Positions 1-64,000 of a stretch of DNA of 64,000 nucleotides are shown in pieces. Position numbers and translations under genes: made by a program. The stretch is from Branchinecta lynchi (Eukaryota > Arthropoda > Branchiopoda > Anostraca > Branchinectidae): positions 1-64,000 of the forward strand of contig JAKZAP010000100.1 in assembly GCA_023053575.1 (NCBI GenBank). Reading direction: 5' to 3'. A model generated the notes under the pieces. It did no database searches, was not told where the DNA came from, and saw only the letters and a list, made by a program, of their open reading frames with translations. Position 1 is the first letter of the stretch. Every line of letters begins with the position of its first letter.

Positions 1-228
1 TTGTTTGCACTACACCCGCCAGTTTAGGTGTGTACAATACCAGTTGATTATATCACTTCTATCAACATATTTTGTAGGCTATCCGAACGACTGAGTTTAT
101 GAAGAAACGAACGTTTTGGGAAAATGACAAATGTAATGATTAATATTAAGACCGATGAAAACCTTGGGAATTTCCTCGCAGTTACCCTGTTTGTGCCAGG
201 GAATCTCTTGATCATTTTGTTATTCATT

Positions 229-393
229 CTAAACATAAACTTCAGTCAACAAGCGCCTGCTAACTTCTAGCCGATAAGCAGCGTCGTCCGTTGCTTCTTT
301 CATCGCCAGATACAAACCATCTGGTCTTATATTTCCTTGCACCGCCAAGGACTGGCTCTTCCTAATCTGCTTCGTAAATAGTATGGTAGCCAT
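229..393 (-). CDS. possible 54-aa ORF or last exon, unknown
   Basis: A short ATG-to-stop frame rich in ordinary residues (it includes KEATDDAAYRLEVSRRLLTE) and without repeat character. Its composition looks more protein-like than the surrounding frames, but I recognise no family and see no clear splice sites. It ends before the 296-bp tandem array begins. It could be chance. Confidence 0.15.
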   Translation of the reverse strand: MATILFTKQIRKSQSLAVQGNIRPDGLYLAMKEATDDAAYRLEVSRRLLTEVYV

Positions 394-460
394 TTTCCAA
401 GGTAGTTATTTCTTAGCATGACGGACCATTAAAGGACCCCTGGCACTATTTACTATTCAA

Positions 461-1600
461 CTAGGATGTGCTTCAACAAATAACCCACGGTTTTGGCTGT
501 TTTAAGCCTTTTCCGGACCCGTTGACTGGTGCTGAAAACAGTGAACCAATTTACATAACCGGTTTTTCTGATGGAAAAACTTCTCGCAGACAACTGTCGT
601 CAGCGTGATACACATCGAAGGTAGCAAAACACGGCAAGTGAGAAAATCAGCGTGGTTTTGTCAGAGGGGTTAAAATGTACAGTACGAAATTGGCATCTCG
701 GCGTTTCGAAATACTATTCAACTTACAGTATTTTAAAATATTTAAATGCTTTAAAACTAGGCTGTGCTTCAACAAATAACCCACGGTTTTGGCTGTTTTA
801 AGCCTTTTCGGGACCCGTTGACTGGTGCTGAAAACAGTGAAACAATTTACATAACCGGTTTCTTCTGATGGAAAAACTCTCGCAGACAACTGTCGTCAGC
901 GTGATACACATCGAAGGTAGCAAAACACGGCAAGTGAGAAAATCAGCGTGGTTTTGTCAGAGGGGTTAAAATGTACAGTACGAAATTGGCATCTCGGCGT
1001 TTCGAAATACTATTCAACTTACAGTATTTTAAAATATTTAAATGCTTTAAAACTAGGCTGTGCTTCAACAAATAACCCACGGTTTTGGCTGTTTTAAGCC
1101 TTTTCCGGACCCGTTGACTGGTGCTGAAAACAGTGAAACAATTTACATAACCGGTTTCTTCTGATGGAAAAACTTCTCGCAGACAACTGTCGTCAGCGTG
1201 ATACACATCGAAGGTAGCAAAACACGGCAAGTGAGAAAATCAGCGTGGTTTTGTCAGAGTGGTTAAAATGTACAGTACGAAATTGGCATCTCGGCGTTTC
1301 GAAATACTATTCAACTTACAGTATTTTAAAATATTTAAATGCTTTAAAACTAGGCTGTGCTTCAACAAATAACCCACGGTTTTGGCTGTTTTAAGCCTTT
1401 TACGGACCCGTTGACTGGTGCTGAAAACAGTGAAACAATTTACATAACCGGTTTCTTCTGATGGAAAAACTTCTCGCAGACAACTGTCGTCAGCGTGATA
1501 CACATCGAAGGTAGCAAAACACGGCAAGTGAGAAAATCAGCGTGGTTTTGTCAGAGGGGTTAAAATGTACAGTACGAAATTGGCATCTCGGCGTTTAGAA
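461..1600. repeat. tandem repeat, 296-297-bp unit, about 3.8 copies
   Basis: Unit starts at 465, 761, 1057 and 1354 (spacings 296, 296, 297). Copies are nearly identical apart from a few substitutions and small indels. The last copy breaks off near 1598. Each unit can encode a minus-strand frame of up to 95 aa that begins MPCFATFDVYHADDS; this frame is carried by the repeat and has no recognisable domain, so I do not call it a gene. It is a satellite or higher-copy dispersed repeat. Confidence 0.9.
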
Positions 1601-2794
1601 ATATATGGAGTGATCATGGAAGAAAGTTGTATAGTAGTATAGGTAAGACAGGTCCTTTAAGCTCTTCGCGTCACACTAGGCTCAAAACAGTGAGGGGACG
1701 TGACGTTTGGTGCCTCTGGAGATAATGAGCTGCTGCATTTAGGTGTATAAAGTAATCTATATGACTTAGTCCAAAACACGCCAGCGATCCTCAGGAAGAA
1801 GGAATAAGTGTGTCCGTACGACTCAGAGCTTGGTCACGCTGGGCTCATTTCCTGGCTTTTGGGGTTGCAAAAGTAGAACAAAAGAAAAATACCGAGATAC
1901 AACTAACTCTGAATGTTGTCGTTTTAAATTCAGGAGATCAATTAGAGAAAAACAGCATGTATAATTATGTTACAGGAACACTAGTTGACCCCTAATGGCA
2001 GTCTGCTCATTATCCCCAAGCTGCCACAAAGCCTATCAAATCTCATGTCTCCTAGAGATTTTCAGTCGTTCGTCGAATAGGCGGCTTTTTTAGCCCTGTG
2101 TGACCAAGCTCCCAAACTCAAAGACTCAAACCGTGTGTAAATCAGTCACCGCGATCTTTGGCAGCAGCTGTGACACCACTTCAGACTTTGGTCCGCTAGA
2201 TACCCGGAGAGGCCGGAGATTTTGCATCGGCAAGGAGAGATAGTCATCAGGAGTATTGAAGCTTGGCCAGTCATGCACCAATTGAGTTTATATTAACTCA
2301 TGACTTTGTTTCTCATCTCGCAGGATTGCCGTGGGTTACTTCGAGAAAAGGTACAGGCAAGGCTTCTAATAGTTGAGAAAATGCCATTAGTCAATTTTGT
2401 TTCGTACTTTTCTATTCTATTATCTTTCTTTCTTCTTTATTTTCTGTTGAAAAAATGATAAACATCTGCCTCGTGAGTTTCATGTCCTATTTTCGCTTTT
2501 TCATGTGAAAAAAGTCAACCGCATCTATGTACCATTCTTTTTCTATGTACATGACGAGAAAATCTGTTTCAGTAAAGCCAGGCTTCACCTTCCCGATTAC
2601 CAGACGTTCGGAGCTACCGCACAGTCAAGCCAACCCCTTCCAGATGTTCATGATAACCATGGCAGCTTCCCCCACATTTCCTAGATGTCCCCTTCGCATT
2701 TCAAATATCTCTTGTACCCCAGTCACAACTCTCAATCACTTTCCCTCTTCTTCCTACATTTGTATATTTGTTCCGTCTCTCGAATGGATTGCCT
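1601..2794. other. no gene seen
   Basis: Unique-looking sequence between the 296-bp array and the LINE end. The only frames are short, start at arbitrary methionines and show no domain. A T-rich patch at 2395-2460 is the only compositional feature. Confidence 0.5.
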
Positions 2795-3281
2795 CTATGG
2801 TATAATCGGTGGACGGGGGAAAGTAAATAGGTAGCGCGAGCAAGGCCCCGGATGACAAAACCCTCCCGGAAGGCCGCCCCTCCTCCCAGGAATTATAGCA
2901 GAACCATACAAGAAGAAAAGATACCGGCAATTGGTTTTATTTACAAAATGAAGCGACGAAATAAAAAGATGAAAAGAGACGAAAGCGTAATTCGGTAAGC
3001 CACTGAATTTACGTCCCAATGAATTTACACCTACTGGCCGACTTTCCCGAAGAACTGACTTCCAATGAACTGGAGAGCCACGGAATGCCTAGATGACCTG
3101 ATGCCTTTTGGACACCAGAGCAAGTAGGAACCGGTAACCCCCAGAACGCCGAGACACGCACGCATGCAGGGAGTTGAGAAGCCTATGATGAATGAATGAA
3201 TGATGTCATCATCAGCCAAAAAAGCGATAATCTAAAAAAAAAAAAATAATAAATAAGGAAAAATAACACATCAACTACTTA
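2795..3281 (-). other. probable LINE 3' untranslated region
   Basis: Lies immediately downstream (minus sense) of the LINE reverse-transcriptase frame. Read on the minus strand it holds a tetranucleotide repeat (ATTC-type, near 3188-3207) and an AATAAA at about 2945. An A-rich run on the plus strand at 3231-3262 sits next to the RT stop. Assignment to the LINE rests on position only. Confidence 0.35.
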
Positions 3282-4330
3282 TTACTCGGACAAAGCAAAA
3301 CAATCAGCTAAAAGTGCCTTCCACACTCCAAGATTATAGAATATAGGTTTTGCGGCCAACTGTACAAGATCATTATCACCCTTATTGAGCCGAATAAATA
3401 GAGATACACAAGCATTCCGCTGGAGCTCTTTCAATGTAAAACAACGTTTTGCCACTAGAACTTCACTAACACTACATCTACGTGGCAGGCGAAGCAGTTT
3501 CCTTATAGCACTGTTATACACAACCTGTAATCTTGATAGTGAACCCCCTCTAGCATTCGTAACTAGGCCTAGGCAAAAAAACTGGTAGCAAAATGTTTTA
3601 TACAACCGTATCTTGATATCCTCGTTAAGGAAACCAAATTTCCAAACCAAAGCTTTTGCTCTTTTACAAAAACTTTTCATAATCTCAGAAATATGGCGAT
3701 CATCTCTAAGATCCTTTTTAAAATAAAGTCCAAGGTAACGGAATTCATCAACAAATGTAATGTTCCGCCCACTCAAATAAACTTCTTGTTTTACGATTTT
3801 ACATCCAGTCGGAATAAAATCCATAGCATACGTTTTCGAAGTGTTAAAAATCACATCATAATCACTGGCAAACACATCACAAATTGCGAGTAGCCGATTA
3901 AAACCAAACACAGTCGGGGAAAGGATTACAAGGTCATCCGTAAACAGAAGATGATTCAAGCATTGTCCTGCGATGTAGCAATCAGTCAGAACCGACCTAA
4001 GTCGGACTGACAGAGCATCAACATACACACTGTACAAAATAGGAGAAAGTATACCCCCTTGCCTTAAACCATTTCCCAGAGTGAAATCCGTACTAAGAGT
4101 GCTCCCCCACCTCCAGAAAATCGCTGATTTCTAAACCAGAACCCCAACAACTTTACATACTAAACAGGAACACCTCTTTCAAGCAAAATTTTCAGCATTT
4201 TAGCATGATTTGCTCTGTCAAACGCTTTGGCAAAGTCAATAAAACAAGCGTATACGGTGTAGAAAAAAAAATATTCTACAATAAACTTAAGAAGAAAAAT
4301 AGCAAAATCAACACCGGATCTTTTTTTAAA
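3282..4330 (-). pseudogene. LINE ORF2: reverse transcriptase core and C-terminus
   Basis: Motif A (FIDFAKAFD) is readable at about 4199-4260, GLRQGGILSP at about 4045-4075 and the catalytic motif C as FTDDLVILSP near 3925-3945. Motif A lies in a different frame from the 251-aa open frame that ends at 3282, so the RT is frameshifted. The C-terminal half after motif C (thumb region and a run ending FALSE) is open. It continues the frame family of the 4337-5971 entry. Confidence 0.85.
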
Positions 4331-4336
4331 TCCAAA

Positions 4337-5971
4337 CTAACGACAAGATGTCCCCAAAAATGCTGAAAGCTTTACAAGAAGACACTTCTCTAAAAGCTTA
4401 GATAACACCATTGCCAGGGCAATAGGACGATAGTTATCAGAAGGTGTTACATCTCCCGCCTTATTCTTACATATCGGCACCAATTCAACATTCATCAATG
4501 ACGAAGGCAGAACACCATGGTTCACAAAACCAGTAAAAAGGCGTGAAAGTAGTTCTAGCTTCAAATCTGAAGCATATTTTAAATGCTTTACAGAAATACC
4601 ATCACCTCCTCCTACCTTAGCCGAATCCAAACTCTTGAGTGCAAATTCAACTTCAGAAGCTTCTATACAACTATTCAACCTTTCCGCTCGTAAATCTTCT
4701 AGAAAACTACACGAACTTTCAACGGAATTATATAAAGCACGGAACTTCCCAGCCCATAACTCCGCAATACAGCCCTCGCATACAGTACCATCAATGCAAG
4801 AAGCTAGACAATTTCTATAAGAAAATAGCTTCCTAATATTTTTCCAAAACAACGAAGTATTTCCTTCTAAAATACTCTTTGCCAAACCTTCAGCCTTTAA
4901 ATTATGTACGTTCCTTTTACACCACCTTTGCCGATACTTCCTGCGCTTAACCTTCATATCCTCAGCCACAGGGCCCTCCGGAGGCCTACCACTGCCAACC
5001 CACCGTAAAAAAGCTTCCCTTGAAGCTGTATACAGTGGTTTAAGGTAATCCCTCCACTCCGGAACGCCCCCAAACGACTGAGTAGATGAATGTCCAGCAA
5101 CTGACGGTAAACACTTAGTCCCAGCAAAAGTCAAAATAGAAAGAAACAAAGCATGTACACATGTAAGAGAAGCTATGTGTTGAGGGTCGGTACAGTTTAG
5201 GGATCTACAATTTAGAGCTTCATCCTCCATATCAATTTTACTAATCTCATCTCTCGTCTCACACAAATATTCCATCAAATTTTCTTCAGAAGCTTTAGAC
5301 CAATCAATTCGAGTACGACAATCGGGGGAAAAGACCACTTGCGTTTGTAGAAGGTCAACATTCAATGTAAAAGCCAATGGCAAGTGGTCAGGTCCAAAAC
5401 CATAAAGTACCCGGAAATCATTCAATATACTACTCTTGTTTCGGCTCGCAACAACGTGATCAAGCCATGACACCACTCCAACGTGGGAATCACTCACATA
5501 AGTATACGAATCACTTGGTAAAAACTCACAGTCGGCAATAATCAGGGAATTATCATGTACAAAACGCTCAACCTCAAGAAATAAAGGGGACTTAATCCTT
5601 GAACTCGCATTCCAATCACCAAGTATGCAAACCGGCTCATACGTACCACAATCGAGGATAACCTGAAGACGACTTCATGCAATCGATATATTCAGCATCA
5701 TTATGGGCCTGTGATGGCATATAAATGTTAACAAAAAGCAACAGACAACTATTTTTTTTTTTTTTTCTATTCAACTTAAGTTGTCAACGATTAGCCTATC
5801 ATCATTCAACTTAATAACCTTTGCTACTTAGAGATTTTCTCCATAGTACTGCAACTCCTCCAAACGGCCGCCCAGTAAGTAACTCAGAATCTTTAACTGG
5901 AGAAACCCCAGCACCAAAAAATCACGATGAAGGTTTTGTAGAATACTCAAATCTGACTCAAATAGCCATAA
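4337..5971 (-). pseudogene. LINE ORF2: endonuclease and first part of reverse transcriptase, frameshifted
   Basis: Visible on the minus strand: the endonuclease segment GRPFGGVAVLW near 5880, a region reading LLFVNIYMPSQAHND near 5715-5750, the catalytic GDWNA motif near 5608-5621 and PDHLPLAF near 5370. A connector follows, then RT motifs including NYRPIAL near 4430. At least one frameshift lies near 5675, and an A-run at 5751-5767 disrupts the endonuclease. The open part from 5497 to 4337 is 386 codons. The endonuclease nicks target DNA and the RT copies the element RNA there; this copy cannot make an intact protein. Confidence 0.85.
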
Positions 5972-5979
5972 TTCCTGTA
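5972..5979 (+). repeat. target-site duplication TTCCTGTA, left copy
   Basis: Exact 8-bp match to 42469-42476. The left flank continues as LINE endonuclease sequence and the right flank begins the terminal inverted repeat with GGG. Collapsing both copies to one gives continuous LINE coding sequence (endonuclease QE followed by LWLFE). Confidence 0.85.
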
Positions 5980-6705
5980 GGGTCGCTGTCACTACCCCCA
6001 CCCGTCAGTTCGCCCACCCGTCAGTTCGCCCACTTCCAAAATCCGACAGTTCGCCCACCCGTCAGTTCGCCCACCCGTCACTACGCCCACCCGTCACTAC
6101 GCCCACCCGTCACTACGCCCACCCGTCACTACACCCACCCGTCACTACGTCCACCCGTCAGTTCACCCACCCGTCACTACTCCCACCCGTCAGTTCGCCC
6201 ACCGTCAGTTGACCCACCCGTCAGTTCGCCCACCGTCAGTTCGCCCACCCGTCATTTGGCCCAAAAATCCGTCAGTTGACCCACCCGTCATTTCGCCTAA
6301 AAATCCGTCAGTTCGCCCAATTTTTCCGACAGTTCGCCCACCCGTCAGTTGGCCCAAAAATCCGTCAGTTGACCTATCCGTCATTTCGCCTAAAAATCCG
6401 TCAGTTCGCCCAATTTTTATGACAGTCACCCACCCGTCATTTCGCCTAAGAATCCGTCAGTTAGCCCAACTTTTCCGACATTTCGCCTACCCGTCATTTG
6501 GCCCAAAAATCCGACAGTTGGCCCAACTTTGCTAGATCAGTAACATCTATGAAGAAGGGGCGCGAACCCAGGGGAATAATCAGAAGGAGCGAACCTTTTT
6601 TCGTTTAGTTAGGGTCGATAAAAAATTTCTTTGGGTGCGACTGTTCTGTTTACTTAAAAAAAAAGATCCCGTTCACGTGAAGATGGGGGAAAAGAAAAGC
6701 TGTTC
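5980..6705 (+). repeat. left terminal inverted repeat of the 36.5-kb element
   Basis: 5980-6535 is an array of a 16-bp unit, typically GTCACTACGCCCACCC, with variants (GTCAGTTCGCCCACCC and AAAAATCC-containing forms). From about 6536 a non-repetitive inner domain follows, with CAGGGGAATAATCAG, CGTTTAGTTAGG and GTTTACTTAAA-type stretches. The inner domain matches the reverse complement of 41600-41835 with indels. Confidence 0.85.
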
Positions 6706-6927
6706 AAATAGTTTGTAACAAACTTTGTTGCTTGATAAAGAGGTTGTTGCTAACGCCGGCCGAGCTAACGAGGTCGTATCCCTGCAGGCCCCCAGTGATC
6801 AAAATATATTGTCGCAAAGTATTTTTGAAATAAAAGAACCTGAACCTGAACCTGCTAATTTTTACGGAAATTGAAAGGTTTTTGCCATGATACGCGCAAA
6901 CAGACCTATCCAAAGTTCAACATCCTA
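6706..6927. other. interior of the 36.5-kb element, no gene
   Basis: About 220 bp between the inner terminal repeat and the Gypsy-A 3' LTR. It contains AATAAAAG followed by a short GAACCT repeat near 6826-6855, which resembles a retroposon tail. No coding frame is recognisable. Confidence 0.5.
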
Positions 6928-6932
6928 GGTAG

Positions 6933-7649
6933 TGTTAAGAGGATGTGAGATCGAATCCCACTTCAGACACCATTGTTAAGAGGATGGACGAGTGGAGGCG
7001 AGGTTTAATGAAGATAAGGCTCCTGGGGTGTGGGCTGAAGACATTCTGACACCGTAGGTGCCCACTAGCCCCAGGACCAGTCAGGAAACCGGACAAAAGA
7101 GACAAGGGAAAGTCTCAGGGAATTCTATAGCTCAGCCGCAGTCAATCCAGAAATCCCTAATCAAGCTGGTTCACCCATCCTAGCGAAGCTGGAATTCACA
7201 TATCCAGTCAAGCCCGAGGCCTACTAGCCGAGATGGACCATAACGTCTATAGTTAATTTATCTCATGTAAATCATGTACAAGAGCGTGACACATATAATA
7301 TAGCACTAATGGGTCCCTAACTAAATATATAAACTGGTCCTTACCATAAATTATAATACAGAGTAACTGAGGTCTTGCTCCGACCAAGGATGAAAGAGAA
7401 CTACTTTTGGCTGCCGATTCATTACGCAGCCAAAATACTTAGAATGAAATGGATCAAAGCCTGACCTCGGATTAGCGAGCAGCTAACTGAAGCTAGGATA
7501 AAGACCGAGTGACCTATTGTCACGATGCCGGGAAATTAATGATGGTGATGGAAACCGAAGAGATATATAGAAAAGTAGGCGATAGATGGAGGGAATAACT
7601 AGGAGGACTATTGCAGAGCAAAGTGCTATGGGATGTCTCCATAACACAC
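6933..7649 (-). repeat. Gypsy-A 3' LTR
   Basis: On the minus strand the LTR begins TGTGTTATGG directly after a purine tract (AAGGGGGGGGAGG, 7651-7663) and ends CTCTTAACA, so it has TGT...ACA ends and is about 717 bp. The next 5 bases (minus sense CTACC, plus 6928-6932) are the likely target duplication; its partner has been lost. The LTR's last 71 bp recur at 25923-25993 in the opposite orientation. Near its end it carries a primer-binding-site-like TGGTGTCTGAAGTGGGAT followed by a second CTTAACA. Confidence 0.75.
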
Positions 7650-8837
7650 CTCCCCCCCTTGGGCAGAGTGGTGTACGGGCAATAAAAGATTCTACAATGT
7701 TTCCATTCCAGCCCCACCTACTAACATACCATCGATAGCTAAGCCATCGCGGCAACCCAGGTTTCTGACAGAGGGGGCAATCAAATAAGTGTGAAAAATC
7801 AAAGCCCACTCTCTGTTCAGTTAGTTCAGGGTCCTTTATTGAGCTTCAGTCCTACTGACCTTACCCTGACCACATGAACCAAACCAAAACAAATATAAAA
7901 TGCGAAATAAAGGCAGAATTAATATTTGAAGCGTCGATGCCTTTAAGTTCTAAAATAAATTAGGGGCTGGAAGAAACTTTAAAAAGGGATTATCAGGGAA
8001 ATATTGGGGAAATGTTGCCAGTACCACAACTCGTCCCAAAAGAGAAGTCTCTGAGATTTGTTAGAAATAGAAAATGGAAAAGGGAAAACTAGGAGGAATT
8101 TGGGAGGAAAGGGAAAAAGAAAGGCCGCAATTTTAAAAATTACTCCAGTTAGCTGTCGCAACGACCTAAGGTAAGACCTTGATGCAAAAAAACTTGAAGT
8201 AGAAATGGGGGAGGTCCTACGCACTCTAAGCCGCAAAATAAAGCACTAAAGGTAAGGGCACGCAAGTAATTAAAGCGCAGAACAGGCGCAAAGCATTTTT
8301 AAGAATGATGGCCGAACACACGGCGTCAATATGATTTTTGATAATATATGCATTATATGAAGAAGTATAAGGCAACAAAGCGCGGAAAACAAAAGCTAGC
8401 GGTGGCCGACAAACGGCTTCAGTCAGATCGACCGAAAAGTTGAAGGAACTGCATGAAAAGCGCGGAAGCAGAAAAAGGAATGCTTAAAGGAACAGTGCAG
8501 TTATCGCAAGGACTAGCGAAGCGAAACCGAAATCAACATATGTACAAAAGCGACTTTAAAGAGGGCCTACACAATTAAACTAAGAAGGGGGGGGGGGGGA
8601 CGAACATATATATACCTAACCGGAAATATTTATAGCCGCACTTGCGAGCGGGAAAACGCGGACCTAACACTCCTACCTAAATATTTACATTTCCACTTGG
8701 CTGTCGTGGTGTCCAGTCCAGGTGATACGGATTGATGGAGGTGGATTTGGAGGATTTGACTAGTGATGGGGGTTGAGTTGATGGTGGAATAGTTGTTGGT
8801 TGTTGGTTTAAAGTTGGAAATGGCGTTGTTGATGACT
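7650..8837 (-). other. Gypsy-A 3' noncoding region with polypurine tract
   Basis: About 1.2 kb between the pol stop and the 3' LTR. The polypurine tract that primes plus-strand DNA lies at 7651-7663. A G12 run at 8588-8600 stands out on the plus strand. Short open frames here have no domain; the one overlapping the pol end (8630-8944) could be frameshifted pol tail. Confidence 0.6.
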
Positions 8838-11800
8838 CTACGAGCTTGTATCGCTGGAGTGAGGATACGTAGTAGAGTAGGTTCTTCCTTTCTTAGTTGA
8901 TTGTTGCGGGTAAGTTGGTTTGGTGGATTTAGGTCGTGGCACATCGTGTGAGCGGGACCGTGATGCGGTACGGAAGTCGGCGGACTGGTACCGATCTGGT
9001 GGTCTCTGCAGGCGGTTGGATTTCCGGAGGGGAAGGGTAAGCTCGACCCGTGGAGGGGAGACAGGAGAATGAGCGTCTGGAGCGCTGGGTGAGGAGGGCG
9101 GATACGGATGGCAAGGCGTGCGTGTCATAGGTGGCGTAGTGACGTGCAAGGTTGGCGGCGTCGGTGGCGTGACGTACAAGGTTGGTGGCGTTGGTGGCGT
9201 GATGATGACTGTCGGGGGCGTCGACGGCGTTACGGGCTCCGTTGGCGGCGTTGGCGATGTGAGTTGTCCCATCGGTGGCGCTGTGACGCTCGGAGACGCT
9301 GGGACCTCAACGCCGTTGCTTCTTCTGTCGCTACCTGCGTGCCGTGCGGAAAAGTCGTGACAGAAAATTTCGTCGGAGATTTCAGATAGAGAATTTGAAC
9401 TAGATTCGGATGGCTCTGAATTAAAAGTTAGCTGATAGAGGTCCGACTGGTTTGGGTTGAACTTGAAATTTCTGAATTTGCTTTCTGATATTTTAGGTGT
9501 GCTAGGAGTTGAATTTGAAAATGAGTGCTGTACCGGGACTGAGAGTCGGTCCGGCAAGCTTGCGTAAGTAGTATTCGAAGCATTGATAAACTCAAAATCG
9601 TTAGTCACAAGGGACAGTGACGGACTTGAGATTTGACTATCTGAACTGAGGTTATTAGAAGAAACGGCACGGGGCAGCGACTGGCGAGGGTCCACCAGCG
9701 GCGACGACACATGCAAGAGAAAAGATGCCTGCTCGGAGGGACACTCCGGCGTCAATGGCCGGGGCCAATCGCTTCTCATAGTATCAGCTTGCTCGGTATA
9801 CTCGATTTGGTAAGGGGAATAAGAAAGGAAAGTGCTGTTCTGGGGAGGGAGAGTGGTAGGGGTTATTGAGGCGGGCCTTAACACCGGCGCCTCGCAAAAG
9901 ACAGTTGTCTCGAGAAGATTTGACTCACTGTCAAAATGTGGCGGCGATATACGAGGGCACATTGGTGCTTCTGCCGTTGGTCGTAGTAAGAAAGATTCTG
10001 GGATAGGGTTGTCGAGGTGGCAATAATTCGAGGCCCTTGGTGTTTGCGGCAGAAGTAGAGGCGCGTTACACAGCGCTACCAAGTCCAACGGTACTGAACA
10101 TGGAGCAGATTGCTCCGTAATCGCTGCGATTTGGGGTAAAACCTGGCGTTCACTAGCCGGCACGGCAGGCAAATTTGTCGATTCAGCCTTGGGTTCTAAT
10201 ACCCATGGGGATCTTAACCTAGACCCCTCCAAACGGTCAAAATGGACGACCTGCGTCTTTGATCCGAACTTTTGGATCTCATAATTCCGGCCTTCATTCA
10301 TAACGCGAATAACGCGGTATGGTCCATCTGCGCGCTCTTTACGAAGTTTTGAACCTATACCAGGGGCAGGGGGGACTTTGAGAAAAACAATATCACCAGG
10401 CCTATGTGGGGTGAATTTTTCGCAATCTTTATCGTACTGGGATTTCTGCTTATGTTTTGAAACATGAATATTGGCAGAAATCTGGTCATGTGCTATTTTC
10501 ATTCTGTTTAGGATCTCAGATTTGTAGTTCTCCATAGAATCATAAAACAGGCGACGTGGTGCCACATCGAAAAGGGAAGGCATGGGATCACGCAAAAACA
10601 TAGCATAAAACGGGGTCTCCTTAGTAGACACGTTATGTGCGGTATTCAACCAAAATATCGCAAACGGCAAGTGTTCGTCCCAGTCATCTCGACTGGGGGA
10701 GAGGTACTGGGAAAGAATGTCTTTCACAGTCCGGTGCATTCTCTCGACCTGACCGTTGCAATTTGGACGGAAAGAAGTAGTGGTGAGGTGGTGCATGCTC
10801 ATGACTTTCATAATTTCTTCAAACATTTTTGATGTGAAATTAGAGCCTCGATCTGTTAAAATCTGGCTCGGAAAACCATGAGGGAGAAATACTTTTTCGA
10901 TTAAAGCCCGGGCGACAACATGAGTTTGTTGGTTTGGGAGGGGAATGCCGAACATGAATTTTGTGAAATGACAGCAAACTGTCAAAATAACGGAATTGTC
11001 ATTACGGCTTCTTGGGAGGGGGCCAACAATATCGATGGAGACAAGCTCCATAGGGCCAGATGGAACCGGGATTATACCTAGCGGGGCTATGGGAGTCCTA
11101 TTGGGGACCTTACGTTTCAGACAGTCGACCCATACTGAAACGTGATGTCGGGCCCTAGTGTACATGTTGGGGAACCACACGGAAAATCTCATTTTGTGGA
11201 GCATTTTGGAAAGACCAAAATGTCCAGAAAAGGCATGAAAATGTTCCAAGACCTGGGGCACAAGACTGTCAGGGATAACAGGCACGACGTGAACCATGTC
11301 ACGGTACGTAGCAGAAGGTGAAAAAATAAAACACAAAATTTCATCTTCAACACAAAAGGACTCGACACTTCTTTCAAGTATAGAGTAATCGGGAGGGAGC
11401 TCTGCTGTGCCTGCTAAACGCTGAACCATTCCTTTACAGAATATATCACCAGACTGTGCCCTTCGAATTCCATCTAAACCTATCTCTTGGGGAAGTTCAG
11501 ATAGCTGAACAACATTCACCAAGGGTTGGGGGTCAGTTTTCTCGCCTACTGGAGCTTCTACCAGGCGGGATAACGCATCCCCGAACATTTCCTTGCCTGG
11601 CATGTAATCGACACGAAAAGTGTACTCCTGAAGCTCCAGGCAAATCCTAGCCAATTTTCCGTTAGGGCAGTCCATGAACGGCAAGGCTTTCAAGGGCTGA
11701 TGGTCCGTTCGGACCAGAAAGGGTTTAGACACTAAGTAGTGTCTATACTTCTTCACAAACTCCCAAAGGGCTACAGCTTCCCTTTTGGTCGTGGAATATC

Positions 11801-13715
11801 TTTGTTCGACTGGGGAAAGAACGCGACTGGCATATGCTATGGCTCTCTCTTGCCCATTCTGGACCTGAGAAAGACAAGCGCCTATGGCAAAACCCGAACT
11901 GTCACATGTGAGAATGAATTCGGATCCCTCAAAATCGGGATACGAGAGGATAGGCTCTGAAAGTAAACTGCTTCGCAGTGTCTCAAAGGCCGTGATCTGG
12001 GGTTCGCAAAATTCAAAGGCCCGACCCTTACGTGTTAAATCAGAAAGAGGTTTTGCAATCTTTGCAAAACCGTCAACAAATTTGCGAAAATAGCTTAGCA
12101 ATGCTAAGCTGGACCTCAATTCCGCAATATTTTGGGGATAACGGAGGTTTTTAACCGCAGAAAGTTTGTCGGGATCCGGCTGGATACCGTCCGCAGAGAT
12201 CACGTGGCCTAAAAAGGTAAGCTTGGGGACGCAAAATTCACATTTGGAGGGTTTGAGCTTTAGGTTGTGGTCACGGAACCGGGTAAAAACTTCTCGAAGG
12301 ACAGAAAAATGCTCAGGGTGGTCTTTGGTGCCCACGCCCGTATCATCCAACATGGCAAACGTATTTAACCCCAAAATATCGCGAAGAACAATTTCTATCA
12401 TCCGCTCGCAAGTGGCTGGGGCATTAGAGAGACCGAAACCCATGCGGCGATATTGGTATAGACCGAAGGGAGTATTAATGGCAGTTTTCTCGCGATGTGG
12501 AGAGTGGACGCTGGTTTGGAGGAAACCTTGTACGAGATCCATTTTTGAAAAAACCGTGAAGCCATGCATTCTGTCGAGGATGTCATCGATACGCGGAAGG
12601 GAATAACTATCAAACTTAGTTATTTTGTTCAAACGCCGGTAATCGTTCACAAGCCGATATGAACCATCCTTTTTCTTAACTAGAGATACTGGTGAAGCCC
12701 AGGGGCTGCAACTCTCTTCTAAAACACCCTGTCGGAGCATGGCTTCAACTCGTGTTTTCAGTTCACTTTGAAGTTGGATAGGTACTCGGTAGGGGCGTTG
12801 GCGGATGGGGGGGTGGTCACCGGTCTCGATGCGATGGGTGACAACAGTACAGTCGCCCAAATCATCATCAGACCTGGCAAAAATGGTCCGGAATTCCCAC
12901 AATATGTCTTCCATTTCAGTCTTATAAGTGGGGGGAATGTGATCAAGTGGAAAATTTTTCAGGTAATCATCCCTCGAAATGTCGCTCCATCCGATTTTTA
13001 CAGAGTTTACCATTGACTCGAACAATGGTTCGACCAGGTCGTTAACCAGATCAGAAGCGGTTGCATCGGAGGGGAGGGGGTCAATCGAGAGGAGGGATAG
13101 GTCACCTTTCCGTACTCGTACTTTCGTCAGAGAATGGTTCTCTGCGATAAATACGACAGTACCATCTGGGGAAATAGGGACCAACTGTGGAAGAACCATA
13201 ATATTTCGGGCTTGTAAAGCTTCATTGCCCTCAATCAATATGTTTTTCGTACCCGTGGGTAGGCCTAAAACACTGCAACTAATGGGTCTTGCATAATGCG
13301 GTCTTATGCGGTAAGCGCACTTCGACGGGACTAATTTTTCTCCGATACCTATACTACAAACTCTAGGTTCCCTTGTCGAAGGCTGGGACTGACCGGGGAA
13401 TTTGAGGGAGAAAATATCGGTGGTTGGGTCTAACATCAATCCTGCGGACCGAATGAACGGCCGGCCGACCAAAGCACCGAAACATAGCCTAGGGATCACC
13501 AAAAATTTCTCCACAAACGTTCGACCTAATAAAGAAAATTGTACAGTAACCTCGGAGGTGACTGTAAGCGGACCACACAATGTAGACGCTGAAATGCATG
13601 TTTTCGATCGGTCAATGATGCAGCTCTGAATATTCGCAGCAGTATCCTCAGACATGAGGTTGCACTCGGCACCGGTATCGTACAAAGTCTTGACACGGTA
13701 AGTCCCAAAACACAA
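8838..13715 (-). CDS. pol: Gypsy-A Pol polyprotein: protease, RT, RNase H, integrase, long C-terminal tail
   Basis: One uninterrupted 1625-codon frame. In order: aspartic protease with DTGA near residues 13-16; RT at roughly 290-480, with the catalytic motif as AMLDD near 455 (M replaces the usual Y-x-DD tyrosine region); RNase H from TCDSSG near 610; integrase zinc finger near 850-910; integrase core with D near 895, D near 953 and E near 988 (35 residues between the last two); GPY/F motif RADGPYRV near 1130. Then comes an unusual tail of about 450 residues, rich in Ser and Pro, with five TPPT-type 12-residue repeats near 1490-1540. In the zinc finger the second CxxC cysteine looks replaced (CLKRK). 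The domain order protease-RT-RNase H-integrase is that of Ty3/Gypsy. The frame is open upstream of the first methionine, so Pol is probably made by readthrough or frameshift from gag. Confidence 0.9.
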   Translation of the reverse strand: MCFGTYRVKTLYDTGAECNLMSEDTAANIQSCIIDRSKTCISASTLCGPLTVTSEVTVQFSLLGRTFVEKFLVIPRLCFGALVGRPFIRSAGLMLDPTTDIFSLKFPGQSQPSTREPRVCSIGIGEKLVPSKCAYRIRPHYARPISCSVLGLPTGTKNILIEGNEALQARNIMVLPQLVPISPDGTVVFIAENHSLTKVRVRKGDLSLLSIDPLPSDATASDLVNDLVEPLFESMVNSVKIGWSDISRDDYLKNFPLDHIPPTYKTEMEDILWEFRTIFARSDDDLGDCTVVTHRIETGDHPPIRQRPYRVPIQLQSELKTRVEAMLRQGVLEESCSPWASPVSLVKKKDGSYRLVNDYRRLNKITKFDSYSLPRIDDILDRMHGFTVFSKMDLVQGFLQTSVHSPHREKTAINTPFGLYQYRRMGFGLSNAPATCERMIEIVLRDILGLNTFAMLDDTGVGTKDHPEHFSVLREVFTRFRDHNLKLKPSKCEFCVPKLTFLGHVISADGIQPDPDKLSAVKNLRYPQNIAELRSSLALLSYFRKFVDGFAKIAKPLSDLTRKGRAFEFCEPQITAFETLRSSLLSEPILSYPDFEGSEFILTCDSSGFAIGACLSQVQNGQERAIAYASRVLSPVEQRYSTTKREAVALWEFVKKYRHYLVSKPFLVRTDHQPLKALPFMDCPNGKLARICLELQEYTFRVDYMPGKEMFGDALSRLVEAPVGEKTDPQPLVNVVQLSELPQEIGLDGIRRAQSGDIFCKGMVQRLAGTAELPPDYSILERSVESFCVEDEILCFIFSPSATYRDMVHVVPVIPDSLVPQVLEHFHAFSGHFGLSKMLHKMRFSVWFPNMYTRARHHVSVWVDCLKRKVPNRTPIAPLGIIPVPSGPMELVSIDIVGPLPRSRNDNSVILTVCCHFTKFMFGIPLPNQQTHVVARALIEKVFLPHGFPSQILTDRGSNFTSKMFEEIMKVMSMHHLTTTSFRPNCNGQVERMHRTVKDILSQYLSPSRDDWDEHLPFAIFWLNTAHNVSTKETPFYAMFLRDPMPSLFDVAPRRLFYDSMENYKSEILNRMKIAHDQISANIHVSKHKQKSQYDKDCEKFTPHRPGDIVFLKVPPAPGIGSKLRKERADGPYRVIRVMNEGRNYEIQKFGSKTQVVHFDRLEGSRLRSPWVLEPKAESTNLPAVPASERQVLPQIAAITEQSAPCSVPLDLVALCNAPLLLPQTPRASNYCHLDNPIPESFLLRPTAEAPMCPRISPPHFDSESNLLETTVFCEAPVLRPASITPTTLPPQNSTFLSYSPYQIEYTEQADTMRSDWPRPLTPECPSEQASFLLHVSSPLVDPRQSLPRAVSSNNLSSDSQISSPSLSLVTNDFEFINASNTTYASLPDRLSVPVQHSFSNSTPSTPKISESKFRNFKFNPNQSDLYQLTFNSEPSESSSNSLSEISDEIFCHDFSARHAGSDRRSNGVEVPASPSVTAPPMGQLTSPTPPTEPVTPSTPPTVIITPPTPPTLYVTPPTPPTLHVTTPPMTRTPCHPYPPSSPSAPDAHSPVSPPRVELTLPLRKSNRLQRPPDRYQSADFRTASRSRSHDVPRPKSTKPTYPQQSTKKGRTYSTTYPHSSDTSS

Positions 13716-13783
13716 ATTTACAAAAGACAGATTTGAACTGCCCTGTACCGTGCAAACTAAACAAGACTCAGGAGGAGAGTGCT

Positions 13784-15181
13784 CTAGCCTAAACGAGGGT
13801 TTTGCGACCTGTTCGGGCCTCTCATTAGGCTGGGCGAATGAGGGACATTGTGGCGCGGGTTCTGGAACCGGTATTGGTGTGGGGTAGAAGGACCGGTCCG
13901 TCGCGGAGCCCCAAAGTAGCGCGGACCTTGCACGTTTCCCTGGTTAAAAGGGCGAAAACCGCGGGCTTTGTCCGGGCACCATTTTTCTTCGTGACCGACA
14001 CGCAAGCAAAAATCACAAATTGGCTGGTCTCCAAAGGACCTCGAAGATGTAGGCGCGGCAGGTCTTTCATTTCCGGGAAGAGTAGTTACAGTGTCGGCTT
14101 TGACGGTATAAATCGATCGTGACTGGGAAAGTGCCGCCTCATGGTAATCCCTGGCTGAGCGGTCAGCCCTAACCTGTCGCAAAACCTCTATTGCCTGTGG
14201 CAGACTAGTCAGACTAGTCTTTTTAGCTCATCATAGTAAGGGACGGGGAGGCCTCTGATGAATTCGGTCAAGTAGACCCTAAGAACCTCACTCTTCGTCC
14301 TGTCAGCCGGAGTATAAGAGTAACGCAAATCCAAAGACTTTTGAATCAACTGACCATAAAGGTCAGGCGTCATGCTTTCCGGCTGATAAATCACTCGTTC
14401 CTCAGCCAGACGAAAACTCCTCCTCCCTGCCCCGACAGCGGAGCTGGAGGGAAGCTTCGAATGCTGCCCATGAAACTTTCTGTAGAGCGTCCAAACTTTC
14501 AACCCAACTGGTCAACGGTGAAACCAGCCGAGAAGAAAGGATTGCGAACTGCTCTGGCCATGCAACAACTCCACAAAAAGAAAATTTGTGTCGTGCTTGC
14601 TCAAGCCAGGATGCCGCGCTTGTTTCCCCGTTGAAAGTAGGGATTTCTTTGGATATCTCTAGCTTAAGCCGTAGCCGAGCTAGAGTGACTTCTGGGTTTT
14701 CTTCCCGAGCCGGTGGATCGTTGAAAACAATTAAGTCTTGGTGAGCCGGCTGGGGTGGCGCTGGGTTCGGGTTTATGGCAGGGGCATAGGGACGACAGTT
14801 GGGCATCGTATCAAATGATGGTTGAGGAGGAGACGGTCGGGTATGAATAAACTGTTGGGAATATTGTTGGGGACCGTAAAAGGATGTTTGGGGTAAATAC
14901 ATGTTGGTTGGGTGGGTGGGGACTTGTTGTGCATAAAAGTGGTCATGGTATTCTTGTGGTTGGTGAAAATCAGCTCGATGGGCCGGGTATTGGTAGGCGG
15001 GATATTGCGGTACTTGTGGTCGGTAATCAGGCATACACTGAGACCACCGAGACAAAGGTTCTGCCGGAGGATTGTCAAATTGTTGCGAACATTCATCTTC
15101 AAAAAATAACCGAGATGCGAGGGGTCGCGATGTCTGGGGTCGAGGGGCAGGGAAACGAGAAGGATCAAAAAAGTTTTCCAT
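13784..15181 (-). pseudogene. gag: Gypsy-A gag, broken by two frameshifts
   Basis: Three overlapping minus-strand frames read as one protein. 14402-15181 starts MENFFDPSRF, is Pro/Gln/Tyr-rich and enters a retrotransposon gag core (ISKEIPTFNGETSAASWLEQARHKF region). 14209-14502 continues the core. 13784-14182 carries a CCHC zinc knuckle, CDFCLRVGHEEKWC (CX2CX4HX4C), and a basic Pro/Arg tail. One frame change is near 14420-14480. The other is near 14200-14220, at a repeated AGACTAGTC. Capsid-forming gag is needed for retrotransposition, so this copy looks non-autonomous unless the breaks are sequencing errors. Confidence 0.8.
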
Positions 15182-15393
15182 TTCCGAGAAAAAAAAACGA
15201 GACCAGAATAATCAAGGGTATGAATGTCCGCAATAACAAAAACCAATCCAAATTGCCAAAAACACCAAAAATATTCGCTCAAAAATTCATGAGAGAAAGT
15301 TCTGACAAAAAAAAATATCGAAAAATGTGAAAATAACGCTTACAAAAATATATGGTTTACAAAGACAATGGGAACAAGCTCGACTGAACGTGT
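15182..15393 (-). other. Gypsy-A leader, gag-proximal part
   Basis: Noncoding AT-rich leader upstream of the gag start. It is cut at its upstream side by Gypsy-B at the 4-bp site GTTT. The other part of the same leader is at 25995-27606. Together they make a leader of about 1.8 kb. Confidence 0.65.
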
Positions 15394-15740
15394 AAACTAT
15401 AACGGGGTTTCTTCTGATGTTATAAGCCGTTATCTTTGATCTAATAGGTAGCGTTCTTGAGGCTTATGATCGAACACACTGTTCTTTATTCCCAGAGAGA
15501 TAGCGGGACACAGCTCTTTATTGCAAGAAGTACAACGTAACACTAAATACAAAATGTAAAACGATGGCCCAAGACCCCCATCCGGAAACCCTGATTTTCC
15601 AGCTGTAACCCCCAACTGTAAAGGCTCTGAGGAAACATAAATTGCTGGGCTGGAGACGGATTAATGTGACAGGGCAATTTGAGTCCAGCGTGAGAGCCGT
15701 CTGTTTCAACCCTGCATCTTTTCCCCAGATACTTGTTATA
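15394..15740 (-). repeat. Gypsy-B 3' LTR with flanking TSD
   Basis: The LTR (15398-15740, 343 bp) begins TATAAC and ends GTTATA on the minus strand, giving 6-bp inverted ends instead of TG...CA. It appears identical to 27607-27949. The TSD copy (minus GTTT, plus AAAC) is 15394-15397. A polypurine tract containing GGGGGGTGGG (15746-15757 region) lies just inside. Two AATAAA polyadenylation signals are present. Confidence 0.85.
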
Positions 15741-15935
15741 GAATTCCCACCCCCCAAAATTTGTCCCAACAAATTCGCAAACAATTAATCACTCATTCTA
15801 CAAATGGTAAATAATACATAGCACTTGCAACGATAAAATACAGCAAAGTGAATAATCGGCATTGAGTCTGAAACAGTTAAAAATTTTAGAGGATAGTAAA
15901 ATGGGTCAAAAGAATGTCGTACTCTTAAGTGTAAC

Positions 15936-17390
15936 TTAAGTTCCGTAATAGATAGGCTTCCTAGGTCGAAGATTTCTGCCACTGTTAGCACTACTTGGGT
16001 TAGTAACATACTGGTTGGTTCTAGTTTCATGCTGGTTAGTGTTGTTAACATCTGAGTGCGTAGAAAGCGAAGAAGTAGCATTTGGCGACGCATTGCTAGT
16101 TGCTTGTACGGTATGAGCTTCTGAGGGTACAGAAACGCTGCTGTCTACCGTCAAGTCGTAAGCATTGCGTAGCTCGAAAGTTTGCAGTGGTTGCATTACA
16201 GACGAAAAAGGGTTTGTAGCAACTTTATTTGGTTGAATAGGTGGGATGGCGTCGCTACGGGGTAACCGCATATCAAATTCCATTTGATCTTTGATTGTGC
16301 GCTTATTAAAAGGTTTTAGATGGCTTTTGTGGACAGTTCGAGTTTTTCGATTTGCCATGTCGGATACTTCGAACCGATTTCCTTTCAACACTTCGCGAAC
16401 AACGACTGGACCAGTCCAGCGGTCACCAAGCGAGCCTTCCGTTTTCCGAAATTTGTGGTTTCGCATGAACACAACGTCACCCTCAACAATGTCTCGATCA
16501 AACACTTTACCCTGATTGTACTTTTGACGAAGTTCCCTTCGAATTTCCGTGCTGTGCTCGTCGGCAAGCTGATATGCGTCGAAAAGTGTTTCACGTAGGT
16601 ACACAATATAATTTTCGAATTCATGATACGTCCTCGGTGGTGGATGCGTTGACAGTTCAAACTGTTGTCTCAGCTCTCGTCCGTAAACCAGAAAGTTGGC
16701 AGAGAAGCCGGAAGGATTCTGTTGGCTGTTCAAGTTCATGATAGTAAGCTGGAGAGAGCTTGACCAACGATCCTGTTTGGCTCGAACTAGCTTCGACAAC
16801 ATACGTTTGATATCGCGATTTGCGCGTTCTGTGCGGTTAGCGCTAGGACAGTAAGCTGGTGTATACCTAGGGGAAATTCCAAGAATTTCGAGCACGGACC
16901 GAAAAACTTCGCTCCTGTAATAGCTGGCGTTGTCCAAGATCAACAACTCCACAGCTCCATGTTTTGAGTACAATGAATCCACAAGAGCTTGTGCAATAGT
17001 TTGAGATGAAGTTTCACGCAGAGGAACCGCAACAACGAATCGGGTGAACAGGCAAACGGAAACTAAGATGTACCTGTTCCCATCACTTTCAGTAAGTGGT
17101 CCGATGACGTCACACGCTGCAATATGCCAGGGATGCTTTGGCGAGTATCCTTCGCCTATCGGCGGGATAATTGTGCGAGACTCGCTACGACGTTGACAGA
17201 CTAAACAGGAGTCAACAAACGTCATAAGTCTACTTACAAAACCGTCTTGAAAGTGGTAAAGTTTTCGTAACCGATTCAGTGTAAAGGCAAAAGAGTGATG
17301 GCCAGGCTCATGGCCAAGCCTGAACACTGTCCTTTCAAGACTGGGGGGGGGGGATGAATAGCAGTGATCCTTCACTGAAATTATAGTCAT
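15936..17390 (-). CDS. Gypsy-B Pol, integrase part
   Basis: 484-codon frame. An HHCC zinc-binding region is visible (GHEPGHHSF... then CLVCQRR), followed by the catalytic core with D in AACDVIGPL, D in LILDNAS and E in SANRTERANRD. A GPY/F-like module (RWTGPVVVREV) follows and then a Ser/Thr/Asn-rich tail. Integrase inserts the cDNA into the genome. The frame overlaps the RNase H frame and is separated from it by a G10 run at 17342-17351, where one indel changes frame: either decay or a homopolymer sequencing error. It is followed by the polypurine tract and 3' LTR, as expected for the end of pol. Confidence 0.85.
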   Translation of the reverse strand: MTIISVKDHCYSSPPPSLERTVFRLGHEPGHHSFAFTLNRLRKLYHFQDGFVSRLMTFVDSCLVCQRRSESRTIIPPIGEGYSPKHPWHIAACDVIGPLTESDGNRYILVSVCLFTRFVVAVPLRETSSQTIAQALVDSLYSKHGAVELLILDNASYYRSEVFRSVLEILGISPRYTPAYCPSANRTERANRDIKRMLSKLVRAKQDRWSSSLQLTIMNLNSQQNPSGFSANFLVYGRELRQQFELSTHPPPRTYHEFENYIVYLRETLFDAYQLADEHSTEIRRELRQKYNQGKVFDRDIVEGDVVFMRNHKFRKTEGSLGDRWTGPVVVREVLKGNRFEVSDMANRKTRTVHKSHLKPFNKRTIKDQMEFDMRLPRSDAIPPIQPNKVATNPFSSVMQPLQTFELRNAYDLTVDSSVSVPSEAHTVQATSNASPNATSSLSTHSDVNNTNQHETRTNQYVTNPSSANSGRNLRPRKPIYYGT

Positions 17391-18408
17391 CCCAGGCGGA
17401 TTTTGCTGCTCCGCCTTTCACTACTGAGTGTGAGCGAGTACTCAGAGTTTCTAGTTCGTTGGTAAAACCGCCGGATTCTTGCGAATCCTGCCGTGACCCG
17501 CAGCCGTCGAGATCACAGCTCCCTTGTCGAATACGGGAAAACCCATCCGTATTACCCGACAATACCGAGCTGCATACTCCCGGGTCATACCATAAAGACC
17601 CTTTCTGCAGTCGATATTTCTTCAACTTTTTCGGCAATTCCTTCTTGTTAAGAGCCAACACAATTTTGCTAAATATAAGGCATTTTCTAACGGCCTCATT
17701 TACAATGGGAAGGTCAATATACGGATAATCACCGTCTGCTGTGTCAATGCCCCAATAAACCTGAGAATTAGTTACAGGGGGGTCGTTAGCATGACGGCTG
17801 GAGACACGTGCGGTGGCTGTCACAGCACTGATGACATTATCCTCTGAATTGTCCTTTTCAATAGTGGGATTCCAACTAATTTTGCAGAGATTTTTCTGGT
17901 ACCTGGAGAAATCAAGAATTTGGGTCGTGTAGCGCGACAGGGAATCCGAGTAATTCGTTTCCGATGGGACATGAAGAAAATGAAGGTGATAAGGCTGAAG
18001 CGACAAGATCCACTTTAGAAGCCTCGGACTTCCGTTCATTTTCGCGTTACGTAAATACGTAAGAGAGAAATTATCTGTCATCCAGATAATCTTTCCACAA
18101 GACCCGTAGAGAAGATGATTCCAGTGTTCTATAGACAGTACCAAGGCATACATTTCGGCTTCGATAATAGACCACGCTAACTGGCCAGAACCTCGTGCTT
18201 TGGAGAAGCAGCCCAAGAGTTCAAGCTTACTTCCTGGCTCTCTCGGCTTCATCAGAAGAAGGCCCGAGAAGCCGTGAAGGCTCGCGTCGGTCTGAAGCAC
18301 GAAATCAACATTTCCAGAAAGATCTGGATACGAAAGAAGAGGTGCATTTACGAGTCGATCTTTCAGTGTGGTAAATGCAAACTCCTGATCTTTGTTCCAA
18401 CTGAATTC
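17335..18408 (-). CDS. Gypsy-B Pol, RNase H part (start removed by Polinton insertion)
   Basis: The frame is open to the Polinton insertion site at 18409-18414; its first methionine is at 18300. RNase H starts with LQTDASLHGFSGLLL (first catalytic Asp) and includes IEAEMYALVLSIEHW and WMTDNFSLTYL. A connector to integrase follows. It has no start of its own: it is the second half of the pol frame that breaks off at 31138, with the same GACGTC hexamer on both sides. Confidence 0.85.
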   Translation of the reverse strand, partial: EFSWNKDQEFAFTTLKDRLVNAPLLSYPDLSGNVDFVLQTDASLHGFSGLLLMKPREPGSKLELLGCFSKARGSGQLAWSIIEAEMYALVLSIEHWNHLLYGSCGKIIWMTDNFSLTYLRNAKMNGSPRLLKWILSLQPYHLHFLHVPSETNYSDSLSRYTTQILDFSRYQKNLCKISWNPTIEKDNSEDNVISAVTATARVSSRHANDPPVTNSQVYWGIDTADGDYPYIDLPIVNEAVRKCLIFSKIVLALNKKELPKKLKKYRLQKGSLWYDPGVCSSVLSGNTDGFSRIRQGSCDLDGCGSRQDSQESGGFTNELETLSTRSHSVVKGGAAKSAWDDYNFSEGSLLFIPPPQS

Positions 18409-18414
18409 GACGTC
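18409..18414 (+). repeat. Polinton target-site duplication GACGTC, copy 1
   Basis: Six bases matching 31133-31138; Polintons typically make 6-bp duplications. The site is palindromic, so it reads the same on both strands. On one side lies Gypsy-B RNase H, on the other the Polinton end AGTAGTATATAATCG. Confidence 0.85.
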
Positions 18415-19035
18415 AGTAGTATATAATCGCCGATCCTAGACCACCCTCCCCCCAATTTCAAAACCCCATTTTAACATCAATTTCTTAAATTTTAACATCC
18501 TTTTTACCAAATTATCCCCCTTTTCAAGAACATTTTTATTTTCTTACTTCCAAAATAAAGGATACAAGAAATGAGAATATTACCCTTTACTACATATAAA
18601 ATACTACAATATACACTACTTCTTTTTTTTTACATTTTTCATTTTTTATTCAAATATTACTGAGTAAACAGTTCTAAATCCACATATGTTTCTTTGTTCT
18701 TGTTTTCGCGTACAATAGGCTGCAAAACCAGATTTTTCTTTAAAAGTAATTCGTTAGCAATGGCATTATATTTCTGTGTTATAAACAAATCACAGGGTTT
18801 GTTATTATCATTAATAACGACAACCAACTTATCACCATATTTCGTCTTAGCAATTCTCATTTTATCTATATTATATTTCAGTCCTAATACCAAAGCTTCT
18901 TTCCTGATTGTCTCATTGTATTTATTCATTCTGATTGTATTCAAGACTTCCTTTGTGGACTCCATTTATTAGGGGATGATTTTATTAAATAAAAATCCAG
19001 GCTCACAAACTCACATACATATTTTTGTTAATAAT
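18415..19035 (+). repeat. Polinton terminal inverted repeat, copy 1
   Basis: About 620 bp that recurs at 31139-31765. By direct reading the first 362 bp are identical. From 18777 inward substitutions appear, and similarity ends near 19035. It contains the 102-aa gene and, at its inner edge, the last codons of the major capsid gene. Confidence 0.9.
18657..18965 (-). CDS. Polinton terminal-repeat protein, 102 aa (copy 1)
   Basis: Starts in the TAAATG context (CCTAATAAATGG) used by the other Polinton genes. Lysine-rich, with a central KTKYGDKLVVVIND segment that looks like a beta-strand pair, and a C-terminal DLELFTQ. It lies wholly inside the terminal repeat and so exists twice; the copies differ at about 5 residues, all in the N-terminal half. 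The pattern T-x-YG-x-x-V-V-x-x-x-D resembles a small protein often found in Polintons, but I assign no function. Confidence 0.65.
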   Translation of the reverse strand: MESTKEVLNTIRMNKYNETIRKEALVLGLKYNIDKMRIAKTKYGDKLVVVINDNNKPCDLFITQKYNAIANELLLKKNLVLQPIVRENKNKETYVDLELFTQ

Positions 19036-20367
19036 ACCTAATGCAGCTTTTCTTTCATAATATATAACACAGTAAATATTATATGGTACAGGCTGAGCGT
19101 GTTTTAATGTTAAACTTATTTCAATATCAGCAGTTGTTCCATTATATATACTTGATTCGTGTTTGGAAACATCGAAACAGAATAGTGGATATACTTCTTT
19201 AAATTCTTCTATACTAACAACACTACCAGTATCAAATGCTAATTGCTTATAGCCCAAATGTATGAACCTATTGTAAAGATTTGAGTATTTACATTTCTCA
19301 TCGCTAAAGTCGCATTTGAGTGGTTCTTCAGGATATTTATCCCCATTAATTCTAAGTTCTATGTCTGTTAAATTCATATGATCAAACACCATATTATTCA
19401 TTAATTGATTGTTATGCTTTTCATTTTTCTGTAGCATCACAACTACTTTTGTTGGATTGTTTCTCTCAGACACAACTTTCCAGGTGTGCTCCTTATTCTG
19501 ACTAACATCACTTTTATAACTATTACATGCTTCCCACATCAGATTATGCTTTTTATCCTTAGCAAGATCCTTTTCTAATTCACTCATCATTTCGATACTA
19601 GGAGCTACAATAGGGATCTTCCAGGATAAATACTCGATGACTACTTTGAAATTAGTATTTCCATTTCTTATAATCATGTTGTTATCATCATTTCTTCTTA
19701 GAAATAATTTATGCGATGCACCTCTGAAGAATCGTTTGTTTCCTTTCAGAAATCCAAACAATTCTGATAATGGTAAATACATATTTACTAATTTACTGCT
19801 CTTTGTCCTGTTATATCTTTTTTCAAATCCTTTATTATAATTATTATTATTTCTCAAACTGACTGTTCCACCCCCTGCTGCAGCCCCTGCTACTACTGGA
19901 GTTGCAGTAAACGAAGCAATTACAGGATTGATTTCTTTCCCTTGATTATAATCTTTATACCAGAAATGATTTCTTGCAGCACTTCTAGAATAATCATCAG
20001 AGTATTCAATCAACTTTGTAACGGTAGTTGTAATACCAACATGATTAATTTTTTCAACCGATTCATCGTTTATTACATACTCAGCGGTACTGAATAAATT
20101 AAATCCATTATTCGTTAAAGTAGCAACATCGGTTGCAGCTATAGGAGTCCCATCTTGGTTTACTATTCTTACACTGACATCAAGATAACTTTCACTTGGA
20201 TAAAACCAGGAATCTAATTTCTTCGTTACGAATTCAAACTCTGATTTATTAGATACATTCACATCTGTTTCTCGAATTTCTTTAAATTCGTATTTTACCA
20301 CTGTATCATCAACAAGTGGTTCGTCAAATATGTTCCATTGCGGACTGATAACTTTATTTACTGCCAT
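19003..20367 (-). CDS. Polinton major capsid protein (double jelly-roll, hexon-like)
   Basis: 454 aa. Features seen in Polinton/adintovirus capsid proteins: an N-terminal VSNKSEFEF segment, LPLSELFGFL near residues 195-210, FRGASHKLFLRRND, and the LSWKIPIVAPS stretch near 246-258. The C-terminal part, rich in beta-strand-type sequence, ends KNMYVSL. A Gly/Ala-rich loop (VVAGAAAGGG) lies near 160. It would form the trimeric hexons of the virion. The start is in TATAAATGG. Its last codons lie in the terminal repeat, so the TIR boundary overlaps this gene. Frame is intact. Confidence 0.8.
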   Translation of the reverse strand: MAVNKVISPQWNIFDEPLVDDTVVKYEFKEIRETDVNVSNKSEFEFVTKKLDSWFYPSESYLDVSVRIVNQDGTPIAATDVATLTNNGFNLFSTAEYVINDESVEKINHVGITTTVTKLIEYSDDYSRSAARNHFWYKDYNQGKEINPVIASFTATPVVAGAAAGGGTVSLRNNNNYNKGFEKRYNRTKSSKLVNMYLPLSELFGFLKGNKRFFRGASHKLFLRRNDDNNMIIRNGNTNFKVVIEYLSWKIPIVAPSIEMMSELEKDLAKDKKHNLMWEACNSYKSDVSQNKEHTWKVVSERNNPTKVVVMLQKNEKHNNQLMNNMVFDHMNLTDIELRINGDKYPEEPLKCDFSDEKCKYSNLYNRFIHLGYKQLAFDTGSVVSIEEFKEVYPLFCFDVSKHESSIYNGTTADIEISLTLKHAQPVPYNIYCVIYYERKAALGIINKNMYVSL

Positions 20368-20397
20368 TTATATAAGAAAGAAATTATTAAATAAAAC

Positions 20398-20754
20398 TTA
20401 TTTCAGAATCTTTAACCCATTTCCAGTCATTAACGTTTTGATCAAGTCCTGACTTCTTTGATTTAAAATCCTTTTATTTGTACCGATAAGATCCTTCATC
20501 GATTTTTTGTTTCCAATTACATCAATGAGTTCCTTCTTGTTTACATCGATCAGATCTTTCCCATATTCTATTGCTCTGTTTTTCAACAACTCAAATCTCG
20601 GTTTAATAATATTATTATACATTGACATAGCCCCATCTTTTATTTGTTTTGCTGACGTTTGAAATAACTGGGAATTAACAATGTTTTTGAATACACTACC
20701 GATTCCACTTCCATACTGCTTTTTATAAAGTAATCGCTTATTATTAATCAACAT
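20398..20754 (-). CDS. Polinton small basic virion-type protein, 118 aa
   Basis: Lysine-rich and helical-looking, with a glycine-containing N-terminus (YGSGIGSVFKNI) and a C-terminal NGLKILK. No enzyme motif. It lies between the penton-like and major capsid genes, where minor capsid or core proteins are usual. The start is CTATAAATG. Function is inferred only from position and composition. Confidence 0.6.
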   Translation of the reverse strand: MLINNKRLLYKKQYGSGIGSVFKNIVNSQLFQTSAKQIKDGAMSMYNNIIKPRFELLKNRAIEYGKDLIDVNKKELIDVIGNKKSMKDLIGTNKRILNQRSQDLIKTLMTGNGLKILK

Positions 20755-20786
20755 TTATAGGTAAATAATTTTATTTCACTAATCCT

Positions 20787-21509
20787 TTAAGCTTTTCTTA
20801 AATGCAGCACGTATCCAACGTTATCACCATTCAAATCGATAGGTCTTCCCAACTGATCAGTAATTGTCATTCTCAAGGAGTAAATAAAGTCTTTTGTGTT
20901 AATAGGAAGGTAGATTAATTGTCTAGGATTCTCAACAATTTGACAACCCGGTTCTGTATTAGGAACAAATGTCCAAATGACATCTGATTTACTTTTGTTT
21001 ACGATAGAACTGTTTACAAGAGAGCAGTGAATTTGTATTTTATCAACGCTTCTTGTTATATTCGGAAGCTTTGTACCTTCATTGATTTTCTTAGATATCT
21101 CACTATCCTTCTCAAATCCTAAAATCTGACACAAGTCACTATTAAATCTAAACACATATTTTTCTTGTAATAGTATGACAAATCTCATAGATGCTGGATT
21201 GGATGAAATTACAATAGGACATTTATCTTTTGGGGTATCAAAATACTGACACAAAAAATAATTCAAACAATCATCGTTATACATCCCATTAGGAATAGTA
21301 ACATTCATCCATTCTGTTGCATTATTATCTTCATCTTTCCTGTATTGAAATGTATTATTTCCAAATTTATCACTTATATTATGCCATGAATACCACAAAG
21401 TACACTGATTCAAACCTATTTCATAACCCCAATTACGATTCAATTCGATTGGTTGACTAAATGTTATATCAATGATACTTTCATTACCTTCAATGTTTAA
21501 CAACACCAT
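20787..21509 (-). CDS. Polinton penton-like minor capsid protein
   Basis: 240 aa. It begins MVLLNIEGNESIIDITFSQPIEL and contains the TIPNGMYNDDCLNYFL segment typical of single jelly-roll penton-type proteins of Polintons. It ends YVLHLRKA. It would fill the fivefold vertices of the capsid. The start is CTAATAAATGG; only 3 bases separate its start from the stop of the upstream 276-aa gene. Frame is intact. Confidence 0.7.
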   Translation of the reverse strand: MVLLNIEGNESIIDITFSQPIELNRNWGYEIGLNQCTLWYSWHNISDKFGNNTFQYRKDEDNNATEWMNVTIPNGMYNDDCLNYFLCQYFDTPKDKCPIVISSNPASMRFVILLQEKYVFRFNSDLCQILGFEKDSEISKKINEGTKLPNITRSVDKIQIHCSLVNSSIVNKSKSDVIWTFVPNTEPGCQIVENPRQLIYLPINTKDFIYSLRMTITDQLGRPIDLNGDNVGYVLHLRKA

Positions 21510-21512
21510 TTA

Positions 21513-22343
21513 TTAGAAATATTTTTTATATATTGAATTGTAATTTCTCTTCGTAAGAAATTTATTTCGCATTAACGAATCCAAAATATCGATAGCTTCA
21601 TTTCTCACCTCATCAGATGTATTTCCGTTTACTCTGCTACCTATCAAAGTGTATAATTTTGAAATCATTTCATCACAATTCATAAATACACCAGTTCCTT
21701 GTTGGTTGACTAATGGGAAATAGGTTTGAATGGTTTTTAACCTATTCTTATATTCTTTTATAAATTCAATGTGTTTATCATATTTACTAGAACTATAACT
21801 TTTACTTTTCATACCACCATAACTTTGACTTATAGATGTTAAATAATTCAGAGCCCCATCTATTTCGTTATGATGATTAAGGTAATAATGAGGCATTTTA
21901 AAATAATTATCGGTACCATTCCAGTCATCTTTATATTTTAAATTAATTTGATTTAATAATTCCACATCAATATTTAAGTTTAGATTTACGTCATATGGTT
22001 GTTCTAGATTGGGTTCTATCGCATGAGTGGGAGCTCGACTCGATTCCTCTGAAGTAGTGGTCTGTAAAGCTGTTTTAAATGTATCACCTAATCTGATAAA
22101 CCGTCTTCTTGAATTATTATCACCTTCAAGTAGTTTATTAATTATCGTTTCAGCGTTCTCTTGTAATTTTTTGATGGTGTCTTTAGTGTTTTCTTTTTGT
22201 GCTATAATAACTGGAGCGTTTAACTCTGAAGCATATTCCCGAAATCCTGCCTTCTCCATCTCATTTTGTTGAACCTTTCTTCTCTGAACTTCTCTGTTCT
22301 TCACTATATCCGATAACATATCACTCAAGCGTCTTGAATCCAT
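21513..22343 (-). CDS. Polinton protein of unknown function, 276 aa
   Basis: The N-terminal third is charged and probably coiled-coil (REVQRRKVQQNEMEKAGFREY, KLQENAETIINKLLEGD). The centre is Asn/Asp-rich, with KMPHYYLNHHNEIDGALNYL. The C-terminus ends in an aromatic-basic YNSIYKKYF. There is no catalytic motif and no membrane segment. It sits between integrase and penton-like genes and shares their TAAATG start (GTATATAAATGG). A structural or assembly role is likely, but I do not recognise the family. Confidence 0.55.
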   Translation of the reverse strand: MDSRRLSDMLSDIVKNREVQRRKVQQNEMEKAGFREYASELNAPVIIAQKENTKDTIKKLQENAETIINKLLEGDNNSRRRFIRLGDTFKTALQTTTSEESSRAPTHAIEPNLEQPYDVNLNLNIDVELLNQINLKYKDDWNGTDNYFKMPHYYLNHHNEIDGALNYLTSISQSYGGMKSKSYSSSKYDKHIEFIKEYKNRLKTIQTYFPLVNQQGTGVFMNCDEMISKLYTLIGSRVNGNTSDEVRNEAIDILDSLMRNKFLTKRNYNSIYKKYF

Positions 22344-22359
22344 TTATATACAAGTAATT

Positions 22360-23331
22360 TTATTTCATAATAAATTTTGAAAGTTCTTTTTCATAAAACC
22401 CTCCTTGAATTAATTCCCCACTTTTGTCAGATATTTCATAAGTAATGGGAATGGTAGGTCTGATGGTTGCTATCTGAAATACCTCATCCGTATAATTAGG
22501 TAAATATCCTTTATCGAAAATACTTTTTTCTTTTTTAATTCTAACTAAATCCCCTACTTTGACGTTTCCTGTGATTTTGTAGTCATCTACTGGAGGAAAC
22601 AGAGCACTAAAAACCTTTTTCTGATTTACCTTTTTACTAGCATCAACTGGTTTCATTTGTATTGAACGGTGGTACGAGTTATTATAATTACTCACAAATA
22701 AAGGTAAAATATCAATCCAATTAGTAGTGTTATTGTGAGTGAAATATTTCCATAACTTTTCTTTTAGCGTTCTGTTGAATCGTTCTACAATTTGCGCTTT
22801 CAATTCGCTTTCAGATGCAAACCAGTGTATGCCGTTATTTTTCAAAAAAGTTTGAACATTTCTCATCACAAATTCTTTACCTTTATCAGTTTGTAGTTTC
22901 TTAGGAATTCTTTCTTTAAATATAACACTGAATGCTTTTATTATTTCAGCACCCGTTTTGTCTTTCAGAGGGATACACCAAGCATATTTACTAAAGCAAT
23001 CAATAACAGTTAAAATGTAATTTGTTTTATTATTTTCTTTTTTATATTTCTGCATGTCAACTAAATCAGCTTGCCATTGCTCATCAACATAGTGAACATA
23101 CACTCGCCTCCTTTCAAAGTTATGATAGGAAGGTTTGTGTAACGTATACACATTCTCATTTTGCAACACATTTTTTATTTTATCCTTGGAAACCTTAACA
23201 CCATTTTCTTTTAACTTTCTGTGAATATCATCCACACCTGAATAATTAGAATAATACGTCTTTAAAATATCTGTTTCTGCGTTGAGGTTTTTTTTAAAAA
23301 GCGATTTTTCCTCGATCCGCAAATAACACAA
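22360..23331 (-). CDS. Polinton integrase (retroviral-type, DDE)
   Basis: The frame runs to codon 323. An N-terminal helical region (YYSNYSGVDDIHRKLKENG) precedes the core, which has D89 in QWQADLVDM, D149 in LQTDKGKEF and E183 in AQIVERFNRTLK. The C-terminal module has VGDLVRIKKEK, KGYLPNY and a final GGFYEKELSKF, as in Polinton integrases. It catalyses insertion with a 6-bp duplication. The frame has no ATG before the core; the only upstream TAAATG start (23429) opens the zinc-ribbon frame, which overlaps in another frame across an A8 run (minus sense, 23288-23295). Either translation starts at a non-ATG codon, or the integrase is reached by frameshift, or the run has an indel. Confidence 0.85.
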   Translation of the reverse strand: MCYLRIEEKSLFKKNLNAETDILKTYYSNYSGVDDIHRKLKENGVKVSKDKIKNVLQNENVYTLHKPSYHNFERRRVYVHYVDEQWQADLVDMQKYKKENNKTNYILTVIDCFSKYAWCIPLKDKTGAEIIKAFSVIFKERIPKKLQTDKGKEFVMRNVQTFLKNNGIHWFASESELKAQIVERFNRTLKEKLWKYFTHNNTTNWIDILPLFVSNYNNSYHRSIQMKPVDASKKVNQKKVFSALFPPVDDYKITGNVKVGDLVRIKKEKSIFDKGYLPNYTDEVFQIATIRPTIPITYEISDKSGELIQGGFYEKELSKFIMK

Positions 23332-23429
23332 TTCCCTTTCAGCATTGGAACATTATTTTTTTGTGACACTGCCTTAAACATTGATTCAGTGTCAGTGCTC
23401 TTTTTACATTTCATACAATAAATCTCCAT
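23262..23429 (-). CDS. Polinton zinc-ribbon protein, 55 aa
   Basis: Two cysteine pairs: YCMKCKK near the start and GNCVICGSRKN near residues 33-43. This is the pattern of a small zinc ribbon (DUF5679-like in spacing). The start is CTAATAAATGG, the same context as the neighbours. The frame runs over an A8 tract and ends inside the integrase frame. It could be a free 55-aa protein or the N-terminus of the integrase if the frame slips at the A-run. Confidence 0.6.
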   Translation of the reverse strand: MEIYCMKCKKSTDTESMFKAVSQKNNVPMLKGNCVICGSRKNRFLKKTSTQKQIF

Positions 23430-23446
23430 TTATTAGAAAACAATTT

Positions 23447-23791
23447 TTATAAACGAAAAGCTACCAACTTCATTTTGCGCTTAATGTAGGAAATACAGTG
23501 AAGTCCACAGTTTAATTCATCTATATTTTGAACAGCAAGATTTTCATAAGCTATTTTTTTCTTTGAAGTTTTTAGATATTTAACTATTTCTTTTCCTGGA
23601 GGAATACCGAAAGAATCGAAAAATTCGACATAGGGGGATTCAGGTAGATTACAATAGGCAACCCAATGTGTTCCAGGCATTCCACGTTTGTCATAGTTGA
23701 TTACACCACATTCCGAATCGTTTATATGTTTGGGTAGCGTATCTAAAGAGAACACACCTCTAAACTGTGGTATACTCCCTAATGCATCCAT
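23447..23791 (-). CDS. Polinton adenain-type cysteine protease
   Basis: 115 aa from the first methionine, but the frame is open about 24 codons further upstream with no ATG; that extension includes VGPLTNFDIM, a usual start region of this domain. The catalytic set is visible: H42 in GTHWVAY, D59 in FFDSFG, Q88 in AVQN and C95 in NCGLHC. The family matures virion proteins. It has no TAAATG start of its own and is in the same frame as the core-protein gene upstream, with only a stop at 23936-23938 between them. It may therefore be the second half of a fused core-protease gene. Confidence 0.8.
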   Translation of the reverse strand: MDALGSIPQFRGVFSLDTLPKHINDSECGVINYDKRGMPGTHWVAYCNLPESPYVEFFDSFGIPPGKEIVKYLKTSKKKIAYENLAVQNIDELNCGLHCISYIKRKMKLVAFRL

Positions 23792-23844
23792 AATATCAAA
23801 ATTGGTTAGAGGTCCTACTTTACTTTTGCTTCTTTTTTGATGTC

Positions 23845-24032
23845 CCCGTTTTTTGACTTCTTAGGTCTACCACGAACCCCATGACCGACAACTTTTTGCG
23901 TTCCAGGAAGTGTAAGCGCGCCACCTGTGTTGACATCAACGTTTTTTTTCCTTCCTAGGCCTTCCACGTACCCCATTACCGGTAACTTTTTGTGTTCCAG
24001 GAAGTTTTAGCGCACCACCTGTGTTGGTCATT
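23845..24032. repeat. imperfect 94-bp tandem duplication at the core-protease junction
   Basis: Two copies, spaced 94 bp, of a segment encoding (minus sense) TGGAL-LPGTQKV-G-GVRGRP. The upper copy is the C-terminus of the 149-aa core protein. The lower copy lies in the gap before the protease, in a shifted frame because 94 is not a multiple of three. Confidence 0.8.
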
Positions 24033-24385
24033 TTATCCACCAATTTCTTACCAGCGAATGTACCCAAAGCAGCAGCTCCGCTTGTTAAAGCTGCCTTACC
24101 AAGGGCTACAGCTAACGGTATTAAGAATGGAAGTAATCCACCTTTTTGAATCGCTTCTCTCATCTGCTTGTATGATACATCTATGTCACAACCCTTATTA
24201 TTCATTTTACATGTTTCAATTTTATCAATTTGTCGTTTACTTAAAAGTAACTTAACTGGTTCTCGTTCATTTTGTCTACTATGACTAACACGTATCTGAC
24301 ATTTTTGTTTAGCATCAAAGCATTTCTTCAGCTTTCCTTTCTGAAGCTTTGACAAATAAACTGTATACTCCATTGTTTCAACCAT
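23936..24385 (-). CDS. Polinton pVI/pX-like core protein, 149 aa
   Basis: The N-terminus has two LSK-type charged repeats (YLSKLQKGKLKKCF and LLSKRQIDKIE). Then comes a hydrophobic, Ala/Gly-rich segment starting GGLLPFLIPLAVALGKAAL near residues 85-120, and a basic tail GRPRKEKKR. The GGFLP-type hydrophobic helix after LSK repeats is characteristic of Polinton minor capsid/core proteins thought to help membrane passage or DNA condensation. The start is CTAATAAATGG. The C-terminus is involved in a 94-bp tandem duplication. Confidence 0.7.
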   Translation of the reverse strand: MVETMEYTVYLSKLQKGKLKKCFDAKQKCQIRVSHSRQNEREPVKLLLSKRQIDKIETCKMNNKGCDIDVSYKQMREAIQKGGLLPFLIPLAVALGKAALTSGAAALGTFAGKKLVDKMTNTGGALKLPGTQKVTGNGVRGRPRKEKKR

Positions 24386-24410
24386 TTATTAGGGAATAAA
24401 TTTATCTTAT
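24383..24410 (-). promoter_or_regulatory. TAAATG start-context motif, representative of eleven
   Basis: Minus sense here: an AT-rich AATTTATT block, then CCCTAATAAATGG, with the ATG as the start codon. The same TAAATG occurs at the starts of the genes at 18965, 20367, 20754, 21509, 22343, 23429, 24385, 25030, 25724, 31689 and 32598 (minus). The plus-strand polymerase gene at 33032 also has it (TATTAAATG). Most copies have an AAATTT/ATTTT element 10-20 bp upstream. The motif matches the poxvirus late-promoter core, so the genes probably share one transcription signal. Confidence 0.65.
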
Positions 24411-24415
24411 AAAAT

Positions 24416-25030
24416 TTATTTACCAGCCATCATTTTTTCTATTCTGGTAACGAATGGTTTGTCAACAGGTTTTAGCTCTAGGTCTAGAAGCCTTTTTAAA
24501 ATATTTACTACTGCTCTTTCAATATTATCGATACGAGTTTTTTGACCAGCAATCTTTCCTTCAATTATACCGTTATGGGTGTGTTGCCCAAGAAGCTTTT
24601 TGTCATAATCTAAAAGATTCATAGTTAACGTTGCTAAATTAACAGCATCATTTTTGTTTCTAGGGTTTTGAACATTTGTTATCAACTTGTTTTCAGCGTT
24701 AATCTCTTTATCATTAACTCGAACTAATTCTTTTACAAATAACCCTTTATCTTTAATCCTTACCAATAAATTATCAGGAGAATCATGTACCGCAGTTAAT
24801 CTGTTGATATCTTCGCTAAAGTATTGGTTGGCTTGCACTTGTCCTGCAGTCATTTGTTCTTTAAATTGATTCATAATCACAGTCATAGATCTTAAGCTAA
24901 TAGCATCCTTGTCTGCCTTGGCATCACCTAAATTTATAATTCGTCTATCATGTAGGTTAATGTTACCATTTTCGTCAGTAACTTTCGATTCGTTACTAAC
25001 CTTTTTTCCAACACTACCAAATTTATTCAT
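24416..25030 (-). CDS. Polinton fibre-like protein, 204 aa
   Basis: Two related motifs of the kind found in phage and viral fibres: RIINLGDAKADKDAISLRSM near residues 30-49 and LITNVQNPRNKNDAVNLATL near 111-130. Between and after them are long helical stretches; the end (IDNIERAVVNILKRLLDLEL) suggests a trimeric coiled coil. The motif layout fits a virion spike or fibre attached to the capsid. The start is CTATAATAAATGAA. The family is recognised only by motif. Confidence 0.6.
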   Translation of the reverse strand: MNKFGSVGKKVSNESKVTDENGNINLHDRRIINLGDAKADKDAISLRSMTVIMNQFKEQMTAGQVQANQYFSEDINRLTAVHDSPDNLLVRIKDKGLFVKELVRVNDKEINAENKLITNVQNPRNKNDAVNLATLTMNLLDYDKKLLGQHTHNGIIEGKIAGQKTRIDNIERAVVNILKRLLDLELKPVDKPFVTRIEKMMAGK

Positions 25031-25046
25031 TTATTATAGAAATAAA

Positions 25047-25724
25047 TTATCCGGTAAATTTTTCAAAGTTTTTCCTGTACTTAAGGGTTTTATCTTTTAT
25101 TTTTAAATCTATGAAGAAAAAACCGTAGCCCTTGGTTGCAGTCTCGAATTGTTTGAGAAATTTTTCATCGTCTATACTGGATACATGGCTTTGTCTTATT
25201 AATTTTACTTCTTTTGGATTAGAACACTGAAAGAATGCAAAATAATTGCACTGGAGCCTTACCACCTTTGGCGTTTTATGATAGCTTTGAGACAAGTAAA
25301 TAATTGAGGCATTTTTCTTTCTTCCTCTTATGAATAAATCTTCTATTTTCTTCTGGTCTTTTTCAGTGACAAAATCGTCAAAGATAATCAAGTTTTGGTA
25401 TTCAGGGTCTAAGTCGTCAACATCGACAATATCATCAAGATTGTTACTTACTGTTAAGACTTTCGATTTGCATTGTGACTCCAAAGTGGTTAAATTGGTT
25501 ATAAGGTCTTGATATTTATCTTCTTCAAGATCTTTAGCATACAAGTATATTCGGTTGAAACAAAGATATTCATAAATTAAATTCAAAAGAAGGTTTGTTT
25601 TCCCTGTTCCAGAACTACCACAAATTAAGAGTCTGAATGGCCACTGAGGTGCAAGGTCGTGCTTATTCTGATAAGTGTTCTTTTCACTAAAATCATAGAC
25701 TTTGATTGGAGCCTTTTCATTCAT
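25047..25724 (-). CDS. Polinton packaging ATPase (FtsK/HerA type)
   Basis: 225 aa. Walker A GSSGTGKT at residues 36-43 and Walker B LIIFDDF at 112-117, followed by a sensor-like IIYLSQSYHKTPKVVR. Length and motif order match the A32-like genome-packaging ATPases of Polintons and NCLDV. It would pump DNA into the capsid. The start is CCTAAATAAATGAA. It is the last gene on this half; upstream lies the rearrangement breakpoint. Confidence 0.88.
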   Translation of the reverse strand: MNEKAPIKVYDFSEKNTYQNKHDLAPQWPFRLLICGSSGTGKTNLLLNLIYEYLCFNRIYLYAKDLEEDKYQDLITNLTTLESQCKSKVLTVSNNLDDIVDVDDLDPEYQNLIIFDDFVTEKDQKKIEDLFIRGRKKNASIIYLSQSYHKTPKVVRLQCNYFAFFQCSNPKEVKLIRQSHVSSIDDEKFLKQFETATKGYGFFFIDLKIKDKTLKYRKNFEKFTG

Positions 25725-25769
25725 TTATTTAGGAAGAATTTTTCATTATAAGATTTACTTGAGTATTTT

Positions 25770-25915
25770 TAGTATATACTTGAAGTTTTGAAGTAGGTAC
25801 TTGATTTTTTTAAGTAGGTTCTTGAATTTTTGAAGTAGGTACTTGATTTTTTTTAAGTAGGTACTTGAATTTTTTAAGTAGGTACTTGAATTTTTTAAGT
25901 AGGTACTTAAACCTC
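25770..25915. repeat. minisatellite, about 23-bp unit, six copies
   Basis: Units of AAGTAGGTACTTGAATTTTTT with small variations. It lies exactly between the Polinton half and the truncated Gypsy-A LTR, that is at the inferred inversion breakpoint. Confidence 0.85.
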
Positions 25916-25922
25916 CAGGGTA

Positions 25923-26011
25923 CCTCGCCTCCACTCGTCCATCCTCTTAACAATGGTGTCTGAAGTGGGATTCGATCTCACATCCACTTAACAATGGTAT
26001 CAGAAGTGGGA
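25923..26011 (+). repeat. Gypsy-A 5' LTR end (71 bp) and primer binding site
   Basis: 25923-25993 matches the last 71 bp of the 3' LTR at 6933-7003 in opposite orientation; the rest of the LTR is missing. After one base, 25995-26011 reads TGGTATCAGAAGTGGGA, a classical tRNA primer binding site. About 41 bp upstream, inside the LTR, an older-looking TGGTGTCTGAAGTGGGA also follows a CTTAACA. Confidence 0.75.
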
Positions 26012-27606
26012 AGTTTATTTTTGTAAGCCCTTATTTTCTCATAATAAGGAGGACCCACGTCCAAATTTTTTGTTCGTAGTCACGACAATTAAATTTTTTT
26101 TTCCACCCACCCGCCCTACCCTTTAATTTAGCAAATAAAAATAACTCCCTTATTTATTTTATTTTATTTTTTTTTATGGTTCAGCTCGGTCAGTCCAGAA
26201 CAAAAATGTAGGTTTAGGTTTTTCCATTTTTGATCTTTGATATTTCCGTCGGCTTTCTTCACATATGAAAATTAATTTATGTCGGGTTTATCCTTTTGTT
26301 TTTGTTTTCCCTTGTATAGTTTTTTGGATTTTTCCGGTCGCCATGTGAGTGTGTGTCGCGCCACTGACTGTGGATTTTCCTTCCTTCTTTCCTCCCACTT
26401 TTTTTTTAAAGAATTTTCCGATCTACATGTGAGTGTGTCTCGCGCCACTGATTGAGAAATTTCTTGTCCCTCCCCCTTCCCTTTTAAGGATTTTTCCGGT
26501 CGCCATGTGAGTGTATTTCGCGCCACTGACCGCGAATTTTCTTTTCTCCTGCCCTCTTCGCCTTTTCAGGAATTTTGCAGTCTTCATGTGTGTGTGTGTC
26601 GCGCCACTGATTGCAGATTTTCTTTTCCTTGCCCCTTTGCCTTCCAGGATTTTTCCGGTCGTCGTTGTATGTGTATCGCCGCACTACAGATCGCGATTTG
26701 TCCATCCCTTCAGTATATGTTATTGTCTACTTGTCGTCAAGTGAGTGTTTTTCGCGCCACAGACTGCAAATCGTCATCGCATCGGCAAAATAATTTATTC
26801 ACCGGGGTACATCATTGCTTCATTTCGCCGTGTCTATTTTAGATCAGTGCTCTCAACACTGACAATGCGTGCTTGCGGTACCATTGATAAACCAGCACTT
26901 GCGTATGATTTCATTTTTCACATACCCGGAAACGTAGTTTTGCCTGCGATTATTCCCAATTCCATGAGGATTATTTTGTTTAGTTCCCCGACATAATATT
27001 TTTTTTTCATGAAAGCCATGGTTATTCGGAATAAAATCAACCTTTCTCGCCTTTCGTTTTTGACGTTGTCTATATGGCACTATTTTCAAGCCCTATGGAG
27101 TGATGCAGGGACGTCGTATTTCTATTTGTGGCATTTTTTCGGCTTATCCTTAATTTTTCATATTCCCCTATCGGCCAGTTTATTTTTTTGTTTGGTGGTG
27201 ATCTGTTTGTATATTTTTCTTGCGGAGATAGATACTCTCTCAAGAATGTACATCGCACTTCATTCGTGACATTTTCGTGGAATTTCGACTGGTTTCGGTC
27301 TAAATGTGTGTAGTAATATGCCACATAGACGTTGTGTGCGTTTCGCCAGTCGTTCCCTCTGTCATCCCTCCCCCACCACCACATTTTTTTGTCAGGTTTT
27401 CTTGCGTTTCGATCGCCATCTAGCGTATGTGTGTTTATTCGCCATCCGGATGCGGCGATTTCGCATGAAGCCTCTGGCCTATTTTCTTTTGATAATAAAT
27501 TTAAGGTTAATGCCATTAATTCATGCCACATATTTTTTTTCCCTCATGAAGTAAAAACATTGGTTAGATATCAAGTTGGTTCCGCGTCTTAGTTTAGTCT
27601 GAGTTT
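26012..27606 (+). other. Gypsy-A leader, LTR-proximal part, with 80-bp tandem repeats
   Basis: Noncoding leader with five to six diverged copies of an about 80-bp unit at 26325-26780, marked by TCGCGCCACTGA at 26358, 26441, 26519, 26600 and 26752. It ends at the 4-bp GTTT (27603-27606) where Gypsy-B inserted. It continues at 15393 downward on the other strand. Short frames here have no domain. Confidence 0.6.
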
Positions 27607-27970
27607 TATAACAAGTATCTGGGGAAAAGATGCAGGGTTGAAACAGACGGCTCTCACGCTGGACTCAAATTGCCCTGTCACATTAATCCGTCTCCAGCCC
27701 AGCAATTTATGTTTCCTCAGAGCCTTTACAGTTGGGGGTTACAGCTGGAAAATCAGGGTTTCCGGATGGGGGTCTTGGGCCATCGTTTTACATTTTGTAT
27801 TTAGTGTTACGTTGTACTTCTTGCAATAAAGAGCTGTGTCCCGCTATCTCTCTGGGAATAAAGAACAGTGTGTTCGATCATAAGCCTCAAGAACGCTACC
27901 TATTAGATCAAAGATAACGGCTTATAACATCAGAAGAAACCCCGTTATAAAGTGGTGAACAGCGGTGTGT
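27607..27970 (+). repeat. Gypsy-B 5' LTR and primer binding site
   Basis: The LTR is 27607-27949 (343 bp), TATAAC...GTTATA, and appears identical to the 3' LTR at 15398-15740. It contains AATAAA twice. The primer binding site starts at 27953 (TGGTGAACAGCGGTGTG), three bases after the LTR. The flank GTTT at 27603-27606 is the partner of 15394-15397. Confidence 0.85.
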
Positions 27971-28025
27971 GATACGGATCTGACAACTTTAGCCGTTTAA
28001 GTGACATTCTTATTGCTCAAAAACC

Positions 28026-28988
28026 ATGGCATTTTTGTGCAATCCACACACAGACATAGTGGAAATTTCAAAGATCGAAGAACTAAAGAAATGGCTGACG
28101 AATGTGGAAGTGACAATTGCTATGTGCAAACTTACTGACGAACAAGTAATGCCTTTGCTAAAAACTAAGCTAAGAGGTGCAGTGGCGGATGGTCTTAGAG
28201 ACATCGAAAGGACGCCGGAAGGAAGGGTTACAAGGTTTGTGGATTTGAAAAATAAACTTTTGGACTGTTTCAAAGACGAGCTGGAACATGACCGCAGCTA
28301 CGACTTCGGTCGGCTTTACACCATCAAGCTGATGCCAGGTCAAACCGTAGCGGATCTGAGTCACCATGTCCGTAGTGAGGTTGAAAAAATCTATGGCCCA
28401 TTAACATCAGACCCAGCTTCGGGTCCAGAAATTGCGGCGATTCAGACCTTTTGCAGTGCCGTAAGAGACAATAAGGATATGTACCATTCCATCCTTAAAG
28501 CAAAACCAAAGACATTTAAAGACTGCGTCAGAGAAGCAAAAGAAGCTGAACGATTTTTACGGGCAGCATCCAGTGGAAGCGTCTCTTACCCGACTGTCGA
28601 TGCCATAACAGACAGCATGAGACGAGTAACCTTTAAAGATAGGTCACACGGCGTAAGAAGAAGACACGACAGCGACAGCAGCTTTAGCGGGAGCAGAGAG
28701 AGAAGAACGTACACTCCGAGGCGTAGGGAGCCTCGTCATCAAAGCCCCATGTCTTCGTATTACGATGACGACCATAACGACCATTATAGTCCGTCCAAAG
28801 TCGAAAGGAGGCCGTCTGGCTCCGGACGTCATCGACAGGACCATGAGAGGTCGGATCGCAGAGGACTTCAATGCTACAGGTGCGGACACCTGTATCATAG
28901 AAAAGCGGAGTGCCGAGCGCCTGATAGCGTAGTTATGCGTTTCAAGCAGGAAACGAAACAGGAAAACTCCAACGGCAGACGAAAATAA
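28026..28988 (+). CDS. gag: Gypsy-B Gag
   Basis: 320 aa, starting MAFLCNPHTDIVEIS. The N-terminal two thirds are helical, in the retrotransposon capsid style (WLTNVEVTIAMCKLTDEQVMPLLKTKL; ADLSHHVRSEVEKIY). The C-terminal third is Arg/Ser-rich and ends with a CCHC knuckle, CYRCGHLYHRKAEC, at about 283-296. It assembles the virus-like particle and binds RNA. It is the first gene after the primer binding site. Intact. Pol follows in the -1 frame, so Gag-Pol probably needs a -1 frameshift near the gag stop. Confidence 0.88.
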   Translation: MAFLCNPHTDIVEISKIEELKKWLTNVEVTIAMCKLTDEQVMPLLKTKLRGAVADGLRDIERTPEGRVTRFVDLKNKLLDCFKDELEHDRSYDFGRLYTIKLMPGQTVADLSHHVRSEVEKIYGPLTSDPASGPEIAAIQTFCSAVRDNKDMYHSILKAKPKTFKDCVREAKEAERFLRAASSGSVSYPTVDAITDSMRRVTFKDRSHGVRRRHDSDSSFSGSRERRTYTPRRREPRHQSPMSSYYDDDHNDHYSPSKVERRPSGSGRHRQDHERSDRRGLQCYRCGHLYHRKAECRAPDSVVMRFKQETKQENSNGRRK

Positions 28989-29074
28989 GGGCCAAACCGT
29001 CTGCCGCCAAGAACACTGAATTTAAGGCCCCTAAGGACGCGTGTTTCGAACAAAGTGATAGTGTTAGTAGTGCA

Positions 29075-31138
29075 GTGCAAGAACATGATAATTATGATTT
29101 ACATCATGCGAAAGAAGCGTTTTACGCAATTGTGCAGTTAGAAAACCAGTATCGGAGGATTTTGGTGGACACAGGAGCGTGCATATCGGCCATTTCCGAA
29201 GTTGCGTTAAGGGAATGGGTTAGGTCCCCGAACATTCGAAGACCAAATAACCCCATTAGCATTCGAGCAGCTAACGGTGAGACTTTACCAACAACCGGTA
29301 TATGCGACATTCCCATCCAAATCAACGGAAAAAGGTACAGGCACACTTTTATTGTTGTCCCATTGTTAACACCCAAGTTCATCCTCGGTTTTGACTTCCT
29401 ATCATCTAACAAATTTCTGCTGGACTGCAAAAACAGAAATTTAATCAGCACTTTCAAAGATTCCGTAATTGATACCTGTGCTATTAACACTGACGGTTCA
29501 GTAATTTCGGACCGGTGTGATGTACGTTGTTTGTCTAATGTTTCAATCCCAAGTAATTCGTATTCTGATGTTGAGGGTGGGGTTGAGTTTGAAACAGGCA
29601 CCATAGGAGTCTTTCACGGGGAAAGTCGGGTCAGTGCACACCTGATTTGCCCCGATCAGATGATAGAGTCACGGGAAAAAAGGGTTGTCATTCGTCTTAA
29701 AAATGGCAATTCCCACCCAATTACTTTTAAGCGTGACCAAATTCTTGGCGTTTTCCGTAGATTGGACCTAGATACTTTTTCTGTGCTTGGTAGTTTAGAC
29801 CCAGTAGACGCTGGCATGTGCGACTCTGAAATTAGTTGCATGAAAACTGAAGGGAACATGTCTGCCCCCTGTAATGCGAGGACAGGAGAAAGCGGTAGTC
29901 TTGCTTCTGTTGGAAGTTTAGAAACGGGAATAGGAGGTACCCCTAGTTTTCCCAAGGTTCGGGAGGGTTTGAAAGGCGGTAGCCAGGTCCCCTCTCGAGG
30001 TCACGGTGCTGAGAAGTATGGTTCTCGCCCTCGCATAGGACGTGACAAAAGCAAGGTTGGTGAGGATTTCGAAAGCGGTAGCAACGTTTCCTTTCCGGGC
30101 CACGGTACCGAGAGAAAGAGCTCTCGCTTACCCAGTGGTGAAAATAAATGGACTTCACGTTCGGAATTCTTTGCTCAGTTTAAGCTTGACCACATACGTG
30201 AGCCAATGAAGGCAAAATTACGGTCAGTACTCTGGGATTTCAGGGACACTTTTGCAAAGGGTCTATTTGACGTGGGTAAGGGGGTTGACTTTATGGAAGC
30301 AAATCTCACATTATCGGATGAAAAGCCAATATCTAGGAAACAGTTTCCGGTGCCCACCCATTTAGAAAATTTAGTCAAAGTTCATCTCGAAGAGATGAAA
30401 AAGGAAGACATAATAGAAGAGTATATTAGCCCTTTTTCTTTTCCAATCGTCGTTGTTAAAAAGGGCTCGAATAAAAAAGCGTCAGAACTGTCTGCCGCTG
30501 ACATTCGTCTTGTGCTTGATTGTCGTCTCTTGAACAAAGTTGTTATTCCACCTGCTGTTCATACAGCTGACTACACAAAAATCTTCGAGAAAGTGCGAAA
30601 CATGAAAGTAAAAAGCACGATTGATATCGCAACATCATTTTATAACATCCGTTGCAGTAATAAGTCGAAAAATTATTTCAGTTTCGTTCTATTTGGAAAA
30701 CAGTACTGTTTCAAGAGGATGGTTATGGGGTGTACTGCATCCCCGAGTCTACATCACATCATGATTGCCAAGATTTTTGGGCATATGTCAGGTGTAGAAC
30801 CTTATGCTGATGATTTGTTATGTGGAAATCTGACGGATGGGGAGCACCTTTCCACATTGGAAGAAGTCTTTGCTGCTTGTCGGGAATACGACATCAGACT
30901 TAAAGGATCGAAATGCAATTTCTTTCGTACGGACGGAGTCAAGTTCTGTGGCCACAGTCTTAGCTCCGAAGGTATCGCGCCAGATCCCGAGAAGTTGCAA
31001 GGAATTCAAGACTTAGCTCCTCCCACTGATCGGAAGGGCCTCCAGAGCATCTTAGGAACTCTTGGATACTTCCGACGATACGTTCCACATTACAGCTCTA
31101 TTTCCAAACCATTGTACAATCTTTTGCGCAAGGACGTC
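29075..31138 (+). CDS. pol: Gypsy-B Pol: protease and reverse transcriptase, cut by Polinton
   Basis: The frame is open from about 28955, overlapping the gag end; 29075 is only a convenient GTG. Aspartic protease LVDTGACISAI lies near residues 30-40. A linker contains an imperfect 30-residue duplication (SGSNV-type and GGSQV-type segments near 310-365). RT includes SPFSFPIVVVKKG, RLVLDCRLLNK and the catalytic PYADDLLCG near 577, followed by the thumb GTLGYFRRYVPHY. The gene stops at GACGTC (31133-31138) where Polinton sequence begins; a few extra codons run into the terminal repeat. The missing RNase H and integrase are at 15936-18408. Confidence 0.9.
31133..31138 (+). repeat. Polinton target-site duplication GACGTC, copy 2
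   Basis: Partner of 18409-18414. It joins the Gypsy-B RT to the second Polinton end. Confidence 0.85.
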
Positions 31139-31765
31139 AGTAGTATATAATCGCCGATCCTAGACCACCCTCCCCCCAATTTCAAAACCCCATTTTAACA
31201 TCAATTTCTTAAATTTTAACATCCTTTTTACCAAATTATCCCCCTTTTCAAGAACATTTTTATTTTCTTACTTCCAAAATAAAGGATACAAGAAATGAGA
31301 ATATTACCCTTTACTACATATAAAATACTACAATATACACTACTTCTTTTTTTTTACATTTTTCATTTTTTATTCAAATATTACTGAGTAAACAGTTCTA
31401 AATCCACATATGTTTCTTTGTTCTTGTTTTCGCGTACAATAGGCTGCAAAACCAGATTTTTCTTTAAAAGTAATTCGTTAGCAATGGCATTATATTTCTG
31501 AGTTATAAACAGATCACATGGTTTGTCATTATGATTAATAACTACAACCAACTTATCACCATATTTTGTCTTAGCAATTCTCATTTTAACAATAGTATAT
31601 TTCAAACCTAACACTAGTTCTTCTTTCCTGATTGTCTCATTGTATTTATTCATTCTGATTGTATTCAAGACTTCCTTTGTGGACTCCATTTATTAGGGGA
31701 TGATTTTATTAAATAAAAATCCAGACTCACAAACTCACATACATATTTTTATTGATAATATCTAA
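31139..31765 (+). repeat. Polinton terminal inverted repeat, copy 2
   Basis: Matches 18415-19035; the outer 362 bp are identical by reading. Inner differences include the codons that distinguish the two 102-aa proteins. The end of similarity falls in an A-run at 31770-31780. Confidence 0.9.
31381..31689 (-). CDS. Polinton terminal-repeat protein, 102 aa (copy 2)
   Basis: Second copy of the protein at 18657-18965; about 97 of 102 residues match. The TAAATG start is conserved. Reading toward the element end at both termini, it would be the most terminal gene on each side. Function unknown. Confidence 0.65.
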   Translation of the reverse strand: MESTKEVLNTIRMNKYNETIRKEELVLGLKYTIVKMRIAKTKYGDKLVVVINHNDKPCDLFITQKYNAIANELLLKKNLVLQPIVRENKNKETYVDLELFTQ

Positions 31766-31934
31766 TGTAAAAAAAAAAATCCAAATCGATATTCATCACA
31801 TCATCAAATTAAAATCTCCTCGACGTACCCACAATTCTGCCTCTAGTACTGATAAAGCTCTTAGGGCAACAAAAAACAGAAAATCTCATTGCGCATTAGT
31901 ATTCACATCACAAAACATTTCGTTGCGGAGATTC

Positions 31935-32140
31935 TGCAGGCCCCGTTGGTGTAGTGGTCTAAGATGTTGCAACGTCTTAGATCAACCACTTCATCAATGA
32001 TGTCGTGAGATCGAATCCCGCCATCAACTTGAGGTTAATGGTGAGGATGGCGAACAAAAAACTCAGAGGGTTTCCTCCCCTCACGGGGCACCCCAGACAC
32101 ACCATAAAAAATAATAAGACGACAAATAAACATCTTCAAT
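31935..32140 (+). mobile_element. tRNA-derived SINE
   Basis: The head has an RNA polymerase III A box (TGGTGTAGTGGTCTA, about 31947-31961) and a B box (GAGATCGAATCCC, about 32006-32018), with spacing longer than a plain tRNA. A unique body follows (CTCACGGGGCACCCCAGAC) with an A-rich tail near 32105-32140. It lies in the gap between the terminal repeat and the next Polinton gene, so it is an insertion into the Polinton or a passenger. Confidence 0.6.
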
Positions 32141-32175
32141 CTTCAAAGTCTGGGGTGGGAGGTTTTGCAAAAATT

Positions 32176-32598
32176 TTATATTTTTGGTAAATTTTCTTGT
32201 ATTTTGATAGTTTCGTTCTTACAATATTTATAACCGTTCAAGCGAACCTGTTTCATGTATTTTTCGCGAGGAAAAAATCGAAAGGTTTTACGCATCTCTG
32301 TTTCTCTCTGAATTACCTCCTCAATTGTTAATTGTCCGCATTTTAGCATTGAGAACAACTCAGTATAAAAATTGTAATTTGTCCTAAATTCTGCTTTTCT
32401 ATCAGCAATGCTTAACTGCTTTTCAATTATTTCGATGATAACAGCACCCAAACTTAAAGAAGCTAAAGGTAGCACTAGAAACGCAGACATTCCTGCTGCC
32501 GAAAAGAGGAATTTGGATACAAGTAAGCTATTACTTATACGATTGTAGTACTTGTAACTGCGACGGTAAACATACATTTTCTTTTCTAATTCTTCCAT
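32176..32598 (-). CDS. Polinton putative membrane protein, 140 aa
   Basis: A charged N-terminus (MEELEKKMYVYRRSYKYYNR) precedes a hydrophobic hairpin-like segment (residues about 27-60, LLVSKFLFSAAGMSAFLVLPLASLSLGAVII), then a helical, basic C-terminus. One or two membrane passes are likely. It has the Polinton start context (ATAATAAATGG) and lies divergent to polymerase B. Small membrane proteins of this layout accompany Polintons in several invertebrates; the role is unknown. Confidence 0.6.
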   Translation of the reverse strand: MEELEKKMYVYRRSYKYYNRISNSLLVSKFLFSAAGMSAFLVLPLASLSLGAVIIEIIEKQLSIADRKAEFRTNYNFYTELFSMLKCGQLTIEEVIQRETEMRKTFRFFPREKYMKQVRLNGYKYCKNETIKIQENLPKI

Positions 32599-32735
32599 TT
32601 ATTATATAATAAAATTGTTTCGAAAAATTATTTGATTTTTTCGAATTTCCACACACCCACCATCTAGGCTACTTTTACAGTATGATTCTCTTTTTTTCGA
32701 GCTTGTGAGTCAAAGTTAAAAAAAATATATGATTT

Positions 32736-32940
32736 TTGTCACATGAAGAGTAGTACAGAAAGTGGGATTCCAGTACACACACATTTGTCAAATGAAGAGT
32801 AGTACAGAAAGTGGGATTCCAGTACACACACATTTGTCACATGAAGAGTAGTACAGAAAGTGGGATTCCAGTACACACACATTTGTCACATGAAGAGTAG
32901 TGAAGAATGTGCGAAACCCGTGTACACATTTTTCTCACAG
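32736..32940. repeat. minisatellite, 49-bp unit, about four copies
   Basis: Unit starts at 32738, 32787, 32836 and 32885 (exactly 49 bp). Each contains GAAGAGTAGTACAGAAAGTGG and CAGTACACACAC. It lies between the divergent membrane-protein and polymerase genes, where a regulatory region or origin could be. Confidence 0.9.
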
Positions 32941-33031
32941 AGTAGTAAGGTAATAGAAATTCAATGATTTTCTTTACGGCTGACAAAACTCAGACGGGAG
33001 AAATTTATTAATAAAAATGTTCCCCTATTAA

Positions 33032-34900
33032 ATGATGAATACTGCAGAGGTTATTCAGCTTTGTAAAAAGGTTATATCAAACAACAAAGCGGTTATACAA
33101 AGATTATCGCTATACACATATAATGAACTGCGGACTTATGCGAAAATTAATAAAATCAAAACAAATGGAGCTAAGAAACATGAAATAACAAATAATATAA
33201 TAAACCATCTTAACAAGTATATTTTGATAGCTGAAGATAAAATTAAAATTGAACGCAGAAACGAAAGAACTCATAATAAGAACAGACCATCCGACTACAA
33301 ACCAGAACCGAGATTACGAACCATTCTGGAAGATGAGATAAAAGAAAATAATATCACCATTACAAAACTAAAACAAGAATACAATGATAACAAAGAAAAA
33401 GAGACAAGTGAATTAAAGAAATTTCTGAAAAACAAGAACCTATCAACTCGCGGAAACCGAGAAGAAGTACTAAAAAGAGTTGGAGAATACTATAATAATA
33501 TTATTACCAAACATAAAGATTCCGTACAGAAAAATAGAGATATCATAAGAGATCAAACAGAAAGACGTGATAACAGTAGACAGAAACCAATTGGTTTATC
33601 CACTCTCTTTATAAATAAGAAAAAAATCAAAGAAGAAAAATTAATTCCTGATCATTTATTTATAACGGAAGAAGAACAGCAGCCTACTATTTCTAGGGAA
33701 ACGGAAAACCTTTATACCATCAACGTTTCTATTGAAAGCAATGGAAGAGAAAAAGATACTCTTATTGCTTTTACTTTCGCAGATTTACAGCGGCGAATGA
33801 ATGAACTTTATCAATATAGAGTTCAGTTTGTAACTCGTGTTACATTCTATAGACAGGAAAATGATGAAGAAGTAGTAGTATTTTACAACAGTACTTCTTG
33901 GATTTTAAATAAAAATAGCATTCTTACTCATAATCATTTGGATGATAATAACAAGAGACTTAGTTCTTTAAGTAATACCCCTCGATCTGGGCTACAATTT
34001 AGTCGGTATGAAGGAATTGATTATAGGATGACACGAATAGAATCTTACATGGGAGGAACGTTTAAAATACTGCCAGATTTCGCAAAAAATAAAAAAGCGT
34101 GTATAAATATAAAAAATAACGACCAGAAATGTTTCCTTTGGTCTATCTTAGCAAATCTACATCCAGCTAAGGATCATGTTGATAGACTATCAAATTATAA
34201 ACAATATGAAAACGAATTTGATTTCAAAGCGATTACTAACTTCCCGATGGATACACAAGATATACACACATTTGAAAATAAATATAACATTAAGATTTGC
34301 TTATTTCAAATTGATAAAGAGAAAATAATCAGAAGTCATATACTAAAAAGTACAATCAATGGCAAAACAGCTAAACATGTTATTAATTTATTGTATTTCG
34401 ATAATCATTACGTACTGGTAAAGGATCTGAGCAAACTAGTCAGCACTCAAATATCTACAAGACAAAAAAAGACATACCTCTGCACTTTTTGCGGAAGGCA
34501 TTTTACAAAAGAAGAACAATATGAAAAACATGAGAGTAAAAATAATTGCGAAGATCCTGATATTATAATGCCTCCTGAAGGTTCAAGTATACAATATAAA
34601 AATATTGCAAAACAAATGAAAGTACCTTATTGCATAATAGCCGACTTTGAGTCTTATAACGAAGAGTACAATCAAGTAAACGGGAAGAAAACAATAAAAG
34701 TGGCCAAACAGAAACCATTTGCTTACGCATTTCAGGTATGCTGTTCCTTTGATACAAACCAGAACAAATACTATGACTATTTCGGTGAAGACGCTGCAAA
34801 ACATTTTGTTAAAACCGTTACAAAAGTATCCACAGAAATTGCAAACAAATATGAAAGCAGACAAAGAAACCATACTTATACCAATGCAGAAACCATCTGA
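33032..34900 (+). CDS. Polinton protein-primed DNA polymerase B, N-terminal part (truncated)
   Basis: 622 codons, then broken. Two SAP-like DNA-binding helices: residues about 25-62 (LYTYNELRTYAKINKI) and about 128-155 (ELKKFLKNKNLSTRGNREEVL). Then the characteristic Polinton region KCFLWSILANLHPAKD near 365, a CTFCGRHF...H...C zinc finger near 483-505, and exonuclease motif I as IIADFES near 538. Exo II/III and all polymerase palm motifs are missing; complete Polinton polymerases are at least twice this length. The start is TATTAAATG. The break at about 34893-34905 runs straight into the outer element's repeat. It cannot polymerise DNA. Confidence 0.88.
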   Translation: MMNTAEVIQLCKKVISNNKAVIQRLSLYTYNELRTYAKINKIKTNGAKKHEITNNIINHLNKYILIAEDKIKIERRNERTHNKNRPSDYKPEPRLRTILEDEIKENNITITKLKQEYNDNKEKETSELKKFLKNKNLSTRGNREEVLKRVGEYYNNIITKHKDSVQKNRDIIRDQTERRDNSRQKPIGLSTLFINKKKIKEEKLIPDHLFITEEEQQPTISRETENLYTINVSIESNGREKDTLIAFTFADLQRRMNELYQYRVQFVTRVTFYRQENDEEVVVFYNSTSWILNKNSILTHNHLDDNNKRLSSLSNTPRSGLQFSRYEGIDYRMTRIESYMGGTFKILPDFAKNKKACINIKNNDQKCFLWSILANLHPAKDHVDRLSNYKQYENEFDFKAITNFPMDTQDIHTFENKYNIKICLFQIDKEKIIRSHILKSTINGKTAKHVINLLYFDNHYVLVKDLSKLVSTQISTRQKKTYLCTFCGRHFTKEEQYEKHESKNNCEDPDIIMPPEGSSIQYKNIAKQMKVPYCIIADFESYNEEYNQVNGKKTIKVAKQKPFAYAFQVCCSFDTNQNKYYDYFGEDAAKHFVKTVTKVSTEIANKYESRQRNHTYTNAETI

Positions 34901-36735
34901 GAAAACCAAGTTCAGATATACCTTTATAAGCCATTTCTATTTTGACGATTCCTGCTTTACATCTGCCAAATTTCCGGTTTCGGCCAAATTCCGAGTGAAC
35001 TACTTGTCCAGCAAAAAAAGGACAGTCCAGAAACGAAGTCAGTGTATCTCCTTATCCCTATAAAGAACATCTAATATATTCAAATAAAACTTTAACTAAT
35101 ACAATTTCCGGTTTCAACCGGATTCCAGACTAATTATATGTCCGGGTAAACATGAGTGTCATATACAGACTCAGCGTCTTTTCTTAGCCCTAAATCTGTC
35201 ATCTAATCAACTTCAAACGAAACTTTCGCTTTTAACAAATTTTCCGGTTTGGCCAGATTCCGGGCGAACTAGTTGTTTGACGAGAAAATGGTTTTCATCG
35301 TCGCATTCAGTATGCCTTCTTTTTCCATAATAGAACATCTAATCAACTTCAAAGAAAACTTTTAATTCTAACCAACCAACCTTGCCGTATCCGGCAAGAA
35401 AATGGTTTTCACCATCGTGTTCAGCATGTCTTTTTACCCCATAATCGACTATCACATTAGCTGTTACAAAAATTTTGTGTTGCCCCTTAATTTGACCCCC
35501 CCCCCCCCTCCCTAAATGTAGGACTACAGAGCCCATTCCTTTCGAGATTTACCGTGCTGACAGACGGACAGACGGACGGAAGATTACTCCATTGGAGACA
35601 CCCTTTCTCTTTTAATTAGGATCACCACGAGTTGATTATTAGTGCAGCTTTTATGTTTTCGTAAAGAAGAGTATGAAGATGGGTGCATAAAAATAGTTGT
35701 AAGCTCAAATGGCACTTGCAGCTGTATGTAGTAGGTAAGGGGTCTGTCAGATGTTCGGGTCCCGATATGCCTGCCAACTTTCGTCTTGAAAAACGCCATC
35801 ACAGGAATTCTGGAAGGCCCCCCTCCACCTCCTACCCCCAAGTGTCCTGCTCCAGTCCAATTGTGCAAACGATTTATCTAGAATAAATGCTTGTTCTTCC
35901 CAGCAAGTTTAACTCCGATCCCTCCATTCTATCCGTTTCTTGAAATTTTCGACCACCCCTCCATCAACTCCCCCATAGCTGTTGAGTCCGCTATCATAAG
36001 TTAAGATGAACCATTTGATAAAAAGCGCTTTCCGACTTTGCAGTTAACATGCGCACTTTAAGGGAGCTGGAACTTCATTTGTAAGCAAAACCCATGAAAA
36101 TGTATATTTCGCTTAAAAGCATTTTCTTACTTTACAATCAAGATTGGTACTTTAAGGAATAGTCGGATTTGAAAAGTGGCGATTTCTAAGCCAAACTTCT
36201 CGAATGTCTAATATTCCAGCCAAGATCGTCCTAGCACATCTAAGTGCCTTAAATCGTGACAACGGGAATTCCGACCCCCCTGCCCTCCCCTCAAACTCCC
36301 CCCACAATCGCCGAAGTCAATCCAGTTGTGAAAAAGATTTATCCAGAGCATCTTTTTCTTACTCCCAGAAAGTTCCATCCCAATCTCTCCAGTATCAGCC
36401 TTTCACGTATCCCCCCCCCATCTTCCTGACAAGAAAAAGATCCCCAGAGACATGTCCTTTGTTTAATTATGAAATTTCACTCAAATCTATCACCCGTTCC
36501 GAAGTTACGCATAACTCGATATTCCAGATTCCCCTCCCTCCAGTCCCTCACGTCCTAGCACATCTGGAAGTACCCTAAATCGGAACCGTGTGAAAAACTG
36601 CCCTAATTTTCCAGATTCCTCCGCCCCCTACTCCCCCGCAGATGGTCGGATCGAGAAACTGATTATTTCCAGGTTAGTTTGGTTGGTCCCTGATAAGTCT
36701 GCCCAGTTTCATCGTCCTAGTACATCTGGAAGTAC
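34901..36735. repeat. outer-element interior: degenerate repeats
   Basis: Units of about 140 bp containing TTCCGG-(T)-GGCC-GATTCCGG and AACATCTAATCAACTTCAA run at 34905-35480. 35590-35690 resembles the inner terminal-repeat domain (TTTTAATTAGG...GAGTATGAAGATGGG). 36190-36735 holds two copies of a unit with CTAGCACATCTGGAAGTACCCTA, related in inverse orientation to 52130-53060. ACAGACGGAC-type tails occur at 35560. No protein domain seen. Confidence 0.65.
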
Positions 36736-36739
36736 CCTA

Positions 36740-37950
36740 GCTCGAAAAAGTGTGAAACAAGACCAAAGGTTTCGATGGGATCCCAAAAATTCAATATCTG
36801 ATCCAGGCAACTGGGTCTTGTCTTAGCCAGATCCACTCATCGCCAGACTCCTTGAACATTTTTACAATTAAAATCAGAAACAGATTAAGGCCAACTAGCT
36901 AATCATCTGAGAAAAACTTCCTGCCACTACCGCCAATTTCCCGATTTCGGCCAAACTCCAGAACTAATTGTCCGGCGAAAAAAATAAAGCTCAAAAATGA
37001 ACTCAGGATATCTTCTTTCTCCAATAATGAACATCTAATCAACTTCAAATAAAAATTTAACTTATAACAAATTTTCCGACTCCAGCCGGATTCCGGTCGA
37101 ACTATATGTCTGGGTAAAATATGATTGTCACACACGGATTCAGCATCTCTTCTTACCCCTAAATCGGCTATCTAATCAACTAGAAATAAAACTTTAACTT
37201 CTACCAATTTTCCGGTTTTGGCCGGATTCCGGGCGAACTATATGTCCAGATAGAAAATTGTTTTCACGTAAGCGTTCAGTATGTCTTCTTGCCCTAAATC
37301 AAACATCTAATCAACTTCAACTAAAGTTTTTAATTTTAACAAACTTTCCGGTTTGGGCCGGATTCCGGGCGAACAACTTTTCCGTCGAGAAAATGGTTTT
37401 CACCACCGTGTTCAGCGTGTCTTCCTACCCATAGATCGATCATCTAATCAACTTAAAATAAAACTTTTACTTTTAACAAACTTTCCGGTTTGGGCCGGAT
37501 TCCCGGCGAACTACTTTTCGGTCGAGAAAATGGTTTTCACCATCGTCTTCAGCATGTCTTCCTACCCCTAAATCGAACATCTAATCAACTTAATATAAAA
37601 CTTTTACTTTTAACAAACTTTCCGGTTTTGACCGGATTCCGGGCGAACTACTGGTTCGATGACAAAATGGTTTTTACCATCGTGTTCAGCATGTCTTCTT
37701 ACCCCATAATCGACTATCACATTAGCTGTTTCAAAATATTTTGTTCGCCCCTTAATTTGAAACCCCTCCCCACCCCTAAATGTAGGGCTACAATGCCCAT
37801 CTACGAAATTGACTGGTCCACCCAACGAATCCTCACACCAAGTTTCATCAAAATATCTCATTCCCTTCGAGAGTTATCGTGCTTACAGACGGACGGACGG
37901 ACAACTTTTGCGATGTCATAGGTATCCCTCCACTTACGTTTTGGGATCCA
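36740..37950 (+). repeat. fold-back arm, left
   Basis: Arm of a large imperfect inverted repeat. Landmarks from outside to centre: ACCAAAGGTTTCGATGGGAT (36762), several TTCCGG/GGATTCCGGG units (37070-37640), GACGGACGGACGGAC (37890) and GGTATCCCTCCACTTACG (37921). All recur in reverse order and complement at 38450-39600. Confidence 0.75.
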
Positions 37951-38449
37951 AAAAAAAACCGGACAGACCGACAGACGGAATTACGATAGGTGTATTGCAT
38001 TTGAGACAGATGCTACAAGTGCCATACAAAGAAATTTAGACAGGTCATATTAAAATTTCAGTACCTCCATTTGATCTTGCGAAAATTGTGAATATTCCTT
38101 GAAAAACTGTGAAAAATTGCAAAAAATTAGAGATAAAGTTGAAAAATAAGACGTTGAGCTAAAATGTGTTGTTTTTTACAAGTTGTCATGTGTCAGACAA
38201 CAACTGAGGAACTCACTCAATTCCCTCACTCACCGTGTATCACTGACCAGAATCATGTCCAACAAGTAGTCCAGTCTTGTTACATTTAAAGCTCGATTTT
38301 TTTTTACATGTAATTTGACGTTGCCATATGCACTAACCGAGTGAGTTTCGAGTCCCGGTGTCTCCAATCACGGATATCGAACAGATCTAGTAAAAAGTCG
38401 CTTTTATTGAAATCGAGACTGGTCCAACTTTCGCGTATGAATGCTTCCT

Positions 38450-39600
38450 TTGTGGGATCCCAAAACGTAAGTGGAGGGATACCTATGACATCGTAAAGTT
38501 GTCTGTCTGTCCGTCCGTCTGTTAGCAGGACAACTCTCGAAGGGGTTGAGATATTTTGATCAAACTTGGCACGAAGAGTCTTTAGGTCAAAATACTGGTC
38601 AAGTTCGAAGATGGGCCATGTAGCTCTATATTTAGGGGTGGGGGAAGGGGTTTGAAATTAAGGGGAACACAAAACACTTTTTAAAAGCTAATGAAATAGT
38701 CGAATTAAGGGTAAGGAGACATGCTGAATCCGAATATGAAGTTTTTTTTCTCGCCGGACAAATAGTTCACCCGGAATCCGGCGAAACCGGAATATTTGTG
38801 AAAAGTAATATGAAGTTGATTGGAGGTTTGATTTAGGGGCAAGGAAACGTGCAGAGTCCGAATATAAAAATTATTTTCTCGCCGGACAATTAGTTCGGCA
38901 GGAATCCGGCCAAAACCGGAGAATTTGTTTAAAGTAAAAGTTTTATTTAAATTTGATAAGATGTTCGATTTGCGGGTAAGTAGACATGCTGGATTCGCAT
39001 ATGACAACTATTTTCTCACCGGACGTATAATAATAATAATAATAATATAATTCAAAAATAAGGCACATGGCCTCTACAAAAGATCGCTCGGAATCCGGCT
39101 GAAACCGGAAAATTTGTTAAAAGTAAAATTTTAATTGCAAGTTGATTGCAATTAATGCAAAAATAAGGCACATGGCCTCTACAAATAGATCGCTCGGAAT
39201 CCGGCTGAAAACGGAAAATTTGTTGAAAGTAAAATTTTAATTGCAAGTTGATTAGAGGTTGGATTTAAGGAGACATGCTGAATTCGTTTTTTGAGCTTTA
39301 TTTTTTCGCAGGACAAGTAGTTCCGGAATTCCGCCGAAACCGGAAAATTGGCAGAAGTAAGGCAGGAAGTGTCGATCTGCTTCGTCAAAATAGATATGAC
39401 TTAAAGGGGTAAACACACATGCTGAATCCATATCTGAACTTGGTTTTTTCATATGATTAGCTATTTTGCCTTAATCTTTTTCTAAACTTTAATAGTAAAA
39501 GTGTTCAAGGAGTCTGGCGAAAACTGGATTGGCGAAGACAAGACCCAATTGTCTGGATCAAATTTGAACATTTGGGATCCCATCGAAACCTTTGGTCTTG
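38450..39600 (-). repeat. fold-back arm, right
   Basis: Complement of 36740-37950, from CGTAAGTGGAGGGATACC near 38467 to ATCCCATCGAAACCTTTGGT near 39580. It includes five TTCCGG-type units and two near-identical about 130-bp units at 39055-39250. The spacer 37951-38449 contains no recognisable gene. Confidence 0.75.
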
Positions 39601-41574
39601 TTAATACCGTTCCACTTCTTACCTTATTGACTACAACAGTAGGCTTTCAATTAAAAAAAGAGGTAAATACGTAAAATAAAGTAACATGGATCACGTGCAT
39701 ATCCTCAACAAAGCTCCAGCACCCGGTGATGTTGCAGACCGATATAGCCTACTGATTCTACAAAGTTACTATGCATACCTGACTGACACCTGGTGTACGA
39801 GGGTTTCATAGGTAAGAAACCCCTATGTTTAGGCCAAGCACTATCATTTATGCTAAGCTTATTGTAAATGTGGTTAACTGTGTACTCTTACTGTGACAAA
39901 TAAACCAGAAGTAGAATTTGTATTAAATTGATTGATCATTGATAAACCAAGGCAGGGTCTTTATACAATCCAGCATTAACTTCTGGTTTACTTGTCGCAG
40001 TAATACTCTCTTGTATCAAATCTGACCGTTGCGTAAAGTTTATAAACAACTATAAACAACAGTTTATAAACTCCGAATTATGCTTATGGTCATATACCTA
40101 TGACAAATATTATATAGTATATTACAAACCTGTAATATAGATTACAGGTTTGTTTCCTTCCCCAAAGTTGAACCAGAGGATTGACAGCCTGACGAGGACC
40201 CTTGCCAAGAAGGGCCGAAATATCGCTGATGAAGAATCGTAGCTGACGTATCCGTTGTAAAAATTGTTTGAATAAATATGCCTACGACTTCGCAAAAGTT
40301 ATCCTTCTGTCCGTCCGTCCGTCTGTTAGCACGATAAATCTCGAAAGGGTAGAGATATTTTCTTGAAAATTGTTATGAGGATCTATTGGGTCAACGTACA
40401 GGTCAAGTTCGTAGATGAGCTATGTAGCCCCATACCTAGGGGTGAGGGAGGGATTTCAAATTAAGGGACGAAAACAAATGTTTTAAAAAGCAAATAAGAT
40501 AGTTGATATAGGGGAAAGGAGACATGCTGAATCCAAATCTGAAACTGATTTTCTCGCCGAACAATTAGTTCGTCCTGAACCCGGCCGAAGCCAGAAAATT
40601 TATTAAAGGTAAAAGTTTTATTTGAAGTTGATTAAACGCTTCGTTTAGGGGCAACAAAACATGCTGAATCCGTATATGATAATTCTTTTCTACCCGGCCG
40701 AGTATTTCGCCCGGAATCCGGCCAAAACCGGAAAAAAAATGGTAAAAGTGTAAGTTTTATTTGAAGTTGATTAGATAGATACAAATCATATACGACTAGA
40801 ACAGGTTTTAAAACAAGGGTGCAATGGTACCCGTCGTTCGAGAAAAAATCATGTCACCGCCCTGACGGGGTATTGAAACCTGATTTAAACGACTCGGCTT
40901 GCCTTTGACTGGGACGGATTTACGATGATATTAAAAAAAAAAATTCAAACGACTCGGAGATTGTGTTTGACAGATGTCACCCCCACTTATCCCCCCCCCT
41001 TTCGGGCCATCCCTGGCCCCAAACTGGCAGTAGATATTGCAGTAAGCAACCCTGGGTGTGTCCTTGGTCAACAGCACAAGGGACTCAAGGTTGGAAAAGC
41101 TGTTCTGTACGAATCTACGATCATATTTTGGAAAAGCTTTTGAATATTCGGGTTTGCTGGGTTGAAAGCCGTCGGCGAAAGAAATTGATAATTCTCACAT
41201 ACCTTGAATCACATAACGTTGATGAGCAGTTTAAATGTTGTTTGTGGGCTACGTAAATTTAGGAAAAAAAAGTTTTCCCACTGACAAGAGGACACTTTCC
41301 GTACAGAGTAGAGACTCATACATTGCAGATAGCTTGGGAATATACTCGGAGATAGTACACGGAAGCTCGGTAGTAAAGTCCTGCATTATATTATTTCTAT
41401 TATGCTTTTACTTTCCATTTCCGTGTGAACGACTCTAAATCGTATTGCCAATCAGAACCCTTTACTGCTCGTTACTTTATTTTTTCCTTTTTTTTTTCAT
41501 CTTTTAGATTTTCCAACTGAATTTGCCGCAGAATCTCGCAAAGCTTCCCACGTTTCTGACTAAATGTCTACGTA
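39601..41574. other. outer-element interior, no gene
   Basis: Further TTCCGG-type units at 40500-40770. A perfect 13-bp-arm hairpin (ACAAACCTGTAAT / ATTACAGGTTTGT) lies at about 40124-40153. A hammerhead-like core follows at 40189-40220. Retroposon-like sequence with AATAAACCAGAAG lies near 39900. 40800-41574 shows nothing recognisable. Confidence 0.5.
40189..40220 (+). ncRNA. hammerhead-ribozyme-like catalytic core (partial)
   Basis: CTGACGA is followed by a stem of seven pairs with one bulge (GGaCCCTT / AAGGGCC) and then GAAA, which are the two conserved core strands and helix II of a hammerhead. Helices I and III and the cleavage triplet are not evident nearby. Penelope-like and other retroelements carry such motifs; this may be a decayed remnant. 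Confidence 0.25.
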
Positions 41575-42468
41575 ATTGTCGGCTCCTTCTGATTATTCCC
41601 CTGGGGTCTCGGTGCTTTTTCATATAATACCTTTTTTAAACCCATCTTCATATCCTTCTTTACGTAAACATAAAAGTTGCACCCATAAGCATCTCGTGTT
41701 GACCTAATTAAACGAGGAAGGTCGCCTCTGTTTGAGTAATCTTCTGGGATTGCGTCCCTTTCTTTACTGACAGGGCCGAGTTGAGCTGATTATTCCCCTG
41801 TGGTCGCGGCACTTTTTCGTGGATTTAATGATCCTGCAAAATTGGGTCAACTGTCGGATTTTTAAATTGGGCGAAGTGATGGATGTCGGGAGTGGGTCAA
41901 CTGACGGATTTCAAGGAGTGGGCCAACTGACGGATTTTTGGGCCAAATGACGGGTGGGCGAACTGTCGGAAAAATTGGGCGAACTGACGGGGAGTGGGCC
42001 AAATGACAGATTTCAAGGGTGGGTCAACTGACGGATTTCAAGAGTGGGCGAACTGACGGATTTCAGGAGTGGGCCAACTGACGTATTTTTGGGTCAAATG
42101 ACGGGTGGGCGAACTGTCGGAAAAGTTGGCCGAACTGACGGATTTTTGGGCGAAATGACGGGTGGGCGAACTGACGGTAGGCGAACTGACGGTGGGCGTA
42201 GTGACGGGTGGGCGTAGTGACGGGTGGGCGTAGTGACGGGTGGGCGTTGTGACGGGTGGGCGTTGTGACGGGTGGCCGTTGTGACGGGTGGGCGTAGTGA
42301 CGGGTGGGCGAAGTGACGGGTGGGTGTAGTGACGGGTGGGTGAACTGTCGGAAAAAGTGGGCGAACTAACGTTTAGGCGAACTGTCGGAAAAAGTGGGCG
42401 AACTGACGGATTTTATAGGCGAAGTGACGGGTGGGCGAAATGACGGGTGGGCGTAGTGACGGGTTCCC
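41575..42468 (-). repeat. right terminal inverted repeat of the 36.5-kb element
   Basis: 41835-42468 is the 16-bp minisatellite in the opposite orientation to the left end (GGGTGGGCGTAGTGAC). 41575-41834 is the inner domain. The CAGGGGAATAATCAG box is present twice here (41590 and 41790, both read on minus) but once on the left, so the right inner domain is partly duplicated. Confidence 0.85.
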
Positions 42469-42476
42469 TTCCTGTA
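42469..42476 (+). repeat. target-site duplication TTCCTGTA, right copy
   Basis: Exact partner of 5972-5979. It is followed directly by the LINE endonuclease N-terminus. Confidence 0.85.
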
Positions 42477-42609
42477 TAAACAGCACATCATATTCCGCGA
42501 ATAGCAACAACAGCTCATGCGTCCTTGACCGAAGCGAGCGACAGTTATAAGAAACACATTTAAGAGACATTCGGCAGTTCGTTTGAGTGCACTTGGCTCT
42601 GATCGTCAC
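42477..42609 (-). pseudogene. LINE ORF2, endonuclease N-terminus
   Basis: Minus strand: after an upstream methionine the frame reads LKCVSYNCRSLRSRTHELL... and then YDVLFIQE, the start of an apurinic-type endonuclease (N-x-R and the catalytic QE). It is cut at the 8-bp duplication. The rest of the domain resumes at 5971. The likely start is the Met before SLKCV. Confidence 0.8.
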
Positions 42610-42649
42610 GGGTTTCAGACGGACGGTTGTAGAATTTTCTCACAAGCAC

Positions 42650-43523
42650 TCACGTTGGCCAGAACTTTGAATCTATAACACTAGTGATATGAACAACTGA
42701 AAATTGGAATTTAAAAGAGGCACTTTTCGCGGGGTAACGAGCTCGCCAACTTTCCATTTTCTCACACTTGACAAGGTCCGCCCTGCATTTAAGCTTACGT
42801 GCCACCGAAGCTGCCAAAGACTGGGGTTGAGTGTCAGCGGCCAGTCTCGCAACAAAAATCGATAATATTTTTTTTGTCAATGGATGAACGGATTCCGCCC
42901 ACGTTACCGCTTGTAATAGAACCGATAACCGTTCCACGGCGCATATTTGTAGCACATAAAGCTCCACGCCGGGACGTACCACTACTTCGCTCATTTGTTC
43001 GGCGACGAGTGCTAGTATCAGAAAAGTTACCTTGGAATCCGGAAATTTGGTTTGCATAACTTCGTACTCGCCTGGCACCATTCGCATTTTCGTTCTCATT
43101 TGGGTTCACTCCATCAACTCCACTCGTCACTCCATCGACTCCGTTCACGGCGGTTCCAACGCTGATTTCGACACTAACGTCATCTATAGCGTCGCGGCTC
43201 GGGCCCGCCGGTGGAGCTTGTCGTACATCTTGCCCTCTAGATGGCAGTACTTGTGCCGTTACCTGCTGGGAATAAAGCTTCGCGAGAGAATCAACTTGAT
43301 TTGCCGTCCTATCAAGAACCGGTTTTAACTCGCTCATTAACGAATCTCGCACATTCGCGGCTACAGTTGATTGCAAGTTGTCAAAATCCGATTTGATACG
43401 ATGCATTTCAGTCATAACTAACTCATACGAAGTTAGTACAGAAGCAAGGTCACAATGCTGGAGATTCATAGGTGGTAAACGTGCAAGGTTCTCAGCACAG
43501 CAGTGCAGGTTATTTCTGTTCAT
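42650..43523 (-). pseudogene. LINE ORF1-like protein, frameshifted
   Basis: First frame (43523-42834, 229 aa) starts MNRNNLHCCAENLARL. It has a helical, possibly coiled-coil N-terminus (LTSYELVMTEMHRIKSDFDNL) and a Ser/Arg/Gly-rich middle, then runs into SIDKKNIIDF. A second frame (from 43099) supplies the rest, ending near 42650 with LAASVARKLKCRADLVKCEKMESW. The change of frame is near 42840-42900. It lies directly upstream of ORF2, as ORF1 of a LINE would. ORF1 proteins bind the element RNA. Confidence 0.65.
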
Positions 43524-46500
43524 GTTTGTAACATGGTATAGATATTCAAGAGTTAACTAAAAGGGACCAACCTATCTAATGATTCTTGATTTTCCTAAAG
43601 GAACCCCCTTATCTAACAATCCCTAACACTCCCAGACTACACAGAAATCACAAAAGGTTGCCGAAGAACACTATTGCCTTATTCTGAGAGACAGGAAAGG
43701 AACTAGAAATAGCAATATAACGATTTTTACTGACTTAAAAGTTACTGCTTATTTTTGCTGTGTACAAGCACTCCGTATGTGAAAAGATGGTTGCTTTACC
43801 TACAAAGTACATTCTTAGAACAGAACTGAAAAATCTTTGAAAGCCAAGACAAGTCTGCCGAAGGATTCTCAACACGAAACATACGAAAGCTGTTGTTGTT
43901 GTTAGTTTGAGTCAACGTTGGCCTACCTGTGTTTACAAGCTATATTTTTAAAAAGGCCTTGGCTATGCCTAGCCTATGTGTTTACAGTTTACGGTTTCGA
44001 GAACCTTCGCCACTCTGGTCTATACGGATGTTTATGCACTGTATAGGAAATATTACTTTGTTGACAAAATACTACAATAAACGTATAGCTACTATTTCTG
44101 TCATTGATCTTAAATAATTAATAGACGTAGTTGACTGATATTTAGAATAAGTCTATAATCAAAGATTACAAGTTCCGGTCTCCTTTTATATTTGACATAG
44201 TCAAGAAACATTGATAAAAATATATAAATGTAAATTGCCATTTGCTATATTATCTTGCACTACTATAATATCCTATCATTTATAAGAATACGACTTCTCA
44301 TCTAGTTAGCATCTATTACTCAAGAATTCGATTAATCTGCCCAACACCCTAAACGACTAAAAAATTATACAAACAAGGCACTCACTAGGATTACACCTAC
44401 GATCGTAAAATTGAACGCCTGATTTTGCGATCAAAACATATACAAATAAAACTACAAATATGACAATGGACCTCATACAACTTAACTATGCGGGTTGTTT
44501 GTGGATGACTGATGAATGAATGAGTATTAATCTGTGATCAAGTCAAGTTAAAAGAAGAATGCGTAATATTTCTGTTTCTGTGCATTGTCAATAGTTTGGA
44601 TGTCGGTTTGGTTCGGTTTGGATGTCGATTTTTTTTTCTTTTTTTCTTTTTGACGATTTGGATGTTGACAAGGGGATAAGAAATATCATATCTGATGTAT
44701 TTGCAAAAATAAATGAAGTTCTGAACAGCGACTGTTGTTTCTGATCTCGGTTAAAGAAAACGTTCCAGCTCCAGAGTTGAGGTTGAAAGTCCCAAGTAGT
44801 AATTCGAACAGTGATGTTATGTTGGAAATCTCACATCGCCATTGCGGGAAGGACTCAAAAGGTTTCGCTTGTATTCTTCAATACCTGATCGATTAAGTCT
44901 ATATCGACCAAGCTCGTTGCTGAAACCGAACCCGTCAGGAGTGATGCTCCCCAAAAGTAGGCTGAGTACGACTGGGGGTAGAAAAGTTGAGAAAAGCAAC
45001 ATTTGCTTCTTCAGTTCAGAAGGCGAAATATCAGAAGGTCCTGAGCCTGCACCGGAACTAAACCTTAACACACCGTCACCAAAACTTGGTTCAAGCAAAG
45101 GAATCTGAGGCATCAAGAATAAAATGTGGATATGGTAGTGCTCACACCAAAACTCTGTTAGAGTCTTGATGATAACATCCAGAATGATAATCACTTCATG
45201 AAATAGTTGGGAGAACCAACTCGTAAAGCTGAACAAGCGGCTAATCATCCGTAATTCATCAAAGCAATAAATCCTCAAAAAAAAATCGAAGAAATTCGGG
45301 TCGACTTGGATATCCGAGATTTGTCAACCCAATTGTAGAAATGGAAATATTCGGCTGTGAAGAATAAGCATCGCCTTGAGAAGCGCTTAAACACGACGCC
45401 AGTATCTAGTAGCAATAGCTCACCAGCAGTCAAACGGAATATGACTGTAGCAGTTATATACATTGTATATAACGGTCTGTTGTGTTGGATTTGGAAGACC
45501 ACAAGAATAAGGTCATCAAGAAAAATCTGCACAAGCGTTTCACGCTTGCAATAAAACGTGGAGCCATCTATCAAACTCCAATTTTAACACCCCAAGGTGA
45601 AGGAATCATCAATAAATAATTCGAGGCATGTTGGATTGTTTTCATACTCCCGCATAGTTATGGTCCAATTACTCATAGACATCGATTACAATCATTCTGT
45701 AATTACTTTCACAATTCCTTCGTCGTCTGGCTAATAAATACTAAATACCAGTTCCTTTTTTTTCTTCCATGAAATAAAGCACTTTTCCTAAGTACATACA
45801 TGACATAAATCCGGCTTGTATTAGCGTGCGAAGTCTGAGGCCTAAGAAAACACTTAATCATTTATAATATCTTAAGATATACGTTTACTTGGTAAACCAC
45901 ACTCCAAAACGCGTCAGCCTGAATTACGAAACAAGCGTTACAATCAAACTTTACAGCCATGCTAACAAATATGAAATGCAACAATCATGGTTTTATTTCT
46001 CTCTTATTTTTTATTTATTTTTAAAACAAAAATAAATCTTTCATCCGAAATGCCTCAAAAGTGACACATCTCGCATCAAGTTCTGTAGCTGATTTTGCAA
46101 CGCACACGTAACAGGAAGGCCTCTGTTGCTCACCCCGGAGAAGCAACAGACAACCCAGCACTCCTGTCTTTTGCTGTGAGGCTCCCTTATTCTCAAGAAT
46201 GGATCAATGAGACCGACAGCCGCTGAATCTGGTCAAATGGTCGGCGTCGTCGTCTTCGCTTTAGATCGGTAAGTCTGTCTCCTTACTATGCCCTTTTTCT
46301 GAAATTTTACTGTCTGTCGTGTATCTGTACCAAATGTTCCTATCAACAATATTCTCTGTTTGTCAGTTTGTCAGTCACGCTTATCTTTGTCATACTTGCC
46401 TTGTTTCTGTAGGGACCAGCTTATTGTGTAGGTCTCTACACATAGGCCTGCTTCATTCTGCTTCGGAAATACTTCTTTTTCAAGAGCCTACCCTTTGCGG

Positions 46501-49500
46501 TTCTCTGCTTGGCATCTGATTTGTACATAGATGAAACAATGAACTTTCTTGTACAATGCTAACCGTACTCAACAGAACTGGACCAATATATTCTTTCCGT
46601 TTTACCCCCAAGATACAATTCCTTAATTTAAACCAAATCACCGGCCATATACTCGAACTCCTTTGTATTCTTTATTTACTTCGTTCACTTGTTTTACCAT
46701 TCTTTCTTGAGTTCATTTAGGCATATTTAATGCAGTTCAAAAGAAATAGTGCTGACTAGCTTGGTACCGTGAGTTTCGTTCTTATCATTATAATTCACCT
46801 TAATTTTTGCGTCCAGAAGAGTTCTACCTGGAACTCTGTGGAGCAACATGAAAACACGCGGCATCTTCAACGAATCATTTCATACTCAAAACTAGCCTAC
46901 CTGACACAGAGTTTTGTCCCAATCACCTGTTATCTCAGGACAGGCTTGATCAAAAATTCTTTTGAGGCTTGAGTTGTATATTTTACGAATACCTAGCTTG
47001 TCACACGCATGCCGCGAAAAAGCTCGGAGTCAAGATTACTATTTTGACCGGTTAAAATTACCCAGTGCGGCAAATTATAATACGCAAAAATTGAGTCCTA
47101 GAAAATCTGTCTGTCGGTTCTGCACCAAGGGTGCTGAATAATTTCAAACAACATGGCCGGAAAGCATTTCCACGGCTATTAGGACATACCTGTTTTACTC
47201 ACTCATAATGAAAACGGTCCAGTGGTGTCTCTTGACTATATAGCTAAAAGACGGTCCGAAAAATATTCTGGCGGCTTTGCCGCTGGAACTCGTGGGTTAC
47301 TGCTCATACATGAGGGATAATATCCCACAAAATGGTCAACTTTGGTTGCCATACTCTCACGTTATTTTCTCTTTCCTTTGCTCAAATGTGAGGACCTTCA
47401 TATCTACTTACGAAGGATGAACTGCGGTGTTATTATTCAAATTGCCGCTATGCGCGTTAAATGTGAAACTTTCGTTCACTCGAAACACCTCAGATCCCGT
47501 ATTTTGACGTTTTATCAAAAACAAAACTAGTTATCCTAGTCCTAAGTCATTTGCTTCTTGCTACCCAACCAGGAACATTCAATTTTGGTTGTTAGGACGT
47601 CCTATATTTTACACCCGTGTGGTAGACTAAAAGAAGAGACTGCAGACTTGACCAAGTCCGAAACGTCATAGTCATCAAAGCTCTTTCAATTAGAGCACGC
47701 GCAATTAATAACTGACGAAGTGCCTCGTCGGCTCAATATGTCGAGCTTCCTCTTGTTTCTAATTCGAAACAAAAATGTGCTTGCTAGCTAGTCAAGCATC
47801 ATATTATTTGCTCCTTAACAAAAATCATCCTGAATTCATAAAATTAGGCCTACAATCCATCCAAAACATATCATCATCATATTGATGATTAAAACCAAGA
47901 CGCCTGGTATTCGCGAGGACTTTCAATTGCGGATTTTGGAACTAGCTGTGACATTCAGCTACCCTCCGCGTCACACTGCCGTCCGGTTCGGCAGTCCGTT
48001 AAATGTCATAGTGCTGCGAGCGGTCGGAATGGCATGTTCCTAGCCCATTACGCACTCCGGCTGGTGGCTGCATTGCAGAACCTGATTTCGCCACAATAAG
48101 TCTATTTCTACCGGTAGTTCTAACGGAAATGAGTCATATCACTCGATATTTACAGAGCCCCACGCCACATTGGCGTAAACGTTTGCTCAACGACTTCATT
48201 AATTTTCTAGTACAGAGATATTTGGACTTATATCTCCAAGAAGAGGATCCGTGACGTGGAAACATCACGCGGGCAAAACTCCGCTTAATTTTCTGACAAC
48301 TTAAAGGACTGATTCTGAGCAATTAATTCCGTCTTTGGACATGATAGTGGGTCAGGAAAGATATTGCAATAACACGGAGCAACTAAACTTTTTGATCAGG
48401 GATATATAAATATATAAATATGGCTCACCATTTTGATCTAGAGCCAAAACTAAAAAAACAATTCCCTTTTTCGATAAAAAAAGGTTCTGGAAAGGGAAAG
48501 ACAATAAATTTCACAGCCCAAATAGGTAATTCCGGATATGTGATAGTGCAAGGACGTTTCACTGAACAATCCTTGTGACCTTGAAGTCAATCTATTCATC
48601 ACTCACTTAAACTCATTAATTATCAGATTATGAATTAATTGTTATGAAAGCAGTTCCGTAGAACTCAATAGAATTCCATAATGCCATGAGAAGAAGATAA
48701 AAGATAAAGTAGAAAGTAGAAAAAAAAATCTGATAAAACAAAATATTTAGTAAATTGAATTAAAACTTGAATAAAAAAACTCAGATAAAAAAAATAAGGT
48801 TAACAAAAAAAAAACTTTAATAAGTTAGGACCTTTGGACCTTGCACGTATGATTACTTTTTGTTTGCGTTTGAGCAACCTTACTGCTCTTGTTGGGTAAA
48901 ATAATGGGTAAACATGAACTCTCGTGTTCATTAGACAGGTTGCGTCATCATCGGTTTAGTCAAATCCTTTGTTTCGAACAAAATGAGGCAAAAAAAAAAA
49001 AAAAAAATCAGATAAAAATATAATCGTTGCAGGATAAGATCGGTATCACTAAACTGATCCCAAAATTAGATCAATTCCGTCACCACGTTAGCTACGTCAA
49101 CAAACCTCTTGGTGAAACATAAACAGCAGTCTGGCTACAAGCAAAAATAACAGGGAACAAACAAAAAAATGCTCTGCCAATCTCATTAAGCCTGCAACCT
49201 CATCTCATTTGCTCTACTCTTTCTCGTCATGAAACTGCCCATCAAAGTACTGGTCTACACAATTCGTCAAAGCTAGGGCGGATTTCTCACTGGCAGTCGA
49301 CACATTGCTAGCAACGTCATAGGGCAACCTTACTTATATATTACTGACTGACTGACCACAAACCTTTCCTTTTTCAGGTCAGAACAACAAAACTGGACAA
49401 CGACAACGCTGGGCACCTATTCTTTCACGGAAATGAACAAACCGCGACTCTTTACTGAGGATGGCAGACAACCTACATTTCGTAACATTACCTTTCTCAA

Positions 49501-50086
49501 GAACGAACCTTATGGGCTTTCATGGTATCATTACTCGCTGATTTAACGACACGGTAATTACTGGTGTCTGAGACCTGTCTTGCTCCAAAACCTTACATAC
49601 GCCAAAAACGATCAATCGATCGAAAATCACTTGTCAACCCTTCTAACTGTTCAACCCATAACCATGAAAAACATCAATAAAACGACGAAAAAGGGAATGC
49701 ACTATCGACTGTGCAATGCTTTGACACTAGTCAATAAACCTGTCAGGTTACTTAATACATTCTTACGTTGGATTGATGGAATTCTGAATAACCGTTTAAA
49801 GTGACGTCGTTCATTTTATGGCGGGAACTTTGACAGCTAATGAAAAGGTATTTTAGATTCGTGACAAAGATGTGCAATACGCAATAAATAAACTTAAATC
49901 TTCTTGCATAATAAATGACATTAAGAATAAAAATAGAAACAAAATAAAGAAAATTAATTCTAAGGAATTATTTGGTTTTTAGAGGATAGCAAAAAGTACA
50001 GCAAAACTTTGTGGAAAAAAACTAGTGTCTTGGAACTTGTTAGGGTAGAAAAAAAAAAAAAAAAAAAAAATGCAGACAACTTGCTG
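43524..50086. other. 6.5 kb with no recognisable gene
   Basis: AT-rich unique-looking sequence. Its beginning may be LINE 5' UTR. Open frames are all under 155 codons and lack domains; the longest (44817-45278 minus) has no recognisable family. Low-complexity patches: T-rich at 44628-44655 and A-rich at 48720-48830 and 48985-49007. An A24-type run ends at 50070. No tRNA, no splice-supported exon chain and no terminal-repeat pair was seen. Confidence 0.5.
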
Positions 50087-51452
50087 ACTGTACCAGGGGG
50101 GCACTGGTCTTAAATTCCAGGGTATTGGGCTGGGTGGGGGTGGGTCCTTTGGTGCTCCAAAAGGTACTTTTCATACCAAGGTGGGGTGATCCAAAATATT
50201 ATGTGTATTATAATTTTCATACCTATTTTGGGGGTGGGGTGTCAAATTTCACTGAAAAACAAGAATTTCTTCCAAAAAAAAAACAATTTCATACCAACAT
50301 TTTCCCAATATTTTCGTAACAAAATTAAGTTTAACCAAACTGATCGGGTTTATTGCAAAAAAATGAAAGACTTTTTCAAATAGTGTTTGAAAACAATTTG
50401 TTACCACTAACACAACACATAAACTATGTATAACCTGAACTAGCTTATCATAACAATGAACAAGGCCTTAAAATACGACTAGTTTCACCTGGATCTCCCA
50501 GTTTTAGAACTGAGAACAGCATAGTGCGATGATTCAAGATTCAAGACGAGATCAAAGTCAAGGGCCGTCCAAGTAGAGAAAGCAGCAGAAAGACAAATGA
50601 TATTTCCGTCTACCACCGAGTTCTGTTAAGTATTTTTCAGGTCACATAGATTTCTTTACTGAAAGAACTGAATTAGACTTTAGACACTCTTATAGTAAAA
50701 CCTTTTCCCAAAGGAAACATTCAAGTAATCACAAATTTGTGGCACGTTCTAATGGGTTGTTGTGACTCCCGGCTCTTTTATAAGACTTGTCTTTCATAGG
50801 CCTGGTTGCATAGTCTTGGGATGAGATCTTCACAAAAATAAACTGGCCCATTGCAGTATCGAAGCAGAAAAACCACAAACATATTGCAGATAAGGTTGAT
50901 ACATGAATGAGTCGGTGATCGAAAATCCTTCGCACAAGTAGCTTACCACTTTCTGATCGTTATGCACATAATTCTGATCTTCAACAACTGTCTTTCTAGG
51001 ACAAACTAGAGCTACCCAAAGTGGCACAAGTGTAACAAGGGCTAGAAGAACCATGTAATGTTAATTTCAGTCCAATTCGATGCGATCTGAGACCACAGTT
51101 GCCGACGATCCGAAATAGGTAACGTTCTGAAAGTGGTTCGCTACCTCTAGTTTTTTCAAATCACCAAAACGCACTTTATAATTAAAGGAAACTAACACCC
51201 AGCTCAATTCTGATTTGTAGACTGGTCACCTTTAAAGCAAAAAAGCATCACTACTTCTTCTTCGTTTTCACAACAACACAATGCAACGCTAAGAAAAGTT
51301 GGGAAATGAGTATCTTTCCTGTCCTGCTGTTCCATTATTTTTTCATCACAGTATATACATCAATTTCTTTCTGGGAAAAAAAAACTTTTGGTGGGCAATC
51401 GTGCTCACTATGTTTCTGCAGATAATGCTCCTTCAAGCCATACCTCCAAAAG

Positions 51453-54046
51453 GTTCGGAATAAGGGTCGGCACCATTTCTGTTTTTGGCTAAAACAGAAA
51501 CGGTAAAAAACGGCAAATAAAAAACGGAACAGAAACAGAAACGGTGATAAAAAAAAAGGAAAACCGTTTCTGTTTTTCCTTTTTTTTTTCGGAAAAACAG
51601 AAACGGACCGTTTTTACAAAAAAAACGGCCATTTTAACAGGTATTTCTGTTTTTTTTTCCTACTTCCTTGGGTTCATAAGATAACAGTAAGGCGACCATT
51701 TGGAACGGTAAGGCGGCTGTTGGAAAGTGAATAGCGTGAGGAGGGGCAGCGTGACAGGAGAAGGTTGTGAGAGAAGGTCGAGTATAATTGTGTAAGGTAA
51801 AAAAAAAGGACTCTGCAACTGTCTAGTAAACTAAGCCCTTTTTTATATCCATGGTCAAATGCTGGGGTATGCTGGCAGGGGTGACGTATGTGTACCCCTA
51901 CCCCAGAAGGGTACCAGGAACCTTTAAAAGCAAAATATTTTCAGGTCAAAAATTAATACCAAATTGTTTTAGTTGCCAAAGTACTGTATACTGATATCCC
52001 TATGCGGAATAAGGGGTACAATTACATGTGAGAACCATGGTCACCCCTGTTAGCATGCCCCAGCGTTTTGCATGGGCTTCATTCAAGTGCCATATACCGA
52101 TCACTTTTCTGTCGGTCGGTCCACTGTTCCCGAGTTAGGGTACTTCCAGATGTGCTAGGACGATGAAACTTGGAAGACATATCAGGGATCTGACCAAACT
52201 AACTTGGAAATAGTCACTTCGACGATCCAACGACCGTGGGGGGAGTGGTGTGAGGGGGAATCCGAAATATTGACGTATGTATATGTATAACTTTGGGATA
52301 GGTGATCGGATCTTAATGAAACTTGATATTTCGAACGATCCCGTGTCTCAGACGTTCCATTTCAAGTCCGGTTCAGATACGATGAATGTGGGGGGGGGGG
52401 GGCCGGAAATCCTGTGACATGCTTAAAATTTAGCGATCACGATTAAACTTGGTGGGAAGAACAAGCACAAGCCCTTGGTACATCATAGACAGAACTGGAC
52501 CGGATTTGGGCACTTTGGGGGAATTTGGGGGGGGGGGGGGTCCGGAAATCCGGTGATCCGGAGTTAAGGTACTCCTAGGTGGGCTAGGACGATGAAACTT
52601 GGCAGGAATCAAAGACCCGACCAAATTAACTTGGAAATAGTCAGTTCCCCGATCCGGGCATCGTGGTGGAGTACAGGGAGGAGGAATCCGGAATCTTGAG
52701 GTATTGTAACTTTCGAACGGGTGATCGGATCTTTATGAACCTTGATATTTGGATAGACCTTGTTTCTCGGATGTCCCATTTAAGTACGGACCGGATCCCA
52801 TGAATGTGGGGGGGGGGGTGGACGGGAGTACTGGAAATCTTGTGCCACGCTTAGAATGGACTGATCGGGAAGAAACTTGGTGGGAAGAACAAGCAGAAGA
52901 ACTAGGTACACCCGAGACAGAACGGACTGGATTCGTGCACTATGGGGGAGGTTGGAGGGGTCCGGAATTCCGGTGATCGCGAGTTAAGGTACTTCCAGGT
53001 GTGCTAGAAGGACGAAACTTGTCTGGAACATTAGAGTCTCGATAAGACCTGGTTCACAAATTGTCAATTTCCAGATCCGACCATCCCTTGAAGTACAGAA
53101 ATGACCTGAAAGCTCCCTTGAAGTGCGCACCTTAACAGCAAAGTGAAAAATTACTTTGACAAACTTTACATTTCATGATCCCCCGAGGGTCCATGACCAT
53201 TTGCGCCAGAACGGTTTTGCTTAAAAATTAATTCCTAGCACCCTGAAAGTGCACATCTTTACAGAAAAGTGAAAAAAAATACTTTTGAACATTGGAAAAG
53301 TTCGGTGGCTCTTTCTTAGTTGTATAATTACAGCTTTGTAGAAAAGTTTCATCAGAAATAGGAGCTTGAAGGCTTCAAGCTTTCAGTACAATACGATTCG
53401 TGCTTCCTATTGGTTGGATTTCAAAAAATGCGTCTTAACCGACCAATGGGATGATTGGGAGGCGAGACTACGTTTCGCAAAAGTGTCATTATACCAAAAA
53501 GAAATAGCCAGATTAACGTTTCCAGCAAAAGTATTATTGTACCAACAAGAAATAGCAAGATTAACGTTTTCAGCAATTAACCAGCTCAGAATGGTTATCA
53601 AAGGCCGATAATTTAGTCTATAAGTCGAAAGTCCTATACCTCCTAATGTTAATTTTGTTGTTATATGCTTCATTTAATGATGAAGGAAAAATATCCGTTT
53701 CGTCAGGTAGGGTGCAATCTCTCTATTCTGACTCAAAAATCTTTCATTCCGAAAAGCAGAAAATATCGGTAGATGGCATAATCTGCCGGGAGAATAAAAC
53801 CCGCTAGATTATACCAGGACGCCACGCGTACAAGTCGGAACAAAAAACGGAAATTTGGAAAAAACAGGTAAAATAAAAACAGAAACTGCTAAAATGGTCA
53901 TATAAAAAACGGAACAGAAACAGAAACGGCATTAAAAAACGGCTACCTGTTTTCTGTTATTAAAAAAAAAAAACAGAACAGAAAACGGTAGTAAGAAAAC
54001 AGAAACAGAAAAAGAAACAGAAACGGTGCCGACCCTTAGTTCGGAA
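51453..54046. mobile_element. hAT-like non-autonomous transposon with TSD
   Basis: 8-bp duplication GTTCGGAA at 51453-51460 and 54039-54046. The ends are TAAGGGTCGGCACC (51461) and its complement (to 54038), 14 bp identical, then a shared TTTCTGTTT. The ends fit the hAT YARNG rule, and the duplication fits the hAT pattern with T at position 2 and A at position 7. Subterminal stretches (51475-51660; 53830-54030) are AAACAGAAACGG repeats. The 2578-bp body has no transposase frame. Confidence 0.85.
52130..53100. repeat. about 420-bp tandem unit, two to three copies
   Basis: GAGTTA(A/G)GGTACTTCCAGGTGTGCTAGG-type segments start at 52133, 52560 and 52981, each followed by GATGAAACTTGG or a similar stretch. 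Long G-runs lie at 52388-52401, 52528-52542 and 52807-52817. Related to 36190-36735 in the opposite orientation. It lies inside the hAT-like element. Confidence 0.75.
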
Positions 54047-54327
54047 CTCAATTTCAGAAGGACTTTTCGCACATGCCACTGGGTAGTTGGCGACAGGCCG
54101 TGGGGTGGGGGGGGGGGGGTCATTTTGAAAATTTCAGATTTTGGACGTGGGGTGGGGGGGGGGGTCATTTTGAAAAGTTGAGATTTTGGACGTGGGGTGG
54201 GGGGGGGGGGGTCATTTTAGAAAGTCAAAATTTTGTATGTAGGTCAAGGGGTGGGGTGGGTGGGTTGTAGAAAGAATGACCTATTTAGGAGTGTATACCC
54301 TAGGATTTCATACCAGTGCCCCCTGGT

Positions 54328-54993
54328 TGTACGAAACCGAGCATCTAATATACGTGTAGCGTGTACCCGAACGGCTGGTACATATTAGACTATACCGGTA
54401 CTCTGATCTTAAGCCTCGAAGGGTTAGTTTGTAACTGTGGAGGGGGAAGTTCGGACGGTAGGTCCTAGGTCCTACATTCAATACACAGTGGATAGAAACA
54501 CACTTAACTTTTAATATTGAAGTTCTGCATACATCGAACATATATGTTAATCGAACGATCACCACTGTCTTAAGACTAGCTAAAGACTGCCTTTACCTAC
54601 AATTTCATTGCTTCTTTTATACTAGCTTTTTCTCTTCGTTTTATGGGTTGCCAAAATTGGGCAAAAAGGCACTGCGTGTGAGGCAATGCGAATATGAGAA
54701 AAAGGGACTTAGTGACTACGAGGCAAAGCGACTGTTCGAGCAGACGAGGATTTGCACCAACAATTGCATTGCGAGAGTTGTTATAAACATCTAGAATTAA
54801 ATACTTCGTGTCGTTACACTCCTCACGTCTTCCAGAAAGTGTCTTCCGACACAGCTCAAAAAATACCTACAACCTGTAGTTTTACTTGCTCAACCAGGTT
54901 GAAGGTTGTCATATCAGCTATTTTTAATAATTTACTTATTGTGTCAAAAATCTGATTTCAAGGGATGCCGTTTACGGTTAAACTAAAATATTC
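54328..54993. other. no gene seen; possible retroposon tail
   Basis: Short frames only. The stretch ends with TTCCAATAAATGACTGACTGACTG (54975-54998), which looks like a polyadenylation signal followed by a simple-repeat tail of a retroposon and passes directly into the satellite. Confidence 0.45.
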
Positions 54994-55411
54994 CAATAAA
55001 TGACTGACTGACTGTCTGTCTGTTTGTCTCTCTTGACTGACTGTCTGTATGTCTGTCTGTCTTGACTGACTGACTGTCTGTTTGTCTGTCACGAATGACT
55101 GACTGACTGTCTGTTTGCCTGTCTGTTTTTCTGTCTTGACTGACTGTCTGTCTCTCTGTCTGTCTTGACTGACTACTGCCTGTCTGTCTGTCTGTCTATA
55201 TTGACTGACTGACTGTCTGTCTGTCTGTCGGTCTTGACCGACTGTCAGTCTGTCTGTCCTGACTGACTGTCTGTTTGTCTGTCACGAATGACTGACTGAC
55301 TGACTGTCTGTTTGTCTGTCACGAATGACTGACTGACTGTATGTCTGTCTGTCTGTCTGTCTTGACTGACTGTCTGTCTGTCTGTCTGTCTGTCTGTCTT
55401 GACTGACTGAC

Positions 55412-55458
<47 letters not shown>

Positions 55459-55612
55459 AAACAACTTCTTAAATTGTGTACATCTTTTTTCCTTAGGATA
55501 TGGTAAACTCCGGAACAATTGTGGATATATGGGCCGCATAAAGCACTAGACAACCTTCCGAGCGCCTTGCGTGAATATTTTCTTGCGTGAATATTTTAAC
55601 TGAATACATCAG
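55459..55612 (-). repeat. satellite cassette, copy 1
   Basis: About 155 bp of unique sequence inside the satellite, including GGATATGGTAAACTCCGGAAC and CCTTCCGAGCGCCTTGCGTG. Flanked by GTCT on the left and AGAC on the right, so cassette and flanks can form a giant hairpin. Confidence 0.85.
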
Positions 55613-56445
55613 TTAAGACAGACAGACACAGACATACAGTCAGTCAAGACAGAGAGACAGAAAGTCAGTCAGTCGGGAGAGACAGACAAAAAGACAGTCA
55701 GTCAAGACAGAGGGAAAGTCAGTCAGGACAGAAAGACAGACAGACAGTCAGTCAGTCATTCGTGACAGACAAACAGGCAGTCAGTCAGTCAAGACAGACA
55801 TATATACAGACCGTCAGTCAAGACAGACAAACAGACATACAGGGTGGCAGACAAACAGATAGACAGTCAGTCAAGACAGACAGACAGTCAGTCAAGACAG
55901 ACAGACAGTCAGTCAAGACAGACAGACAGACAGTCAGTCAGTCAGGTAAGACAGACAGCCAGTCAGGAAAAACAACAGACAGACAGTCAGTCAGGATTTC
56001 AGGCAGACAGACAGACAGACAGTCAATCAAGACAGAAAGAGAGACAATCAGTCAGTCAGTCAGGAAAGACAGACAAACAGACAGTAAGTCAGTATTTCAG
56101 ACAAACAGACAGTAAGTCAGTATTTCAGACAAACAGACAGACATTCAGGAAGAAATCCAGACAGGCAGACAGTCAGTCAGTCATTCATGACAGTCAGTCA
56201 AGACAGGCAGACATACATACAGTCAGTCAATGTCTTGACCGACTGTCAGTCTGTCTGTCCTGACTGACTGTCTGTTTGTCTGTCAGTCTGTCTGTCCTGA
56301 CTGACTGTCTGTTTGTCTGTCACGAATGACTGACTGACTGTATGTCTGTATGTCTGTCTTAACTGTCTGTCTGTCTGTCTGTCTGTCTGTCTTGACTGAC
56401 TATCTGTCTGTCTGTCTGTCTGTCTGTCTTGACTGACTGACTGAC

Positions 56446-56485
<40 letters not shown>

Positions 56486-56490
56486 GGTCT

Positions 56491-56648
56491 GTAAACAACT
56501 TCTCAAATTTTGTACATCTTTTTTCCTTAGGATATGGTAAACTCCGGAACAATTGTGGATATATGGGCCGCATAAAGCACTAGACAACCTTCCGAGCGCC
56601 TTGCGTGAATATTTTCTTGCGTGAATATTTTAACTGAATACATCAGTT
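56491..56648 (-). repeat. satellite cassette, copy 2
   Basis: Nearly identical to copy 1, in the same orientation and 1032 bp away, again between GTCT (left) and AGAC (right) arrays. Confidence 0.85.
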
Positions 56649-58070
56649 AAGACAGACAGACACAGACATACAGTCAGTCAAGACAGAGAGACAGATAATC
56701 AGTCAGTCGGGAGAGACAGACAAAAGGACAGTCAGTCAAGACAGACAGACAGACGGAAAGTCGGTCAAGACAGAAAAACAGACAGACAGTCAGTCAGTCA
56801 TTCGTGACAGACAAACAGGCAGTCAGTCAGTCAAGACAGACATATATACATACCGTCAGTCAAGACAGACAAACAGACATACAGGGTGGCAGACAAACAG
56901 ATAGACAGTCAGTCAGTCAGTCAGTTAGGTAAGACAGACAGTCAGTCAGGAAAAACAACAGACAGACAGTCAGTCAGGATTTCAGACAGACATACAGACA
57001 GTCAGTCAAGACAGACCGAGAGACAATCAGTCAGTCAGTCAGGAAGGACAGACAGACTGACAGTCAGGCAGGAAAGACAGACAAACGGACAGTCAGTCAG
57101 TATTTCAGACAGACAGACAGTCAGTCAAGACAGAAAGAGAGACAATCAGTCAGTCAGTCAGGAAAGACAGACAGACAAACAGTCAGTCAGAAAAGACAGA
57201 CACTCAGTCAAGAAAGACAGACAAACAGACAGTAAGTATTTCAGACAAACAGACAGTAAGTCAGTATTTCAGACAAACAGACAGACATTCAGGAAGAAAT
57301 CCAGACAGACAGACAGGCAGACAGTCATTCAGTCATTCATGACAGTCAGTCAAGACAGGCAGACATACATACAGTCAGTCAAGACAAACAAACAGTCAGT
57401 CAAGACAGACAGACAGACAGACAGACAGTCAGACAGACAAAGAGTCAGTCGGTCAGTCAGTCAGTCAGGACAGACAGTCAGTCAAGACAGAGAGACAAAT
57501 AGTCAGTCAGTCAAGATAGACAGAAAAATAGACAGTCAGTCATGACAGTCAGACAGACAGACAGTCAGTCAAGACAGAAAGACAGACAGACAGTCAGTCA
57601 AGATAGACAGAGAGATAGACAATCAATCAAGATAGACAGACAAACAGACAGTCAGTCAGTCAAGACAAACAGACAGTTAGTCAAGACAGTCAGACAAACA
57701 GACAGTCAGTCAAGACAGACAGACAAGCAGTCTGTTTGTCTTGACTGACTGTCTGTTTGTTTTGACTGACTGTCTGTTTGTTTTGACTGACTGACTATCT
57801 GTTTGTCTGCCACCCTGTATGTTTGTTTGTCTGTCTTGACTGACGGTCTGTATGTCTGTCTGTCTTGACTGACTGACTGTCTGTCTTGACTGACTGACTT
57901 TCTATTTGTCTGTCACGAATGACTGACTGACTGTCTGTCTGTCTGTCTGTCTTGACTGACTTTCCGTCTGTCTGTCTGTCTTGACTGACTGTCTTTTTGT
58001 CTGTCTATCCCGACTGACTGACTATCTGTCTCTCTGTCTTGACTGACTGTATGTCTGTGTCTGTCTGTCT

Positions 58071-58228
58071 TAACTGGTGTATTCAGTTAAAATATTCACG
58101 CAAGAAAAGATTCACGCAAGGCGCTCGGAAGGTTGTATAGTGCTTTATGCGGCCCATATATCCACAAGTGTTCCGGAGTTTACCATATCCAAAGGAAAAA
58201 AGATGTACAAAATTTGAAAAGTTGTTTA
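58071..58228 (+). repeat. satellite cassette, copy 3 (inverted)
   Basis: Reverse complement of copies 1 and 2 with a few substitutions, again with GTCT on the left and AGAC on the right. Confidence 0.85.
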
Positions 58229-58239
58229 CAGACAGATAT

Positions 58240-58274
<35 letters not shown>

Positions 58275-59055
58275 AACAGACAGTCAGTAAGTCAAGACAG
58301 ACAGACAGACAGACAGACAGACAGTCAGTCAAGACTGACAAACAGACAAACAGTCAGTCAAGACAGACAGACAGACAGTCAGTCAGTCAAGACAGACAGA
58401 CAGACAGTCAGTCAGTCAGGACAGACAGACTGACAGTTAGTCAGGACAGACAGACACACATTTTGTCAAGACAGACAGACATACAGTCGGTCAAGACAGA
58501 CAGACAGACAGTCAGTCAGAAAAGACAGACAGACAGACAGTCAGTCAGTCAGGACAGACAGACTGACAGTCGGTCAAGACAGACAGACAGACAGTCGGTC
58601 AGGACAGACAGACAGACAGTCAGTCAGTCAAGACAGACAGACAGACAGACTGGCAGTCAGTGTGTCAAGACAGACAGAGGGACAGACAGTCAGTCAAGAC
58701 AGACAATCAGACAGACAAACAGACAGTCAGTCAGTCATTCGTGACAGACAAAAAGACAGTCAGTCAGTCATTCGTGACAGACAAACTGACAGTCAGTCAG
58801 TCAAGACAAACAGACATAGAGACAGTCAGTCAAGAGAGACTGACAGATAGAAAGTCATTCAGTCATTCGTGACCGACAAACAGACAATCAGTCAGGACAG
58901 ACAGACTAACAGTCAGTCAAGACAGAAAGACAGGCAGACAGTCAGTCACTCAAGACAAACAGACAAACAGACAGTCAGTCAGTCAAGACAGAGAGACAGA
59001 CAGACAGACAGACAGACAGTCAGTCAAGACTGACAAACAGTCAGACAGTCAGTCA

Positions 59056-59088
<33 letters not shown>

Positions 59089-60434
59089 GTCAGTCAGTCA
59101 TTCGTGACAGACAAACAGACAGACAGTCAGTCAGTCGTGACAGACAAACAGACAGTCAGTCGGTCAAGAAAGACAGACATACAGATTGTCAGTCAAGACA
59201 GACAGACAGACAGACAGTCAGTCACTGTCTGTCTCTCTGTCTTTCAGACAAACAGACAGACATTCAGGAAAAAATCCAGACAGACAGACAGTCAGTCTAA
59301 AACAGACGATATCAGTCAAGACAGTCAGTCAAGACAGACAGACAGTCAATACAGACAGTCAAGACTGTCTGTCTGTCTTGACTGAATGACTGTATTTCTG
59401 TCTGCCTTGACCGACTGTCTGTCTGTCTGTCTTTCTTGACTGTCTGTCTGTCTGTCTGTCTGTCTTAACTGACTGACTGTCTGTTTGTCTGTCATGAATA
59501 TTTTGTGTTTTGACTGACTGTCTGTCTGTCTTGACTGAATGACTGTATTTCTGTCTGCCTTGACTGACTGTCTGTCTGACTGTCTGTCTTGACTGACTGT
59601 CTGTCTTGACTGACTGTCTGTCTGACTGTCTGACTGTCTGTCTGTTTGTCTGTCTTGACTGACGGTCTGTCTGTCTGTCTTGACTGACTGTCTGTCTGTC
59701 TTGCTTGACTGACTGCCGGTCTGTCTGTCTCTCTATCTCTTAACTGATTGTCTGTCTGTCTGTCTGTGCTGACTGACTGTCTGTTTGTCTGTCATGAATT
59801 GCTGACCAACTGTCTGTCTGTCTGACTGTCTGTATGTCTTGACTGACTGTCTGTCTGTCTGTCTGTCTTGACTGACTGTCTGTCTGTCTGTCTGTCTTGA
59901 CTGTCTGTCTGTCTGTCTGTCTGTCTTAACTGACTGACTGTCTGTTGGTCTGTCATGAATGACTGACTGACTGTCTGTCTGTCTTGACCGACTGACTGTC
60001 TGTTTCTCTGTCATGAATGGCTGACCGACTGTCTGTCTGTCTGTCTTGGCTGACTGTCTGTCTGTCTTGACTGACTGTCTGTCTGTCTTGACTGACTGTC
60101 TGTCTGTCTTGACTGACTGTCTGTCTGTCTTGACTGACTGTCTGTCTGTCTTGACTGACTGACTTTCTGTCTGTCTTGACTGACTGACTGTCTGTTTGTC
60201 TGTCATGAATGACTGATTGACTGTCTGTCTGTCTGTCTGTCTTGACTGACTGTCTGTCTGTCTGGCTTGACTGACTGTCGGTCTGTCTGTCTCTCTATCT
60301 CTTAACTGATTGTCTGTCTGTCTGTCTGTCCTAACTGACTGTCTGTCTAGACTGACTGACTGTCTGTCTGTCGGTCTGTCTGCCTTGACTGACTGACTGA
60401 CTATCTGTCTGACTGTCTGTTTGTCTTGACTGAC

Positions 60435-60467
<33 letters not shown>

Positions 60468-63400
60468 TGACTGCCTGACTATCTGTCTCTCTGTTTTGAC
60501 TGACTGTCTGTTTGTCTGTCCTGACCGACTGACTTTTTTTCTCTCTGTCTGTCTGTCTTGATTGTCTGTCTGTCTTGACTGACTGTCTGTCTGACTGTCT
60601 GTCTGTCTGTTTTGAGTGACTGACTGTCTGTCTGTCTTGACTGACTGTCTGTCTGACTGTCTGTCTTGACTGACTGTCTGTCTGTCTGACTGACTGTCTG
60701 TCTGACTGTCTGTCTGTCTGTCTGTCTTGACTGACTGTCTGTCTGTCTTGACTGACTGTCTATCTGACTTTCGGTCTGTCTGTCTGTCTGTTTTGACTGA
60801 ATGTCTGTCTGTCTTGACTGACTGTCTGTCTGTCTTGACTGACTCTCTGTCTGTCTTGACTGACTGTCTGTCTGTCTTGACTGACTGTCTGTCTGTCTTG
60901 ACTGACTGTTTTTTTGTCTGTATCTCTGTCTTGACTGATTGTCTGTCCTTCGTGACTGACTGACTGTTTGTCTGTCTGTGTGTCTTTCTGTCTTGGCTGA
61001 CTGTCTTTCAGTCTGTCTGTCTTGACTCTCTGTCTGTATGTCTCTCTGTCTTTCTTGACTGACTGTCTGTCTATCTTGACTGACTGTCTGTCTGACTGTC
61101 TGTCTGTCTGTCTTGACTGACTGTCTGTCTATCTGGCTTAACTGACTGTTTGTCTGTCTGTCTTGACTGACTGTTTGTCTGTCTGTCTTGACTGACTGAC
61201 TGTCTGTCTGTCTGTTTTGACTGCCTGACTATCTTTCTCTCTGTTTTGACTGACTGTCTGTGTGTCTGTCCTGACCGACTGACTGTCTCTCTGTCTGCCT
61301 GTCTTGATTGTCTGTCTGCCTGACTGACTGACTGTCTGTCTGTCTTGACTGACTGACTGTCTGTCTGTCTGTCTTGACTGACTGTCTGTCTGACTGTCTG
61401 TCTTGACTGAATGTCTGTCTGACTGTCTGTCTGACTGTCTGTCTGACTGTCTGTCTTACTGTCTGTCTGACTGTGTGTCTGACTGTCTTTCTGACTGTCT
61501 GTCTGACTGTCTGTCTGACTGTCTGTCTGACTGTCTGTCTTGACTGACTGTCTGTCTGACTGTCTGTCTGTCTGTTTTGACTGACTGTCTGTCTGACTGT
61601 CTGTCTTGACTGACTTTCTGTCTGACTGTCTGTATGTCTTGACTGACTGTCTGTCTGACTGTCTGTCTGACTGTCTATCTGACTGTCTGTCTGACTGTCT
61701 GTCTGACTGTCTGTCTGACTTTCTGTCTGACTTTCTGTCTTGACTGACTGTCTGTCTGACTGACTGACTGTCTGTCTGACTGTCTGTCTGTCTGTTTTGA
61801 CTGACTGTCTGTCTGTCTTGACTGACTGTCTGTCTCTCTGGCTTGACTGACTGTCGGTCCGTCTGTCTCTCTATCTCTTAACTGATTGTATGTCTGTCTT
61901 GACTGACTGACTGTTAGTTTGACTGTCATGAATGGCTGACCGACTGTCTGTCTGTCTGTCTGTCTTGACTGACTGACTGGGTGTCTGTCTGTCTGTCTGA
62001 CTGACTGTCTGTCTGTCTGTTTGTCTTGACTGACTGTCTGTCTGTCTGTCTTGACTGACTGTCTGTCTGTCTGTATGTCTTGACTGACTGACTGTCTGTC
62101 TGTCTGTCTTCACAGCCTGACTATCTTTCTCTCTGATTTGACTGGCTGTCTGTTTGTCTGTCCTGACCGACTGTCTGTCTGTCTGTCTGTCTTGACTGAC
62201 TGTCTGTCTGACTGCTTGTCTGCCTGTCTGTCTGTCTGGCTTGACTGACTGTCGGTCTGTCTGTCTCTCTATCTCTAAACTGATTGTCTGTCTGTCCTAA
62301 CTGACTGTCTGTCTAGACTGACTGACTATCTGTCTGTCTGTCTGTCTGCCTTGACTGACTGACTGACTATCTGTGTAAATGTCTGTTTGTCTTGGCTGAC
62401 TGTCTGTCTGTCTGTCTGTCTTGACTGACTGTCTGTCCGTCTGTTTGTCTTGACTGCCTGACTATCTGTCTCTCTGTTTTGACTGACTGTCTGTTTGTCT
62501 GTCCTGACCGACTGACTGTCTGTCTCTCTGTCTGTCTGTCTTGATTGTCTGTCTGACTGTCTGTCTGTCTGTTTTGACTGACTGTCTGTCTGTCTTGACT
62601 GACTGTCTATCTGACTTTCTGTCTGTCTGTTTGTCTGTCTTGACTGAATTTCTGTCTGTCTGTCTTGACTGACTGACTGACTATTTGTCTGACTGTCCGT
62701 TTGTCGTGACTGACTGTCTGTCTGTCTGTCTTGACTGACTGACTGACTATCTGTCTGTCTGTATGTTTGTCTTGACTGACTGTCTGTCTGTCTGTCTGTC
62801 TATCTTGACTGACTGACTGACTATCTGTCTGACTGTCCGATTGTCTTGACTGACTGTCTGTCTGTCTGTCTTGACTGACTGAGTGTCTGTCTGTCTTGAC
62901 TGACTGTCTGTCTGTCTTGACTGACTGTCTGTCTGTCTTGACTGACTGTCTGTCTGTCTTGACTGAGTGTCTGTCTGTCTTGACTGACTGTCTATCTGAC
63001 TTTCTGTCTCTCTGTTTTGACTGAATGTCTGTCTGTCTGTCGGTCTTGACTGACTGAGTGTCTGTCTGTCTGGACTGACTGTCTGTCTGTCTTGACTGAC
63101 TGTCTGTCTGTCTTGACTGACTGTCTTTCTGTCTTGACTGACTGACTGTCTGTCTGTCTTGACTGACTGTCTGTCTGTCTTGACTGACTGTCTGTCTGTC
63201 TTGACTGACTGTCTGTCTGTCTTGACTGACTGTCTGTCTGTCTTGACTGACTGTCTGTCTGTCTTGACTGACTGTCTGTCTGTCTTGACTGACTGTCTGT
63301 CTGTCTTGACTGACTGTCTGTCTGTCTGTCTGTCTGTTTTGACTGCCTGACTATCTGTCTCTCTGTTTTGACTGACTGTCTGTTTGTCTGTCCTGACCGA

Positions 63401-64000
63401 CTGACTGTCTCTCTGTCTTGATTGTCTGTCTGTCTGACTGACTGACTGTCTGTCTGTCTTGACTGACTGTCTGTCTGACTGTCTGTCTGTCTGTTTTGAC
63501 TGACTGTCTGTCTGTCTGTTTTGACTGACTGTTTGACTGTCTTGACTGACTGTCTGTCTGACTGTCTGTCTTGACTGACTGTCTGTCTGACTGTCAATCT
63601 GACTGTCTGTCTTGACTGACTGTCTGTCTGACTGTCTGTCTGTCTGTTTTGACTGACTGTCTGTCTGACTGTCTGTCTGTCTTGACTGAATGACTGTATT
63701 TCTGTCTGCCTTGAAAGACTGTCTGTCTGACTGTCTGTCTTGACTGACTGTCTGTCTGACTGTCTGTCTGTTTGTCTGTCTTGACTGACTGTCTGTCTGT
63801 CTTGCTTGACTGACTGCCTGTCTGTCTGTCTCTCTATCTCTTAACTGATTGTCTGTCTGTCTGTCTGTGCTGACTGACTGTCTGTTTGTCTGTCATGAAT
63901 CGCTGACCAACTGTCTGTCTGTCTGTCTTGACCGTCTGTCTGTCTGACTGTCTGTCTGTCTTGACTGACTGTCTGTCTGTCTGTCTGTCTTGACTGACTG

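Follow-up and report, generated by a model that had tools for sequence, protein, structure and literature searches.

A gene-less Branchinecta lynchi mobile-element family with inverted minisatellite arms and a copy enlarged by gypsy and Polinton elements

The insertion described here from the window (the whole stretch of Branchinecta lynchi DNA that was analysed, 64,000 nucleotides) is one copy of a common mobile family of ~8 kb without genes of its own, enlarged by a 28-kb nest that comprises two gypsy elements and one virus-like Polinton. Members of the family inserted repeatedly with exact target duplications and have fixed ends, the coding genes of the window copy originate from the nested elements, and the copies read carry no transposase-like frame. 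We consider it probable that these are non-autonomous DNA transposons moved by cut-and-paste with a transposase supplied in trans, that the 28-kb interior of the window copy was acquired later, and that the Polinton integrase was not the mover.

The outer element and the interrupted LINE

The outer element, its arms and the LINE in which it resides are laid out as follows.

3285-5971, minus strand: LINE, part interrupted by the outer element; reverse transcriptase (RT) matched in 3285-4130
5972-5979, no strand: target duplication TTCCTGTA, 8 bp, left copy, exact match
5980-6583, plus strand: left arm; terminal motif GGGTCGC, then CGTCAnT boxes in the same orientation at a spacing of ~16 bp
5980-6932, plus strand: left body of the outer element, present in other copies
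34893-42468, plus strand: right body of the outer element, present in other copies, where some internal gaps occur
41786-42468, minus strand: right arm; inverted array like the left arm, with the inward-read terminal motif GGGAACC
42469-42476, no strand: target duplication TTCCTGTA, 8 bp, right copy, exact match
42477-43556, minus strand: upstream part of the same LINE, containing open frames

The element starts with GGGTCGCTGTCACTAC at 5980 and ends with GTAGTGACGGGTTCCC at 42468, and TTCCTGTA stands directly outside it on both sides, confirming the exact 8-bp duplication reported in the preliminary description; this octamer occurs four times on the plus strand of the 64-kb window, two of these being the copies at the ends of the element. 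The arms are built from a 16-bp unit, with variants of 15, 20, 21 and 25 bp. As had been proposed, the terminal arrays run in opposite orientation: among self-matches of at least 100 bp outside simple arrays, the arms align inverted at 78.9% (5988-6525 with 42460-41919) and at 77.1% (6002-6583 with 42388-41786), and a global arm alignment extends beyond the repeats into the inner domain, which had also been claimed. Removal of the insert in silico produced a minus-strand frame reading ...EYDVLF/IQELWLFESD..., in agreement with the suggestion that the LINE frame is thereby restored. When the joined LINE flanks were compared with the genome, 11 other matches were found, of which eight are continuous over the empty junction (85-94%) and three stop short of it.

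The nested block

The interior of the window copy consists of the following features.

6933-34892, no strand: nested block, standing in place of ~1.14 kb of family sequence seen in other copies
6933-7004, plus strand: 72-bp stretch within the rearranged nest, an inverted repeat of 25922-25993 (98.6%)
8838-15211, minus strand: gypsy-type element 1, whose 8838-13943 frame encodes RT, RNase H and integrase
14402-15211, minus strand: presumed gag of gypsy-type element 1, without Pfam match
15398-18414, minus strand: downstream half of gypsy element 2; RNase H, integrase, LTR at 15398-15746
18409-18414 and partner 31133-31138, no strand: 6-bp duplication GACGTC, each copy adjoining one Polinton end
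18415-19043, plus strand: Polinton terminal repeat, one end, starting AGTAGT
19003-25724, minus strand: whole block of Polinton genes (capsid, integrase, protease-like, packaging ATPase)
19003-20367, minus strand: Polinton capsid, double jelly roll, domain match
22360-23352, minus strand: Polinton integrase of retroviral type (rve, E 5.6e-15)
23447-23860, minus strand: Polinton protease-like, match below its cut-off
25047-25724, minus strand: Polinton packaging ATPase, domain match
27601-31138, plus strand: gypsy element 2, upstream half; LTR at 27601-27949, protease, RT
31139-31767, plus strand: Polinton terminal repeat, other end, starting AGTAGT
33032-34892, plus strand: long Polinton frame, cut short; SAP domains matched, without polymerase match

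The two Polinton terminal repeats are 96.7% alike over a match of 635 bp, the 6-bp duplication included, and the insertion point lies inside a gypsy gene. The frame cut short at 34892 is presumably the DNA polymerase, judging from its position and motifs. The (AGT)2 start and the 6-bp duplication are features of Polinton/Maverick elements as characterized in PMC8097293, and the capsid, rve integrase and packaging ATPase genes are likewise those of a Polinton; all of these pertain to the nested element only, which differs from such elements in being a passenger rather than the outer element, and in being split and incomplete. The preliminary description saw no transposase, a statement that does not hold for the span as a whole, which contains the rve integrase and the gypsy integrases, all of them within nested elements. 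Since the Polinton is nested with its own ends and its own 6-bp duplication, the integrase in the span is that of the Polinton, and the integrases of the nest are not the outer element's own. The interior would have formed by gypsy insertions, followed by entry of the Polinton into one gypsy element and then by inversion and loss, the Polinton integrase having played no part in moving the outer element.

A capsid, an integrase and a packaging ATPase within one span could also be read as a giant 36.5-kb Polinton/Maverick moved by its own integrase, with the minisatellite arms as its terminal repeats. We regard this as extremely improbable and reject it: the Polinton is bounded by termini of its own (18415 and 31139) and a 6-bp duplication, most copies that have these arms are without it (besides the window, its genes occur in one of 20 family stretches, L013), the same Polinton end sits at a different point of the L013 copy, and the outer duplications measure 8 or 9 bp instead of the 6 bp given for Mavericks in PMC8097293. 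Partial misassembly of the window layout is likewise very unlikely, even though the contig is 72.6 kb long, its end in the window consists of long simple arrays and the nest is rearranged; both outer junctions carry the exact duplication, the restored LINE is intact elsewhere, and family members are also known from contigs 18-37 Mb long.

Copy number, copy length and arm structure

A search of the assembly for other copies with the same termini, whose absence would have contradicted the preliminary description, yielded 290 left-end and 112 right-end motifs, compared with zero for a backward-pattern control, so that the description withstood this check. Every fourth of the 80 further listed left ends was sampled (20 ends). 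Among 42 copies examined at both ends, the window copy included, 29 have an exact 8-bp and three an exact 9-bp target duplication, whereas an exact 8-bp match is expected by chance at ~1.5e-5 per copy; the remaining ten show neither an 8- nor a 9-bp duplication. The left and right ends lie 7-10 kb apart in 21 of 33 end pairs (30 with flanks checked directly, one via L010 and one via L112, the pair left out being C1:8286152, whose right end is common with a nearer pair). Thus, the "36.5-kb element" of the preliminary description stands as a real insertion at 5980-42468, but the usual unit is ~8 kb. At the other extreme are copies of 105 and 170 bp, the former with its own 8-bp duplication and with 54 + 50 terminal bp but little else retained; such copies may have been shortened once inserted. 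In the complete copies L012, L019 and L026 there is no frame longer than 200 aa, their frames of at least 142 aa corresponding to arm repeats, and no transposase belonging to the family was found in the copies read, where most frames were assessed by eye rather than with Pfam.

Two subfamilies, type A and type B, have the repeat core CGTCAGTT in common and differ in their spacers. Picked without anchoring, CGTCAGTT is the most frequent 8-mer common to type A and type B arms (24 and 77 occurrences). The first boxes lie at +8, +24 and +40 in six of the six ends read, which derive from three copies, a pair of which are 93-95% alike. In the six-end comparison, the information content of the core is high by construction, because box units were selected by the core; type A arms conserve both core and spacer, so that plain recent array growth could account for part of the pattern. 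Left and right arms of the same copy are 72.5-77.9% identical in eight of eight copies (L018, in which the inner anchor is missing, was omitted, and right arms were truncated to a uniform 894 bp). The possibility that the arms are kept alike within a copy was rejected, since a copy's own arms are no closer than the arms of different copies; as judged from these alignments, left and right arms evolve separately.

Known elements, candidate enzymes and a model of transposition

TU elements of sea urchins have a tandem-repeat outer domain, a unique inner domain and 8-bp duplications, and are not known to have a transposase. A likeness of the outer element to this plan was proposed in the preliminary description; as a structural resemblance it stands for the repeat outer domain, the unique inner domain, the 8-bp duplications and the lack of a detected transposase of its own, but not for the full 36.5 kb, which includes the 28-kb nest with its integrases. 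Long inverted arms of short tandem repeats and an 8- or 9-bp duplication in 32 of 42 copies support a fold-back/TU-like design of the outer element at the sequence level. The host, in contrast to that of TU, is probably not an echinoderm: in one nuclear COX1 piece, read out of 15 matches, a conserved lysine is encoded by AAA and a serine by AGA, as in the invertebrate mitochondrial code (5) but not the echinoderm code (9); no mitochondrial contig was found. Near-identical arms, a common but not strictly defining feature of fold-back elements, are not seen here (72.5-77.9%, compared with 93% within copies of Tm1 as reported in PMC3169594). Tetris of Drosophila virilis, described in PMC4079207, where the sea urchin TU elements are also cited, resembles the present family in its tandem-repeat arms, lack of coding capacity, 8-10-bp duplications and the failure to find an autonomous copy, but its repeat is ~220 bp (TIR-220) and only three complete copies are reported.

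No transposase could be tied to the family, and several superfamilies might supply one. A hAT- or P-type enzyme is a tentative possibility: transposases of both kinds generate ~8-bp duplications, a length that fits, although no typical hAT or P terminal motif was recognised at the ends. Galileo, of the P superfamily, also has long arms with internal repeats, in which additional transposase sites lie, as predicted here for the boxes, and chimeric copies without matching duplications, but differs in its 7-bp duplication and known transposase (PMC3573991, PMC3688188). Somewhat less likely is a Mutator-type enzyme, as in Tm1 of root-knot nematodes, with which, going by PMC3169594, the present family shares asymmetric 7-bp terminal motifs that lie beyond the repeats, arms built from a short tandem unit (~14 bp in Tm1), duplications in the 8-10-bp range, miniature copies and the lack of a clear target consensus; the Tm1 duplications are, however, mostly 9 bp, against mostly 8 bp here, and the unit is 14 rather than 16 bp. 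The assembly contains 22 MULE matches above the cut-off, of which 18 share contigs with listed ends, the nearest being 21 kb away among the ends listed, and four are on contigs without a listed end. KDZ (Zisupton group) transposases gave eight matches, two of them on contigs with listed ends at a distance of at least 1.5 Mb. These distances refer to 100 left and 100 right listed ends, a subset of 80 left and 92 right ends giving the same nearest distances, and neither a KDZ nor a MULE gene was seen inside a family copy among those listed. We consider a Merlin-type enzyme unlikely. Merlin elements are defined in PMC8101967 by ends that begin 5'-GG, terminal repeats 24-462 bp long and duplications of 8 or 9 bp, in line with the GGG ends and the 8-bp (29 copies) and 9-bp (three copies) duplications found here, but the arms exceed the published length range, and a first-look, non-exhaustive search of the assembly for the PF12762 (DDE_Tnp_IS1595) transposase returned zero candidates. 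On that first-look search Merlin was rejected, although its enzyme may have been lost.

In the favoured model of a non-autonomous family mobilized in trans, a transposase encoded elsewhere would insert the element by cut-and-paste at staggered cuts of 8 bp, sometimes 9 bp. We infer from the arm sequences that a candidate enzyme would bind the repeated CGTCAnT boxes, those at +8, +24 and +40 constituting the essential end, with the rest of the array providing extra binding sites, through which a short recognition sequence would become conspicuous against a large genome; extra transposase sites within tandem-repeat arms have been described for Galileo (PMC3688188). A more specific version, a modular end code in which a three-box terminus common to the otherwise diverged subfamilies suffices, the other boxes serve as a reservoir for binding and the enzyme comes from a superfamily that has so far not been linked with fold-back elements, is distinctly improbable but, if true, would account for the lasting failure to find a TU-like transposase.

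For annotators, the window copy offers the lesson that a capsid and an integrase inside an element may belong to another. Tetris and certain other fold-back elements whose arms consist of tandem repeats are still without a known enzyme (PMC4079207). Given the large family, its two diverged subfamilies and its 105- and 170-bp copies, the requirement of the enzyme can be reduced to a handful of boxes set at fixed intervals, which makes the question testable.

Insertion site and family of the outer element

The outer element (5980-42468) interrupts a minus-strand LINE and has an exact copy of TTCCTGTA on either side.

5980: left end of the outer element, starting GGGTCGCTGTCACTAC
42468: right end of the outer element, starting GGGAACCCGTCACTAC when read inward

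The two arms align in inverted orientation with 77-79% identity, the alignment running inward past the repeats into the inner domain, and removal of the insert with one TTCCTGTA copy regains the LINE frame EYDVLF/IQELWLFESD. The 8-bp duplication, the inverted terminal arrays with their aligning inner domain and the restored LINE frame reported in the preliminary description were all borne out. It had also proposed to look for an empty LINE allele; empty sites were sought with a 360-base query joining the two LINE flanks in the assembly (575.7 Mb, 216 contigs, of which the present one, C99, comprises 72,572 bases, the window being its initial 64,000). After the window's own two matches were set aside, 11 further matches were obtained, eight of them continuous over the junction (85-94% identity) and three stopping short; the eight are paralogous empty sites.

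Other genomic copies with the same termini, likewise anticipated in the preliminary description, were found: the assembly contains 290 exact matches to a 17-base pattern of the left end and 112 to a 20-base pattern of the right end, with places listed for 100 of each, and both patterns gave 0 occurrences when reversed. In a survey of 20 stretches of 10 kb, taken at the best left-end matches, the commonest layout was window 5980-6932, followed by ~1.14 kb absent from the window and by window 34891/34893-42468, internally gapped. One stretch (L018) matched the left body only and certain others were truncated or interrupted, while the complete copies L012, L019 and L026 measured 8,426, 7,676 and 8,090 bp, respectively. 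Among the end places listed, contigs C1-C8 hold 33 end pairs with separations of 105 bp to 16.5 kb, 21 of them of 7-10 kb. The 36.5 kb originally described is thus not one unit but a non-autonomous transposon of the fold-back type, ~8 kb long, which in the window copy holds a 28-kb nest. Sea-urchin TU elements have the same general plan. The assembly yields 15 scattered COX1 matches; in the best of them, a decayed piece, AAA stands at a conserved lysine and AGA at a conserved serine, in line with the code of invertebrate mitochondria and not with the echinoderm or vertebrate codes. Judged by this single piece, the host is probably a protostome.

Two subfamilies were recognized, type A with the window-type interior and type B with a second one. 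In a further sample of 20 left ends, one in four of 80 on the list, the window-type interior is present in four (L033, L034, L036, L040) and that of type B in eight (L030, L035, L037, L039, L043, L044, L046, L048); L038 shares the second interior in part, and seven (L029, L031, L032, L041, L042, L045, L047) match neither well. Full-length sequences of two type B copies measure 7,169 and 7,070 bp.

Other repeats touch the window or the family. At 459-1603, a 297-bp unit is present in 3.9 tandem copies with 98% identity and has an 83% relative within the left-end copy L029; outside the element, a 428-bp repeat pair (52128-53028) has relatives (67-77%) inside family copies L016, L020, L032, L045, L049, L050 and L113. 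The right body (34919-41744) is pieced together from direct and inverted relatives of two sequences, one a ~137-bp unit and the other a segment of 160 bp, and ~9 kb of CTGT/AGAC-type arrays of alternating orientation (55001-64000) extend up to the window end.

The nest and its integrase

The nested block carried by the window copy has the following parts.

6933-34892: nest, two gypsy elements and a Polinton
8838-15211, minus strand: gypsy element 1
15398-18414, minus strand: half of gypsy element 2 with RNase H and integrase
27601-31138, plus strand: half of gypsy element 2 with protease and RT
6933-7004 and 25922-25993: 72-bp inverted repeat (98.6%)

The LTRs of gypsy element 2 are 99.4% alike, and its halves lie on opposite strands. 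The Polinton ends start AGTAGT, each adjoining a gypsy half, with the 6-bp duplication GACGTC at both; such an AGT-repeat end and 6-bp duplication are described for Mavericks (PMC8097293). Because each gypsy half adjoins a Polinton end with the same GACGTC, it was the gypsy gene that the Polinton inserted into. The opposed gypsy halves, the 72-bp inverted repeat and the long Polinton frame, the end of which is cut off in the window, point to inversion and loss after that insertion.

A Polinton with the same end occurs at another position in another family copy (L013), one end lying within the stretch read. Since the window Polinton has its own ends and duplication in the gypsy element, and that of L013 sits at a different point, the integrase in the window is that of a passenger. 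The initial remark that no transposase is visible agrees with the complete copies L012, L019 and L026, none of which has a frame >200 aa, but not with the 36.5-kb span, in which the Polinton integrase is present. Frames of at least 142 aa in these three copies are arm repeats, and the longer non-arm frames in the 20 stretches, assigned by eye, belong to the L013 Polinton, LINE-like insertions or flanking DNA. In the L013 stretch (G000:C20:24832418-24842417), the Polinton frame is uninterrupted over 1,352 aa, in contrast to its cut-short counterpart in the window.

Arms, repeat boxes and target duplications

Left arms are on average 97.4% alike (20 copies, 190 pairs), as are right arms (8 copies, 28 pairs), whereas left and right arms inside one copy are 72.5-77.9% alike (8 copies), the same level as between copies (mean 76.4%). 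As arms within a copy are no closer than those of different copies, the two ends are distinct and are inherited in that form, with no evening-out inside copies.

The arm units repeat a CGTCAnT core (the box) at ~16-bp spacing. The commonest 8-mer common to the arms of both types is CGTCAGTT (24 in type A and 77 in type B, an unanchored count), and type A spacer words, for example CCACCCGT, are missing from those most shared with type B. The spacer is well conserved within type A as well, so the core is singled out only by comparing A with B, and the information content of the unit is inflated by the choice of units by core. Boxes are uniformly oriented in the arms, with 31-51 per kb forward and 0 in reverse, against 0.34 per kb on both strands of flanking DNA, as counted with a motif derived from these very arms. 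The opening three lie at +8, +24 and +40 in 6/6 ends (three copies, two closely related), and the next exact box at +81 in left and +61 in right ends, in types A and B alike.

One copy of only 105 bp, located within another array, is made up of 54 outer bp from the left end and 50 from the right, and CACTCTTG is duplicated exactly at its flanks. In another small copy, 170 bp long and flanked by the duplication GACGGGCT, the boxes lie at 8/24/49 and 8/24/40/61/82/103. On the simplest reading, the boxes would be candidate transposase sites, the outermost mattering most, although the size of the small copies could also reflect shrinkage subsequent to insertion. Tandem repeats holding extra sites for the transposase DNA-binding domain are described for Galileo (PMC3688188).

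The preliminary description had proposed checking other copies for 8-bp duplications, and most proved to have one. Both end motifs are present in 8 of the 20 surveyed stretches, with an exact 8-bp duplication in six and none in L010 and L025; 30 further end pairs gave exact duplications of 8 bp in 19 and 9 bp in 3, and neither in 8. With two type B copies, the 105-bp copy and the window copy, all at 8 bp, the totals are 29/42 copies for 8 bp, 3/42 for 9 bp and 10/42 for neither. T occupies target positions 2 and 3 in 14/28 each, a weak preference at most. The copies at C3:3957372 and C2:5025170, different loci, have the right flank AGATTGTTTAGT in common. This sharing by family copies on different chromosomes (C2:5017215 and C3:3965440), one of them without a matching left duplication, points to an exchange between copies or to their duplication; chimeric Galileo copies lacking matching duplications are described in PMC3573991.

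Related designs and candidate mobilising enzymes

The fold-back structural kind is already known, and the present family is a new example of it within the literature searched. By their published descriptions, Tm1 (PMC3169594) and Tetris (PMC4079207, where sea-urchin TU elements are cited) are among the closest designs. Merlin elements are described as having GG termini and duplications of 8 or 9 bp (PMC8101967) and resemble the family in both features; a first-look, non-exhaustive search of the assembly found no Merlin gene. The assembly contains 22 MULE matches, 18 on contigs with a listed end (nearest at 21 kb from one), and eight KDZ matches, two on such contigs (nearest at 1.5 Mb); as these distances refer to the 100 listed places of each end, either type could yet be linked to the family. 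The ends of the outer element have so clear an architecture that a search for its enzyme is tractable.
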